A stretch of 64,000 nucleotides of DNA, taken from Microglena sp. YARC. Taxonomy: Eukaryota > Chlorophyta > Chlorophyceae > Chlamydomonadales > Chlamydomonadaceae. The stretch spans positions 37,370,890-37,434,889 of the forward strand of contig CM039465.1 in assembly GCA_022414725.1 (NCBI GenBank). Direction: 5' to 3'. The notes under the pieces are model-generated. The model was given only the letters and a program-made list of their open reading frames with translations. It was not told where the DNA came from and made no database searches. Both the position numbers and the translations under genes were made by a program. This document shows, piece by piece, positions 1 to 64,000 of the stretch (its first letter is position 1; the number at the start of each line of letters is the position of its first letter).

Positions 1-3000
1 GGACCCTCAACCTCATCGCCTGTAAACAAGGCGTACTATTTTATTTACTTATTAAAGGTTATTAATGTCACTTAGGTGGTGGCCCCAGGTGAAAGAAACG
101 GGCTGGACCCCATCAACCTCTCACGCCTGGTAAACAAAGGCGTACTATTTATTTACTTATTAAGTTATATTCATGTCACTTAGGTGGTTGCCCCCAGTGA
201 AAGAAACGGGCTGGACCCCTCAACCTCTCGCCTGGTAACAGCCTGGTAGGCGTACTATTTATTTACTTATAAGTTATTCATGTCAGTAAAGAAACGGACT
301 GATCATTTGAGTACGGGCTGGACCCCTCAACCTCAACTACTATTTATTACTTATTAAAGTTATTAATGTCACTATAGGTGGTTTGGCCCCAGTGAAAGAA
401 AACGGGACTGGACCCTCAACCTCACGCCTGGTAACAAGGCGTCTATTTATTTACTTATTAAGTTATTAATGTCACTTAGGTGGTTGGCCCAGTGAAAGAA
501 AACGGGCTGGACCCCTCAACCTCACGCCTGGTAACAAGGCGTACTATTTATTTACTTATTAAGTATTAATGTCACTTAGGTGGTTGGCCCCAGTGAAAGA
601 AAACGGGCTGGACCCTCAACCTCACGCCTGTAACAAGGCGTACTATTTATTTACTTATTAAGTTATTAATGTCACTTAGGTGGTTGGCCCAGTGAAAGAA
701 AACGGGCTGGACCCCTCAACCTCACGCCTGGTAACAAGGCGTACTATTTATTTACTTATTAAGTTATTAATGTCACTTAGGTGGTTGGCCCCAGTGAAAG
801 AAAACGGGCTGGACCCCTCAACTCACGCCTGGTAACAAAGGCGTACTATTTATTTACTTATTAAGTTATCAAATGTCACTTAGGTGGTTGGCCCCAGTGA
901 AAGAAAACGGGCTGGACCCTCAACCTCACGCCTGGTAACAAGGCGTACTATTTATTTACTTATTAAGTTATTAATGTCACTTAGGTGGTTGGCCCCAGTG
1001 AAAGAAAAACGGGCTGGACCCTCAACCTCACGCCTGGTAACAAGGCGTACTATTTATTTACTTATTAAGTTATTAATGTCACTTAGGTGGTTGCCCCAGT
1101 GAAAGAAAACGGCTGGACCCCTCAACTCACGCCTGGTAACAAGGCGTACTATTTATTTACTTATTAAGTTATTAATGTCACTTAGGTGGTTGGCCCCAGT
1201 GAAAGAAAACGGGCTGGACCCCTCAACCTCACGCCTGGTAACAAGGCGTACTATTTATTTACTTATTAAGTTATTAATGTCACTTAGGTGGTTGGCCCAG
1301 TGAAAGAAAACGGGCTGGACCCCTCAACCTCACGCCTGGTAACAAGGCGTACTATTTATTTACTTATTAAGTTATTAATGTCACTTAGGTGGTTGCCCAG
1401 TGAAAGAAAAACGGGCTGGACCCCCCTTGTCAACCCTCACGCCTGGTAAACAAGGCGTACTATTTATTTACTTATTAAGTTATTAATGTCACTTAGGTGG
1501 TTGGCCCCAGTGAAAGAAAACGGGCTGGACCCCTCAACCTCACGCCTGGTAACAAGGCGTACTATTTATTTACTTATTAAGTTATTAATTGTCACTTAGG
1601 TGGTTGGCCCCAGTGAAAGAAACGGGCTGGACCCTCAACCTCACACCTGGTAACAAGGCGTTATTTATTTACTTATTAAGTTATTAATGTCACTTAGGTG
1701 GTTGGCCCCAGTGAAAGAAAACGGCTGGACCCTCAACCTCACGCCTGGTAACAAGGCGTACTATTTATTTACTTATTAAGTTATTAATGTCACTTAGGTG
1801 GTTGGCCCCAGTGAAAGAAACGGGCTGGACCCTCACCTCACGCCTGGTAACAAGGCGTACTATTTATTTACTTATTAAGTTATTAATGTCACTTAGGTGG
1901 TTGGCCCCAGTGAAAGAAAACGGGCTGGACCCCTCAACCTCACGCCTGGTAACAAGGCGTACTATTTATTTACTTATTAAGTTATTAATGTCACTTAGGT
2001 GGTTGGCCCCAGTGAAAGAAAACGGGCTGGACCCCTCAACCTCACGCCTGGTAAACAAAGGCGTACTATTTATTTACTTATTAAGTTATTAATGTCACTT
2101 AGGTGGTTGGCCCCAGTGAAAGAAAACGGGCTGGACCCCTCAACCTCACGCCTGGTAACAAGGCGTACTATTTATTTACTTATTAAGTTATTTAATGTCA
2201 CTTAGGTGGTTGGCCCCAGTGAAAGAAAACGGGCTGGACCCCTCAACCTCACGCCTGGTAACAAGGCGTACTATTTATTTACTTATTAAGTTATTAATGT
2301 CACTTAGGTGGTTGGCCCCAGTGAAAGAAAACGGGCTGGACCCCTCAACCTCACGCCTGGTAACAAGGCGTACTATTTATTTACTTATTAAGTTATTAAT
2401 GTCACGTAGGTGGTTGGCCCCAGTGAAAGAAAACGGGCTGGACCCCTCAACCTCACGCCTGGTAACAAGGCGTACTATTTATTTACTTATTAAGTTATTA
2501 ATGTCACTTAGGTGGTTGGCCCCAGTGAAAGAAAAACGGGCTGGACCCCTCAACCTCACGCCTGGTAACAAGGCGTACTATTTATTTACTTATTTAAGTT
2601 ATTAATGTCACTTAGGTGGTTGGCCAGTGAAAGAAAACGGGCTGGACCCCTCAACTCACGCCTTGGTAACAAGGCGTACTATTTATTTACTTATTAAGTT
2701 ATTAATGTCACTTAGGTGGTTGGCCCCAGTGAAAGAAAACGGGCTGGACCCCTCAACCTCACGCCTGGTAACAAGGCGTACTATTTATTTACTTATTAAG
2801 TTATTAATGTCACTTAGGTGGTTGGCCCAGTGAAAGAAAACGGGCTGGACCCCTCAACCTCACGCCTGGTAACAAGGCGTACTATTTATTTACTTATTAA
2901 GTTATTAATGTCACTTAGGTGGTTGGCCCCAGTGAAAGAAAACGGGCTGGACCCCTTCAACCTCACACCTGGTTAACAAGGCGTCGGGCTGGACCCTCAA

Positions 3001-6000
3001 CCTCACGCCTGGTAACAAGGCGTACTATTTATTTACTTATTAAGTTATTAATGTCACTTAGGTGGTTGGCCCAGTGAAAGAAAACGGGCTGACCCCTCAA
3101 CCTTCACGCCTGGTAACAAGGCGTACTATTTATTTACTTATTAAGTTATTAATGTCACTTAGGTGGTTGGCCCCAGTGAAAGAAAACGGGCTGGACCCCT
3201 CAACCTCACGCACTTAGGTGGTTGGCCCCCAACATAAAGAAAACTATTACGCCTGGTAACAGCGTTTTTATTTATACTTATTAAGTTATTAATGTCACTT
3301 AGGTGGTTGGCCCCAGTGAAAGAAAACGGGTGGTTGGCTGGACCCCTCAACCTCACGCCTGGTAACAAGGCGTACTATTTATTTACTTATTAAGTTATTA
3401 ATGTCACTTAGGTGGTTGGCCCCAGTGAAAGAAAACGGGCTGGACCCCTCAACCTCACACCTGGTAACAAGGCGTACTATTTATTTACTTATTAAGTTAT
3501 TAATGTCACTTAGGTGGTTGGCCCCAGTGAAAGAAAACGGGCTGGACCCCTCAAACCTCACGCCTGGTAACAAGGCGTACTATTTATTTACTTATTAAGT
3601 TATTAATGTCACTTAGGTGGTTGGCCCCAGTGAAAGAAAACGGGCTGGACCCTCAACCTCACGCCTGGTAACAAGGCGTACTATTTATTTACTTATTAAG
3701 TTATTAATGTCACGTAACTCACACCTGGTGGTTGGCCCAGTGAAAGAAAACGGGCTGGACCCCTCAACCTCACGCCTGGTAACAAGGCGTACTATTTATT
3801 TACTTATTAAGTTATTAATGTCACTTAGGTGGTTGGCCCCAGTGAAAGAAAACGGGCTGGACCCCTCAACCTCACGCCTGGTAACAAGGCGTACTATTTA
3901 TTTACTTATTAAGTTATTAATGTCACTTAGGTGGTTGGCCCCAGTGAAAGAAAACGGCTGGACCCTCAACCTCACACCTGGTAACAAGGCGTACTATTTA
4001 TTTACTTATTAAGTTATTAATGTCACGTAGGTGGTTGGCCCCAGTGAAAGAAAAACGGGCTGGACCCCTCAACCTCACGCCTGGTAAACAAGGCGTACTA
4101 TTTATTTACTTATTAAGTTATTAATGTCACTTAGGTGGTTGGCCCAGTGAAAGAAAACGGGCTGGACCCCTCAACCTCACGCCTGGTAACAAGGCGTACT
4201 ATTTATTTACTTATTAAGTTATTTAATGTCACTTAGGTGGTTGGCCCCAGTGAAAGAAAACGGGCTGGACCCCTCAACCTCACGCCTGGTAACAAGGCGT
4301 ACTATTTATTTACTTATTAAGTTATTTAATGTCACTTAGGTGGTTGGCCCCAGTGAAAGAAAACGGGCTGGACCCCTCAACCTCTCGCCTGGTAACAAGG
4401 CGTACTATTTATTTACTTATTAAGTTATTAATGTCACTTAGGTGGTTGGCCCAGTGAAAGAAAACGGGCTGGACCCCTCAAACCTCACGCCTGGTAACAA
4501 GGCGTACTATTTATTTACTTATTAAGTTATTAATGTCACTTAGGTGGTTGGCCCCAGTGAAAGAAAACGGGCTGGACCCCTCAAACTCACGCCTGGTAAC
4601 AAGGCGTACTATTTATTTACTTATTAAGTTATTAATGTCACTTAGGTGGTTGGCCCCAGTGAAAGAAAACGGGCTGGACCCCTCAACCTCTCGCCTGGTA
4701 ACAAGGCGTACTATTTATTTACTTATTAAGTTATTAATGTCACTTAGGTGGTTGGCCCCAGTGAAAGAAAACGGGCTGGACCCCTCAACCTCACGCCTGG
4801 TAACAAGGCGTACTATTTATTTACTTATTAAGTTATTAATGTCACTTAGGTGGTTGGCCCCAGTGAAAGAAAACGGGCTGGACCCCTCAACCTCACACCT
4901 GGTAACAAGGCGTACTATTTATTTACTTATTAAGTTATTAATGTCACTTAGGTGGTTGGCCCCAGTGAAAGAAAACGGGCTGGACCCCTCAACCTCACGC
5001 CTGGTAACAAGGCGTACTATTTATTTACTTATTAAGTTATTAATGTCACTTAGGTGGTTGGCCCAGTGAAAGAAAACGGGCTGGACCCCTCAACCTCACG
5101 CCTGGTAACAAGGCGTACTATTTATTTTACTTATTAAGTTATTAATGTCACTTAGGTGGTTGGCCCCAGTGAAAGAAAACGGGCTGGACCCTCAACCTCA
5201 CGCCTGGTAACAAGGCGTACTATTTATTTACTTATTAAGTTATTAATGTCACTTAGGTGGTTGGCCCCAGTGAAAGAAAACGGGCTGGACCCCTCAACCT
5301 CACGCCTGGTAACAAGGCGTACTATTTATTTACTTATTAAGTTATTAATGTCACTTAGGTGGTTGGCCCCAGTGAAAGAAAACGGGCTGGACCCCTCAAC
5401 CTCACGCCTGGTAACAAGGCGTACTATTTATTTACTTATTAAGTTATTAATGTCACTTAGGTGGTTGGCCCAGTGAAAGAAAACGGGCTGGACCCCTCAA
5501 CCTCACACCTGGTAAACAAGGCGTACTATTTATTTACTTATTAAGTTATTAATGTCACTTAGGTGGTTGGCCCCAGTGAAGAAAACGGGCTGGACCCCTC
5601 AACCTCACGCCTGGTAACAAGGCGTACTATTTATTTACTTATTAAGTTATTAATGTCACTTAGGTGGTTGGCCCCAGTGAAAGAAAACGGGCTGGACCCC
5701 TCAACCTCACGCCTGGTAACAAGGCGTACTATTTATTTACTTATTAAGTTATTAATGTCACTTAGGTGGTTGGCCCCAGTGAAAGAAAACGGGCTGGACC
5801 CCTCAACCTCACGCCTGGTAACAAGGCGTACTATTTATTTACTTATTAAGTTATTAATGTCACTTAGGTGGTTGGCCCCAGTGAAAGAAAAACGGGCTGG
5901 ACCCCTCAACCTCACGCCTGGTAACAAGGCGTACTATTTATTTACTTATTAAGTTATTAATGTCACTTAGGTGGTTGGCCCCAGTGAAAGAAAACGGGCT

Positions 6001-8330
6001 GGACCCCTCAACCTCACACCTGGTAACAAGGCGTACTATTTATTTACTTATTAAGTTATTAATGTCACTTAGGTGGTTGGCCCCAGTGAAAGAAAACGGG
6101 CTGGACCCCTCAACCTCACGCCTGGTAACAAGGCGTACTATTTATTTACTTATTAAGTTATTAATGTCACTTAGGTGGTTGGCCCCAGTGAAAGAAAACG
6201 GGCTGGACCCCTCAACCTCACACCTGGTAACAAGGCGTACTATTTATTTACTTATTAAGTTATTAATGTCACTTAGGTGGTTGGCCCCAGTGAAAGAAAA
6301 CGGGCTGGACCCCTCAACCTCACGCCTGGTAACAAGGCGTACTATTTATTTACTTATTAAGTTATTAATGTCACTTAGGTGGTTGGCCCCAGTGAAAGAA
6401 AACGGGCTGGACCCCTCAACCTCACGCCTGGTAACAAGGCGTACTATTTATTTACTTATTAAGTTATTAATGTCACTTAGGTGGTTGGCCCCAGTGAAAG
6501 AAAAACGGGCTGGACCCCTCAACCTCACACCTGGTAACAAGGCGTACTATTTATTTACTTATTAAGTTATTAATGTCACTTAGGTGGTTGGCCCCAGTGA
6601 AAGAAAAACGGGCTGGACCCCTCAACCTCACGCCTGGTAACAAGGCGTACTATTTATTTACTTATTAAGTTATTAATGTCACTTAGGTGGTTGGCCCAGT
6701 GAAAGAAAACGGGCTGGACCCTCAACCTCACGCCTGGTAACAAGGCGTACTATTTATTTACTTATTAAGTTATTAATGTCACTTAGGTGGTTGGCCCCAG
6801 TGAAAGAAAACGGGCTGGACCCCTCAACCTCACGCCTGGTAACAAGGCGTACTATTTATTTACTTATTAAGTTATTAATGTCACTTAGGTGGTTGGCCCC
6901 AGTGAAAGAAAACGGGCTGGACCCCTCAACCTCACGCCTGGTAACAAGGCGTACTATTTATTTACTTATTAAGTTATTCATGTCACTTAGGTGGTTGGCC
7001 CCAGTGAAAGAAAACGGGCTGGACCCCTCAACCTCACGCCTGGTAACAAGGCGTACGTTTTATTTATTAATTAAGTTATTAATGTCACTTAGGTAATTGG
7101 CCCCAGTGAAAGAAAACGGGCTGGACCCCTCAACCTCACACCTGGTAACAAGGCGTACTATTTATTTACTTATTAAGTTATTCATGTCACTTAGGTGGTT
7201 GGCCCCAGTGAAAGAAAACGGGCTGGACCCCTCAACCTCACACCTGGTAACAAGGCGTACTATTTATTTACTTATTAAGTTATTAATGTCACTTAGGTGG
7301 TTGGCCCCAGTGAAAGAAAACGGGCTGGACCCCTCAACCTCACGCCTGGTAACAAGGCGTACTATTTATTTACTTATTAAGTTATTAATGTCTTAGGTGG
7401 TTGGCCCCAGTTGGACGGCGGTAACTACTATTATTTACTTATTAAGTTATTAATGTCACTTAGGTGGTTGGCCCCCAGTGAAAGAAAACGGGCTGGACCC
7501 CTCAACGCCTCAAACCAACCTGCGTACGGGGTACTGTTATTAATGTCACTTAGGTGGTTGGCCCCAGTGAAAGAAAACGGGCTGGACCCCTCAACCTCAC
7601 GCCTGGTAACAAGCGTACTATTATTTACTTATTAAGTTATTAATGTCACGTAGGTGGTTGGCCCCAGTGAAAGAAAACGGGCTGGACCCCTCAACCTCAC
7701 GCCTGGTAACAAGGCGTACTATTTATTTACTTATTAAGTTATTAATCTCACTTAGGTGGTTGGCCCCAGTGAAAGAAAACGGGCTGGACCCCTCAAACTC
7801 ACGCCTGGTAACAAGGCGTACTATTTATTTACTTATTAAGTTATTAATGTCACTTAGGTGGTTGGCCCCAGTGAAAGAGAACGGGCTGGACCCCTCAACC
7901 TCACGCCTGGTAACAAGGCGTACTATTTATTTACTTATTAAGTTATTAATGTCACTTAGGTGGTTGGCCCCAGTGAAAGAAAACGGGCTGGACCCCTCAA
8001 CCTCACGCCTGGTAACAAGGCGTACTATTTACTTATTAAGTTATTAATGTCACTTAGGTGGTTGGCCCCAGTGAAAGAAAACGGGCTGGACCCCTCAACC
8101 TCACGCCTGGTAACAAGGCGTACTATTTATTTACTTATTAAGTTATTAATGGCACGTAGGTGGTTGGCCCCAGTGAAAGAAAACGGGCTGGACCCCTCAA
8201 CCTCTCGCCTGGTAACAAGGCGTACTATTTATTTACTTATTAAGTTATTAATGTCACTTAGGTGGTTGGCCCCAGTGAAAGAAAACAGGCTGGACCCCTC
8301 AACCTCACACCTGGCAAGAAGGCGTACTGT
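1..8330 (+). repeat. 102-bp satellite array, about 80 copies
   Basis: Head-to-tail copies of a 102-bp unit that begins near ATGTCACTTAGGTGGTTGG and ends in a T/A-rich stretch (ACTATTTATTTACTTATTAA). Copies in the middle are nearly identical. The first 1.5 kb and the stretches near 3.2 and 7.4-7.6 kb are ragged, with many 1-bp differences in A, C and G runs, partial units and short insertions. Because 102 is divisible by 3 and one frame lacks a stop, the array yields long stop-free frames with a 34-residue periodic peptide; these break at every indel and I do not regard them as genes. Single diverged relatives lie at 49.0-49.3 kb (plus) and 62.3-62.4 kb (minus), so the unit descends from a dispersed repeat. 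The array lies in the intron after the kinase glycine-loop exon at 8696-8847, on the opposite strand sense. Confidence 0.97.
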
Positions 8331-8412
8331 TAATGTACATACACAGCTCTGCAACAGAAACAGTAGCATGGCTCCCATGCGCATCTACCTATGGCCTACA
8401 GTTACTACCATA

Positions 8413-8612
8413 CCAGGGATTTTTCCGCTATATATAGCTATCGCTAGTTTTGACCCCGTTTCAGCGAAATTATCACCATACAAAAAGTAAATAAAAAGTT
8501 TTGTTTGCCCTATATGACCCTAAAAAGCAACAACAAGCTACAAACGCACTAAACGCTGTCCCTGGGGGAGGCCTTAAACCATAAAGCTAGGAAAAATTAA
8601 AGATTTTGAAAA
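8413..8612 (+). mobile_element. Short inverted-repeat element, family MITE-3, copy 1
   Basis: It starts CCAGGGATTTTTCCGC and shares a body with copies at 33147-33345 (minus) and 60793-60974 (plus). Common blocks are a TTTTGACCCCGTTT-like stretch, a TTTGCCC block, and ACGCTGTCCCTGG followed by GGAGGCC and AAACCAT. The best-preserved right end (60.97 kb) is AAAAAATCCCTGG, the inverse of this left end. The right end here is degraded. No coding capacity. Confidence 0.7.
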
Positions 8613-8636
8613 AACAAAACGGAAAAAAATGAAAAA

Positions 8637-8667
8637 AAAGCTCCAGCACCTATCAACTTCTGGAGAT
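8637..8667 (-). repeat. Copy of the 3' edge of the kinase glycine-loop exon
   Basis: Thirty bases (AGCTCCAGCACCTATCAACT and on) repeat the exon segment at 8704-8733 without its splice donor. It is a partial exon-edge duplicate in the intron. Confidence 0.8.
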
Positions 8668-8695
8668 TTTGGAAAACAAATCACTGTACAATCAC

Positions 8696-8847
8696 CTTGC
8701 CGTAAGCTCCAGCACCTATCAACTTCTGGAGATCAAGTTCCGAGGATTCGATCATTTGGCAGCCGCCAGAGAAGCCAAAGGAGTTTGGGTTGGGCGCTTG
8801 GCTGGACGTGGCTGTAAGAGCGCCGCTGGGCGATTCCGACATGGAGG
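8696..8847 (-). CDS. Exon 11: linker end and kinase glycine loop
   Basis: Acceptor TTCTTTAG at 8848-8855; donor GGCAAG|GTGATT. It begins in phase with the last G of exon 10 and ends on a whole codon. The first 34 codons are Ser/Pro/Asn-rich; the last 16 end in LIGAGAYGK, where G724, G726 and G729 of the partial protein fit the nucleotide-binding loop. The next kinase segment (VAIK-type lysine) should follow in the next exon, which is not found in 1-8690, implying an intron longer than 8.6 kb. Confidence 0.78.
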
Positions 8848-11800
8848 CTAAAGAACAAGGGTGGGGTTTGAGGGATATGAGAGGGAGAGACAGGCTGGAA
8901 GATACGAATGTAATTGTTAATACACCTCAAATGCGGAGGGGATGTAGGGTGTAATCATTTGGTGCAATCATCACGTATAATAGGGTATCATCATCGGGTG
9001 TATGAGGGGAATGTCATCGGGTGTATGAGGGGAATGTCATCGGGTATATGAGGGGATTGTCATCGGGTGTATGAGGGGATTGTCATCGGGTGTATGAGGG
9101 GATTGTCATCGGGTGTATGAGGGGATTGTCATCGGTGTATGAGGGGATTGTCATCGGGTGTATGAGGGGATTGTCATCGGGTGTATTGAGGGGATTGTCA
9201 TCGGGTGTATGAGGGGATTGTCATCGGGTGAATGAGGAGATTGTCATCGGGTGTATGAGGGGATTTTCATCGGGTGTATGAGGGGATTGTCATCGGGTGT
9301 ATGAGGGGATTGCCATCGGGTGTATGAAGGGATTGCCATCGGGTGTATGAGGGGATCATCATCGGGTGTATGAGGGGATTGTCACCGGGTGTATGAGGGG
9401 ATCATCATCAGGTGTATGAGGGGATTGTCATCGGGTGTATGAGGGGATTGTCATCGGGTGTATGAGGGGATTGTCATCGGGTGTATGAGGGGATTGTCAT
9501 CGGGTGTATGAGGGGATTGTCATCGGGTGTATGAGGGGATTGTCATCAGGTGTATGAGGGGATTGTCATCGGGTGTATGAGGGGATTGTCATCGGGTGTA
9601 TGAGGGGATTGTCATCAGGAGTATGAGGGGATTGTCATCGGGTGTATGAGGGGATTGTCATCGGGTGTATGAGGGGATTGTCATCGGGTGTATGAGGGGA
9701 TCATCATCAGGTGTATGAGGGGATTGTTATCGGGTGTATGAGGGGATTGTCATAGGGTATGCTCTAAATACAAATATTTATCGCCAGGTATGATAGGGTA
9801 TAAGCATTGGGTCTGACAGCAGAAATTTGTGTTAAAAAATGACATTTGTCTTCGGTGGCGATGCGAATCGAGCTCCTGTAAAAAACTAGACTGACGGATC
9901 GGCAGTATGGTTTCGCCCACAATGGCGCACTATGCTACCCGGGTTCAATCCCGTGGTACCCCATTTTGAGCCCTTAACTCTCGAGAAAAACGTCGTGAGA
10001 CTTGCTGTGCATTTCAAATTCTCGTAAAGCAAGCATTGAATGATGATCACTCTGCATGTACACAAACCTGTTTCGTCGTGAGAGTTGCTGTGAATTCAAA
10101 AAAAAAAAAACACAAACCTGTTTCGTCGTGAGAGTTGCTGAGCATGATAGGGGCAGTGGGACTACCGCACTCGGAGGAACTTCGCTTCACAGGACCTATC
10201 TGCGTGTCAGATTCGGTCCGGCCATTGGAATTGAGGCTGAACTGTCGCCTTCCGGTTGGTCCTGCAGCAGTGCATTTTTTGTCGATGTTGTTGTTAGTTT
10301 TTTTTTTTACATGACCTGAGTGCACTGACAATGCGTCAGACTCGGTCTGGTTATTGGGAGTCAGGCTAAACTGCCGCCAAACGTTTGGTCCTGCAGCCCT
10401 GCAAGTTGCTTGTTAATTTGCTTGCTTACTTTGCTTTGCTTGTTTATTTCTTTGCTTGCTTGTTGATTAATGTGTTGCTTTGTTTGTTTATTAATTTGTT
10501 TATTTATTTGCATACTTGTTTGTGTGTTGATGTATTTGTTTGTTTATTTTTACACTTGTTTGTGTGTTGCTTTGCTGGTTGATTGATTTGTTTACTTGCT
10601 TGTCTGTTGATTTGCTTGTTGCTTCATTTGTATAATTGTGTGTGTGTAAATTTATTGTGTTGATTTATTTGTATACTTGTTTGTGCGTTGATTCGTGCAT
10701 TTCTTTGTTTGTTTGGCTCAGCAAGATCAATCGAGAATGACTGTAGAAGCCACGGAAGGAGTCGGTATTACTTCTATTACGTATCTGACTTGGATGACGT
10801 CAGAGGAGAGAAGCCATAGTTCCACAAACATTTACTGATTAAGTATTAGGATGATATTAAATGCATAGCAAAACTACGGATATCGGTCGAATGACCCCCC
10901 ACCCCCACCTACCCACCCACAACCTCTACCAGCCCCACCCACCCACCCACAACCTCTCCCAACCCCAATATTGAATGAACCCACACCAGGTTTGGATGAA
11001 GTCGTTCTGTTCATGTTTCAGTCTGATAAAAGGCCTTGACACCAGCACTAACCCTTCGAAACAACCCCTCCACCGCCCAGTGACGAATGAGGCACAGTCC
11101 AGTGCTCAAAACTATGTGTAGGTTTACTGCCTACTTGAAGGGCACTCCTCTTATAGCTGTCGCCCCACATACCTATTTTGTCTGAAGCCATTCTGTCCAT
11201 GTTCCGATCTGTTACAAGGCCTTGATGCTCTGCCTCCGATACGAGTTCCTTGGCTTGCCACAGTTTAATGGTGCCAAGATGGGAGGCGCTCACACACGTG
11301 TTCTCGTATCCCACCATCATAGCAAGGTTTCCTTTGTGGGCTCGAATCTGCAGCAGAAGTTGGATGGTACATGACTACATTAGATATTATGACTACGTTA
11401 CATGTAGGGAACGGCAATATGATGCGATATTATCATATGATGTTAGCAGTCTGATTACCCTTAAGTTCCCATTTATATGCAGATATCATATGATGTTTGC
11501 AGTCTGATTACCCTTAAGTTCCCATTTATATGCAGATATCATATGATGCAATTTTATAAAATGCTGGTCCCTAGTTATGTGAACATTTCAAAAAGTCATG
11601 TTGGTACAGTATTTTATATTTTACATTCTTAATATACATATTTGGAGACATTCCAAGCAGTGAGCACTGTTTTATTTTTCAGCGACGCGTCGACATCCTG
11701 TAGCCATCCTGTTGCTGCATGGTGACGCATGGGTCTGGCAAAAGCAGTCAAAAATGACTCCCAGAGCCCCCGTTTGCTCTTCACGCGGAGCCCCAGGGGT

Positions 11801-14800
11801 TCGGGGGGCAGTGTGTCGCACTGGCGTCGCGCCGAGTCGCTCAATTTGCGATGCGTCAAACACAAAACAGTGGCTGTGGGATGAGTATCAGTACGGTATT
11901 GAAGTACAGTATCAGTACAGTATTTCAGTATCAGTACGGTATTTCAGCTATCAATTTCGACTGACCTATAAAAGTTCAATAATCTGCATAGCGCAAACTC
12001 CGGGCCCCTGTTGTTTACGATTTGTTGAGGTTCAGTTTACATGTGCTTGTTCTGTTTACAGCCCTCCCCAACAGTGAGGTTGGGCAAGTCTATTTAGCCT
12101 ATTTGGCTGGGCCTAAACCAACTAGACTGTAAAACATACACATATATCTTAACTGACCATGACCAGACAAGGCTTGAAAATTCCAAGGTTTGCAGATGAG
12201 CGTTGGTATGGTATTTTGGCTATCCATTTTGTGCCACTTGCTGATCCATAACTTTATGGAGAGATTGTATCAATTCAGTGGGACTATACTAGTATATATG
12301 TGATACACACATACATACACACACAAACACTATTTTGACTGACCATGACTCGACGAGGCTTGAACATTCCAAAGTTTGCAGACGAGAGGTTCTCAGAACC
12401 CGGGGGCTCCATTCCTTGCTGAGCTGTCAGTGCCAGCTCCCCGCTGGCATGACCTATAACCACCAGGTTGTAGTCCTTAAACACGGTGATTCCCCTGATG
12501 GGGCTAGTAGGCTCTCCGATGCGAAGGAGGGGCAGGAGGCGGTCAGAGTCAGGATGCCAAAGGAGGACCTAGCGAACAATTGGTTGTGTCAGTCAGTCAG
12601 TCAGTCAGTCAGTCAGTCAGTAAAATAGTGGGTTAAATAGTCAGCCAGTCAGTCAGTAAGTCAAATAGTGGATTAAAGAGTCAGCCAGTCAGTCAGTAAG
12701 TCAAATAGTGGATTAAAGAGTCAGTCAGTCAGTCAGCAAGTCAGCCAGCCATTGGAGGGCGAAACAGAAAATTGTTTGACCAGCCTGTCAGTCATTCACA
12801 GCAGTCGCGGACATACATTTCTTGGCATGTCAATCAGTCGGCTACCTTTGTCACATCTCATCACACAAATACCAATAAAATCACACTACACCACACCTCA
12901 TCACTTAATTCCTAGATTATTTAATTCCTGGAGTACCTGTCCATTCCCATGGCCTGTGAACAGCTGCCATTGGGTAGCCTGAGACCCTAACCCAAGGGGT
13001 CTGGCCAGGCCGGTGGCAGAGCCTGCAAACTTAGCTATTATTCCCAACTCACCTCACCAAACCACCCTTCTCGTTTATTTACGAATTTCATGATGACCTG
13101 TCCATTCACAAGGCCTGTGAACAGCTGTCATTGGGTGGCCTGAGACCCTAACCCAAGCGGTCTGGTCAGGCCGATGGCAGAGCTTGCATACCTAGCTCGT
13201 ATTCCCAACTCAACTCACCCCACTCCAACCTTCTCAATTATTTACAGATTTCATGAGTACCTGTCCATTCTCAAGGCCAGTGAACAGACGCCATTGGGCA
13301 GCCTGAGACCCTAACCCAACCGGTCCGGCCAGGCCAGTGGCAGAGCTTACATACATAGCTTATATTCCCATTCCACCCCACCACACTCCACCCCACCACT
13401 CTTCTCGTTTATTTATGAATTTCATGATTACCTGTCCATTCCCATGGCCTGTGAACAGCTGCCATTGGGTAGCCTGAGACCCTAACCCAAGCAGTCTGGT
13501 CAGGCTGGTGGCAGAGCCTGCAAACCTAGCTTCTATTCCCAACTCACCCCACTCCACCACCCTTCTCGTTTATCTACAACTTTCAAGCGTACCTGTCCAT
13601 TCCCATGGCCAGTGGACAACCGCTATTGGGTAGCCTAGGACCCTAACCCAAGGGGTCCGGCCAGGCCGGTGGCAGAGCCTGCATAGCTAGCTCATACTCC
13701 CCACTCCACCCCACCCCATCACCCTTCTTGTTTATTTGTAATTACATGAGTACCAGTCCATTATCAAGGCCAGTGAACAGACGCCATTGGGTAGCCTGAG
13801 ACCCTAACCCAAGGGGTCCGGCCAGGCCGGTGGCAGGGCCTGCATAGCTAGCTCATACCCCTTACTCCACCCCACCCCACCACCCTTCTTGTTTATTTGT
13901 AATTACATGAGTACCAGTCCATTATCAAGGCCAGTGAACAGACGCCATTGGGTAGCCTGAGACCCTAACCCAAGGGATCTGGTCAGGGCGGTGGCAGAGC
14001 CTGAAAATCTAGCTATTATTCCCAACCCACCTGCACCCCTCACTCCATCCCTCCACACCACCCTTCTCGTTTATTTGCAAATTTCATGAGTACCTGTCCA
14101 TTCTCATGGCCAGTGAACAGCCACTAATTGGTAGTCTGAGACCCTAACCCAAGGGATCTGGTCAGGCCGGTGGCAGAGCTTGCGTACCTAGCTCAAATTC
14201 CCAACCCACCTCACCCCACTCTACCCCACCATCCTACTCGTTTATTTACGAATTTCAAGCGTACCTGTCCGTTCTCATGGCCAGTTAGCAGCCGCCATCG
14301 CGTTGCCTGAGACCCTAACCCAAGCGGTCTGGTCAGGCCGATGGCAGAGCTTGCATACCTAGCTCGTATTCCCAACCCACCTCACCCCACTCCACCCCAC
14401 CATCCTACTCGTTTATTTACGAATTCCAAGCGTACCTGTCCGTTCTCATGGCCAGTTAGCAGCCGCCAAGTAGCCTGAGTCCCGAACGCAGTGGACAAGC
14501 TGTTAGTCGCGAAGTTGCCTGGATCGAAGTCCTTCCTTTCAGTCAGGCTGGATGCAGAAACGGACTTGGCCATAGAGCTTGACCTAGAGGGTGGACTTGA
14601 TCCCCAACGGATGGGGCTGATGGCATTGCCTGGATAGGGAGGGTTGGGTTGGGTTGGGTTGGGTTGGAGGGGGGGGGGGGGGGGGGGGGGGGGAAGGGGG
14701 TCAGGCAGGTGGCTGAATCTGAGCTAATCCTTGCGGGCTGGATGCAGAGTGGGTTGTGTTGTCAGTTGTGTTGTCAGTTGTGTTGTCAGTTGTGTTGTCA

Positions 14801-15522
14801 GTTGTGTAGTCAGTTGTGTTGTAAGTTGTGTAGGTTGTGATGTAAGTTGTGTAAGCAACTGTCCTATAACAGCACCACCTGAAGCAATCCTTATCAATAA
14901 TCACACACTCCAAAGACTCTCCAATAAATAATCACACACTCCAAAGACTCTCCCATATATCGATGTGTGTGTAGGTGTCAGCAGACCACAAAGCCAGCCA
15001 GCCGTCATTGCAATAACTGTCATATAACAGCACCACCCCAAGCACCCTTTAACAATACTCACACAATCCAAAGGTTGGACTCTCCTAGATATCTATGTGA
15101 AGTTAGGTGTCAGCAGACCACAGGGTTAAGCAGCTACCACTAAGGCAAATGTAATATAACAGCACCACCCCAAGCACCCCTGATCAATACTCACACACTC
15201 CAAAGGTTGGACTCTCCCAGATATCGATTTGCGTGTAGGTGTCAGCAGACCACAAAGCTAGCCAGCCATCAGTGCGTCCTCCGCCCACCCATGCCCTAGA
15301 ATTGGACACAAAGATACATCGTGCCGGACCCTGAGCTCTCTTGGGTGGAGTTGAGGCGGTAGCTGTCTTGTACCACAGCGCCTTCGCAGCTGGCTTGCCT
15401 GCAGCGCCTGCACCAGGCTTATCAGGCTGCACAGGGTACAAATAAAAGGCAGTGGGATAAGGTTTTTTTAAGTTGGACACTAAGATGCATCGTGCCGGAC
15501 CCTGGGCTCTTTTTGCAGCTGT

Positions 15523-15553
<31 letters not shown>

Positions 15554-18500
15554 GGTGGTGGTGAGTTGGGTTGGGTTGGGTTGGGTTGGGTTGGGTTGGG
15601 GGGGGATGTATTTGTGAAGTTAGGGTGTTTGTGGGTGGTGGGTGGGTGGGGGTGGAATTGGGGGGTTGGGTTGGGTTGGGTTGGGTTGGGTTGGGTTGGG
15701 TTGGGTTGGGGGGGGGGCTGTGTGTGTGATAGCACCCAACAATAAGTTGGTCACTAAAATGCATCGTGCCGGACCCTAAGCTCTTTTGGCAGCTGTTGTG
15801 TGTGTGTATGTGTGAGTGGGTGGGTGGGTGGGGGGGAGGTCTGTGTGTGATAGAATTAACAAGGCAGCAGCTGTCTTGTACCAAAACTGATTCGCGGCTG
15901 GCTTGCCTGCAGTGCCGGCACCTGGCTGATCAGGCTGCACAGGGTACAAAGAAAAAGCAGTGGGATAAGTTTTTTAAGTTGGACACAAAGATGCATCGTG
16001 CCGGACCCTGAGTTGTTTTGGCAGCTGTCGTGTCTGTGTGTGTGTTAGTGTGTGTGAGATAGCACCAACAGCGGGATCTATCTTGTACCACAACTGCTTC
16101 ACGGCTGGCTGGCCTGCAGCGCCGGCACCTAGCTGATCAGGATGCACAGGTTTCGAAGAAAAAGCAGTGGGATCAGTTGTTTTAAATATGGACACAAAGA
16201 TGCACCGTGCCGGACCCTGAGCTTTTTTGGCAGCTGTAGTGTGTGGGTTGGTGGGGTGAGGGGTGAGTCTAGTAGCACAATTGCTTCGCGGCTGGCTGGT
16301 CTGCAGCGCAGGAACCTGGCTGATCAGGCTGCACAGGGCATATGCCGAAGGGGATTGGATCAGTTTTTCACAAGGGAGCATTATGAAAAGGGAAGAAGTG
16401 GGGGTAGTTTTGGGATAAGGGGTTGGAAAGGGAGCATTAAGAAAACGGAGGAAATGGGGGTGGTTGTCATGAAAGGGGTAGGAGGGATGCCCTGTGAATA
16501 CAGCACAGGAGATGGGTTTCGTTTTTGAATAGGGATCGTCATGAGAAGGGAGGAAGTGGGGTCAGTTTTTATGAAAGGGGCAGGACCAATGCCCAGGGCA
16601 CACAGCCAAGGCAGCGGGATTAGTTTCTGACGTGGGAGCAACATGAAAAGGGAGGAAGTGGGGATGGTTATGATAAAAGGGGTAGGAGGGATGCCCAGGG
16701 AGCACAGCCTATGGGATGAGATTAGTTTCTGACAAGGGAGCAACATGAAAAGGGAGGAAGTGGGGATAGTTTTGATAAAAGGAGTAGGAAGGATGCCCTG
16801 GGCCTACAGCCTAGGGGATGGGATTAGTTTCTGACAAGGGAGCAACATGAGAAGGGAGGAAGTGGGGATAGTTGTGATAAAAGGAGTAGGAAGGATGCCC
16901 TGGGCCTACTGCCTAGGGGATGGGATTAGTTTCTGACGAGGGAGCAACATGAGAAGGGAGGAAGTGGGGATAGTTTTGATAAAAGGAGTAGGAAGGATGC
17001 CCTGGGCCTACAGCCTAGGGGATGGGATTAGTTGATGACAAGGGAGCGTCATAAAAAGGGAGGAAGTGGGGGAAGTTTTGATAAAAGGGGTAGGAAGGAT
17101 GCCCAGAACCAAAACCCAAAACCCTAAACTCAAGGGGCAGGGTGCACAGCACAGGAGATGGGATTCGTTTTTGAATAGGGAGCGTGATAGAAAGGGAGGA
17201 AGTGGGGACAGTTTTGATGAAACGGATAGGAGGGATGCCCAGGGCACACAGCACAGGCGGCGGGATTAGTTTACAGAAAGAAGGTGGGCAGCCCCGAGTA
17301 GGCTGAAAAAACGTTAAACAATCAAATTAACAAGTCCGCAACGTACCTGACCCCCCTTACTCTGGCTCTTCCCGACCCCATGCATATCTAACCCCAACCC
17401 AATGCCTATCTAACCCCAACCCTATGCCTATCTAATTCCAACCCCAGGCTTATCTAAACCCAACCCCAGGCCTATCTAACTGAACCCCATGACTGTCTAA
17501 ACCCAACCCCGGGCCTGTCTAACTGAACCCCATGACTGCCTAACCCCAAGTCTGCAGCGTACCTGCTTCAACTCAAGGCTGCTTAGATGGACCAGGGACG
17601 AGACCACCTCCAGCTTGGTTTCATTTGAGTCGTACTTCAGCACTCGCACTTGACCCTGATCGTCGGCCACCCAGGCTCTGCCCTTTGAATCGAAGCTGAT
17701 CACCCTGATAGAAAGGTGGAAATGTGAACGTTGTCAGCAGGGTAGTTCAAAACTTCCAGAGAGGTGAGTGTTTGCTTTCACAAACACTTCCATTGGGATG
17801 TGCATGTTGACACACACATTTTTGACTTGTCTTTTCAGATGTTGACTGAGATGTGCGTGTTTCCCCCGTTTTCAAAGGTTTTCCCGCACATTTTGAGAGG
17901 GACGTGCACTTTTACAAGCATCGCGTGGGTCCCCAATATAAACCATGCAAAATCATATACTCATCGTAAGTCCCAGTTCGACGCCCCGTCTCTGGTCCCC
18001 ACCCCCCACCAGCCACCCCCACACCAGCGGCAAAACCAACCCCTTACAACTGAGACACCTGACAGGGGTTGCTGGGCCCTGATTTTCGATCACAAATTTC
18101 TAGGCCTGCTTTTTCTTCATCAGCATGAGACCCTTCCCATGACCCGCCAGAACCCAGCGACAAAACCAACCCCTTATAACTGACGCACCTGACAGGGGTT
18201 GCTGGGCCCTGATTTTCTATCACCAATTCTCAGGCCTGCTTTTTCTTCACAAGCACTAGACCGTTATCGTGGCCCAACCATACCCCCAGCGACAAAAACA
18301 ACACATTGCAGCTGACGCACCTGACAGGGGTTGCTGGGCCCTGATTATCTATCACCAATTCCCAGGCCTGCTTTTTCTTCACGCGCACTAGACCCTCAAA
18401 GTGGCCTCACCCCACCCCAGGGGCAAAAACAAACAACCCCTTACAACAGACACACCTGACAGGGGTTGATGGGCCATGATTATCTATCACCAATTCCCAG

Positions 18501-21500
18501 GCCTGCATTTCTTCACGCGCACTAGACCCTCAAAGTGGCCTCACCCCACCCCAGGGGCAAAAACAAACAACCCCTTACAACAGACACACCTGACAGGGGT
18601 TGCTGGGCCATGATTATCTATCACCAATTCCCAGGCCTGCATTTCTTCACGCGCACTAGACCCTCAAAGTGGCCTCACCCCACCCCAGGGGCAAAAACAA
18701 ACAACCCCTTACAACAGACACACTGACAGGGGTTGCTGGGCCATGATTATCTATCACCAATTCCCAGGCCTGCATTTCTTCACGCGCACTAGACCCTCGA
18801 AGTGGCCTCACCCCACCCAGGGGCAAAAACAAACTACCCCTTACAACAGACGCACCTGACAGGGGTTGCTGGGCCCTGATTTTCTATCACCAATTCCCAG
18901 GCCTGCTTTTTCTTCACGCGCACTAGACCCTCAAAGTGGCATCACCCCACCCCAGGGGCAAAAAACAAACAACCCCTTACAACAGACACACCTGACAGGG
19001 TTGATGGGCCATGATTATCTATCACCAATTCCCAGGCCTGCTTTTTCTTCACGCGCACTAGACCCTCAAAGTGGCATCACCCCACCCCAGGGGCAAAAAC
19101 AAACAACCCCTTCCAACAGATACGCCTGACAGGGGTTGATGGGCCATGATTATCTATCACCAATTCCCAGGCCTGCATTTCTTCACGCGCACTAGACCCT
19201 TGAAGTGGCCTCACCCCACCCAGGGGCAAAAACAAACAACCCCTTACAACAGACACACCTGACAGGGGTTGCTGGGCCATGATTATCTATCACCAATTCC
19301 CAGGCCTGCATTTCTTCACGCGCACTAGACCCTCGAAGTGGCCTCACCCCACCCAGGGGCAAAAACAAACTACCCCTTACAACAGACGCACCTGACAGGG
19401 GTTGCTGGGCCCTGATTTTCTATCACCAATTCCCAGGCCTGCTTTTTCTTCACGCGCACTAGACCCTCAAAGTGGCATCACCCACCCCAGGGGCAAAAAC
19501 AAACAACCCCTTACAACAGACACACCTGACAGGGGTTGATGGGCCATGATTATCTATCACCAATTCCCAGGCCTGCTTTTTCTTCACGCGCACTAGACCC
19601 TCAAAGTGGCATCACCCACCCCAGGGCAAAACAAACAACCCCTTCCAACAGATACGCCTGACAGGGGTTGATGGGCCATGATTATCTATCACCAATTCCC
19701 AGCCTGCATTTCTTCACGCGCACTAGACCCTTGAAGTGGCCTCACCCCACCCAGGGGCAAAAACAAACAACCCCTTACAACAGACACACCTGACAGGGGT
19801 TGCTGGGCCATGATTATCTATCACCAATTCCCAGGCCTGCATTTCTTCACGCGCACTAGACCCTCGAAGTGGCCTCACCCCACCCCAGGGGCAAAAACAA
19901 ACTACCCCTTACAACAGACGCACCTGACAGGGGTTGCTGGGCCCTGATTTTCTATCACCAATTCCCAGGCCTGCTTTTTCTTCACGCGCACTAGACCCTC
20001 AAAGTGGCATCACCCCACCCCAGGGGCAAAAACAAACAACCCCTTACAACAGACACACCTGACAGGGGTTGATGGGCCATGATTATCTATCACCAATTCT
20101 CAGGCCTGCTTTTTCTTCACGGCGCACTAGACCCTCAAAGTGGCATCACCCCACCCCAGGGGCAAAAACAAAACAACCCCTTCCAACAGATACGCCTGAC
20201 AGGGGTTGATGGGCCATGATTATCTATCACCAATTCCCAGGCCTGCATTTCTTCACGCGCACTAGACCCTTGAAGTGGCCTCACCCCACCCCAGGGGCAA
20301 AAACAAACAACCCCTTACAACAGACACACCTGACAGGGGTTGCTGGGCCATGATTATCTATCACCAATTCCCAGGCCTGCATTTCTTCACGCGCACTAGA
20401 CCCTCGAAGTGGCCTCACCCCACCCAGGGGCAAAAACAAACTACCCCTTACAACAGACGCACCTGACAGGGGTTGCTGGGCCCCTGATTTTCTATCACCA
20501 ATTTCCCAGGCCTGCTTTTTCTTCACGCGCACTAGACCCTCAAAGTGGCATCACCCCACCCCAGGGGCAAAAACAAACAACCCCTTACAACAGACACACC
20601 TGACAGGGGTTGATGGGCCATGATTATCTATCACCAATTCCCAGGCCTGCTTTTTCTTCACGCGCACTAGACCCTCAAAGTGGCATCACCCCACCCCAGG
20701 GGCAAAAACAAACAACCCCTTCCAACAGATACGCCTGACAGGGGTTGATGGGCCATGATTATCTATCACCAATTCCCAGGCCTGCATTTCTTCACGCGCA
20801 CTAGACCCTTGAAGTGGCCTCACCCCACCCCAGGGCAAAAACAAACAACCCCTTACAACAGACACACCTGACAGGGGTTGCTGGGCCATGATTATCTATC
20901 ACCAATTCCCAGGCCTGCATTTCTTCACGCGCACTAGACCCTCGAAGTGGCCTCACCCCACCCCAGGGGCAAAAAACAAACTACCCCTTACAACAGACGC
21001 ACCTGACAGGGGTTGCTGGGCCCTGATTTTCTATCACCAATTCCCAGGCCTGCTTTTTCTTCACGCGCACTAGACCCTCAAAGTGGCATCACCCCACCCC
21101 AGGGGCAAAAACAAACAACCCCTTACAACAGACACACCTGACAGGGGTTGATGGGCCATGATTATCTATCACCAATTCTCAGGCCTGCTTTTTCTTCACG
21201 CGCACTAGACCCTCAAAGTGGCATCACCCCACCCCAGGGGCAAAAACAAACAACCCCTTCCAACAGATACGCCTGACAGGGGTTGATGGGCCATGATTAT
21301 CTATCACCAATTCCCAGGCCTGCATTTCTTCACGCGCACTAGACCCTTGAAGTGGCCTCACCCCACCCCAGGGCAAAAAACAAACAACCCCTTACAACAG
21401 ACACACCTGACAGGGGTTGCTGGGCCATGATTATCTATCACCAATTCCCAGGCCTGCATTTCTTCACGCGCACTAGACCCTCGAAGTGGCCTCACCCCAC

Positions 21501-24500
21501 CCCAGGGGCAAAAACAAACTACCCCTTACAACAGACGCACCTGACAGGGGTTGCTGGGCCCTGATTTTCTATCACCAATTCCCAGGCCTGCTTTTTCTTC
21601 ACGCGCACTAGACCCTCAAAGTGGCATCACCCCACCCCAGGGGCAAAAACAAACAACCCCTTACAACAGACACACCTGACAGGGGTTGATGGGCCATGAT
21701 TATCTATCACCAATTCCCAGGCCTGCATTTCTTCACGCGCACTAGACCCTCAAAGTGGCCTCACCCCACCCCAGGGGCAAAAACAAACAACCCCTTACAA
21801 CAGACACACCTGACAGGGGTTGCTGGGCCATGATTATCTATCACCAATTCCCAGGCCAGCATTTCTTCACGCGCACTAGACCCTCAAAGTGGCCTCACCC
21901 CACCCCAGGGGCAAAAACAAACAACCCCTTACAACAGACACACCTGACAGGGGTTGCTGGGCCATGATTATCTATCACCAATTCCCAGGCCTGCATTTCT
22001 TCACGCGCACTAGACCCTCGAAGTGGCCTCACCCCACCCCAGGGGCAAAAACAAACTACCCCTTACAACAGACGCACCTGACAGGGGTTGCTGGGCCCTG
22101 ATTTTCTATCACCAATTCCCAGGCCTGCTTTTTCTTCACGCGCACTAGACCCTCAAAGTGGCATCACCCCACCCCAGGGGCAAAAACAAACAACCCCTTA
22201 CAACAGACACACCTGACAGGGGTTGATGGGCCATGATTATCTATCACCAATTCCCAGGCCTGCTTTTTCTTCACAAGCACTAGACCCTCAAAGTGGCATC
22301 ACCCCACCCCAGGGGCAAAAACAAACAACCCCTTCCAACAGATACGCCTGACAGGGGTTGCTGGGCCATGATTATCTATCACCAATTCCCAGGCCTGCAT
22401 TTCTTCACGCGCACTAGACCCTTGAAGTGGCCTCACCCCACCCCAGGGGCAAAAACAAACAACCCCTTCCAACAGACACACCTGACAGGGGTTGCTGGGC
22501 CATGATTATCTATCACCAATTCCCAGGCCTGCTTTTTCTTCACGCGCACTAGACCCTCAAAGTGGCATCACCCCACCCCAGGAGCAAAAACAAACAACCC
22601 CTTACAACAGACACACCTGACAGGGGTTGATGGGCCATGATTATCTATCACCAATTCCCAGGCCTGCTTTTTCTTCACGCGCACTAGACCCTCAAAGTGG
22701 CCTCACCCCACCCCAGGGGCAAAAACAAACAACCCCTTACAACAGACACACCTGACAGGGGTTGATGGGCCATGATTATCTATCACCAATTCCCAGGCCT
22801 GCATTTCTTCACGCGCACTAGACCCTTGAAGTGGCCTCACCCCACCCCAGGGGCAAAAACAAACTACCCCTTACAACAGACGCACCTGACAGGGGTTGCT
22901 GGGCCCTGATTTTCTATCACCAATTCCCAGGCCTGCTTTTTCTTCACCCGTACAAGACCCTTGATATGGCCTGACCAAACGTTGCCCTCATGATCCACGG
23001 CAAGGCAGGTGACGGTAAGGTTAGGATCCTTCACTTCGAACGCTGTGGTTGAATCTGACGACTCTGAAAAAAACTCCAGGAGCTGGCCTGCAGACAGACA
23101 AACGTACATTTGAATAGGCAGGACAAACAAACATTTGAAAAGAACAGACAAACATACATTTGAATAGGACAGACAAACATACATTTGAATAGGCAGGACA
23201 GTCGTACATTTGAATAGGCAGGACAAACGTACATTTGAATAGGCAGGACAAACATAAATTTGAATAGGCAGGACAAATGTACATTTGAATAGGCAGGACA
23301 ATCGTACATTTGAATAGGACAGACGAACGTACATTTGAATGGGCAAGACAATCATACATTTGAATATCGGGTAGGACACTCTTCCATATATACAGTACCG
23401 GCTATAGTACTGCTTTAGGCAGGACAGAAACTGGTGAGCGGTGCAACATGAGCCTAACAAGAAGTGAGAGGTCACTAAGGTGCTCCTGGAAAAACATACA
23501 CATAGAGAGCATGAATTTCAGATGATATTGTACGTTATCGAGCGTATTCACCAGTGCAACACGTGTGTGCATTGATCGTGTGTGTAAGTAGTGCACATAT
23601 ACCTGTACAACACACAACACAGATGTGCATTGATTGTGTATGTAAGTAGTGCACATATACCTGTACAACACACAACACATACGTGCATTGATCATGTGTG
23701 TAAGTGGTGCAAATACACCCGTAAAACACAAAAGGCTTATGTGCATTGATCATGTTTGTAAGTAGTGCACATAAACTTGAATAGGTAGATCAATACACGG
23801 TGGGCAGTGAAACGTGAGCCTCACTCAAATGAGTGAGTCATGTCTGCAAAATTTGTCAAGTATATACCTAGAATTGTATGAAGTGCCCTTTTCTGTGAGC
23901 CATAATTTCTAGTCGTGGGCTTTATTATGTGGGCCATATATTTCATAAAAATGTTGTCGAAGACCCTAATTTACCAAATTGTGTAGACAATATATTTGTG
24001 GGGTGCTCTCGTTGATAAGACCTTTCTTTGTCGTATGCTGCCCATGGTGTACCGGCTCATGCAGCAGACAACAGCCCTACCAAACGTGTACACGCAAACC
24101 CGTATAACTAGGGAATGGCAATATGATATCATATGATGCAGGCAACCAGTTAAAGAGTAAAGTTACCATTTATATACAATACCACATGATGCAATGTGTA
24201 TGATATCGTACGATATCATACTCGCCTTTGGTCAACATTATATGATATGCTGGTCCATACATATAACACATTTGGATACATCCATGACAAACCATTGTTT
24301 AGGTCAGATGGATGCACTAATATTCCACCAGACACATTAAGATAACAGTGTTATGCTTATTGAATCAGAACATGCATGTTGCTTCAAGTGTCTGCTTATT
24401 TTTCATTCCAACACCTTCCTCCGATTTCCGTTTGGGACTTATTTTGGATCTGATGACCTCTTAAACCTCCTCAACCTAGACTCCTGAAGCTCCTATACCC

Positions 24501-26735
24501 TACACCTTGTAATCAAGCCAACCATACCTGCAGACCACCACAGGCACACACACTCAAATGTGAGTGCCGATAGGGGCACATAGCACAGACTGACAATCCG
24601 CTGGTGCTTCCCATGCTTGTCCTCACGAATAACTGTGCCCAAAGAGGACGGAGAAGAAATGCCCAAAGACGCTGGGAAAGAGTAACCGCCTATGGATCTG
24701 GAGCCAAGAGGTCGATCAGTCTTTGGGGCCGGCTTGCCGACCAGAGGCTTCGGATTCTTTCCAGAGTTCTGTGTGGTGAGGGTGGTCCCAGCGTCAGTTG
24801 CTGCGGTACCAGAAGGGAGGATCTGCTTCAGCCTGTCTGCCACAACGTCGAACTTGGTGTGGATTTGCTTCCTCATCCCCAAGGTCAACATTTTGCCAAT
24901 CTTGGATTTGGAGCCGTACACCTCGACCAGCGTGAGGGCTGTGCGGGTGGCAATCTTCAGCTCACATGCTACGGCTACCAAGGCTGCAGCTTTCTCTTTT
25001 TCAACAGCCTACGTCGAAGTGTGGGTCAAAATGTGGGTCGAAATGTGTAGAGATGCTAGGATGTGTAAAGATGCTAAAATGTGTAGAGATGCTAAAATGT
25101 GTAGAGATGCTGAAATGTGTAGAGATGCTGAAATGGGTGGAGATGCTGAAATGGGTGGAGATGCTGAAATGTGTAGAGATGCTGAAATGTGCTGAGATGC
25201 TGAAATAGATGTCATACAGATATGTAATATACATGTTGAATAATAATACGTCTTAGCGTGTCTATACATATATATGAATGCAAACATGCCAGCCACCACA
25301 TGCGCATACTGGATCTGAAACCAGTGCTGGTGCTGGTACTGAAGCTGGTACTAGGACTGCTATTGGTACTGCTATTGGTATTGGTATTGGTTCTGGTACT
25401 AGCCCTGGTATTGGTATCGGTATTGGTATTGGTTCTGGTACTACTACAGTTACTGGTTCTTGTTCTGATATTAGTGCTGGTGCTGGTACTGGAGCTGGTG
25501 CGCGTACTGGTACTGGTCCAAGTACATGTGGTAGTACTGACCGGTTCTGGTACTGGTACTGGTTATGGTTCTGGTAATAGTGCTGGTTCTGTTACTGGTG
25601 CTGGTATGAGTGCTGGTGCTGGTGCTGGTACTGATTCTGTTGCTAGGACTATTAGTGAAGCTGTAATTAGATCTGGTTTTAGTGCTGGTGCTGTTACTGG
25701 CGCTGTTATTGTTACTACAACTGGTACTGACTGGTACTAGTATTGGTACTGGTACCAGTTCTGTTGCTTGTGCTGTTACTGGTTCTGGTTCTGGTACTAG
25801 GATTAGTGCTAGCACTGGAGCTGGTGCAAGTCCTGGTAATGGTTCTGGTTCTAGTACTGGTGCTGATTCTGGCATTAGTCCGGGTTCTGTTTCTTGTACT
25901 GGTATTAGTGCTGGTGCTGGTACTGTTTATATTACTATGAATGTTACTGGTGCTGTTACTGGATCTGGTTTTGGTGCTGGTGCTGTTACTGGCTCTGTTA
26001 TTGATACCAGTACTGGTACTGACTGGTACTGGTTTGGTACTGGTTCTGGTACCAGTTATCTTCCTGGTGCTGCTACTGGTTCTGGTATTAGTGCTGGTGC
26101 TGGTACTGGAGCTGGTACTAGAACTGGTACTGGTGCAAGTGCTGATGCTATGCCAGAGTTACGCTGCCAACTGTTCAGCATTCTTACTCGCAAAAGCAAG
26201 TGAACTTGAGCTGATTTTTGCTGCAGATCCTCTTCAGTCAGAGGAACTATGTCAACAAAGCTATGCTCAGCCTTGCTCATAACCCTTGCAAAAAATGGAA
26301 CAGCAAGCGTGCTCACTGTATGCGAACATCCACAAGCCACGCTTCTGCTGTCCATCCCATGTAGTCCACCTGCGTCAGGTGGCTTGTGACAGGCCTCCAC
26401 CACCCTAAGCAAGTGACTGACACTTATTCACCCCTCCCCTCCCAATTAGAGCATGCTCCTCAGCATGGTGGTCAAGTCACCTGTTGAATTCTACTGAGAG
26501 CCCTGCTTGCTTCTTCCAACGTCGCGGATGACCTTTCCCTAAACGAAATCGCCTTCGAGCATGCTTTGTCTAGATTAGAGACGGCTTCTCTTGCAGCGGC
26601 GATTTCCTGCTTCAAATAATAGTACACGCCGCTTTCATTCATGGTGCTGGGGAGGCGTGATCCGTCTGGTAGGACATTGTCCGCTGCTCCTTTCATTGAA
26701 CTATCTGAACCGCTGCGGGGAACTCCCCCGAGGTC
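8696..26735 (-). CDS. Beta-propeller/protein kinase gene, at least 11 exons (partial)
   Basis: Chain of exons 26481-26735, 26188-26271, 24528-25008, 22886-23087, 17563-17704, 15195-15330, 14436-14629, 12344-12568, 11173-11347, 10118-10261 and 8696-8847. Every junction has GT and AG and the reading phase continues across all ten joins; total 2190 nt or 730 codons. Residues 1-200 are helical and charged. About 245-630 are WD40-like blades (motifs NVWSGHIKGLVRV, GRAWVADDQGQVRVL, LLTGHENGQVLLW, VSASHLGTIKLW). About 632-710 are a Ser/Thr/Pro-rich linker. 715-730 read ELDLQKLIGAGAYGK, the first strand and glycine loop (GxGxxG) of a protein kinase; the spacing resembles TKL/Raf-like kinases. The catalytic core lies beyond position 1, and the true start codon is not located. 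Introns total about 16 kb and are almost wholly tandem repeats. The fusion and kinase class are inferred from motifs; exon structure rests on phase agreement. Confidence 0.8.
8985..9765 (+). repeat. 23-bp minisatellite, about 33 copies
   Basis: Unit GGGGATTGTCATCGGGTGTATGA with few substitutions. Some copies end in ATCATCATCGGG instead. It lies in the intron between kinase-gene exons 10 and 11. Confidence 0.97.
9985..10090 (-). repeat. Two copies of the 3' edge of exon 10
   Basis: CCTGTTTCGTCGTGAGAGTT occurs at 10068-10087 and again in the exon at 10118; a weaker copy (CGTCGTGAGACTTGCTG) lies at 9990-10006. The nearer copy retains the exon-intron junction (ACGAAACAG|GTTTGTG on the minus strand). 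Confidence 0.8.
10118..10261 (-). CDS. Exon 10: Ser-rich linker of the propeller/kinase protein
   Basis: Acceptor ACTGCTGCAG, donor GAAACAG|GTTTGTG; 144 bp, phase 1 in and phase 1 out, matching neighbours. It encodes a hydrophilic Ser/Thr/Asn-rich linker (for example KRSSSECGSPTAP). Both edges of this exon are duplicated outside it. Confidence 0.72.
10320..10400 (-). repeat. Diverged copy of the 5' part of exon 10 with acceptor
   Basis: The minus strand reads GGGCTGCAG followed by GACCAAACGTTTGGCGGCAG, aligning with the exon start (GACCAACCGGAAGGCGACAG). It carries substitutions and small indels, so it is older than most array copies. Confidence 0.75.
10400..10720 (+). repeat. T/G-rich low-complexity tract
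   Basis: About 320 bases of TTTGTTTG/TTGCTTGT words with few A or C on this strand. No exact period, so frames across it are not genes. Confidence 0.85.
10893..10972 (+). repeat. C-rich CCCACC tract
   Basis: Imperfect repeats of CCCACCCACCCACAACCTCT. It becomes G-rich, pyrimidine-free RNA sense on the minus strand within the intron. Confidence 0.8.
10990..11045 (-). repeat. Diverged copy of the 3' portion of exon 9
   Basis: TGAAGTCGTTCTGTTCATGT with AAAGGCCTTGACACC parallels 11181-11232 within and beside exon 9 (TGAAGCCATTCTGTCCATGT, ACAAGGCCTTGATGC). It is a diverged exon-edge duplication about 180 bp away. Confidence 0.7.
11173..11347 (-). CDS. Exon 9: WD40-like blade of the propeller/kinase protein
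   Basis: Acceptor CTTCTGCTGCAG, donor AAAATAG|GTATGT. It begins in frame with IRAHKGNLAMM and contains VSASHLGTIKLWQ, with the GH/strand-turn-W pattern of a WD40 repeat. The last part is charged and probably leaves the propeller. Confidence 0.78.
11405..11573 (+). mobile_element. Short inverted-repeat element, family MITE-1, copy 1
   Basis: Ends TAGGGAACGGCAATAT and ATGCTGGTCCCTA are imperfect inverses. The A/T-rich body contains ATCATATGATG palindromes and a 54-bp internal direct duplication (TGCAGTCTGATTACCCTTAA twice). Relatives are at 24109-24259, 34449-34598 (minus) and 46434-46965. Confidence 0.75.
11657..11880 (+). mobile_element. hAT-like miniature element with 8-bp target duplication
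   Basis: The element proper is 11665-11872 with ends CACTGTTTTATTTTT and AACACAAAACAGTG. The outer 8 bases, GCAGTGAG and GCTGTGGG, agree at 6 of 8 positions, as expected of an old 8-bp hAT-type duplication. The interior includes AGCGACGCGTCG, GGAGCCCCAGGGGTTCGGGG and GAGTCGCTCAATT, shared with the 46.6-47.9 kb elements. No transposase frame. Confidence 0.7.
12074..12115 (+). repeat. Dispersed short repeat (GTTGGGCAAGTCTATTTAGC)
   Basis: Same motif at 62812-62850 and 62891-62930 (plus), and inverted at about 37207-37250 and 37448-37490. About 40 bp with a TAGCCTATTTGGC core; function unknown. Confidence 0.65.
12150..12205 (-). repeat. Copy of the 3' edge of exon 8 with donor
   Basis: GACCATGACCAGACAAGGCT and AATTCCAAGGTTTGCAGA match exon 8's end at 12341-12385 with a few substitutions. 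The copy keeps the CATG|GTCAGT donor context. Confidence 0.78.
12344..12568 (-). CDS. Exon 8: WD40-like blades of the propeller/kinase protein
   Basis: Acceptor TGTTCGCTAG, donor GTCATG|GTCAGT; 225 bp, phase 0 at both ends. Reads VLLWHPDSDRLLPLLRIGE, then TVFKDYNLVVIGHASGELAL, two consecutive WD40-like blade signatures that complete the LLTGHENGQ motif at the end of exon 7. The last third is Pro/Ser/Gly-rich and basic. Confidence 0.82.
12588..12755 (+). repeat. (TCAG)n with a 40-bp higher unit
   Basis: Pure CAGT tetranucleotide repeat at 12592-12620, then copies of a unit containing AAATAGTGGATTAAAGAG. It abuts the acceptor side of exon 8. Confidence 0.92.
12930..14430 (-). repeat. Array of about 9 copies of exon 7's 3' edge, period about 165 bp
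   Basis: Each unit on the minus strand reads the end of exon 7 (GGCAGCTGTTCACAGGCCAT, AATGGACAG|GT donor) followed by intron sequence (AAATAAACGAGAAGG, a C/T-rich spacer and GGCCTGACCAGACC). The peptide TGHGNGQ is kept in several copies where the real exon has TGHENGQ. Marker GAGACCCTAACCC recurs near 12980, 13141, 13310, 13480, 13650, 13800, 13960, 14140 and 14310. Every unit therefore offers a splice donor, but none has the complete exon. Confidence 0.88.
14436..14629 (-). CDS. Exon 7: Ser-rich loop and WD40 strand
   Basis: The acceptor CCCTATCCAG follows a long C/T tract on the minus strand; the donor is GGACAG|GTACGC. 194 bp; it starts with two bases completing the Cys codon of exon 6 and ends on a whole codon. 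A Ser/Pro-rich loop (SSPPSRSSSMAKSVSASS) precedes ATWRLLTGHENGQ, the first half of a blade completed by exon 8. Confidence 0.78.
14636..14700 (+). repeat. (GGGTT)n followed by a poly-G run
   Basis: TTGGGTTGGGTTGGGTTGG followed by about 30 G. On the transcribed minus strand it supplies the C/T tract before exon 7's acceptor. It has quadruplex-forming potential on the plus strand. Confidence 0.92.
14752..14850 (+). repeat. 12-bp minisatellite GTTGTGTTGTCA
   Basis: About eight copies with late variants (GTAGTCA, GTAAGT). Intronic. Confidence 0.9.
14880..15180 (-). repeat. Copies of exon 6's 3' edge with donor
   Basis: ACTCACACACTCCAAAGACT/GGTTGGACTCTC and GTGTCAGCAGACCACA recur at 14926-14995 and 15058-15122, paralleling exon 6 at 15190-15255. 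The GTGAGT donor and the WSADT-encoding segment are kept in the copies. Confidence 0.8.
15195..15330 (-). CDS. Exon 6: WD40-like blade
   Basis: Acceptor GAGAGCTCAG, donor GGAGTGT|GTGAGT. 136 bp beginning on a whole codon: GPARCIFVSNSRAWVGGG, then TDGWLALWSADTYTQIDIW, with a strand, turn and W as in propeller blades. An alternative acceptor 35 bp downstream would break the phase with exon 5, so this one is chosen. Confidence 0.8.
15470..16375 (-). repeat. Copies of exon 6's 5' edge with acceptor, plus (GGGTT)n and (GT)n
   Basis: TCGTGCCGGACCCTGAGCTC-like segments, the reverse complement of exon 6's first 30 bases with its AG acceptor, recur near 15475, 15755, 15985 and 16195. Units also carry GGATAAGTTTTTTAAGTTGG and GCGGCTGGCTTGCCTGCAGC blocks, GT runs, and pure GGGTT runs at 15565-15600 and 15663-15710. 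Period about 210-280 bp. Confidence 0.85.
16375..17290 (+). repeat. 103-bp tandem repeat, about 9 copies
   Basis: Unit markers AGGGAGGAAGTGGGGATAGT and GGATGCCCTGGGCCTACAGC, about 102-103 bp apart, with interior copies most alike. Purine-rich on the plus strand. Intron between exons 5 and 6. Confidence 0.92.
17375..17555 (+). repeat. About 22-bp minisatellite (CCCCAACCCCAGGCCTATCTAA)
   Basis: About eight imperfect copies immediately downstream of exon 5's donor on the minus strand. Confidence 0.85.
17563..17704 (-). CDS. Exon 5: beta-propeller blade
   Basis: Acceptor CCTTTCTATCAG, donor GAAGCAG|GTACGC; 142 bp, its first base completing an Arg codon from exon 4. Reads VISFDSKGRAWVADDQGQVRV, a classic blade strand pattern (D-x-x-G-x-x-W-x-A-D), then a Leu/Val-rich strand. 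Confidence 0.82.
17980..22885 (-). repeat. 134-bp satellite of exon 4's 3' edge, about 36 copies in tetramers
   Basis: Each monomer, read on the minus strand, contains the last 60 bases of exon 4 (GTGCGCGTGAAGAAA, CAGGCCTGGGAATTGGTGAT, CAGCAACCCCTGTCAG) with the donor GTGTGTCTG or GTGCGTCTG, then intron (TTGTAAGGGGTTGTTTGTTT, CCCCTGGGGTGGGG). Monomer types differ at fixed positions (GGGCCCTGATTTTC or GGGCCATGATTATC; CACACC, CGCACC or TACGCC). The GGGCCCTGATTTTC type recurs near 18875, 19408, 19945, 20485, 21022, 21558 and 22094, about 536 bp or four monomers apart, so the array has a higher-order structure. The first copies (18.0-18.4 kb) are most diverged. Confidence 0.95.
22886..23087 (-). 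CDS. Exon 4: WD40-like blade; source of the 134-bp satellite
   Basis: Acceptor TGTCTGTCTGCAG, donor CCTGTCAG|GTGCGTC; 202 bp, phase 1 in and 2 out, agreeing with neighbours. Reads LEFFSESSDSTTAF, then VTCLAVDHEGNVWSGHIKG and LVRVKKKQAWELVI. The CLAVDxxGNVWSGHxxG signature is a propeller blade and recalls the WD40 part of plant type II inositol polyphosphate 5-phosphatases, though no phosphatase domain is present. Unlike its satellite copies it has the whole exon and its acceptor. Confidence 0.85.
23090..23370 (+). repeat. Minisatellite of about 24 bp (ACATTTGAATAGGCAGGACA)
   Basis: About eleven copies directly upstream of exon 4's acceptor, with variants AGGACAGACAAAC and GGCAGGACAATCGT. Confidence 0.93.
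23555..23775 (+). repeat. Tandem repeat of about 61 bp, 3-4 copies
   Basis: Units share TGTGCATTGATCATGTGTGT, AAGTAGTGCACATATACCTG and TACAACACACAACAC. Intronic. Confidence 0.9.
24109..24259 (+). mobile_element. MITE-1 element, copy 2
   Basis: Ends TAGGGAATGGCAATATGAT and ATATGCTGGTCCATA are imperfect inverses; body with GATATCATATGAT palindromes and CGCCTTTGGTCAACAT. The right flank (ACATTTGGATACATCCATGA) is also shared with the copy at 46.97 kb, so the duplicated unit may be larger than the inverted-repeat element. Confidence 0.72.
24528..25008 (-). CDS. Exon 3: helical region, linker and first propeller strand
   Basis: Longest exon (481 bp). Acceptor CGACGTAG, donor TCTGCAG|GTATGG. Reads AVEKEKAAALVAVACELKI, a Lys/Arg-rich helix, then a Gly/Pro/Ser-rich linker, and ends RIVSLCYVPLSALTFECVC with LWWSA, the first blade strand. 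A second acceptor 29 bp inside (AAGCTGCAG) is possible but has a purine-rich upstream. Confidence 0.75.
25025..25205 (+). repeat. 18-bp minisatellite AAATGTGTAGAGATGCTG
   Basis: Ten copies starting beside exon 3's acceptor. Confidence 0.94.
25315..26150 (+). repeat. Degenerate hexanucleotide array (GGTACT/GCTGGT)
   Basis: Over 800 bp of GGTRYT-type hexamers with GCT and TCT variants; fills the intron between exons 2 and 3. Stop-free frames give Gly/Thr- or Leu/Val-rich peptides on either strand, which reflects composition and not a gene. Confidence 0.95.
26188..26271 (-). CDS. Exon 2: short helical exon
   Basis: 84 bp, phase 0 at both ends; acceptor TATGAGCAAG, donor TTGCGA|GTAAGA. Encodes AEHSFVDIVPLTEEDLQQKS plus AQVHLLLR, continuing the charged helix of exon 1 into that of exon 3. 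The upstream acceptor at GCAAG (26285) would hit a stop in the phase left by exon 1. Confidence 0.62.
26481..26735 (-). CDS. Exon 1 (first assigned): helical N-terminal region
   Basis: Acceptor TATTTATCGCAG, donor CAACAG|GTGACTTG; 255 bp. Reads a Gly/Ser-rich start, then YYYLKQEIAAAREAVSNLDK and ATLEEASRALSRIQQ, an amphipathic helix. An internal ATG (MKGAADN) could be the start of translation, but an upstream exon is equally possible. Confidence 0.7.
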
Positions 26736-26890
26736 CTGCGATAAATAGGGTCAAGTCAATCAAGTGGACGTTATCCAGCCGCTGGGTCCAGAATATCGCC
26801 ACAGGAGTCTTAATGCGTGTGCAAAATCTAAAAGGGAGGAACCGGAATGGCCGGGGATAAAAGCACTGTCGGCCCCTGTGGGGTCCTTAC

Positions 26891-26940
26891 CTCCGAGGAG
26901 GACATTCTCCCTCTGCAAGCGCACTAAGCGCGCGAAAGAG
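26891..26940 (-). CDS. Possible upstream 50-bp exon of the same gene
   Basis: Minus-strand acceptor CCATCCCTACAG and donor CTCGGAG|GTAAGG enclose 50 bp. One frame gives SFARLVRLQRENVLLG, a coiled-coil-like peptide. Its phase does not join cleanly to the acceptor chosen for exon 1, so the join is unresolved. Confidence 0.4.
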
Positions 26941-27815
26941 CTGTAGGGATGGCAATAATTATCCGTGCATGATGGTGGTGAACGTGGTGGGGAATATTGA
27001 TTCGTCGCGGATATTAGGGACTAGGGCCCGGGGCCTGCTAGGGCCTAGAGAGGTTGAAGTACAGCAAGCACCCAGCCCTTCTTGTGATGACCCTTAACCG
27101 ATACCCGCCCTTACCTAAACGCGGTACACTGGAAGTTGAGTCCTAGAAGGGGATACGTGATTGGAGTACGGTCGGGTGAGCGGGAGATAAAAGTCCATTG
27201 GGAGGCGAAAGTCCAAGGTTTACAGCTACACTGTGAGCTGAGCATCTTTTGTCGGCCAAACGAGGCTAGACAGATCGAGCCTACCCTCGTTCTCGCACGG
27301 CAATTTGTTCAGATACAGCAGTACGGCACCCGCCACGTCATTGTGTCACCTGTCGTTGTCGTTCCCAGATTACTATCTCCAGACTCTAACTCGTCCCCTG
27401 ATTTCAAGCACGAATAAAGCCTTAGATTTACAATTTGCGGCAAGATAGGTGAACATGCTTGCCAGGAGAATTTGGTTTTTCGACTAAACCGGTAGCGATA
27501 GCTGTCCGCACTACGACGGGGTTCAGGGCTTACCAGGCAATGGTTCCGCTTATTTGGCAATCATTTCCCTGCTGATCTGGCACATTTTGGCTACTTGTGA
27601 GTGCCGCAATCAGGGTAGTGTGGTTCAGAGACAAATCGACCTTCACGAAAAAAATCGAATTTGATGCTGATGAAAGCGCGTGCAAATGCGAACGCCTGCC
27701 TCTGTCTAATTTCTCGAGCAGCGCAGTTTTCGAGGAGATGTGTGGCTTCCAAGGTTGGTGTCGGTTGGGTCGGTTGGGTCCTGTCATGCCTCGTATTTGA
27801 TGCAACCCTGGAAAA

Positions 27816-27852
27816 GGAAATCTTCGTGAAATTCGCGTGCGCGAAGATTTCC
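27816..27852. repeat. Hairpin with 11-bp perfect arms
   Basis: GGAAATCTTCG and CGAAGATTTCC separated by 15 bases. Confidence 0.7.
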
Positions 27853-28305
27853 CCAGCTTCTTTGTTGCAGTGCGATTTCATTAGCTATTATCTAGTTTTT
27901 GAGACCGCAGGAGTCAGCGAAGCATTTCTTTCTCTTCCTTCCTGGCCTAAATTGGGACTGACTCCGTACCACCTCCGGGCTGCAGCGAGGAGGCCCCCGA
28001 GGAGCGGAGCAACAACTTAGTTCTTAAATTAGGTTCCTACGAGATGATTTATCCTCCAGAGCTGGCTTTATTCTGCTGTAATTATAATTTTGGCCGTAGG
28101 GTCGGGAGAGGGTCAGGCGCCAGGACCTTGTGGTCATGCCATGACAATGCTCGGAGCGCCATTATTGGAGACGATGCATTAGGGTCCTATGCATGTATGT
28201 CCAACAGCATTCGACGAACCGTGGTGGCTAGAGTTGAACAGCCCTACTTTACTGGCACTACTATATGGCCCGATATGGCCCTACTCGACGGAACGGCGGG
28301 AGTAA

Positions 28306-28323
28306 GCGCCCGGCGCCGGGCGC
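28306..28323. repeat. 18-bp GC palindrome
   Basis: GCGCCCGGCGCCGGGCGC is identical to its reverse complement; the next bases (CTAGCGCCAGGC) continue the GGCGCC theme. Confidence 0.85.
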
Positions 28324-28821
28324 CTAGCGCCAGGCGGGCTCGGGCGGGCTTAGAGACTTGGCTGAGTAGGCCCTTCATGTGTGTGTTTGAGCCTATAATT
28401 GGAGGTGAATAGCCTTGGGTCCTCCCAAAGTTGCCCGATTGGACGCAGGAGTTGTCCAATGGGTCCATGAGGGTCCTGGACCATAGAGCCAAGGTGCTGG
28501 GTGAAAACATTGGGTGGATCAATTTGTATCGGCCTCCTAAGTGGGTTGGTTTCGTGTAAAAACAGCATGCAACCTATCATGGGCCATATCACACTCCACC
28601 TTTTTTTTTCTTCTGAAACTTTTTTGTAATGTTCCCATCAATATTTTCACAATTATGGGCCATTCAGAAATTTTGTGAGAGTCAGTCACGAATTTGAAAG
28701 CATTTTTGGCGAAATAATCACTGCAAAAAATAAATGTGGGTCAAAAATCAAACATTTTCCATTGTTATTAATTTTCCGCCGATGACTGGGAGCGGCCAAT
28801 TTGCTAGCTGGGAGCCATGTT

Positions 28822-29890
28822 ACATTACATTACATTACATTACATTACATTACATTACATTACATTACATTACATTACATTACATTACATTACATTACAT
28901 TACATTACATTACATTACATTACATTACATTACATTACATTACATTACATTACATTACATTACATTACATTACATGTCAAAGTCTACTTAACACCGCGAG
29001 GGTGTATGAGACTCTGTGCTGTAAACAAAAAGAAAAAGCACCCACAAAGCAAAACAATCCATTACATCAGGGGGGTGTCGAGGACAAACAAACCAAACTC
29101 CCAACCACCGTTTTGGTGGCGTAGGTATTAAACCCCCTAGTGCAGGACCCAGATCTCAACCACTTACAGTGGCGGAGGTAAAAAGCTAACAAATGAGAAG
29201 TCACAAGAAAAAACGGAGAATAAATTACGGTGCCACTAAGCAGTCCAGGGCTTCCTGTCTTGCTCTTCTACAAGTAGAAAGATAGTCGGCTAGGTTGCTC
29301 CAAAACGTCTCAGTGCCATTTCCATTCATAAAGGTTCTGAATGTGGAATCGCACAATTCGGTATCCTCCTGGACATGCCTATAATATCTGTAAACAGCTT
29401 CTGGTAGCGGAGGCGAATATCATTATAAAAAGGGCACTCAAACATATGCATTTCTGGTATCGGAGGCGTTTAAAGCCAACCCTTCTCTCATTAGGGATGT
29501 CCCTGGCTGCATTGGTGTCACTTGGGTACTTTAACCTCCATGACTAAAAAACTTCAGACATAATACCTTAATAATAAGACATCAACAGCCTCCAAAATGT
29601 TGAAGTTTTTACTGGATCCTAGCTTGTGGAGAGCACAGCGTAAGCCGTGAACCCAGCCAGTGTTGGAATCAAAAGATTCCTCAAGAGCCATTCTAATGAG
29701 ATCCTCAGCTTCTTTATCTATGATCTTGTTCCAGAAGCGCAAAGCTGGTTTAAGCCAAGCAAAACACACCGGGGTTATAAGTATACCTCTATGCCATTTC
29801 TCACAAGCATGGTCATTTGAGATAAGTGTGTTGTTCAGAATAGAAGGAGCCCACACAACCAAAATCCAGGATAGGTTATACAAAAGAATC
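28822..29890 (-). mobile_element. LINE copy 1: 5'-truncated, internally deleted
   Basis: On the minus strand: the C-terminal part of a reverse transcriptase polyprotein (LKPALRFWNKI, AEDLIRMALEESFDSNTG, RCALHKLGSSK), a 3' UTR (ACACCCTCGCGGTGTCAAG-like block), and a tail of about 30 pure TGTAA units (28822-28974). Compared with the copy at 61.0-62.1 kb, it lacks the segment encoding the CCHC finger and about 100 codons before it; the join at 29453-29470 has a short CATTT(C/T)TGGTA homology. Not functional. Confidence 0.85.
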
Positions 29891-29950
29891 AAATAGGTGG
29901 GTGATGTAATGATGTAACCAAGTTCAACCCTTGGGAATCACGTTATGTTA

Positions 29951-30009
29951 ATGGCGGTAGTGTACCACCGGACATCTGATTCAGATGTCCGGTGGTATAC
30001 TACCGCCAT
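29951..30009. repeat. 59-bp near-perfect palindrome
   Basis: Arms of 29 bases (ATGGCGGTAGTGTACCACCG and on) around one central T, with a single mismatch (GTGTACC against GTATACC). It lies just beyond the truncated end of LINE copy 1. About 20 bp further, TATAAAAGGG resembles a TATA box, with no gene seen after it. Confidence 0.95.
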
Positions 30010-30612
30010 GAACACTTCTTGAACACCCTAAAATATAAAAGGGTGACAATGCTCCGGCAAAGACCACCATCACACAATGCCAGTCCATCAAATATATACA
30101 TCAGTACATCACAACACATTTGTACATCACATCACTGGCCTGATCACAAAGTACGTAAGCTTCCCATTTCTAGAGACTCAAGCGATAATATACCTGCCGA
30201 CAGACCAAGAAACATTTTTTATTTGTGAAAGGTATTTCACCCCAGGAGGTGGGTCTCACGAAACGAACCAGCGACACGGAGAATTCTGTTAGAGGATTCA
30301 ATCGAATGATGTTGCCATTCGAATAAATCCAAGCTGAAATCCGGCTGAAAGTAGTTTAATGGTTTCAATGTTGATTTTACTGCCTAAGACGGCGTGCATC
30401 CTTAACAGGCTGGCGCCATGTAACTAAGTTCAAGTTGACAGTATTACGTTGTAGTGCAACAAACTCTACTACCACAATGAATGTTACAACTGCTTTAGTA
30501 GTATGGGGAATGGAGGACGAGAAAAAGTTACCCAGCTCCTGAACTCGAGGCAAAATCCACAGGGCTGTAGTAAGGGTACTTCAGGAGGACCCCCAGCTCT
30601 GCTGCCTGAGCC

Positions 30613-31350
30613 AATTACATTACATTACATTACATTACATTACATTACATTACATTACATTACATGTTAAAGTCTACTTGACACCGCGAGGGTGTATGAG
30701 ACTCTGTGCTTTAAACAAAAAGAAAAGCACCCACAAAGCAAAAAACCCCATTACATCAGGGGTGTGTCGAGGACAAACAAACCAAACTCCCAACCACCGT
30801 TTTGGTGGCGTAGGTATTAAACCCCTTAGAGCCGGACCCAGATCTCAACCACTTACAGTGGCGGAGGTAAGAAGCTAACAAATGAGAAGTCACAAGAAGA
30901 AGAAAAAAAGGGATGATAAATTACGGGTGCCACTAAGCAGTCCAGGGCTTCCTGTCTTGCTCTTCTACAAGTAGAAAGATAGTCGGCTAGGTTGCTCCAA
31001 AAAGACTTAGTGCCATTTCCATTCATAAAGGTTCTGAATGTGGAATCGCAGAATTCCACATTCCATACGGTTAAGTTGGTATCCTCATGGACATGCCTAT
31101 AAATATCTGTAAACAGCTTCTGGTAGCGGAGGCGAATATCATTATAAAAAGGGCACTCAAACATATGCATTTCATCCTCAGGTTTTTGGAACCCACACAT
31201 TTGACAGTGTCTCATTGAGCGAGGGATGTGTGCTCTATCCACCACCCTCATTCTTTCTGTGTTCAGCCAATGGGAACCCATTCTAAATTGTGCTATAGAA
31301 CGAATCTGATCCTGCTTATGTAAGGCGGATGTAAAGGGAATCAAGCCAAT
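30613..31350 (-). mobile_element. LINE copy 2: 5'-truncated 3' end
   Basis: Ten ATTAC units (30613-30665), the 3' UTR shared with copies 1 and 3, then a minus-strand frame with SHWLNTERMRVVDRAHIPRS and a zinc-finger-like CQMCGFQKPEDEMHMFEC (C-x2-C-x9-H-x3-C), as found after the reverse transcriptase in many non-LTR elements. Homology with copy 3 ends near 31350. The poly-G/A context after the stop gives no coding continuation. Confidence 0.88.
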
Positions 31351-31499
31351 TGTACAGCCTGCATCCTGCGTCGCAACGTCCGCTTCCTTCTGGTCAACGG
31401 ACCCTCCCCACATTGCATCCTACGACACAGCGGACCCTTAAACGTTGCGTCTGCAACAGAGGACGCAGCATCTTAAACAACCCAGGTCCGATTTCCCCT

Positions 31500-31910
31500 T
31501 CACATGGTCCTTTTACACGAAAAGCTGAGTGATAGAAAATATATTCATAGTCAAAGCTGGCGTGTGGCAACCCACTTGCGTCACACTTTTACATGGACAG
31601 CTGAGTGATAGAGCATAGATTCATAGTCAAAGCTGGCGTGTGGCAACCCACTTGCATCACACTTTCGCATAGGAAGCTGAGTGATAGAGCAGCACAGTGG
31701 CCATTGCAAATGTGGATTTACATTCAGATGCAGTTTCTGTCAACAACGTGTACACCATCACAACTAGGCTTACGTAGTTATGTGGCTTGGCCCTTTCAGC
31801 CTAGTCAGCCTAGTTATGTGGCCTGGCCCTTTCAGGCTAGTCAGCCTAGTGATGTGGCCTGGTCCTTTCAGTCTAGTCAGCCTAGTGATGTGGCCTGGAG
31901 CTACCATCAG
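31500..31910 (+). repeat. Two short tandem repeats
   Basis: 31500-31700 holds three units sharing AGCTGAGTGATAGA and CATAGTCAAAGCTGGCGTGT; 31770-31905 holds four 36-bp units of TCAGCCTAGTTATGTGGCCT and GGCCCTTTCAG. Both follow the permease gene's 3' end. Confidence 0.88.
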
Positions 31911-32007
31911 CTACCAGGAGCATAAGCACCAGCAGAATATCCAACAGTACAGTCCACTGACCCAGGCTCATTGATCCTAGCTGTCTACTGCCCCAGGCTT
32001 ATCGATC

Positions 32008-32963
32008 CTAGCTGCTCAACTGCCCCAGACTCATCGATCCTAGCTGGTCAACTGCTCTGGTAACAATAATACCTGCTGCCAGGCCTGCCACCAGACATAG
32101 CACAGGCTTGCCACCAGGTACAAGCTCCACCAAGGGGGCTCTTGCCACCCCCCCAGGTACCACGTCAATGCCGCTGCCTCCCCCAACCCTCACAGCGTCC
32201 TCCTCACATCCATATGGAGAATAGCGCTGTAGCCAAGACATGACCGCCGGCAGAAAGCCAAAGAGGCCCATGACACCATAAGTTGCTGCGATGCTAAGGG
32301 CGCTAATGAAGATGTCCGGGTGAGTGACTGCCATCCCTAAGGCAGGAACGATGGTCAGAAAATATGTGGGGATGGTGCGGGCTCCGGCTTGGGAGCCCAT
32401 CAGGTCAGCCAGGAAGTCAGATATGGACAACACGAAGCCTATATAGGACGTGACTAAGGCCAGGAAAGAGAGGGCAGATATCACGGGGCCAATGACAGTT
32501 GGATTGGCCTCCTGCAGGGCCACTAGAGGGTCAACAATACATGAGCTAGTGGCAGGCATTGAGCCTAAGATAGCTGCTTCCCAGGCTAGGAACATGGTTA
32601 GGGGTAGACAGGCCCCAGCAACAATGGCCGTGCGAACCCGTTGAGGATCACACTCCAGATCTTGAACCACAATTGGCACAATGTTCTGGTAAATGAATGC
32701 GAGCACCAAGATTGGGAAGATAGGAGGGACCTGATTGAAGTCAGCGTGGTTAAGGTTGTTCGTGTCCACACCAGCAGAGACTAGTCCCAAGAGTGCCAAG
32801 AAGGTTGCGATGAACAACAGCACCAAGCTGCCATTGACTTCTGAAATCTGCTTAGGGCTCAGGTTATAGCACACGGCTCCGATGCCAATTGCAAAGGCAG
32901 CAGAGCATACGCCTTGAGGTAGGGAGGTGGTGTTGGATATAGTCTCCCCTGCTCGAGATATAT
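32008..32963 (-). CDS. Trp/Tyr-type amino acid permease, C-terminal exon
   Basis: Large terminal exon (about 318 codons) with acceptor CTTCCCAACAG at 32964-32973; stop at 32008. The product is an aromatic amino acid transporter of the HAAAP (Trp_Tyr_perm) family, normally about 400 residues with 11 membrane helices, moving Trp or Tyr with protons. Support: FIYQNIVPIVVQDLECDP with RTAIVAGACLPLTMFLAWEA (compare the HNVVP...LEGD...RTAI...P...FL.W motif), and helices around LVLLFIATFLALLGLV, VISALSFLALVTSYIGFVL, IFISALSIAATYGVMGLFGF and PVLCLVAGLAAGIIV. About eight helices are present. The N-terminal exons are not found upstream within the window, where repeats take over. The last 30 codons overlap a 30-bp direct repeat (CAGGCTCATCGATCCTAGCTG-type), so the present C-terminus may be repeat-derived. 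Confidence 0.85.
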
Positions 32964-33099
32964 CTGTTGGGAAGTTGTAAGGAGCGTTATACGCAGAGGA
33001 TAGAAAAAGTATTTGTGAGAAAATGAAAATTGAATTTGAATTGGTGGGTAAAAACTCCAGCATGAAGCTCGTCATGAATCCTGATTCCTTTGAAGGATG

Positions 33100-33147
33100 G
33101 AAATATAGTCTCCCCTGCTCGAGATATATCTGTTTGGAAGTTGTAAC
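33100..33147 (-). repeat. Copy of the permease exon's 5' edge with acceptor
   Basis: ATAGTCTCCCCTGCTCGAGA and TATATCTGTTTGGAAGTTGT repeat 32938-32981. The minus strand keeps CTTCCAAACAG|ATATATCTCG. Confidence 0.9.
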
Positions 33148-33345
33148 AGGGATTTTTTTGAAATCCGAAAGTGGTTTTTTTCAAGCTTCATGGTTTTAGG
33201 CCTCCTCCAGGAACAGCGTTTCAGTGTTTTTATACCTTATAGAGCTTCTTAAGGACATTTAGGGCAAACCATTTCCCCCCCTATTTTTAGTGGCGGTTAA
33301 TTTTTTGCTAAAACGGGGTCAAAACTAGCGTTCGTTATACATACC
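33147..33345 (-). mobile_element. MITE-3 element, copy 2
   Basis: Minus-strand sequence ends AAAAAAATCCCTG at 33147 and contains ACGCTGTTCCTGG, GGAGGCCTAAAACCATG and TTTTGACCCCGTTTT, matching 8413-8612 and 60793-60974. Confidence 0.78.
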
Positions 33346-33354
33346 GGACAAGTT

Positions 33355-33535
33355 CGATGCAGCGTCGCCTGCGACGCTAAAAATTGGCGGAGAGTGATCG
33401 GGAGGGAGCAACAGGTGGCAACGGAAGCGAGTTAGTTATGAGGCCGTTGGCTGACGTGTCGGGCTTCATCGCAGTCAGACGGATGGATAACACTGGGGGC
33501 TTCCGCCCCCCAGAAGGGGGGGCTCCGCCAAAAAC
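33355..33535 (+). mobile_element. REP-A dispersed element, copy 1
   Basis: About 200-bp repeat starting with hairpin GCGTCGCCTGCGACGC, then AAAATTGGCGGAGAGTG, GGAGCAACAGGTGGCAACGG, AGTTAGTTATGAGGCCGTTG, and ending in a G/C hairpin (GGGGGCTTCCGCCCC...GGGGGGCTCCGCC) and an A-run. Five copies in the window, all in the same orientation. No open frame and no target duplication seen; class unknown. Confidence 0.82.
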
Positions 33536-33594
33536 AATCCCTGAGTTGTAAAGAGGCCAGGGTAAAGATTGTCAGGAGCTGTCAAGGGTGATAA

Positions 33595-33865
33595 GTCCTA
33601 GGTGCGTCGCAAGCGGCGCGGAAAATTGGTGGAGTTGGTGTTGTGTAACGGGAGAGTGGAAGAGATAGGAAGGAGGACAGGCGAACCAGAAGGGTGGAGA
33701 GTGAGGAGGGAGCGACAGTGGCACCGGAATCGAGTGCAGCGGACTGAAGCCAGGGTTTACGACATAGTCATGGCCAGGGTTCCATGCCGACAAACAAACA
33801 ATCAACCGGACAAAGGGGTAAACTCTAGGGCTCCCGCCCCGAGGGATGGAGGCTCAGCCGAAAAT
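33595..33865 (+). mobile_element. REP-A element, copy 2 (diverged, with insertion)
   Basis: GCGTCGCAAGCGGCGCGG start, GAGCGACAGTGGCACCGGAA, AGCCAGGGTTTA, and GGGCTCCCGCCCC end; about 60 bp longer than copy 1. Confidence 0.72.
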
Positions 33866-33989
33866 AAAAATAAGAATAATGTATGCGTATCCCATTGTCA
33901 TTGAAAGGCCATTTTTGACCAAAGGGATAATGAATGTGGAGGAAAAGGGGGAAAGGGGGAAAGGGGGAGGGAAAGGGCGTGATTATGTG

Positions 33990-34345
33990 TGATTATTTGT
34001 GATTTGAAGGGTGGTATGGTGTGGGGGAGGTTTGTGTGAGTGTTTGATGGTGTGTGTGAAGATATATGTGTGCTGGTGTGTGTGTTTGATGGTGTGTGTG
34101 ATGATGTGGGTATGATGGTGTTTGATGATGTGTGTGATGGTGCGTGTGATTATGGGGCTTGTGATGATGTATGAGTGTCCTGTTTGATGATGAATGTGTG
34201 TTATGGTGGTATGTGTAATGATGTGTGTGTGATGGTGAGTGTGTTTGGTGATGTGTGTGTGATGGTGTGTGTGATGATGTGTGTGTGCGTTGGTGTGCGT
34301 ATTTGAAAATGTGTTTGTGTGCGTTCATTACTTCACATGCCATGA
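33990..34345 (+). repeat. GT-rich GTGTGTGATGATGTG array
   Basis: Variable TGATGGTGTGTGTGATGATG units. Frames over it on the minus strand are His/Thr-rich and not genes. Confidence 0.9.
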
Positions 34346-34448
34346 ACCACACAATTGTAAACAAGCATTACTTCATTACTTCAATCAGGACTGTAAACAA
34401 ATAGGACTTGGCCACTTCACTCACAAGTTACCACCGCATTGTTAACAC

Positions 34449-34598
34449 TAGGGACCGGCATACCATATGATGTTGACCAAAGGCGAGTATGATATCATAT
34501 GATTTTATACAAATTGCATCATATGATATTGTATATAAATGGTAACTTTGGCCTAGTCAGACTGACAGCATCATATGATATAATATTGCCGTTCCCTA
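34449..34598 (-). mobile_element. MITE-1 element, copy 3 (inverted)
   Basis: Ends TAGGGACCGGCATACCATAT and ATATTGCCGTTCCCTA are imperfect inverses. The body carries TTGACCAAAGGCGAGTATGA, the complement of the block in copies 2 and 4. Confidence 0.78.
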
Positions 34599-34662
34599 GT
34601 AAGACACATTCTTCCCACTTCACCAACAAGTTATAATACTTAACTGTATTACAGTACAACAA

Positions 34663-34872
34663 ATCCTAGGCGCGTCGCAAGGGACGCGAAAAAATGGCGG
34701 AGAGTGTTGGCTATCGGAGCAACAGGTGGCACCGGAATCGAGTGCAGCGCACAGAAGCCAGGGTTTAGGCCAGGGCCAGGGGGCAGTTAGGGCCGTTCTT
34801 GAGGTTGCATGGTTGGACAACGGGGTGATCCTGGGGGCTCCTGCTCCCCATAAGGGGGGGCTCTGCCAAAAA
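34663..34872 (+). mobile_element. REP-A element, copy 3
   Basis: GCGTCGCAAGGGACGCG hairpin start, GGAGCAACAGGTGGCACCGG, and GGGGGCTCCTGCTCC...GGGGGGCTCTGCC end. Confidence 0.78.
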
Positions 34873-37200
34873 ACATTTCAATGCCAGGTTACACTTGAAC
34901 AGTAAACAAATCTAACTTCGCCACTTCACTCACATGCTACGAGGAGGCAGTAGTGGCAAGACGAAGAAAACGCACTAACGATGTTCCCCCAGCTGGGCCA
35001 AAGAATGCGTTGGCCATGGCCCACCGTATGGGTAAAACGTGTGTCCCACCCACCGCCTCGATTCCGCATCACGTTGATGGTTGGTTGGACTCCGCGCGCG
35101 AAGCAGGCCAGTGGTGATGGCGTATGGCACAAGCAGCGCCCAGCCGGCACTTGATGCGGTGTGACAAAACTGCTTGCATTTGAACAGTCTGGTAGTGATG
35201 TAGATATACCGCTTCCAACCGTAGTGCCAGCGATGAGGCATACATAGATGAGACGTAAGCGAGCTGGGGTCGTGGCTAACTGCGTCTTGGGGGTTTAAGG
35301 TTTTGAGAAATTCGGTACCGGGTGTAGTCCGAGGACATGGGCCTAGCCGCAAGTTTTCAACCTCACCCTGGGTCGTCTGCCTCGGCAATTGCGTCATTTT
35401 TGTGATTGTTCGCTCTCAGTTGCTCCCAAACCGAGGCCTGTAGCTGTATTGCGAGTGTTGGTGGGCGTGTGCTGGGATGAGAACCCCTGATAGACCGTTA
35501 TACATGTGTGTGGTAACTGGGTAGGAAATATCGGGACCAAACCCACCCCAGGCCTGGTGAGGGACCTGACCGATGCTGGTTTGGGTTGGAATGTATGGGT
35601 GGGACGCATGGTGGAATGGAAGGCCTGTAAGAGGTGTTGCGCTTGTTTTGGGTAAACTCTGGCCTACCTCGGACAAGGTACGTAATGTGATGTAAAAGCC
35701 AGTTGGCTTAGCTGAGGCGACACACTTTGGTGGAGGACCCAAGGTGGCGGTGGTAATCCTGAGCCGGTTACCGGTATGGGGCTCCAAGAGTATCCGAATC
35801 AGGAGGCGAGGGCGCGGGCACGTGGTGCTGATTCGTCACAGCAATCCAACGCCCAGATGTGGTACCTGCAATAGCAGGCTACCCTTCCAAAGATGCCATG
35901 TCGCTGCGGGGGCACGCCGCTGTTTTTTCGTATCTTAACGGCCCATAGGTGCCGATGCGGGCGTGTACACTAGGGGTTGGTTACGTACAGCAAACGCGTA
36001 CACCGGCCCTGAGAGGTGGGGGTTCTTGTTGAATGGAGGAGGGGCGATTGGTGGGAGAGCGGAAGTGGCGGGTGGTGGAAGAGGCTGTGCTGGTCAGGGG
36101 TAGGGAAGTGTGGGCCGATGTTTGCGGATAAGTTGACCTAAGAGTGAAGCCTCCCAGTCCAGCAAAATAGTAGCAGGGAGAGTTTCTGGTTCTTAGGTAT
36201 AGAGCGTGCTACCTGTACGACTCGATAATTGGTTTGGTAAAGCTTAGCGCATGTGAACGTGCGGCAGTTGCGGTGGGCATTATTGAATATTACGACTGGG
36301 TGGTGCCTATGCAAGATGCCTTCCATTCCACTGGTTCTTACCGTCGCTGAGCTGCTAGGGCGTCGATTTGCGGTGGTGAATGAGCGTAGCAGTTGGTTTT
36401 TTGAGCTTGGTGAGGGGCCCCGGGGTGCCCCCCCTCTTGTCCTTAAAAGGGAATTCTTGGGGAAATTAGGTATCGCAGAGCAGAGCTCAGGTCAAAAAGA
36501 GAGCAGCTTTGCGTTGAGTTCCCGTTGGAGGATGGATTGCATCAGGGTCGTGTTCAAGAACCCCAGCCGATAAATGCAGCCTGGATAATCGAGATAACCA
36601 CATAGTTGGCTCCCTAGTTTCTGTGAGTTTATTGACGGGTTAACTTCGCACTAGCATTGTAAGCCGGTGGCTGGAGCTTATATACCCAAGTAACTTCAAA
36701 GTAAGTCGTGAGGATGAGCCCAGAGTTTGGCTGAAAATCCGATGTAACAATTGAAATTCAAATTCAAGCAACGTGCATTTCACATAAGCAGGCAGCACCA
36801 GGTCCCATCCTATTCATGCGGGCTTCTTTGAACCTTTGAACTTTAGTAGGTATGGCAATTTATGGCTATAACCATAATTACCAAGAGGAAATATGCCATC
36901 ACATCACATCCATCATCATCATCATTCAAACATATTCCATATAAGCATTCTTATCAGATGTACAGCGGCGAGCAGCCAAAACTGCTGGTCTGAACGCTAT
37001 GTAACCAGAGTTCAGTTCAAGTGACAACATATAACTGTGTGCACATCCACGAATCCGTGATGCTATACTGGATCCAATTGACACACGCTTTGTTTTCACG
37101 TCCAGCTGGGCTACAACTTCAGGCACCCTTCGTTTTGCATCCAGCCAGAACCAGTCAAGATAGCACCACCAAGCATTTGTGCGTCTTGTTTGCAGTTACA
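34873..37200. other. Unassigned DNA without recognisable genes
   Basis: About 2.3 kb of mostly non-repetitive, moderately GC-rich sequence. Several overlapping stop-free frames exist on the minus strand (34975-35397, 35416-35787) and plus strand (36253-36573), but none shows a known motif or splice pattern. A (CAT)n-like stretch lies at 36898-36930. Confidence 0.5.
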
Positions 37201-37206
37201 GATTCA

Positions 37207-37490
37207 TGGTAGGCCAAATAGGCTAAAGGGACTTGCCCAACCGTGTAGAAGCGTCAAAAGGAAAGGATGGATGATTCCTGGATGTCCCGTACTGAGTAAG
37301 TAATTGCAGCCAGTTACGCTATGTGTCCTTAACTTCACGTCCTGTGAGTAACGGTATTATATGGGATTGTAACAATTTCAATTTTAATTTCAATTGCAAG
37401 CCAGTTGAACGTGAACACCAATACATGTACGTACATTACAGTCCAGGGGTAAGCAAAAGAGACTAAAGGGACTTGCCCAACCGAGATAGG
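37207..37490 (-). repeat. Two inverted copies of the GTTGGGCAAGTC short repeat
   Basis: GGCTAAAGGGACTTGCCCAA at about 37222-37241 and GACTAAAGGGACTTGCCCAA at about 37463-37482 are the complement of the motif at 12.07 and 62.8 kb. Confidence 0.65.
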
Positions 37491-37499
37491 AAGAGCTCT

Positions 37500-37872
37500 A
37501 AAAGAAAAGGCAATGATGAACTGAACCCCAAACAACCGTTTTACCGACAGGGCCCTGAATTGTGCTACAGTGATAATTTAACATCTATACAATATAAATT
37601 AAAATCATCATCTTCCTCTGGATATATTTAAATGAACACACAGATAACATTGCTGCCTTCAAGGAGCACATGCAGCAGGTACTTCAGAGACCACAGCTCT
37701 CGCCTAAGACACAACCACACTCTGTATAGCCCTCGCCCTGCGATCGCAACGGACCCTTCCTTCTGGCATACGAACCTCCCTACTGTTTGCGCTCCTCGAC
37801 GCATCAGCAACCTTCGACGTTGCCGTCTCGACGTGAGACACCAGCGTCCTGAACAACCCTGGTACAATCACA
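37500..37872. other. Short unassigned stretch, 3' of the pentapeptide gene
   Basis: 37735-37870 (GCAACGGACCCTTCCTTCTGG, ATCAGCAACCTTCGACG, CTGAACAACCCTGG) loosely resembles 31365-31480, suggesting another old dispersed repeat. Nothing else recognised. Confidence 0.4.
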
Positions 37873-38023
37873 TTACTGTTCTTTGACCTGCACCCAAAGC
37901 CCATTACTTGCGAACTTCCAAGTCAATGTTGGGTTCTCACACAGACGCTCAACGTCACTGAGCTGAGTAGTGCACCCTTCAAAAATGTGCGCCCTCCAAC
38001 TGAGCCCAATTCCCTTTCGCATC
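37873..38023 (-). CDS. Pentapeptide gene, terminal exon with apparent frameshift
   Basis: Acceptor TTTTGTTCTTTGCAG. In phase with the previous exon it reads DAKGNWAQLEGAHF, then meets a stop within CATTTTTGAAGG. In the next frame it continues FEGCTTQLSDVERLCENPTL to a stop at 37873. One T fewer in the T-run would join the two, so a homopolymer sequencing error or a real frameshift is likely. Confidence 0.62.
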
Positions 38024-39538
38024 CTGCAAAGAACAAAATGTTGATACGTTGTTTGTTTCCTCGACACCCCCTGAAAATGTAATGGGGTTTTTGCTTTGTG
38101 GTGCTTTTTATGTTTGTTTAAAGCACAGAGTCTCGTACACCCTGGCGGTGTCAAGTATATTTTAACATGTAATGTTCTGTATGTGTGACGTTCATAACAT
38201 CGTCCCATTGACAGGCATTGTTTGTCCCCAATAAACCCGCTCCACAACATCTGGGAGGGGTCTTCCAACAAATCCTCAAGAATATATAGGCAATATTGCA
38301 GAGAGCAAGCGAGCCTTATTATCAGCACTGATTCCATATACGGAATTTATATATATTGATTTGTTCCCTTGAAATCAATCACCTGCCATGCCCATTGTCA
38401 CAGATAGAGTTCTCAAACTGAAATTATTAAACAAAAAAAGAAAAAGGTGATAGAATAATTGGGTTTATTCTTGAAGACTTAAATCAAATATGAACCGAAA
38501 ACAAAGAGCACTTCCCTTGCCCAAAAATGTCATTGTCTAGATACAAAGTGTGTTCTCAAAACTGAAATTATAAAAAATGGGGAACAAAATGAAGTGATTG
38601 AAATAATTACGATAACCAGATGGAATCAAATATGAACCGAAAAGAGCACTCTCCTTGCCAAACGACGCTAATGTCAAGATAGTGTTCTCAAACTGAAATT
38701 ACAAATCAAACTGAAGAAAAGTGTGAGTAATAATTGTTTTTACCAGAGTAAATCAAATATGAACCGAAAAGAAGACATAGCTTGCCAAATATTTGTCAAG
38801 ATAGTGTTCTCAAACAGAAACAAACACAATGCACACCTTTAAAACAACAGGTAGACAAGTAGAAAAGAAACAGAATCCATCCATCCATCCATCCATTTGT
38901 CTCCTTAAAAAAAACAAATAGCACTGGACACATTTCCCAGGCTATAATCCCTCAAAACAAATAAACCCCACTTCGTTCTGTTTTTGTTGTTATTTTTGGC
39001 ATCACCGACCTTGCCAAAAGATGCCATTGTCAGGATGGTGTTCTCAAACTGAGCTCCTCGTAGGTCAGCTCCGTTCAGCATAGTGCCGTACAGGTTGGAG
39101 TCGGAGAGGTCAGCATTACGCAGATTAGCACTTCTCAAGTCGGCTCTGCTGATCTCTGCACCAATGATTTTACAGCTGCGAGACAGGGTGTGTGTGGTGT
39201 GGTTAAAATTGTGTGGGGGGGGGGGGGGGTGTGTGTATTTGAAAAAATGCAGTTTAAGACATGAAGGAAAGTGCTATAGAGGTGAGTCGGAGATTCAGCA
39301 TTGCGTAGGTTAGCACTTCTCAAGTCGGCTCTGCTGATCTCAGACACCTATGATTTTGCAGCTGCCCGAGACAGTGTGTGTGTGTGGTGTATTTGACACA
39401 AATAGTGCAGCCTAAAACATTTAAAACATAGTGGCATTTAGGTTGGAGTCGGAGAGTTCAGCATTGCGTAGGTTAGCACTTCTCAAGTCGGCTCTGCTGA
39501 TCTCTGCACCTAAGATTTTACAGCTGCGAGACAGGTGT

Positions 39539-39569
<31 letters not shown>

Positions 39570-42500
39570 CGGGGGTTGTGTGTATTTGACAAAATACAGT
39601 TTAAGACATGAAAGTGCTTTGAAGGTTGGAGTTGGAGAGGTCAGAATTGCGTAGGTTAGCCCTTCTCTGCTGATCTCTGCAGGTTAGCACTTCTCTGCTG
39701 ATCTCTGCACCTGCGAATTTGCAGGTACAGGACAGGTGTGTGTGTATGTGTGTGTGGTGGTGGTGGTGGGTATGTTTGCATTTGACAAAGTGCAGCTTAA
39801 GACATTAAGCATAGTGCTAAAGAGGTTAGCACTTCTTCAGTCGACTCTGCTGATCTCTGCGTCTGTGATTTTACAGCTGCGAGACAGGTGTGTGTGTGTT
39901 TGTGTGTGTGTTTGTGTGTGTGTGTGTGTGGGGGGGGGTGCGTTTGTGTGTGTGGGGTATATTTGCCGAAGTGCAGCCCAAGACATTAAACATAGTGCAT
40001 TTAGGTTGGAGTTGGAGAGATCACATTGCGTTAGGTTAGCACATCTCAAAGTTGGCTTCTGCTGATCTCTGCACCTGTGATTTTGCGAGCTACAGACAGG
40101 ACAGACATGTGTGTGTGTGTGTGTATTTGACAAAGTGCAGCTAAGACATTTAACCATATGTGGCATTTAGAGAGTGGAGTTGGAGAAGGTCATCATTTGC
40201 GTAGGTTTCAGCACTTCTCAAGTCGGCTCTGCTGATCTCTGCACCTGTGATTTTACAGCTGCGAGCGGGGGGGGGGGGTATGTGTATGTATTTGACAGAG
40301 TGTAGCCTAAGACATTATACATAATGCCATAGAGGTTGGAGTCGGAGAGGTCAGCATTGCGCAGATTAGCACTTCTCTGCTGATGCTCTGTACCTGTGCT
40401 TTTGCAGCTACAGGACAGGACAGGACAGGTGTGTGTGTGTGTATTTGACAAAGTGCAGCCTAAGACATTTAACATAGTGGCATTTAGGTTGAGTTGGAGA
40501 GATCACATTGCGTAGTTAGCACATCTCAAGTTGGCTCTGCTGATCTGCTGCACCTGTGATTTTGCAGCTACAGGACAGGACAGGACAGGTGTGTGTGTGG
40601 TGTATTTGACAAAGTGCAGCCTAAGACATTTAACATAGTGGCATTTAGGTTGGAGTTGGAGAGGTCAGCATTGCGTAGCGTTAGCACTTCTCAAGTCGGC
40701 TCTGCTGATCTCTGCACCTGTGATTTTCAGCTGCGAGACGGGGGGGGGGGGGGGGGTATGTGTGTATTTGACAGAGTGTAGCCTAAGACATTATACATAA
40801 TGCCATAGAGGTTGGAGTCGGAGAGGTCAGCATTGCGCAGATTAGCACTTCTCGCTGATCTCTGTACCTGTGCTTTTGCAGCTACAGACAGGACAGGACA
40901 GGTGTGTGTGTGTATTTGACAAAGTGCAGCCTAAGACATTTAACATTAGTGGCATTTAGGTTGAGTTGGAGAGATCACATTGCGTAGGTTAGCACATCTC
41001 AAGTTGGCTCTGCCTGATCTCATGCACCTGTGATTTTCAGCTACAGAAGGACAGACAGGTGTACTACACTGTGTGTGGTGTATCTTGACAAAAGTGCAGC
41101 CTCCAAGACATTTAACATAGTGGCATTTAGGTTGGAGTTGAGAGGTCAGCATTGCGTAGGTTAGGCACTTCTCAAGTCGGCTCTGGCTGATCTCTGCACC
41201 TGTGATTTTACAGCTGCGAGACGGGGGGGGGGGGGGGGTATGTTGTGTATTTGACAGAGTGTAGCCTAAGACATTATACATAATGCCATAGAGGTTGGAG
41301 TCGGAGAGGTCAGCATTGCGCAGATTAGCACTTCTCTGCTGATCTCTGTACCTGTGCTTTTGCAGCTACAGGACAGGACAGGACAGGTGTGTGTGGTGTA
41401 TTTGACAAAGTGCAGCCTAAGACATTTAACATAGTGGCATTTAGGTCGGAGTTGGAGAGATCACATTGCGTAGGTTAGCACATCTCAAGTTGGCTTTGCT
41501 GATCTCTGCACCTGTGATTTTGCAGTTACAGGACAGGACAGGACAGGTGTGTGTGTGTGGTGTATTTGACAAAGTGCAGCCTAAGACATTTAACATAGTG
41601 GTATTTAGGTTGGAGTTGGAGAGGTCAGCATTGCGTAGGTTAGCACTTCTCAAGTCGGCTCTGCTGATCTCTGCACCTGTGATTTTTACAGCTGCGAGAC
41701 GGGGGGGGGGGGGGGGTATGTGTGTATTCGACAGAGTGTAGCCTAAGACATTATACATAATGCCATAGAGGTTGGAGTCGGAGAGGTCAGCATTGCGCAG
41801 ATTAGCACTTCTCTGCTGATCTCTGTACCTGTGCTTTTCCAGCTACAGGACAGGACAGGACAGGTGTGTGTGGTGTATTTGACAAAATGCAGCCTAAGAC
41901 ATTTAACATAGTGGCATTTAGGTTGGAGTTGGAGAGATCACATTGCGTAGGTTAGCACATCTCAAGTTGGCTCTGCTGATCTCTGCACCTGTGATTTTGC
42001 AGCTACAGGACAGGACAGGACATGTGCGTGTGTGGGGTGTATTTGAAAAAGTGCAGCCTAAGACATTTAACATAGTGGCATTTAGGTTGGAGTTGGAGAG
42101 GTCAGCATTGCGTAGGTTAGCACTTCTCAAGTCGGCTCTGCTGATCTCTGCACCTGTGATTTTACAGCTGCGAGACGGGGGGGGGGGTATGTGTGTATTT
42201 GACAGAGTGTAGCCTAAGACATTATACATAATGCCATAGAGGTTGGAGTCAGAGAGGTCAGCATTGCGCAGATTAGCACTTCTCTGCTGATCTCTGTACC
42301 CTGTGCTTTGCAGCTACAGGACAGGACAGGACAGGTGTGTGTGGTGTATTTGACAAAGTGCAGCCTAAGACATTTAACATAGTGGCATTTAGGTCGGAGT
42401 TGGAGAGATCACATTGCGTAGGTTAGCACATCTCAAGTTGGCTTTGCTGATCTCTGCACCTGTGATTTTGCAGTTACAGGACAGGACAGGACAGGTGTGT

Positions 42501-45500
42501 GTGTGTGGTGTATTTGACAAAGTGCAGCCTAAGAATTTAACATAGTGGTATTTAGGTTGGAGTTGGAGAGGTCAGCATTGCGTAGGTTAGCACTTCTCAA
42601 GTCGGCTCTGCTGATCTCTGCACCTGTGATTTTACAGCTGCGAGACGGGGGGGGGGGGGGGGGGTATGTGTGTATTCGACAGAGTGTAGCCTAAGACATT
42701 ATACATAATGCCATAGAGGTTGGGAGTCGGAGAGGTCCAGCATTGCGCAGATTAGCACTTCTCTGCTGATCTCTGTACCTGTGCTTTTCCAGCTACAGGA
42801 CAGGACAGGACAGGTGTGTGTGGTGTATTTGACAAAATGCAGCCTAAGACATTTTAACATAGTGGCATTTAGGTTGGAGTTGGAGAGATCACATTGCGTA
42901 GGTTAGCACATCTCAAGTTTGGCTCTGCTGATCTCTGCACCTGTGATTTTGCAGCTACAGGACAGGACAGACATGTGCGTGTGTGGGTGTATTTGACAAA
43001 GTGCAGCCTAAGACATTTAACATAGTGGCATTTAGGTTGGAGTTGGAGAGGTCAGCATTGCGTAGGTTAGCACTTCTCAAGTCGGCTCTGCTGATCTCTG
43101 CACCTGTGATTTTACAGCTGCGAGACGGGGGGGGGGGGGGGGGGTATGTGTGTATTGACAGAGTGTAGCCTAAGACATTATACATAATGCCATAGAGGTT
43201 GGAGTCAGAGAGGTCAGCATTGCGCAGATTAGCACTTCTTCTGCTGATCTCTGTACCTGTGCTTTTGCAGCTACAGACAGGACAGGACAGGTGTGTGTGT
43301 GTGGTGTATTTGACAAAGTGCAGCCTAAGACATTTAACATAGTGCATTTAGGTTGGAGTTGGAGAGATCACATTGCGTAGTTAGCACATCTCAAGTTGGC
43401 TCTGCTGATCTCTGCACCTGTGATTTTGCAGCTACAGGACAGGACAGACAGGTGTGTGTGTGTGTGTATTTGACAAAGTGCAGCCTAAGACATTTAACAT
43501 AGTGGTATTTAGTTGGAGTTGGAGAGCGTCAGCATTGCGTAGGTTAGCACTTCTCAAGTCGCTCTGCTGATCTCTGCACCTGTGATTTTACAGCTGCGAG
43601 ACGGGGGGGGGGGGGGGGGGGGTATGTGTGTATTTGACAGAGTGTAGCCTAAGACATTATACATAATGCCATAGAGGTTGGAGCCGGAGAGGTCAGCATT
43701 GCGCAGATTAGCACTTCTCTGCTGATCTCTGTACCTGTGCTTTTCCAGCTACAGGACAGGACAGGACAGGTGTGTGTGGTGTATTTGACAAAATGCAGCC
43801 TAAGACATTTAACATAGTGGCATTTAGGTTGGAGTTGGAGAGATCACATTGCGTAGGTTAGCACATCTCAAGTTGGCTCTGCTGATCTCTGCACCTGTGA
43901 TTTTGCAGCTACAGGACAGGACAGGACATGTGTGTGTGTGTGGTGTATTTGACAAAGTGCAGCCTAAGACATTTAACATAGTGGCATTTAGGTTGGAGTT
44001 GGAGAGGTCAGCATTGCGTAGGTTAGCACTTCTCAAGTCGGCTCTGCTGATCTCTGCACCTGTGATTTTACAGCTGCGAGACGGGGGGGGGGGGGGGGGT
44101 ATGTGTGTATTTGACAGAGTGTAGCCTAAGACATTATACATAATGCCATAGAGGTTGGAGTCAGAGAGGTCAGCATTGCGCAGATTAGCACTTCTCTGCT
44201 GATCTCTGTACCTGTGCTTTTGCAGCTACAGGACAGGACAGGACAGGTGTGTGTGTGTGGTGTATTTGACAAAGTGCAGCCTAAGACATTTAACATAGTG
44301 GCATTTAGGTTGGAGTTGGAGAGATCACATTGCGTAGGTTAGCACATCTCAAGTTGGCTCTGCTGATCTCTGCACCTGTGATTTTGCAGCTACAGGACAG
44401 GACAGGACAGGTGTGTGTGTGTGGTGTATTTGACAAAGTGCAGCCTAAGACATTTAACATAGTGGCATTTAGGTTGGAGTTGGAGAGGTCAGCATTGCGT
44501 AGGTTAGCACTTCTCAAGTCGGCTCTGCTGATCTCTGCACCTGTGATTTTACAGCTGCGAGACGGGGGGGGGGGGGGGGGTATGTGTGTATTTGACAGAG
44601 TGTAGCCTAAGACATTATACATAATGCCATAGAGGTTGGAGTCGGAGAGGTCAGCATTGCGCAGATTAGCACTTCTCTGCTGATCTCTGTACCTGTGCTT
44701 TTGCAGCTACAGGACAGGACAGGACAGGTGTGTGTGGTGTATTTGACAAAGTGCAGCCTAAGACATTTAACATAGTGGCATTTAGGTTGGAGTTGGAGAG
44801 ATCACATTGCGTAGGTTAGCACATCTCAAGTTGGCTCTGCTGATCTCTGCACCTGTGATTTTGCAGCTACAGGACAGGACAGGACATGTGTGTGTGTGTG
44901 GTGTATTTGACAAAGTGCAGCCTAAGACATTTAACATAGTGGCATTTAGGTTGGAGTTGGAGAGATCACATTGCGTAGGTTAGCACATCTCAAGTTGGCT
45001 CTGCTGATCTCTGCACCTGTGATTTTGCAGCTACAGGACAGGACAGGACAGGTGTGTGTGGTGTATTTGACAAAGTGCAGCCTAAGACATTTAACATAGA
45101 GGCATTTAGGTTGGTGTTGGAGAGGTCAGCATTGCGTAGGTTAGCACTTCTCAAGTCGGCTCTGCTGATCTCTGCACCTGTGATTTCAGCTGCGAGACGG
45201 GGGGGGGGGGGGGGGGGGGGGGGGTATGTGTGTATTTCACAGAGTGTAGCCTAAGACATTATACATAATGCCAGAGAGGTTGGAGTCGGAGAGGTCAGCA
45301 TTGCGCAGATTAGCACTTCTCTGCTGATCTCTGTACCTGTGCTTTTGCAGCTACAGGACAGGACAGGACAGGTGTGTGTGTGTGGTGTATTTGACAAAGT
45401 GCAGCCTAAGACATTTAACATAGTGGCATTTAGGTTGGAGTTGGAGAGGTCAGCATTGCGTAGGTTAGCACTTCTCAAGTCGGCTCTGCTGATCTCTGCA

Positions 45501-46046
45501 CCTGTGATTTTACAGCTGCGAGACGGGGGGGGGGGGGGGGGGGGGTTATGTGTGTATTTCACAGAGTGTAGCCTAAGACATTATACATAATGCCATAGAG
45601 GTTGGAGTCGGAGAGGTCAGCATTGCGCAGATTAGCACTTCTCTGCTGATCTCTGTACCTGTGCTTTTGCAGCTACAGGACAGGACAGGACAGGTGTGTG
45701 TGTGTGGTGTATTTGACAAAGTGCAGCCTAAGACATTATACATAGTGGCATTTAGGTTGGAGTTGGAGAGGTCAGCATTGCGTAGGTTAGCACATCTCTG
45801 CTGATCTCTGCACCTGTGATTTTGCAGCTACAGGACAGGGGTGTGCGTGTGTGTGGTGTGTGTGTGTGTGTGTGTGTGTGGGGTGGGGGGGGTATGTGTA
45901 TTTGCCTAAGTGTAGCCTAAGACATTAAGCATAGTGCCATAGAGGTTGGAGCCGGAGAGGTCAGCATTGCGCAGATTAGAACATCTCTGCTGATCTCTGC
46001 ACCTGTGATTTTGCAGCTACAGGACCTTGGTGTGTGTGTGTGTGTG

Positions 46047-46077
<31 letters not shown>

Positions 46078-47998
46078 GGGGGGGGGGGTATGTGTATTTG
46101 CCTAAGTGTAGCCTAAGACATTAAGCATAGTGCCATAGAGGTTGGAGTCGGAGAGGTCAGCATTGCGTAGGTTAGCACATCTCTGCTGATCTCTGCACCT
46201 GTGATTTTGCAGCTACAGGACATGGGTGGGTGGGTGGGGGGGTATTTGACAAAATGCAGCCTGACACTAAGCATAGTGCCATAGAGGTTGGAACCGGAGA
46301 GGTCAGCATTGCGTAGGTTAGCACTTCTCAAGTCAACTCTGCTGATATCTGTGTTCGCGATTTTTCAGCTGCAGGACGGACCGACAAACAGACAGGGGTG
46401 GGAATGGGGTGGGCTATGTGTGTGGGGTATATGTAGGGAACAGCAATACAATATGATGCCAGCAGTCAGACTAGGCTAAAGTTACCATTTATATACAATA
46501 TCATATGATGCGATTGTTATGATATCATATGATGCGATTGTTATGATATCATATGATATCATTGTCGCCTTTGGTCAACATCATATGATATTCCCAGTGT
46601 TCTTTTTTACGGCGACGCGTCGCCACTGCGTCGCCCACCCGTCGTGGCTGGGCGACGCATGGGTTTGGATAAACTAGTCACAATTGGCCTTCCCTCGCCC
46701 ACGAAGCTACAGAAGGCCATTGGCCAATTGTTTTTAGTCCCTAAGGACCCCCTAAATCTGCGCCCGCCGGCCTAACTGTAAAGGGGTGGCGCTTTGTGCC
46801 GCACACTACAAAATCCGGTGGGCTACTCAACGTTTCTGAAATCAGGTTTGAGTAGCACACTCTGGTGGGCTACTCAACTTTTCTGAAATCAGGCTTAGCC
46901 CACCCGGCTACAGAACCTTGCCTAGAAAAATCTGAAATAAAAAACACTGGATATGCCTGTCCATACATATGACACATACGGATACATCCATGATGAAGCA
47001 TTGCTTGGGTCAGATGGATGCAGGTCCCTACTTATGGGTCAGTATGGGCACAGATGGATATACCAGCCACTGTTTGTTTTTTGGGCTACGTGTAGCAGCT
47101 TCTAGGAAGCTCCTTTCACCCGCCTATGGGCCAAATCTGAAGCTAGCTAGTGCCTCTGAAAGCTAGCATGACAGGCATTGCAATGCAGCTATAATCCTTG
47201 GCCTCGAATCAGTCGCTGCCTATCAGAGCTGGGTGCAAGCTGCTATGCGTAGCCTGAACAAGTCCTAGGCATAGCACAGTATAGGGCGGAGCGCAAAGCG
47301 CGGAGCCCCGGGAGGTTTGGTGGGCAGCACGTCTACTGTTTGTTTTTTGGGCTACGCGTATCAGCTTCTAGGAAGCTCCTTTCACCCACCTTTGGGCCCA
47401 ACCTGAAGCTAGCTAGTGCCTCTGAAAGCATATAGCATGACAGGCATTCCAATGCAGCTTTACTCCTTGGCCTCGAATCAGTCGCTGCCTAACAGAGCTG
47501 GGTGGAAGCTGCTGTGCGTAGCCCGAACAAGAGCTAGGCATAGCACGGTATAGGACTGAGCGCAAAGCGCGGAGCCCCAGGGGTTCGGGGGGCAGCACGT
47601 CGCACTAGGGTTGCACTGGGCTTCACTGGGTTTGCACTGAGTCGCTCAATTATAAAATACAAAACACTGGTGCAACCAGGGGGTAGTGAGAAAGTTGTTT
47701 TCACATACCTATGTCGAAGTTTTTATAATCTGCCCCCCCCCCCCCCCCCCCCACCCACCCACCACACAAAAAACCATATCTACCGGGGTGCAACTTACTT
47801 TTCACAGCTAGCATCATTCATGAGGACACTGTGGGAGTCGGGGGGGTCGGGGTGCAGCACGTCGCTCTGGGGTCGCACCTAGTCCTTCAATTATAAAATA
47901 CAAAACACTGGTGCAACTTACTTTTCGCAGTTTGCATCATTCATGAGGACACCGGACAGCACCTTCTTGCCGAGATCAAGATTGGAGAAGTCACATCC
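37873..47998 (-). CDS. Pentapeptide-repeat protein gene (partial; at least 3 exons)
   Basis: Exons in transcript order are 47922-47998, 39010-39155 and 37873-38023; at least one linking exon is missing or unrecognised because the phase of the first does not meet the second. The product folds as a right-handed beta-helix of A(D/N)LxX repeats (GCDFSNLDLGKK, ADLRSANLRNADLSDSNL, GADLRGAQFENTIL). The C-terminal FEG...SDVERLCENPTL resembles the tail of plant and algal plastid-lumen pentapeptide proteins, whose function is unknown; that placement is inference and no transit peptide is visible. The introns contain the 478-bp exon-derived satellite, a LINE fragment and MITEs. Confidence 0.68.
38035..38175 (+). 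mobile_element. LINE 3'-end fragment (inverted relative to the others)
   Basis: Reverse complement of the 3' UTR of the three LINE copies: TCCTCGACACCCCCTGAAAA, TTTGCTTTGTGGTGCTTTTT, AAAGCACAGAGTCTCGTACA, GGCGGTGTCAAG, then ACATGTAATG, the first tail unit. Diverged; sits in the last intron of the pentapeptide gene. Confidence 0.85.
38390..38835 (-). repeat. Array of 4 copies of the penultimate exon's 3' edge
   Basis: Units of about 110-150 bp share GTGTTCTCAAACTGAAATTA, the complement of the exon end (CAGTTTGAGAACAC), and AAATCAAATATGAACCGAAA. The copy at 38655-38700 also keeps the coding end and donor (TTGGCAAGG). Confidence 0.85.
39010..39155 (-). CDS. Pentapeptide gene, penultimate exon (parent of the array)
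   Basis: Acceptor TCATTGGTGCAG, donor TTTGGCAAG|GTCGGT; 146 bp. ISRADLRSANLRNADLSDSN, then LYGTMLNGADLRGAQFENTI and LTMASFGK: eight to nine consecutive pentapeptides. It needs one base from the preceding exon and ends on a whole codon that continues into the terminal exon. Confidence 0.8.
39156..46375 (-). repeat. Exon-derived satellite: 160-bp monomers in 478-bp trimers, about 40 monomers
   Basis: Each monomer, minus strand, contains an acceptor-like ...CACAG, GTGCAGAGATCAGCAGA, the pentapeptide-coding AACCTACGCAATGCTGACCT or AATGTGATCT, a variant of AACCTAAATGCCACTATGTT, then GTCTTAGGCTGCAC and a GT/CA or C-run. Three types alternate: one with TTTACAGCTGCGAGAC and a G-run, one with GTACCTGTGCTTTTGCAGCT, one with CATCTCAAGTTGGC. 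The marker AATGCCATAGAGGTTGGA recurs near 40325, 40800, 41283, 41761, 42230, 42708, 43190, 43669, 44148, 44626, 45270 and 45590: 478-bp spacing except the last two (644 and 320, summing to two units). Ends at 39.2-40.2 kb and 45.7-46.4 kb are diverged. Copies lack the exon's last third and its donor. Confidence 0.93.
46434..46965 (+). mobile_element. MITE-1 element, copy 4, interrupted by a hAT-like element
   Basis: Left part TAGGGAACAGCAATACAATA...CGCCTTTGGTCAACATCATA, right part ATGCCTGTCCATA. The 24109-24259 copy supplies the uninterrupted form (ATTATATGATATGCTGGTCC). A TGATGCGATTGTTATGATAT block is duplicated inside. Confidence 0.85.
46587..46957 (+). mobile_element. hAT-like miniature element nested in MITE-1
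   Basis: Element 46595-46949 (355 bp), ends CAGTGTTCTTTTTTAC and ATAAAAAACACTG, flanked by GATATTCC and GATATGCC (7 of 8 identical). Interior shares GCGACGCGTCGCC and GGGCGACGCATGGGT with 11665-11872, plus a local tandem TCTGGTGGGCTACTCAACNT. No transposase. Confidence 0.85.
47068..47671 (+). mobile_element. hAT-like family element with internal tandem duplication
   Basis: Starts CACTGTTTGTTTTTTGGGCT and ends TAAAATACAAAACACTG. A segment of about 265 bp (GGCTACGTGTAGCAGCTTCT ... GCGCAAAGCGCGGAGCCCC) is present twice (47076-47331, 47345-47600). Truncated relatives: 47828-47912 (right end) and 48353-48545 (left end). No target duplication recognised. Confidence 0.65.
47790..47832 (-). repeat. 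Copy of the first pentapeptide exon's 3' edge with donor
   Basis: TTACTTTTCACAGCTAGCAT and CATTCATGAGGACAC repeat 47918-47951; minus strand keeps the GTAAGTTGCACC donor. Confidence 0.88.
47922..47998 (-). CDS. Pentapeptide gene, upstream exon
   Basis: Acceptor TTCATACAACCCAG, donor GAAAA|GTAAGTTG; 77 bp. GCDFSNLDLGKKVLSGVLMN with DANCE fits degenerate pentapeptides. It ends two bases into a codon, which does not fit the exon at 39.1 kb, so another exon must lie between. Upstream exons and the start codon are not found. Confidence 0.65.
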
Positions 47999-48019
47999 CT
48001 GGGTTGTATGAAATAAGAG

Positions 48020-48345
48020 GGTGTTAGGTGTGGGCAACCATGTTGATGGTGGTGTTGGTGCTGGTGTTGGTGGTGTTGGTGGTGATGATGGTGGTGGTGA
48101 TGGCAGCCGTGTTGATAGTGCTGGTGATGGCAGCCGTGTTGATGGTGGTGGTGATGGCAGACGTCTTGATGGTGCTGGTGGTGATGGCAGCCTTGTTGAT
48201 GGTCGTGGTGATGGCAGCCGTGTTGAAAGTGGTGTTGATGATGGTGTTGATGGTGATCAAAGTGGTGTTGGTTTGTATGGTCTTGGTGTTTGTGTTGGCG
48301 ACGGTGTAGGCGTTGTTGTTAGCGGCGGCGGCAGTGGTGGTGGTC
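48020..48345 (+). repeat. GGTGTTGATGGT-type minisatellite
   Basis: Imperfect 27-bp units around GTGATGGCAGCCGTGTTGAT. Confidence 0.92.
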
Positions 48346-48547
48346 CCCTGGAGCACTGTTTTTTTCCGGTTTCGTGCAGCAGCTTCTAGGTAGCTCCCCC
48401 AACCAACCAGTGGGCTACACTCAATGATTCCAGCAGTGCTAGAAAACTAAGAATGGCAGCTTAAAGGTGAGCTAGGTTGCATACGGTTTGACTAGGTAGC
48501 CAGGAAAGACAGTTGCCCAGAAGCTGCTGCTTGTAGCTGAAATGAAC

Positions 48548-48757
48548 AAACCTATGCAGCGTCGCAAGCGACGCGGAAAATTGACGGAGTTTGCTGGAAA
48601 CAGAACGACAGGTGGCGACGGACTGGACCTGACCGAAGCCAGTTAGTTATGAGACAGTTGGCTGACGTGTCAGCCTTCAATTGTTTTGTCGCACAGACAG
48701 ACAACGGGGTGAATATGGGGCTCCCGCCCCCTAAGAGGGGGGCTCCACCAAAAATCG
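48548..48757 (+). mobile_element. REP-A element, copy 4
   Basis: GCGTCGCAAGCGACGCGG hairpin, CGACAGGTGGCGACGG, AGTTAGTTATGAGACAGTTG, GGGGCTCCCGCCCC...GGGGGGCTCC, and A-run. Confidence 0.82.
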
Positions 48758-48992
48758 GCTGTAAATGATCAGCAGTACACACAATTTTTCTGTAAATGAT
48801 GAGCGGTGCACACAGATCAGCTGTTAATGATCAGCAGTACAAAAATTGGCTGTTAATTATCAGCAGTACACACAAATCAGCTGTTAATGATCAGCAGTAC
48901 ATAAAAGTGGCTGTAAATGATCAGCAGTACACCAAAAAATCAGTGATGATCAGCAGTGCACAAAAAACAACTGTTAATGATCTGGATTTTGA
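48757..48992 (+). repeat. 32-bp tandem repeat, about 8 copies
   Basis: Unit around CTGTTAATGATCAGCAGTAC followed by ACACAAATCAG; begins at the end of REP-A copy 4. Confidence 0.93.
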
Positions 48993-49014
48993 AAATAATT
49001 CCTGTTCTTGTCTT

Positions 49015-49290
49015 CCTGGTTGGCCCCAGTGCAAGCAAGCGGGCAGGCCCCCTCAACCTCACGCCTCAAAATAAGGCATACTTCAAAAAAAAAATCCTGC
49101 TACTGCAAGCTGTCCTAGGACTCACCCTTACGTCTACCTCGGCCTCGATTGCCCCTCCTGCAAAGCAAGAGCAAGTTCACAATTTTTGAAATGTCACAGT
49201 GGAATTGGTGGTTGGCCCCAGTGCAAGCACACGGGCTGGCCCCTCCAACCTCCCGCCTTCAGGCGTACTATTTATTTATTCAGTTGAAAT
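49015..49290 (+). repeat. Two dispersed relatives of the 102-bp satellite unit
   Basis: GTTGGCCCCAGTGCAAGCAA...CCCCCTCAACCTCACGCCT at 49019-49075 and GTTGGCCCCAGTGCAAGCAC...GGCGTACTATTTATTT at 49211-49278. Both read GTGCAAGCA where the satellite reads GTGAAAGAA. Confidence 0.85.
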
Positions 49291-49299
49291 GTAACAAGT

Positions 49300-49800
49300 T
49301 TGTCGGAGTGGGTGGGTGGATGGGAGCTGGTGGGTGGGTAGGTAAGTGGGTGTGGAGTGTGGTGTGGTGTGGCGAGCTAAGATGTGCAAATGGTGTATAC
49401 CAGCCAACTTCCACAATGTGGCTGCGTGTTTGCCTTAGTGCGTGCCTGCTGTCTGGCTGGCTGTGTCTATGGCTGTGTGTGTGGAAGGAGGGGGAGGGGC
49501 GATCAACAAGTGGTGACTGACCATAGGACACCTCCATTGAAAAACATTGCCTGAGTGTGTGGCTGTGTGTGTGGCTGTGAGTTTTGCTGTGTGTGGCTGT
49601 GTGTGGCTGTGTGTGTGGAAGGAGGAGGAGAGGCGAGCAACAAGTGGTGACTAACCTTGGGACATCTCCATTGAAAACTACATGTACGTGTGTGTGGCTG
49701 TGCGTGTGGCTGTGTGTGTGGAAGGAGGCAGTGCATGGAAGGAAGCAGAAGGGCGCGCAACAAGTGGTAACTAACCTCCGGCCACCTCCAGTGAGAATTT
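49300..49800 (+). repeat. GT-rich tract and about 135-bp tandem repeat (3 copies)
   Basis: GTGTGTGGCTGTG runs, with GCAACAAGTGGTGACTAAC and GACACCTCCATTGAAAA-type blocks at 49503, 49639 and 49757. The last merges into the uS9-like unit (CACCTCCAGTGAGAATTTGG). Confidence 0.88.
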
Positions 49801-50542
49801 GGCCCTGGTGTTGGCAAACTTGTCAAATGATGCGATCGAACACCTGCAGCACAATGGGGTAGTGGAGGGGAATGTTTTCAATATTTACATTTGTGTTAGA
49901 AAAATAATGTTTTCGACATTTATATTTCGTTCGTTCAGGTTGGGCCCCAGCCAGACTCAAGCCAGACCTGCAAAAACTCATACAACTTCTCAAAACCCAA
50001 CCAGACCTCTGACTGCCTTCATCTCTGGCGCAATAAATCGTAAAAATACGCCTGATCTGCGTATGTGCATCTCAGAATGGTGCGGACACGGTCAATTCAT
50101 TATGTGCCTCTTTTTTTTGAATCAAAAACCACGAGGTCAGATGAAATGAGAAATGATGTTCCAAATGTGTACAAGAAAAAAGGTGGTGGAATAATTTGTC
50201 AAGCGGAGGCTACTCAATTAGGACTTGCACGAGCAGTTTTTGGTACGAAACGTTTGCCATATGACGTGTTAGTGAACCTGCCTGAAAATGAGGACGAGGA
50301 GGGGAAACAGTTTTGGGCTTCACGTACCGGTAGATAATAATTTCTTCTTTTCTATTTAAATTAGACGTGAACCTGTGTGAGCAATAACAACTACCAGGGA
50401 TGAATTTACTGATTTTAGTCTATACCGCAAAAAGATGAAACTCCTAATTATTTTTGTACAGCTGGTCACACTCAAGGAATCATGTACCCGCATCACTATA
50501 AGCAAGAGGGGGAGAAACGGAATAGGGGTTTACGTGTCGGTA

Positions 50543-51550
50543 TCTCCATAAGTGCCTAAGTCCTAAAACGCCCTAAGTTGAATCGCTATAGTGATTCAAG
50601 GTCCTACACGAGCCCAACTGCTCGGAGTTGAATTCTGAGTATATCATATTGTTCGTAAGTGCGTCAGCTAGGCGCGCACCTTATTTCTGTTCGCATTCCC
50701 ATCTAGCCGCGAGCAGCCCAGCTCGGGAGGCCGGCTGGCAGTACACGAGATGTACAAAAAGCTTGAACCGACTTCAACGAGATCGCGATACGGGATCGCG
50801 CGAGCTCCCGTGACTGAAGTTTTCGCGGGATGAAAGGAGTATCGAACCCCTACCACAAGGTCGGAGGCTGCGCTTCAGCCTCGGCCTCGGAATATACTGG
50901 AAAATACAAGTCGAAAATTCACCCCCCAGACCCAATTCCACCTCTCAACTTGAGATTTCACCCCCCATTCCTAAATACAAATCTCGCTTCAGATGTGGTC
51001 GTTAAAAGAAAAGTTTTTTTTTTTGAAAAGTGTAATTTGAAATTTGAAAAACTTTTGTTTTGTTTTCAGTTATGCTACATGCTATCAAGCAAAAACTGAA
51101 GCTCAGAATGATGCAAATGAGTCTAGGCAGCTACGTACATGAGTTAGGACACCCACGAAATGCAAATTAACAGTGAGTTTTGGCTCTGTGTACTTCTGTA
51201 CCGCCTGTACGCTACATCCCACAACCTGCCATCACCATGACATGTACAGGAAGGTGTGAGCTGTAGGACTACCTACTTTTTATTTTAATGGAATTTGTTT
51301 TGAGCGCGATAGACCTTGTATCATCTTTATACAAAAGGTGATTCAACTTAGGGAAGCCCATAGTTAAGAAATTAGCATGTTTCACTTGACCTGGTTCCCA
51401 CCAATTGAGCAAACCCAAATTTGAGTATTTTTACATATTGACCTGATGCGGATGGGCAACTTTATGCCAAAAAATATTTGTCTTTGGACTGGAGGCCATA
51501 GGCTAAAACCAATCAATTCATGCTCACCAAGACTTAGGCACCTATCGAGT
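50543..51550 (+). mobile_element. TA-flanked inverted-repeat transposon A, non-autonomous (1008 bp)
   Basis: Left end TCTCCATAAGTGCCTAAGTC, right end GACTTAGGCACCTATCGAGT, flanked by TA on both sides, as in Tc1/mariner-type insertion. The flanks rejoin to match 53335-53370 (GGAACGGTTTAGGGCTGTAC...ATATTTATGC), an unoccupied site. Interior aligns along its length with element B; no transposase frame. Confidence 0.85.
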
Positions 51551-51655
51551 TAGATAATATATTTATGCTCAACAAGAATTTATTATTTTCTTGATAAATA
51601 ATATGTTATATATAACAATGCAAGTACCGGGAATGAACTTTCTGATTTTATTCTA

Positions 51656-52708
51656 TCTCCATAGGTGCCTAAGTCTGAAAACGCCCTAAGTCGATACAAG
51701 AATGTGATACTGAGCCGTACATGGCCCAAACTGCTCGGAATCGAATTCTGTCAGGCTCATATTGTTCCCGACGGTGTCAGCTATGCGGGCAGCTACTTAT
51801 CGTGCGCGTTCGCATCTGGTCGCGAGCAGCCTTGTTCGGCAGGCCGGTGGCAGTACGTCAGATGTGCGATAATTAGTGATACAAATCCAGATCGCGTCAG
51901 ATACGAGGCCGCGCGAGCTATTCCGAAGAAAGGTACCTCGGGACGAAAGGCTTATCGAACCCCTGTTACAAGGTCGGAGGCTGCGCTTCAGCCTTGGCCT
52001 CGGAATCTACTGAAGTAGCTGTACATCTCAAGATTTCACCTCCCAGTGGCCTACCACACCATGGCTCAGGATTAGTGTGTGTTTTCAACGATCTACCCCA
52101 AATCAAAAACTGAGTTCAGATGTGGATGTTTGAAGACAAATTAAAAAAATGTTTGTTTTTTTAATTTATTTTCAAAAACTATTTGAATTTTGAATTTTGA
52201 ATATTCGAAAAAAATAAAAAGTTATTCTGCATTCTATATCTTGAGATAGAGCAAAACCTAGGCCCAAAATGTTTAAATTCAGGCTGTGCAACTCTGACCT
52301 AGACTTAGGACACCCACGAAATGTAAATAATCAGTGTTTTGGGGGTCCGTACTCAACTGTACTGCCTGTGTACTGCCTTCCAAGACCTTCCGTATCAACT
52401 ACTGGTAGGGAAAGACATTACACAGCATTTGTACCCAGTGTTCTTTTAAAATGGCTTGTTTCAGTCGCGAAAGGCTCCGTATCACTTCCTACGTAAAACC
52501 CGTATCGACTTAGGGAACCCCATAGTAACAAATTAGCATGTTTCACTTGACCTGGTCCCCACCATTTGAGAAACCCAAATCCGAGTATTTGTGTGTTGAA
52601 CTGATGTGGTTGGGCAACTTATTAGCAAAAAATCTTTGTTTTTGGACTTGAGGGCATAGGCTCAATCCATCCGTATCACTGAGGGTCTGACTTAGGCACC
52701 TATGGAGA
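51656..52708 (+). mobile_element. TA-flanked inverted-repeat transposon B, non-autonomous (1053 bp)
   Basis: Ends TCTCCATAGGTGCCTAAGTC and GACTTAGGCACCTATGGAGA are exact 20-bp inverses. TA duplication at 51654-51655 and 52709-52710. Unoccupied site: 53667-53700 (TCTGATTTTAGTCTAATGCA). Subterminal blocks AAAACGCCCTAAGT and TGATACTGAG/CAGTGATACG extend the inverse symmetry. Long stop-free stretch 51665-52018 without known motif. Confidence 0.92.
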
Positions 52709-53799
52709 TAATGCAAAAATGAAACTCGAAATCATTTTTACAGGTGGTCAAAATCATAAATCATTCACCAGCAGCATAAATAAAGTGCAGAAGAGGAGGG
52801 GAATACAACAAATAAATGTGTTATATTATTTCAGTTTGCGCTGCAGGCATTATAGACCCAAGGGCACGGCGTGTTTGGCTACCAACCTTGCAAATGCATC
52901 ATTCAGTGCAGTATACAAATTAAAAACAGTCAACTATGAAGCTGACTCAGATGAAATAAATCATGGTGTTACAAATTTGGCCTTATATACTTGTGTAAAA
53001 GTAAAAGACGGGGGGAAAATTGGTCAAGCAGAAACTATGAAGCTGACTCAGATGAAATAAATCATGGTGTTACAAATTTGGCCTTATATACTTGTGTAAA
53101 AGTAAAAGACGGGGGGAAAATTGGTCAAGCAGAAACTATGAAGCTGACTCAGATGAAATAAATCATGGTGTTACAAATTTGGCCTTATATACTTGTGTAA
53201 AAGTAAAAGACGGGGGGAAAATTGGTCAAGCAGAAGCTTTTAAATTAGGACTTGCACAAGCAATTTGTGAAATGACAAATTTGCCAAATGATGTGATAGT
53301 GCACGTGCACCACAATGAAGTCGAGGGGGGGGAACGGTTTAGGGCTGTACGTAGATACTATATTTATGCCTGATAATAATTCATTAAATTGTTTAGATAA
53401 GTTAGATGTGAACCTATGTGAACAATACAACTACCGGTAATGAATTTACTGAGTTTTGTCTACTGCAAAAAAAAAAAAAAACGAAATTATGTGTTTACAG
53501 CTGGTCAAAGTCAGGAATCGTGCACATGCATCACAATGAGGACAAGGGGGGGGGGGGGGGGGGGGGGGGAACGGGTAAGGGCTTATGTACATACCCATAT
53601 TTATGCCCGATTATAATTTCTTTATTTTCTAGATAAATTAGGTGTTCACAATAAAACTACTGGTTCTGATTTTAGTCTAATGCAAACAAATGAAACTCGA
53701 AATCATTTTTTAAAGCTGGTCAAAATCAATTACGCTCGTTAAACTTGGAACACAGTGAGGTAGAGGATGTGAAACAGTCTAGGACATTACGTCACATAA

Positions 53800-54135
53800 T
53801 ATTAAATGACATTACATTACATAGCATAGCATTACATATAACATTACATAACACTACACTACATTACATAGCATTACAATACGTTACATTACATTACATT
53901 ACATTACATAACACTACACTACATTACATAGCATTACAATACGTTACATTACATTACATTACATTACATTACATAACACTACACTACATTACATAGCATT
54001 ACAATACGTTACATTACATTACATTACATTACATTACATAGCATAACATTACGTTACATAACATAACATAACAAAACATTACATAACGTTACATAGCATT
54101 GCATAACATTGCATAGCATTATATTACATTGTCAT
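53800..54135 (+). repeat. (ATTAC)n-derived array with 63-bp higher unit
   Basis: ACATAACACTACACTACATT and AGCATTACAATACGTTACAT recur three times, 62-63 bp apart, separated by pure ATTAC runs, then degenerate copies. It is not followed by LINE 3' UTR, unlike the tails at 28.8, 30.6 and 61.0 kb. Confidence 0.92.
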
Positions 54136-54480
54136 AGGTAAGCCAGTGTTGACCCAATCCCACACCACAACTTCGGAGGTTTTTCAAACTTGTCTCTGTT
54201 ATAGCAATTCAGGTGATGATATGGATTGGGGGTTTCATAACATTTTGTAGGTCGTAGTTCATTCCTCAAATTTGAGAATTTGGCCTGAGAATTTTGAAGA
54301 CATTTTGACCTGAGAATCGAGAATTCTGAGGATTATCGAAAAAATTGCCTGAAAACGTTGAGGTTCAAACTACAAACTGCGAGCTATGAGTACCAAATCC
54401 AAATCATGTGCTGAATTGATATAATCGACATAATTAGGAGTTATTTGGATGGGCCAGTGCTGAGTCAAGAGCAACCCGCG
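54136..54480. other. Nothing recognised
   Basis: About 345 bp of A/T-rich sequence with GAGAATTTGGCCTGAGAATT and GACCTGAGAATCGAGAATTC as a local inexact repeat. Confidence 0.5.
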
Positions 54481-54499
54481 TCATGATATGATTGGAGAG

Positions 54500-54960
54500 G
54501 ATAAGACTGGGCATGCTTTTGTTTTCTTTTGTTTGGTCTGGTCTGCTTTTTTTTGTTTAGGTTGTTCCGGGGTTGTTCTGCTTTTTTTTCTTCTGTTTGG
54601 TCTGGTCTGCTTTGTTTGTTCTAATCCGCTTTGGTTTTGTTTTTATTTGTTGTGTTTGAAATTGTCTGGTCTGGTCAGATTTGATTTCGTTTTCTTGTGT
54701 TTGGTCTGGTCTGGTCTGGCTTGCTTTTGATTTGTTTGGTTTGGTCTGGTCTGGTCTGCTTTTGTTTCGTTTTGTTTTGCTTGGTCTGGTCTGGACTGCT
54801 TTGGTTTGGTCTGGTCCGCTTTGGTTTAGTTTTGTTTGGTCTGGTCTGGTATGATTTTGTTTTGTTCTGCTTTGCTCGGTCTGGTCTGCTTTGGTTTGGT
54901 ACTTAGGTCTGGTCCGCTTTTGTTTTGTTTTGGTCTGGACTGCTTTGGTTTGGTTTGTGA
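54500..54960 (+). repeat. GGTCTGGTCTGCTTTTGTTT array
   Basis: Irregular T/G-rich units of 25-45 bp around GGTCTGGTCTG. Low complexity. Confidence 0.93.
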
Positions 54961-55079
54961 ACATGGTATATCAGCATTCACGCTGGCTGAAACACAGTCA
55001 CCACGAGTATCATCAGCAACTTCTACGTCACACTCCCGCGTACAATGTAATCACAGGGCAGGGCAGGGATCTACCTGCC

Positions 55080-55374
55080 AGGTGTTTCGATAGGTGGAGG
55101 GCGAGCATACGCTGGGGCCGATCCTGAGCACCCGATGATGATGGCAGCTGTGGCAGCGGCAATGCGAGCTGGCACCGCTGCGAATGATTCAGATGCTGGC
55201 TTGGCTGACGCGCGGGCGCATCGGGAGGTCATGGGCGAGCCGAGCATGGTGATCGAAAAAAAACGGAGGGCAACTGAAAGCTTGGATGCGAGGGCTGAGA
55301 CAGTATGCGTGCAGGTGGGCAGGAGAGGATTGAAACACGAAGGCGGTAAGGTAGACCTCGATGTAGGCGGTTAA
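55080..55374 (+). CDS. Possible coding segment, unrecognised
   Basis: Stop-free frame ending at 55374 with an Ala-rich then charged peptide (MMMAAVAAAMRAG, VIEKKRRATESLDARAE). It lies between low-complexity tracts and has richer GC than its surroundings. No motif and no clear splice sites; it may be chance. Confidence 0.25.
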
Positions 55375-55499
55375 GGCAAAGATAAGACCCTAGGAGATGA
55401 GGATGTCCCGAGGTAATAGGTAGTCAATGAGGTGGAAGATACTCACATCAGGAGTAACGTAGTGCGTGGACTGAGGTGCATGAGCAGGAGCGATGACCT

Positions 55500-55610
55500 G
55501 GCATTTCACGGGGCCTGCCAAAGGGTACGCACCCGTGTCCAACCCCTGCCCCGCCCTGCCCCCGGGCCCTGCCCTGCCCGCCCCCGCCCCTGCCCCTGCT
55601 CGCACAGCTC
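55500..55610 (+). repeat. CCCTGCCC-rich tract
   Basis: Imperfect CCCTGCCC, CCCGCCC and CCCCTGCC repeats; strongly C-rich on the plus strand. Confidence 0.8.
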
Positions 55611-55869
55611 GGACGATAACCAGGGCAAACGTTTCCCGGTGAAACCTAGTGGATGAGCTGTAAAACGTATCATACTAACTGTGATACCACTTATAAAGAG
55701 CTGTGTTACATAGCAGTCCTGTACCAGTCTGTAAGAGGTCTGCTTACCTATGCTCTATCTTCCTCCTTTCCTTCCTGAGTTCCACTACCACCCTACTCCT
55801 CCAGCTGACTGCCTGCCTCTGTTCTTCTGTCCTCCTTTTACTACCTGCATCCCAAGTTTCATGTTCTGT

Positions 55870-57990
55870 AGGTCGGTACTTCTGTTGTGCTGCCATTCTG
55901 TAGGTTGGTAGTTCTGGGGTTCTGTACTGCTGTCATTCTTTTGGTGTTTAGTCTGTAGGTCTGTAGGTCTGTAGTCCTGTAATTCTGTAGTGCTGTCGTT
56001 CCGTAGGTTGGTAGTTCTGTAGTGCTGCTGTTCTGTAGGTTGGTAGTTCTGGGGTTCTGTTCTGCTGTCGTACTATTGGTGTAGTCCTGTAGGTCTGTAG
56101 TCCTGTAGATTATGTTAGTGCTGTCTGTTCTGTTGGTCGGTACTTCTGTAGTGCTGCCCTTCTGTAGGTTGGTAGTTCTGGGGTTCTGCAGTGCTGTCGC
56201 TTAGGAGGTCTGGTGCCCTGTATAGCTGTAGCTCTCTTGTCCTGAAGCGCTGTAGTGCTGCAGTTCTGGCCTTCTGTAGCCCTTTAGTTATGTAGTTCTG
56301 TTCTTCTATAGTTATATAGTTATGTAGTTATGTAGTTATATAGTTATGTAGTTCTGTTCTTCTATAGTTATAATAGTTATGTATGTTATGTATTATATAT
56401 ATGTAGTTCTGTTCTTCTATAGTTTATATAGTATATGTTATGTAGTTATGTCTTCTATATAAATAATGAGTGTTCATAACTATATGTATTAAATGTAGGT
56501 TTTGTGATTAATAGTTGGATGGTAGTCTTGGTTCCTTTCCTTCAAATCGTAAAGTTATAGTAATAATGTAGTTATTATTATGTAGTTGACTGGGTTCTTC
56601 TAATGTTATATAGTTTATATAGTTATTTGTATATTTAAGTAATTGCTTCTTTCCATATAGTATAGTTAATTGTAGTTCTATGTTCTTCTAATATTATTAT
56701 ATAGTTAGTGTAGTTATGTAGTTATATAGTTATGTAGTTTCTGTTCTTCTATATAGTTGTATATAGTTTATGTAGTTATGTAGTATCATATAGTTATGTA
56801 GTTCTGTTCTTCTATAGTTAGTATATAGTCTAGTTATGTAGTTATATTTAGTTATGTAGTTTCTGTATTTCTATAGTTATATAAGTTATGTAGTAATGTA
56901 TTAGTTATATAGTTATGTAGTTCTGTTCTTCTACTATAGTTATATAGTTATGTAGTTATGTAGTTAATATATAGTGTCAGTACAGTTCTGTTCTTCTATA
57001 GTTATATATTATTGTTTTTAGTTATATAGTAAGTAGGTATGTTCTTCGTATAGTTATATAGGTCTATGTAGGTTATTACTTAGTTTTATGTAGTTTCTGT
57101 TCTTCTATAAGTATATAGTTACTGTATGTTATGTAGTTATATAGTTATGTAGTTCTGTTCTTCTATAGTTATAATAGTTATAGTAGTTTATGTAGTTTAT
57201 ATAGTCTATGATAGTTCTGTTCTTCTATAGTTATATAGTTATGTAGTTATGTAGTTATATAGTTATGTAGTTCTGTTCTTCTATAGTTATATAGTTATGT
57301 AGTATGTAGTATATTATGTAGTTTGTTTCTTCTATACGTTAATATAGTTATGTAGTTATGTAGTTATATAGTTATGTAGTTCTGTTCTTCTATAGTTATA
57401 TAGTTATGTAGTTTATGTAGTTATGTTATGTAGTTATTTTTCTTCATAGTTATATAGTTATGTAGTTATGTAGTTATATAAGTGAGTGTAGTATCTGTTC
57501 TCTATAGTTATAGTAGTTATTGTAGTTTATGTAGTATATTAGTTATGTCTAGTTCTGGTTCTTCTATAGTTATATAGCTATGTGGTTATGTAGTATATAG
57601 TATGTAGTTCTGTTCTTCTATATTATATAGTTATGTAGTTATACCCTTGTCTTCTGTGGTTCTGCAGTTATGTAGTTATGTAGTTATACCCTTTTGTCGT
57701 TCTGTGGTTCTGCAGTTATGGTTAGTATGTAGTTATACCTTCTTTGGTACTCTGCAGTTAATGTAGTTATGTAGCTTGTAGTTTATACCTTCTGTCCCTC
57801 GTTTAGCTCTTGTGCGACTGGTTGTCTGCCCGGTTCTGCACTTATATAGACAATATAGTTATACTCTACCCTTCTGTCCCTCAGTCGATTATGTGGTTCA
57901 GCAGTTATTATATATATAGTTATTTCGTAAATTTAGTCCTCATACCCTTCTGTCCCGTTCACGTCATTATGTTATTCTGGCAAGTCTTAT
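55870..57990 (+). repeat. Minisatellites TTCTGTAGGTTGGTAG and TTATATAGTTATGTAG leading into the gap
   Basis: First about 20-bp units (GTAGGTTGGTAGTTCTGGGG), then from 56290 about 50-bp units of ATAGTTATATAGTTATGTAG with GTTCTGTTCTTCT. Copies have dense 1-bp insertions and losses, increasing toward 57.6 kb, which looks like unpolished long-read consensus. Confidence 0.9.
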
Positions 57991-58000
57991 ACAATATAGT

Positions 58001-59000
58001 NNNNNNNNNNNNNNNNNNNNNNNNNNNNNNNNNNNNNNNNNNNNNNNNNNNNNNNNNNNNNNNNNNNNNNNNNNNNNNNNNNNNNNNNNNNNNNNNNNNN
58101 NNNNNNNNNNNNNNNNNNNNNNNNNNNNNNNNNNNNNNNNNNNNNNNNNNNNNNNNNNNNNNNNNNNNNNNNNNNNNNNNNNNNNNNNNNNNNNNNNNNN
58201 NNNNNNNNNNNNNNNNNNNNNNNNNNNNNNNNNNNNNNNNNNNNNNNNNNNNNNNNNNNNNNNNNNNNNNNNNNNNNNNNNNNNNNNNNNNNNNNNNNNN
58301 NNNNNNNNNNNNNNNNNNNNNNNNNNNNNNNNNNNNNNNNNNNNNNNNNNNNNNNNNNNNNNNNNNNNNNNNNNNNNNNNNNNNNNNNNNNNNNNNNNNN
58401 NNNNNNNNNNNNNNNNNNNNNNNNNNNNNNNNNNNNNNNNNNNNNNNNNNNNNNNNNNNNNNNNNNNNNNNNNNNNNNNNNNNNNNNNNNNNNNNNNNNN
58501 NNNNNNNNNNNNNNNNNNNNNNNNNNNNNNNNNNNNNNNNNNNNNNNNNNNNNNNNNNNNNNNNNNNNNNNNNNNNNNNNNNNNNNNNNNNNNNNNNNNN
58601 NNNNNNNNNNNNNNNNNNNNNNNNNNNNNNNNNNNNNNNNNNNNNNNNNNNNNNNNNNNNNNNNNNNNNNNNNNNNNNNNNNNNNNNNNNNNNNNNNNNN
58701 NNNNNNNNNNNNNNNNNNNNNNNNNNNNNNNNNNNNNNNNNNNNNNNNNNNNNNNNNNNNNNNNNNNNNNNNNNNNNNNNNNNNNNNNNNNNNNNNNNNN
58801 NNNNNNNNNNNNNNNNNNNNNNNNNNNNNNNNNNNNNNNNNNNNNNNNNNNNNNNNNNNNNNNNNNNNNNNNNNNNNNNNNNNNNNNNNNNNNNNNNNNN
58901 NNNNNNNNNNNNNNNNNNNNNNNNNNNNNNNNNNNNNNNNNNNNNNNNNNNNNNNNNNNNNNNNNNNNNNNNNNNNNNNNNNNNNNNNNNNNNNNNNNNN
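58001..59000. other. Assembly gap, exactly 1000 N
   Basis: Round-number gap inside a collapsed repeat. True size unknown. Frames drawn across it are meaningless. Confidence 1.
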
Positions 59001-60110
59001 GTTTTGCACAGTTTAATTTCCTTCTAAGCCTATTTGGTTCTAACTAATTTGACTAGTACAAACACACATTAACATCTAAACTTTTGCCCACCATGGCAGG
59101 GCTATGATCTTTGCAACTTTCTCTGCAAGTCCAGATCTGCCTCTTGGCTATTGAAGTGGTTCTCGGAGGACTTTATCCCGCCATGCAGTGATGCGGGATT
59201 CTACCTTCTAGTACTTCCTGGATCAAGCTGAGATGTACGGGCAGGGGTGGGTTCACATTATGGTGTTGTTGGTTGTGTGTGTGGTTGTCGGTTGGGTGCA
59301 CATATGTTGGTTGCCTGTTTGGTGTTCGTTGTGGTGGATGTTGTGGTGTGTGTGTGTGTCTTTTGTCGAGGCGGTGGTGGTAGGTGTAGTGTGGTTGTTG
59401 CTGGTGGTTTTGGCGGTGGTGGTTGGTAGTGTTTTGGGTGGTGTTGCGTCGTGAGATCAGCTGCGACACCAGGGGTGGGTACACATTATGGTGGTTGGTA
59501 CTTTGTATTGTTATTTGTTTTATGGAAGTGGATTTTAGTTTTGATTTTTCAAACTTTGAAAAGTGATTCTGCACCCTTTGCTAAAAATACTGAGACCCAA
59601 AATGATGCGATTGAGGCTATGCAGATGTGAACATAATTAGGGACACCTTAACCCAGCCTAAAACGTGCAAATAATCAGTGTTTCCGGCTCGTACTGTACC
59701 AAACGGCCCATAACCTGCTACACAATGACAGTTAGGGAAGACGTTTAGGGGTTTTCAAGTTTTCACGTGGTAGTTATAATAATATTAACAGGTATTATGT
59801 ATAATCCATCTGCTCAAATCTGTCCCGAATTGTCCCTATTAGGCACACATGGAGTCTGCATGGAGTTATATATTGAATCACTAAGTAGTAAACTTATAAA
59901 TCTAGAATTATGGATCTATATTGAATGATGAAATATAATTATTCATCTAGATTATTCATTTGTAGATTATTGTTACATATATTTGATCTTGGGCAAGTTC
60001 CCTTCAAATCGTATTTTGGCTACCCTGCGGGGACTTCATTATACGGTGCCCCTGACTTTGCCCCCATATATAAATATATATAAATTCGTGCCCCACACAT
60101 CAGCTTTTGT
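59001..60110. other. Unassigned A/T-rich DNA with a GT-rich stretch
   Basis: 59240-59450 is GTTGTGGTGG-rich. 59620-59760 (GGGACACC, AAACGTGCAAATAATCAGTG, CGTACTGTACC) resembles interior parts of transposons A and B (GGACACCCACGAAATGCAAA, GTACTTCTGTACCGCC) and may be a fragment of that family. Confidence 0.5.
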
Positions 60111-60169
60111 CCAACAACACCTCATATGAATTCCCCTGTCCACCCACACCCTCTTCCCACTCTCCACAC

Positions 60170-60320
60170 CCCACACTCACTAAAATATAACAATACCCAC
60201 AACAACCACAACAACAACACATCAACAACAACCACAACCACAACAACAACATCCATAAAAGCAACACCCACAACAGCACCAACCAACCAACCAACCAACC
60301 AACCAACCAACCAACCAACC
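60170..60320 (+). repeat. CAACAA-rich tract and (CCAA)n
   Basis: ACAACAACCACAACAACAAC, then eleven CCAA units (60276-60319), just upstream of the first pseudo-acceptor. Confidence 0.92.
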
Positions 60321-60535
60321 CATTGCTCATCAGGTAATATCGATGATGGCGGAACAGGTAGGAGCTGCAGCGGCGGGCAAGCGTCACAAAACAGTGACCC
60401 CCCACCCACCCCACCCCACCCTCTCACCCCTACACCACCGACCACCAACTAACCCATTGCTCATCAGGCAATATCGATGATGGTGCAACAACTGGTAGCT
60501 GCAGCAGCCGGCAAGCCTAACAAAATAGTACCCCT
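60319..60535 (+). repeat. Two copies of the 5' edge of the exon at 60613
   Basis: CCATTGCTCATCAG|GTAATATCGATGATGG at about 60320 and CCATTGCTCATCAG|GCAATATCGATGATGG at about 60453. Each keeps the acceptor and 50-60 coding bases before diverging into C-rich intron. Confidence 0.92.
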
Positions 60536-60612
60536 CCCTCCCCCCACCACCACACCAAACACACACGACCCTACACCACCTACCACCAACCAACCAACCC
60601 ATTGCTCATCAG

Positions 60613-60780
60613 GCAATATCGATGATGGCGCAACAGCTAGGAGCAGCAGCAGCCGGCAAGTCTAACAAAGCAGTGACCACCATTTATGGCAATGCCTTTT
60701 CCAAGTACTCAGTTGTGAGACGAATGGTGGCGCTGAAGTATGGTGGCAGTACGCCAGTCACCAAGCAGCTCATTGCTGAG
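60613..60780 (+). CDS. Exon of an unrecognised protein
   Basis: Acceptor ATTGCTCATCAG, donor GCTGAG|GTAAGG; 168 bp, 56 codons, phase 0 at both ends. Peptide AISMMAQQLGAAAAGKSNKA, then a basic/hydrophobic part (FSKYSVVRRMVALKYGG) ending TKQLIAE. No family recognised. Joins in phase with the exon at 63836-63941. Its 5' edge is present two extra times upstream. Confidence 0.65.
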
Positions 60781-60792
60781 GTAAGGACGACA

Positions 60793-60974
60793 TCAGGGTT
60801 TTTTCCGCTATTTATAGCCATTACTACTTTTGTCCCCGTTTTGGCCCAAGATATCGCTTTTTTGTTTGTCTTTTGCCCATAAGGGCCCTAACAATCTGCA
60901 AAACGCTGTCCCTGGAGGAGGCCTAAAACCATTAAGCTAGAAAAAAAACTTCCAGATTTTTAAAAAATCCCTGG
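60793..60974 (+). mobile_element. MITE-3 element, copy 3
   Basis: Starts CAGGGTTTTTTCCGC 13 bp after the donor of the exon at 60613 and ends AAAAAATCCCTGG. Contains TTTTGTCCCCGTTTTGG, AACGCTGTCCCTGG and GGAGGCCTAAAACCATTAAG. Confidence 0.82.
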
Positions 60975-61025
60975 ACAATAAATTTTTTCTTTCCCCAGTC
61001 CCCAGTCCCTGTTCTAAGCTCCAAG

Positions 61026-62060
61026 ATTACATTACATTACATTACATTACATGTTAAATTCTACTTGACACCGCGAGGGTGTATGAGACTCTGTGCTTTA
61101 AACAAAAAGAAAAAGCACCCACAAAGCAAAAAAAACCATTACATCAGGGGTGTGTCGAGGACAAACAAACCAAACTCCCAACCACGTTTTGGTGGCGTAG
61201 GTATTAAACCCTTAGAGCCGGACCAGATCTCAACCACTTACAGTGGCGGAGGTAAGAAGCTAACAAATGAGAAGTCACAAGAAGAAGAAAAAAAGGGATG
61301 ATAAATTACGGTGCACTAAGCAGTCCAGGGCTTCCTGTCTTGCTCTTCTACAAGTAGAAGATAGTCGGCTAGGTTGCTCCAAAAAAGACTTAGTGCCATT
61401 TCCATTCATAAAGGTTCTGAATGTGGAATCGCAGAATTCCACATTCCATACGGTTAAGTTGGTATCCTCATGGACATGCCTATAAATATCTGTAAACAGC
61501 TTTCTGGTAGCGGAGGCGAATATCATTATAAAAAGGGCACTCAAACATATGCATTTCATCCTCAGGTTTTTTGGAACCACACATTGACAGTGTCTCATTG
61601 AGCGAGGGATGTGTGCTCTATCCACCACCCTCATTCTTTCTGTGTTCAGCCAATGGGAACCCATTCTAAACTGTGCTATAGAACGAATCTGATCCTGCTT
61701 ATGTAGGCGGATGTAAAGGGAATCAAGCCATTCTCATCATTGCTGTTGGCTGCGAACCATTTTTGGTATCGGAGGCGTTTAAAGCCAACCCTTCTCTCAT
61801 CAGGGATGTCTCTAACTGCATTGGTGTCACTTGGGTACTTAAACCTCCATGACTCAAAAACTTCAGACATAATACCTTCGACATCGACAGCCTCCAAAAT
61901 GTTGATGTTTTTACTGGATCCTAGCTTGTGGAGAGCACAACGCAAGTCATGAACCCAGCCAGTGTTGGAGTCAAAAGATTCCTCAAGAGCCATTCTAATG
62001 AGATCCTCAGGTTCTTTATGTATGGTCTTGTTCCAGAAGCGCAAAGCTTGTTTAAGCAGC
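61026..62060 (-). mobile_element. LINE copy 3: longest 3' portion
   Basis: Five ATTAC tail units (61027-61051), shared 3' UTR, then minus-strand coding remains. 61676-62060 encodes the region after the reverse transcriptase (ALRFWNKTIHKEPEDLIRMA, NTGWVHDLRCALHKLGSSK, FESWRFKYPSDTNAVRD). 61275-61664 encodes the finger region with a frameshift that spoils the CxxC (CQCVVPK here, CQMCGFQKP in copy 2). Two frames, truncated at the 5' side where a 46-bp repeat begins. Confidence 0.88.
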
Positions 62061-62160
62061 AAGATATCAACATAACTGGAAGCTTGTTTAAGCAAGCAAG
62101 ATATCAACATAACTGGAAGCTTGTTTAAGCCAAGCAAGATATCAACATAACTGGAAAGCT
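62045..62160 (+). repeat. About 38-46-bp tandem repeat, 3 copies
   Basis: GGAAGCTTGTTTAAGC and AAGCAAGATATCAACATAAC recur three times at the truncated end of LINE copy 3; the first lies within LINE coding sequence (AAAGCTTGTTTAAGC), so LINE sequence was incorporated. Confidence 0.92.
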
Positions 62161-62334
62161 GATCCTATAAGCTTTCAGATACACTATCTTCCTTTAGGTT
62201 TGGCTGGGTAGCAAGCCAGTGGAGCTTCGTAGATGCTGCTGCTCATAGCTGAAATAGCTGATGCCGTTGCCCAACCTCCAATTATCAAGATCAACTCTAG
62301 ATTACCAAGTCTCATTGAAACACGCCCGATAACT

Positions 62335-62408
62335 AAATAAATGTTATGCCTTTAGGCAAGGCGCAAAGTTGAGGGGGGGCAGACCGTTTGCTTGCGCTGG
62401 GTCCAAGC
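62335..62408 (-). repeat. Dispersed relative of the 102-bp satellite unit (inverted)
   Basis: Complement reads TTGGACCCAGCGCAAGCAAA, CCCCCCTCAACTTTGCGCC and GGCATAACATTTATTTA, matching the 49.0-49.3 kb copies. Confidence 0.8.
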
Positions 62409-62409
62409 A

Positions 62410-62745
62410 CCAACACCAACAAACTTGACATAAAAACAGTGAAACAGCAACAAACTCTACATGAAACATGAAAACAGCAACAAACTCTACATGCAAACAT
62501 TAAAACAAGAAAGCATAAACCAGCAACAAAATTTACATGCAAACACTACAACATGAAAACATGAAAACAGGAGAACATGAAAACATGAAGACATGAAAAT
62601 GTGAAAACAGCAACAAGCATGAAAACATGAAAACATGAAAACAGCAACAAACTTGACCTGCAAACATAAAAACATGAAAACAGCAACAAGCATGAAAACA
62701 TGAAAACATGAAAACAGCAACAAACATGAAAACATGCAGGCGGTG
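62410..62745 (+). repeat. AAAACATGAAAACAGCAACA minisatellite
   Basis: Irregular 30-60 bp units of ACATGAAAACATGAAAACAG and CAGCAACAAACTCTACATG. Confidence 0.93.
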
Positions 62746-62811
62746 ACTCAGCTCTATAATACCCGGGCTAATTGAAATACCCATGAAATGCACTTCATGC
62801 AAACGTGATAT

Positions 62812-62965
62812 TGAGGTTGGGCAGGTCTATGTAGCCTAGTTGGATACACCTTTACTGGCTAGTCTGAAAAATCACACACATAGTTTGCTAATGTTATCTT
62901 GAGGTTGGGTAATTCTATGTAGCCTATTTGGCTACACCTATATTTGCTAGGCTTTAAAATCACAC
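62812..62965 (+). repeat. Two copies of the GAGGTTGGGCAAGTC short repeat
   Basis: TTGAGGTTGGGCAGGTCTAT...GCCTAGTTGG and TTGAGGTTGGGTAATTCTAT...GCCTATTTGG, 79 bp apart, each followed by AAATCACACACA. Confidence 0.8.
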
Positions 62966-63248
62966 ACACAAGGTGTAAACGTGAATGATAATAAGGAATC
63001 ATTCATGCACGTAAATAATTAATATAATATAATTATCAATGCAAGTGCAACCATGCAGGTGGGGAAACAGCTGGTGGGTGGGGGTGGGGGGCATATACTA
63101 CACGTAAACTTCCCCTATTTGGTCATCACTTTTTCCCCATTGGTCACAATTAGTTTCAGGCTTGCTCAGCATAGCGCAGATGTCACATCTGGCGGGCGTT
63201 GCGGTTTTGATCCCAGGCGCATTCACTTGGAAAGACCTCCTTTCGACA

Positions 63249-63457
63249 AGTCCTATGCAGCGTCGCAAGCGACGCTAAAAATGGCGGAAAACGTTCGCAA
63301 CGGAGCGACAGGTGGTAACGGAAGCGAGTTAGTTACAAGACCGTTGGCTGACGTGCCAGACTTTGTCTCAGGGGGGCAGTCGGACGGACGTTTAAACGGA
63401 CAACGAGGTAACCCTGGGGGCTCCCACCCCTTGAAGAGGGGGATCCGCCAAAAAAGG
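63249..63457 (+). mobile_element. REP-A element, copy 5
   Basis: GCGTCGCAAGCGACGC hairpin, CGGAGCGACAGGTGGTAACG, CCGTTGGCTGACGTGCC, GGGGGCTCCCACCCC...AGGGGGATCCGCC, and A-run. Confidence 0.85.
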
Positions 63458-63504
63458 GGGGCCAGTCAGACTGGACATGCACACTGCGACAGTCGGCGTC
63501 AGTC

Positions 63505-63655
63505 TATTGGAAGGGGGTTGAAGTGTAACAGATGGTCGGTGGGAAGTGTAATAGATGGTCGGTGGGAAGTGTAACAGATGGTCGTGGGGAAGTGTAACAG
63601 ATGGTCGTGGGGTAGTGTAACAGATGGTATCGGGGGAGTGTAACAGATGGTTGGG
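63505..63655 (+). repeat. About 25-bp tandem repeat, 6 copies
   Basis: AGTGTAACAGATGGTCGGTGG and AGTGTAATAGATGGTCG variants. Confidence 0.93.
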
Positions 63656-63694
63656 GGGCCCATATACTACCTTCCTCTAACCGGTCGTCATGTT

Positions 63695-63750
63695 TTCATC
63701 ATTGGTCACAGGCGGAGGAACAGCTGGGTGTGTTCAGTGCTAACAACCAC
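63695..63750 (+). repeat. Copy of the 5' edge of the exon at 63836 with acceptor
   Basis: ATTGGTCACAG|GCGGAGGAACAGCTGGGT and GTTCAGTGCT match 63824-63865 (GGTCACAG|GCGGAGAAACAGCTGGGT). A weaker relative is at 63055-63080 (GGTGGGGAAACAGCTGG). Confidence 0.9.
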
Positions 63751-63835
63751 AGCAACAACAACCACAGCCAAACCCACCACAAACTTGACATACAAACAAA
63801 CACAAACACAACAACCACCACCATCATGGTCACAG

Positions 63836-63941
63836 GCGGAGAAACAGCTGGGTATGTTCAGTGCTGCGCCCAAGCAAAAAGGGGATTACACTGTTCGAGA
63901 TTACCTGGCCACTCCAGGCCAATCTTCAAATCCAAAGTCTG
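63836..63941 (+). CDS. Second exon of the unrecognised plus-strand protein
   Basis: Acceptor CATGGTCACAG, donor AAGTCTG|GTGAGC. AEKQLGMFSAAPKQKGDYTV, RDYLATPGQSSNPKS; phase 0 in, continuing KQLIAE of the exon at 60780, phase 1 out. The intron between them (3.05 kb) holds MITE-3, LINE copy 3, REP-A and three tandem repeats. Confidence 0.65.
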
Positions 63942-63964
63942 GTGAGCGCAACTCTTTGAACTGA

Positions 63965-64000
63965 TATCCTACACTCCACACTCCACACTCCACACTCCAA
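63965..64000 (+). repeat. ACACTCC tandem repeat at window edge
   Basis: Five ACTCCAC units running off the end. Confidence 0.9.

Follow-up and report, generated by a model that had tools for sequence, protein, structure and literature searches.

Exon edges are recurrently duplicated into the adjoining introns of a green algal genome

Here we report that exon edges in a region of the Microglena sp. YARC genome are accompanied, within the adjoining introns, by direct copies of themselves at a frequency far above chance. In the window, by which we mean the whole 64,000-nt stretch of DNA analysed (C4:37370890-37434889; assembly of 568 Mb in 2,390 contigs), copies were found near 17 of 34 splice edges and 13 of 19 exons, with 1 to 43 copies per affected edge. 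At 14 of the edges the copy crosses the splice junction, and at three more the exon part alone is copied. The best account of these copies, to which we assign a probability of roughly 0.8, is that they arose by untargeted tandem duplication, one of the two breakpoints lying inside an exon and the second inside the intron next to it. A preliminary description of this DNA had reported extra copies of splice junctions beside almost every exon. Every place that it named does have local direct exon-edge copies, and its exon coordinates coincide to the base with those that we fixed; "almost every exon" was nevertheless an overstatement, given the fractions above and the lower rate at the P0033 locus described below (3 of 16 edges).

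The proteins encoded in the window correspond to three EukProt gene models with consecutive numbers, all on the minus strand: a beta-propeller protein (P0032; gene25957), a Trp/Tyr permease (P0001; gene25958) and a pentapeptide protein (P0035; gene25959), the last having green algae as its closest named relatives. A fourth gene, unassigned to a family and without a protein model, lies on the plus strand and is delineated by open frames and GT–AG sites. Across these four genes, 34 splice edges belonging to 19 exons were fixed from the EukProt models together with GT–AG sites, except for four edges (those of the plus-strand gene) that are based on open frames and GT–AG sites only. P0032 was matched across all ten exons in the window, the mismatches being confined to one residue near the start and to alignment overhangs past edges, and the permease exon matches residues 142–458 of P0001 at 100%. 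None of the three gene models contains a repeated exon. For the pentapeptide exon at 47922, the P0035 model begins further in than the start used here; its acceptor was set at 47999 after the algal relatives P0036, P0037 and P0039, and no copies of this acceptor were found under either placement.

For each edge, 60 exon bases and 60 intron bases were searched against the 7 kb flanking it in either direction (E ≤ 1e-3), and a copy was classed as junction-crossing if it included at least 12 exon bases and at least 4 intron bases. An earlier self-comparison had given 11 of 28 edges with a junction-crossing copy; addition of the six P0035 edges and a smaller search space brought this to 14 of 34. 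Within the window, mismatched flanks yielded no edge copies (0/340), nor did an edge's own flanks in inverted orientation (0/34). None of the 111 copies is on the exon side of its authentic edge; every one is on the intron side. They diverge from that edge by up to ~27%, and the divergence is similar in the exon part and the intron part. No copy carries both edges of an exon (0 of 17 window exons; the largest exon share in one copy is 0.61), although this zero is weak evidence of selection because only about one whole-exon copy is expected in the window by a hand estimate.

The beta-propeller gene P0032 (minus strand) displays copies of several kinds. The donor edge of exon 3 (22886..23087) has given rise to 36 copies of the exon tail and donor, which belong to an array of ~134-nt units (18037..22961, the part outside the exon being 18037..22885), and nine donor-edge copies of exon 6 (14436..14629) belong to an array of ~161-nt units (12931..14468, with 12931..14435 outside the exon). 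Exon 5 (15195..15426) is copied at both edges, with three acceptor-edge copies (15875..16338) and two donor-edge copies (14924..15122). Both edges of exon 9 (10118..10261) are also copied, the acceptor edge at 10335..10403 and the donor edge at 10060..10090, 50 nt off the authentic donor. Exon 7 (12344..12568) has a single donor-edge copy (12134..12200). The 3′ part of exon 8 (11173..11347) is copied at 10991..11039, where the donor is not alignable at E ≤ 1e-3, and this copy extends just beyond the junction at looser search settings. Exon 10 (8696..8847), which we take from its motif to resemble the start of a kinase region, has a copy of coding bases without the donor (8638..8667).

The remaining genes show the same pattern on both strands. 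The last exon of the permease gene (32008..32963, minus strand) has an acceptor-edge copy at 33103..33146; its other end, at 32008, is the stop codon and not a splice junction, and is itself crossed by a tandem repeat (31952..32055). In the pentapeptide gene (minus strand), the exon at 39010..39175 is copied at both edges: its acceptor edge recurs 43 times in the 7 kb searched and at least once further out, and its 3′ part is present in four copies without an aligned donor (38392..38818). The acceptor-edge copies belong to an array of ~160-nt units with a 477-nt higher-order period (39300..46364, the limits being approximate), in which the regular head-to-tail repeat spans 39948–45839. The upstream pentapeptide exon (47922..47998) has a donor-edge copy at 47787..47829, and a further exon of this gene, missing from the preliminary description (49776..49843), has two (49482..49677). 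On the plus strand, the exon at 60613..60780 has two acceptor-edge copies (60298..60524), and the next exon of that gene (63836..63941) has one (63697..63741). At the edges named beforehand, the junction itself is seen to be copied except at 8696, 11173 and the donor of the 39010 exon, where the exon part alone aligns at E ≤ 1e-3.

The copies differ in their spacing. Head-to-tail arrays of a regular unit are found at three places in the window, with higher-order periods of ~537 nt and 477 nt, and the copies in these arrays adjoin their source at an offset equal to the unit length. Since frame-breaking differences separate the window from the EukProt proteins at 34.9–35.4 kb and near 38.0 kb, the copy numbers of the arrays are not trustworthy to the unit. 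Several single copies, by contrast, are 30–70 nt long at offsets of 50–186 nt, much shorter than their offset and with a spacer between. An inverted-repeat element with CAGGG ends adjoins two of these short copies.

The preliminary description had also proposed that amplification proceeds junction by junction, and the numbers do not support this. Under the same procedure, a local copy crosses 138 of 224 random intron points in the window as opposed to 14 of 34 edges; the corresponding values are 43 of 150 for intergenic points and 10 of 112 for exon-interior points. A block rotation (intron plus 60 exon bases), performed on 15 introns and 30 edges and built on the earlier 28-edge self-comparison, gave an expectation of 16.9 crossed edges (SD 2.7), with 11 of 30 observed. 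Edges are thus copied less than random intron points and slightly below the rotated-block expectation. Duplication coverage (28 edges) declines gradually into the exons, being 0.48 over the 20 nt nearest the edge and 0.24 at 81–100 nt. Some property of splice junctions, such as chromatin, R-loops or nascent RNA structure, could still seed the duplications. Consistent with this, the spans from an edge to its most distant copy take up 16,470 of 37,567 intron bases (44%), and at 14 donors coverage is slightly higher in the exon tails (0.53) than in the 60 intron bases that follow (0.39–0.42). Yet edges trail intron points in the window and at the P0033 locus alike (3/16 versus 46/98 at the latter), the rotated blocks predict more crossed edges than are seen, and duplication also reaches intergenic points and the end of the permease exon that holds the stop codon; we therefore consider seeding by the junction very unlikely. 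Given the 44% of intron bases in such spans, junction-bearing units may, once formed, be preferentially amplified.

Local direct duplication is widespread in this genome. Across twenty 10-kb stretches taken at regular spacing it covers a mean of 42% and a median of 37%, four of the stretches containing N runs (10–50%) that lower their coverage. At the locus of the paralogue P0033, where all eight junctions tried were resolved, copies occur at 3 of 16 edges, and this is the sole whole-gene rate from a gene not chosen for the feature. Random intron points there are crossed by a local copy in 46 of 98 cases and exon-interior points in none of 48, and the inverted (0/16) and mismatched (0/64) controls are empty. 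The comparison of introns with their adjacent exons that had been suggested earlier, run here on a sample of loci, returned copies far above chance similarity but not above the local duplication background. At the locus of a second paralogue, P0034, chosen because its protein showed repeats, 2 of 3 tested edges have copies, part of that stretch reading as N. In the exon numbering of the window gene, P0034 has its exon 3 acceptor edge copied twice and its exon 4 acceptor edge ten times, with no copy of the exon 4 donor; a near-whole exon copy is also present at this locus. A BLAST self-comparison of P0034 detected no repeats, and a shift count gave two partial repeats. P0033 has copies at the acceptor equivalent to that of window exon 8. 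The acceptors of exons 3, 4 and 8 of the window gene, unlike those of these paralogues, are without copies, and this difference in the affected edges points to independent events.

The process was also said to act at the level of the genome, in unrelated genes, and beyond the paralogues P0033 and P0034 it is seen at chaperonin, dynein and kinesin loci. In a chaperonin gene, in which edges were not fixed, 4 of 7 coding segments are touched by copies; three copies run past the segment end into the flank, one covers inner bases only, and one of the segments overlaps with copies of itself. Six-frame matches to five families (chaperonin, three dynein regions and kinesin) numbered at least 382 in at least 128 clusters. 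Among the best candidates per family, at least 63 extra partial matches adjoin at least 30 of 319 primary matches, with lower bounds of 1 for chaperonin, 12, 24 and 16 for the dynein regions and 10 for kinesin. With a shared edge defined as agreement within 5 profile positions, 26 extras have the same end as the primary match and are located downstream of it, 19 have the same start and are located upstream, 15 share both and 3 share neither. All 45 one-edge extras in these families are on the intron side and none is on the wrong side, a count in which two share a profile end that is not necessarily an exon edge (C1:61042890 and C1:42404206) and two others (C5:13851402 and C5:13880756) resemble copies of one segmental duplication. 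The 15 both-end extras were left out of this side rule; 13 of them are at one dynein exon and its inverted C5 copy. Spacing in these genes resembles that in the window: seven donor-edge copies, mostly 155–175 nt apart, are present in the dynein gene at C1:61043188, and four acceptor-edge copies ~154 nt apart in another at C1:29815188.

These loci bear on whether the copies could have been produced by assembly or sequencing. The frame-breaking differences described above make base-level errors possible, and the copy numbers of the arrays may be inexact. However, the copies diverge by up to ~27% from the authentic edge and show higher-order periods, the side rule holds for 45 of 45 extras in other genes, and an assembler that copied junction edges only, and on the intron side only, seems implausible. 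An artefact is accordingly the least credible of the explanations considered here, and we regard it as extremely unlikely.

The preliminary description had suggested a tandem duplication that breaks in the exon on one side and in the intron on the other, and this is supported by the side rule and by the exclusively direct orientation. One-sided extras fit such an event, whereas scattered insertion of exon fragments would not produce them. A different origin, in which end-joining repair left short templated insertions or mobile elements brought in the fragments, would suit the several copies that are short blocks with an unrelated spacer, and the two that adjoin the CAGGG-ended element. Templated insertions are expected to yield inverted and edge-less fragments, but inverted copies number 0 of 34 in the window and 0 of 16 at the P0033 locus, and only 3 of the 63 extra matches share neither edge. 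We judge insertion of either kind to be unlikely. The short spaced copies do not form clean tandem pairs, and under untargeted tandem duplication they would have to be duplications blurred by later insertions or by turnover of the spacer.

We propose the following sequence of events. In this genome short stretches recur close by as direct duplicates, commonly ~100 to 210 nt away and with no enrichment at edges in the loci tested, and their breakpoints would not be aimed at junctions. A duplication that happened to break once within an exon and once within the neighbouring intron would yield a copy bearing an exon edge and the donor or acceptor that belongs to it. Since the junction closest to the exon would remain intact, the mature mRNA could stay unchanged and the event would be tolerated, whereas duplications within exons would mostly be purged by selection. 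Some copies would then grow into arrays, giving a longer intron with many decoy sites, and the decoys would decay at the same pace as other bases. In this scheme selection would act as the filter, with unequal exchange or slippage as the probable engine. The authentic sites would presumably be chosen through exon definition, as a decoy lacks a partner site at exon distance.

The event type itself is already known. In a potato gene, a tandem duplication across an intron–exon boundary produced one new intron, supported by RNA reads (PMC4974935). That case is likewise a direct tandem duplication that crosses the boundary and carries native splice signals along, but it comprises one duplication and one new spliced intron, and here up to 43 copies reside inside an old intron and many junctions are affected. 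The classical model of intron gain, in which an AGGT-bearing exonic segment is duplicated (PMC3443670 and PMC2891723), similarly involves a tandem duplication that touches coding sequence and a duplicate that supplies splice sites; unlike in that model, the duplicated segment in our loci consists partly of intron sequence, and its copy remains intronic.

Other established systems share individual features. Satellite and minisatellite arrays occur in introns, with head-to-tail units, growth in copy number and higher-order periods, all of which are seen here, but the present unit also takes in the edge of a coding exon and a splice site that looks intact. In tandem exon duplication, which gives rise to mutually exclusive exons, exonic sequence is copied in direct orientation in an adjoining intron, as in our loci, yet the copies described here carry one edge, and both edges in 0 of 17 window exons. 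Introner elements are related copies in unrelated genes, unlike the edge copies, which match their own flank only (0/340 with mismatched flanks). A search of titles and abstract openings found, among the matches listed, no published genome with arrays of duplicated exon–intron junctions, subscription journals being mostly outside its reach. The phenomenon had been called unnamed, which is wrong in part: boundary-crossing tandem duplication is in print for the potato gene (PMC4974935), but no report of such arrays appeared among the matches listed, and in that set its density and array form are without a published counterpart.

This genome offers many events of a kind of intron lengthening that, among the matches listed, is found in print solely as an isolated case. 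An intron with up to 43 near-identical sites, most with GT or AG, also makes splice-site choice testable in nature. A broader conjecture is that the introns of this lineage grew largely by amplification of their own junctions into "junction satellites" found throughout the genome, the spliceosome passing over dozens of near-perfect decoys in a single pre-mRNA because they are unpaired across an exon; we put this forward tentatively, as somewhat less probable than its opposite. If it were true, the genome would be a natural experiment on exon definition, and exon-edge duplication would be a general route to intron lengthening where introns begin short.

The preliminary description held that introns are left with many decoy sites, and this is what we found: GT or AG is kept in 90 of 102 junction-crossing copies, and in 78 of the 102 a simple consensus match equals or exceeds that of the authentic site. 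Such preservation could suggest that the arrays are functional, the decoy junctions serving as a sink for splicing or as alternative sites under regulation. The EukProt model P0034, which takes one edge copy as an exon, would also fit this possibility, although that model is itself a prediction. At the seven edges examined, however, the GT and AG columns of the decoys are not conserved above their surroundings, and the paralogues carry copies at different edges. Among 13 cases, use of the nearest intact decoy would introduce a stop in 9, shift the frame in another 3 and leave one open; the nearest decoy is spaced in frame in 7 of the 13, an excess that is not convincing. A function for the arrays therefore appears highly improbable, and untargeted duplication followed by decay remains our preferred reading. 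For gene prediction the decoys carry a practical warning, since P0034 shows that an edge copy can enter a gene model as an exon.

Offsets from duplicated bases to their nearest local copy fall most often between 120 and 209 nt, the largest class both in the window and in twenty 10-kb stretches sampled at regular places in the genome. This class accounts for 49% of duplicated bases in the window and for 27% in the sampled stretches. In size it is close to a nucleosome repeat.

Edge copies, that is, local direct duplicates of an exon end on the intron side of its donor or acceptor, were also found in dynein genes elsewhere in the genome. Two dynein heavy-chain genes (C1:29.81–29.83 Mb and C1:61.04 Mb) carry them at identical junctions, namely the AAA_6 donor near position 109 and the DHC_N2 acceptor at 314. 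Either these arrays already existed when the gene was duplicated, or both edges were struck twice. On C5, the end of a dynein gene, which bears a long array of acceptor-edge copies (C5:13827637–13837685), occurs a second time about 40 kb away in inverted orientation (C5:13875141–13881147); this second occurrence stems either from segmental duplication or from the assembly.

The beta-propeller gene of the window (P0032) was compared with the EukProt model of its paralogue (P0033; C2:27507000–27521500). Exons 2 and 3 of P0032 correspond to a single exon in P0033, and one P0033 intron lies inside P0032 exon 7. Some P0033 introns are thus sited elsewhere than in the window paralogue, and intron positions are therefore not the same between the two.

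The window contains three copies of a short element whose inverted ends read CAGGG (8415–8637; 33147–33351, minus strand; 60794–60985), and all three have an exon edge no farther than about 190 nt away. The array of ~102-nt units at 1–8328 continues for about 11 kb beyond the left end of the window, with breaks and with shifts of period along its length. Two mutually similar reading frames (30853–31419 and 61275–62164, minus strand) resemble LINE reverse transcriptase ends in a motif and may represent such ends.

Finally, coding DNA at 34930–35386 and at ~37880–38023 differs from the EukProt proteins, with the reading frame broken at both places, reflecting either residual read errors or a different assembly version.
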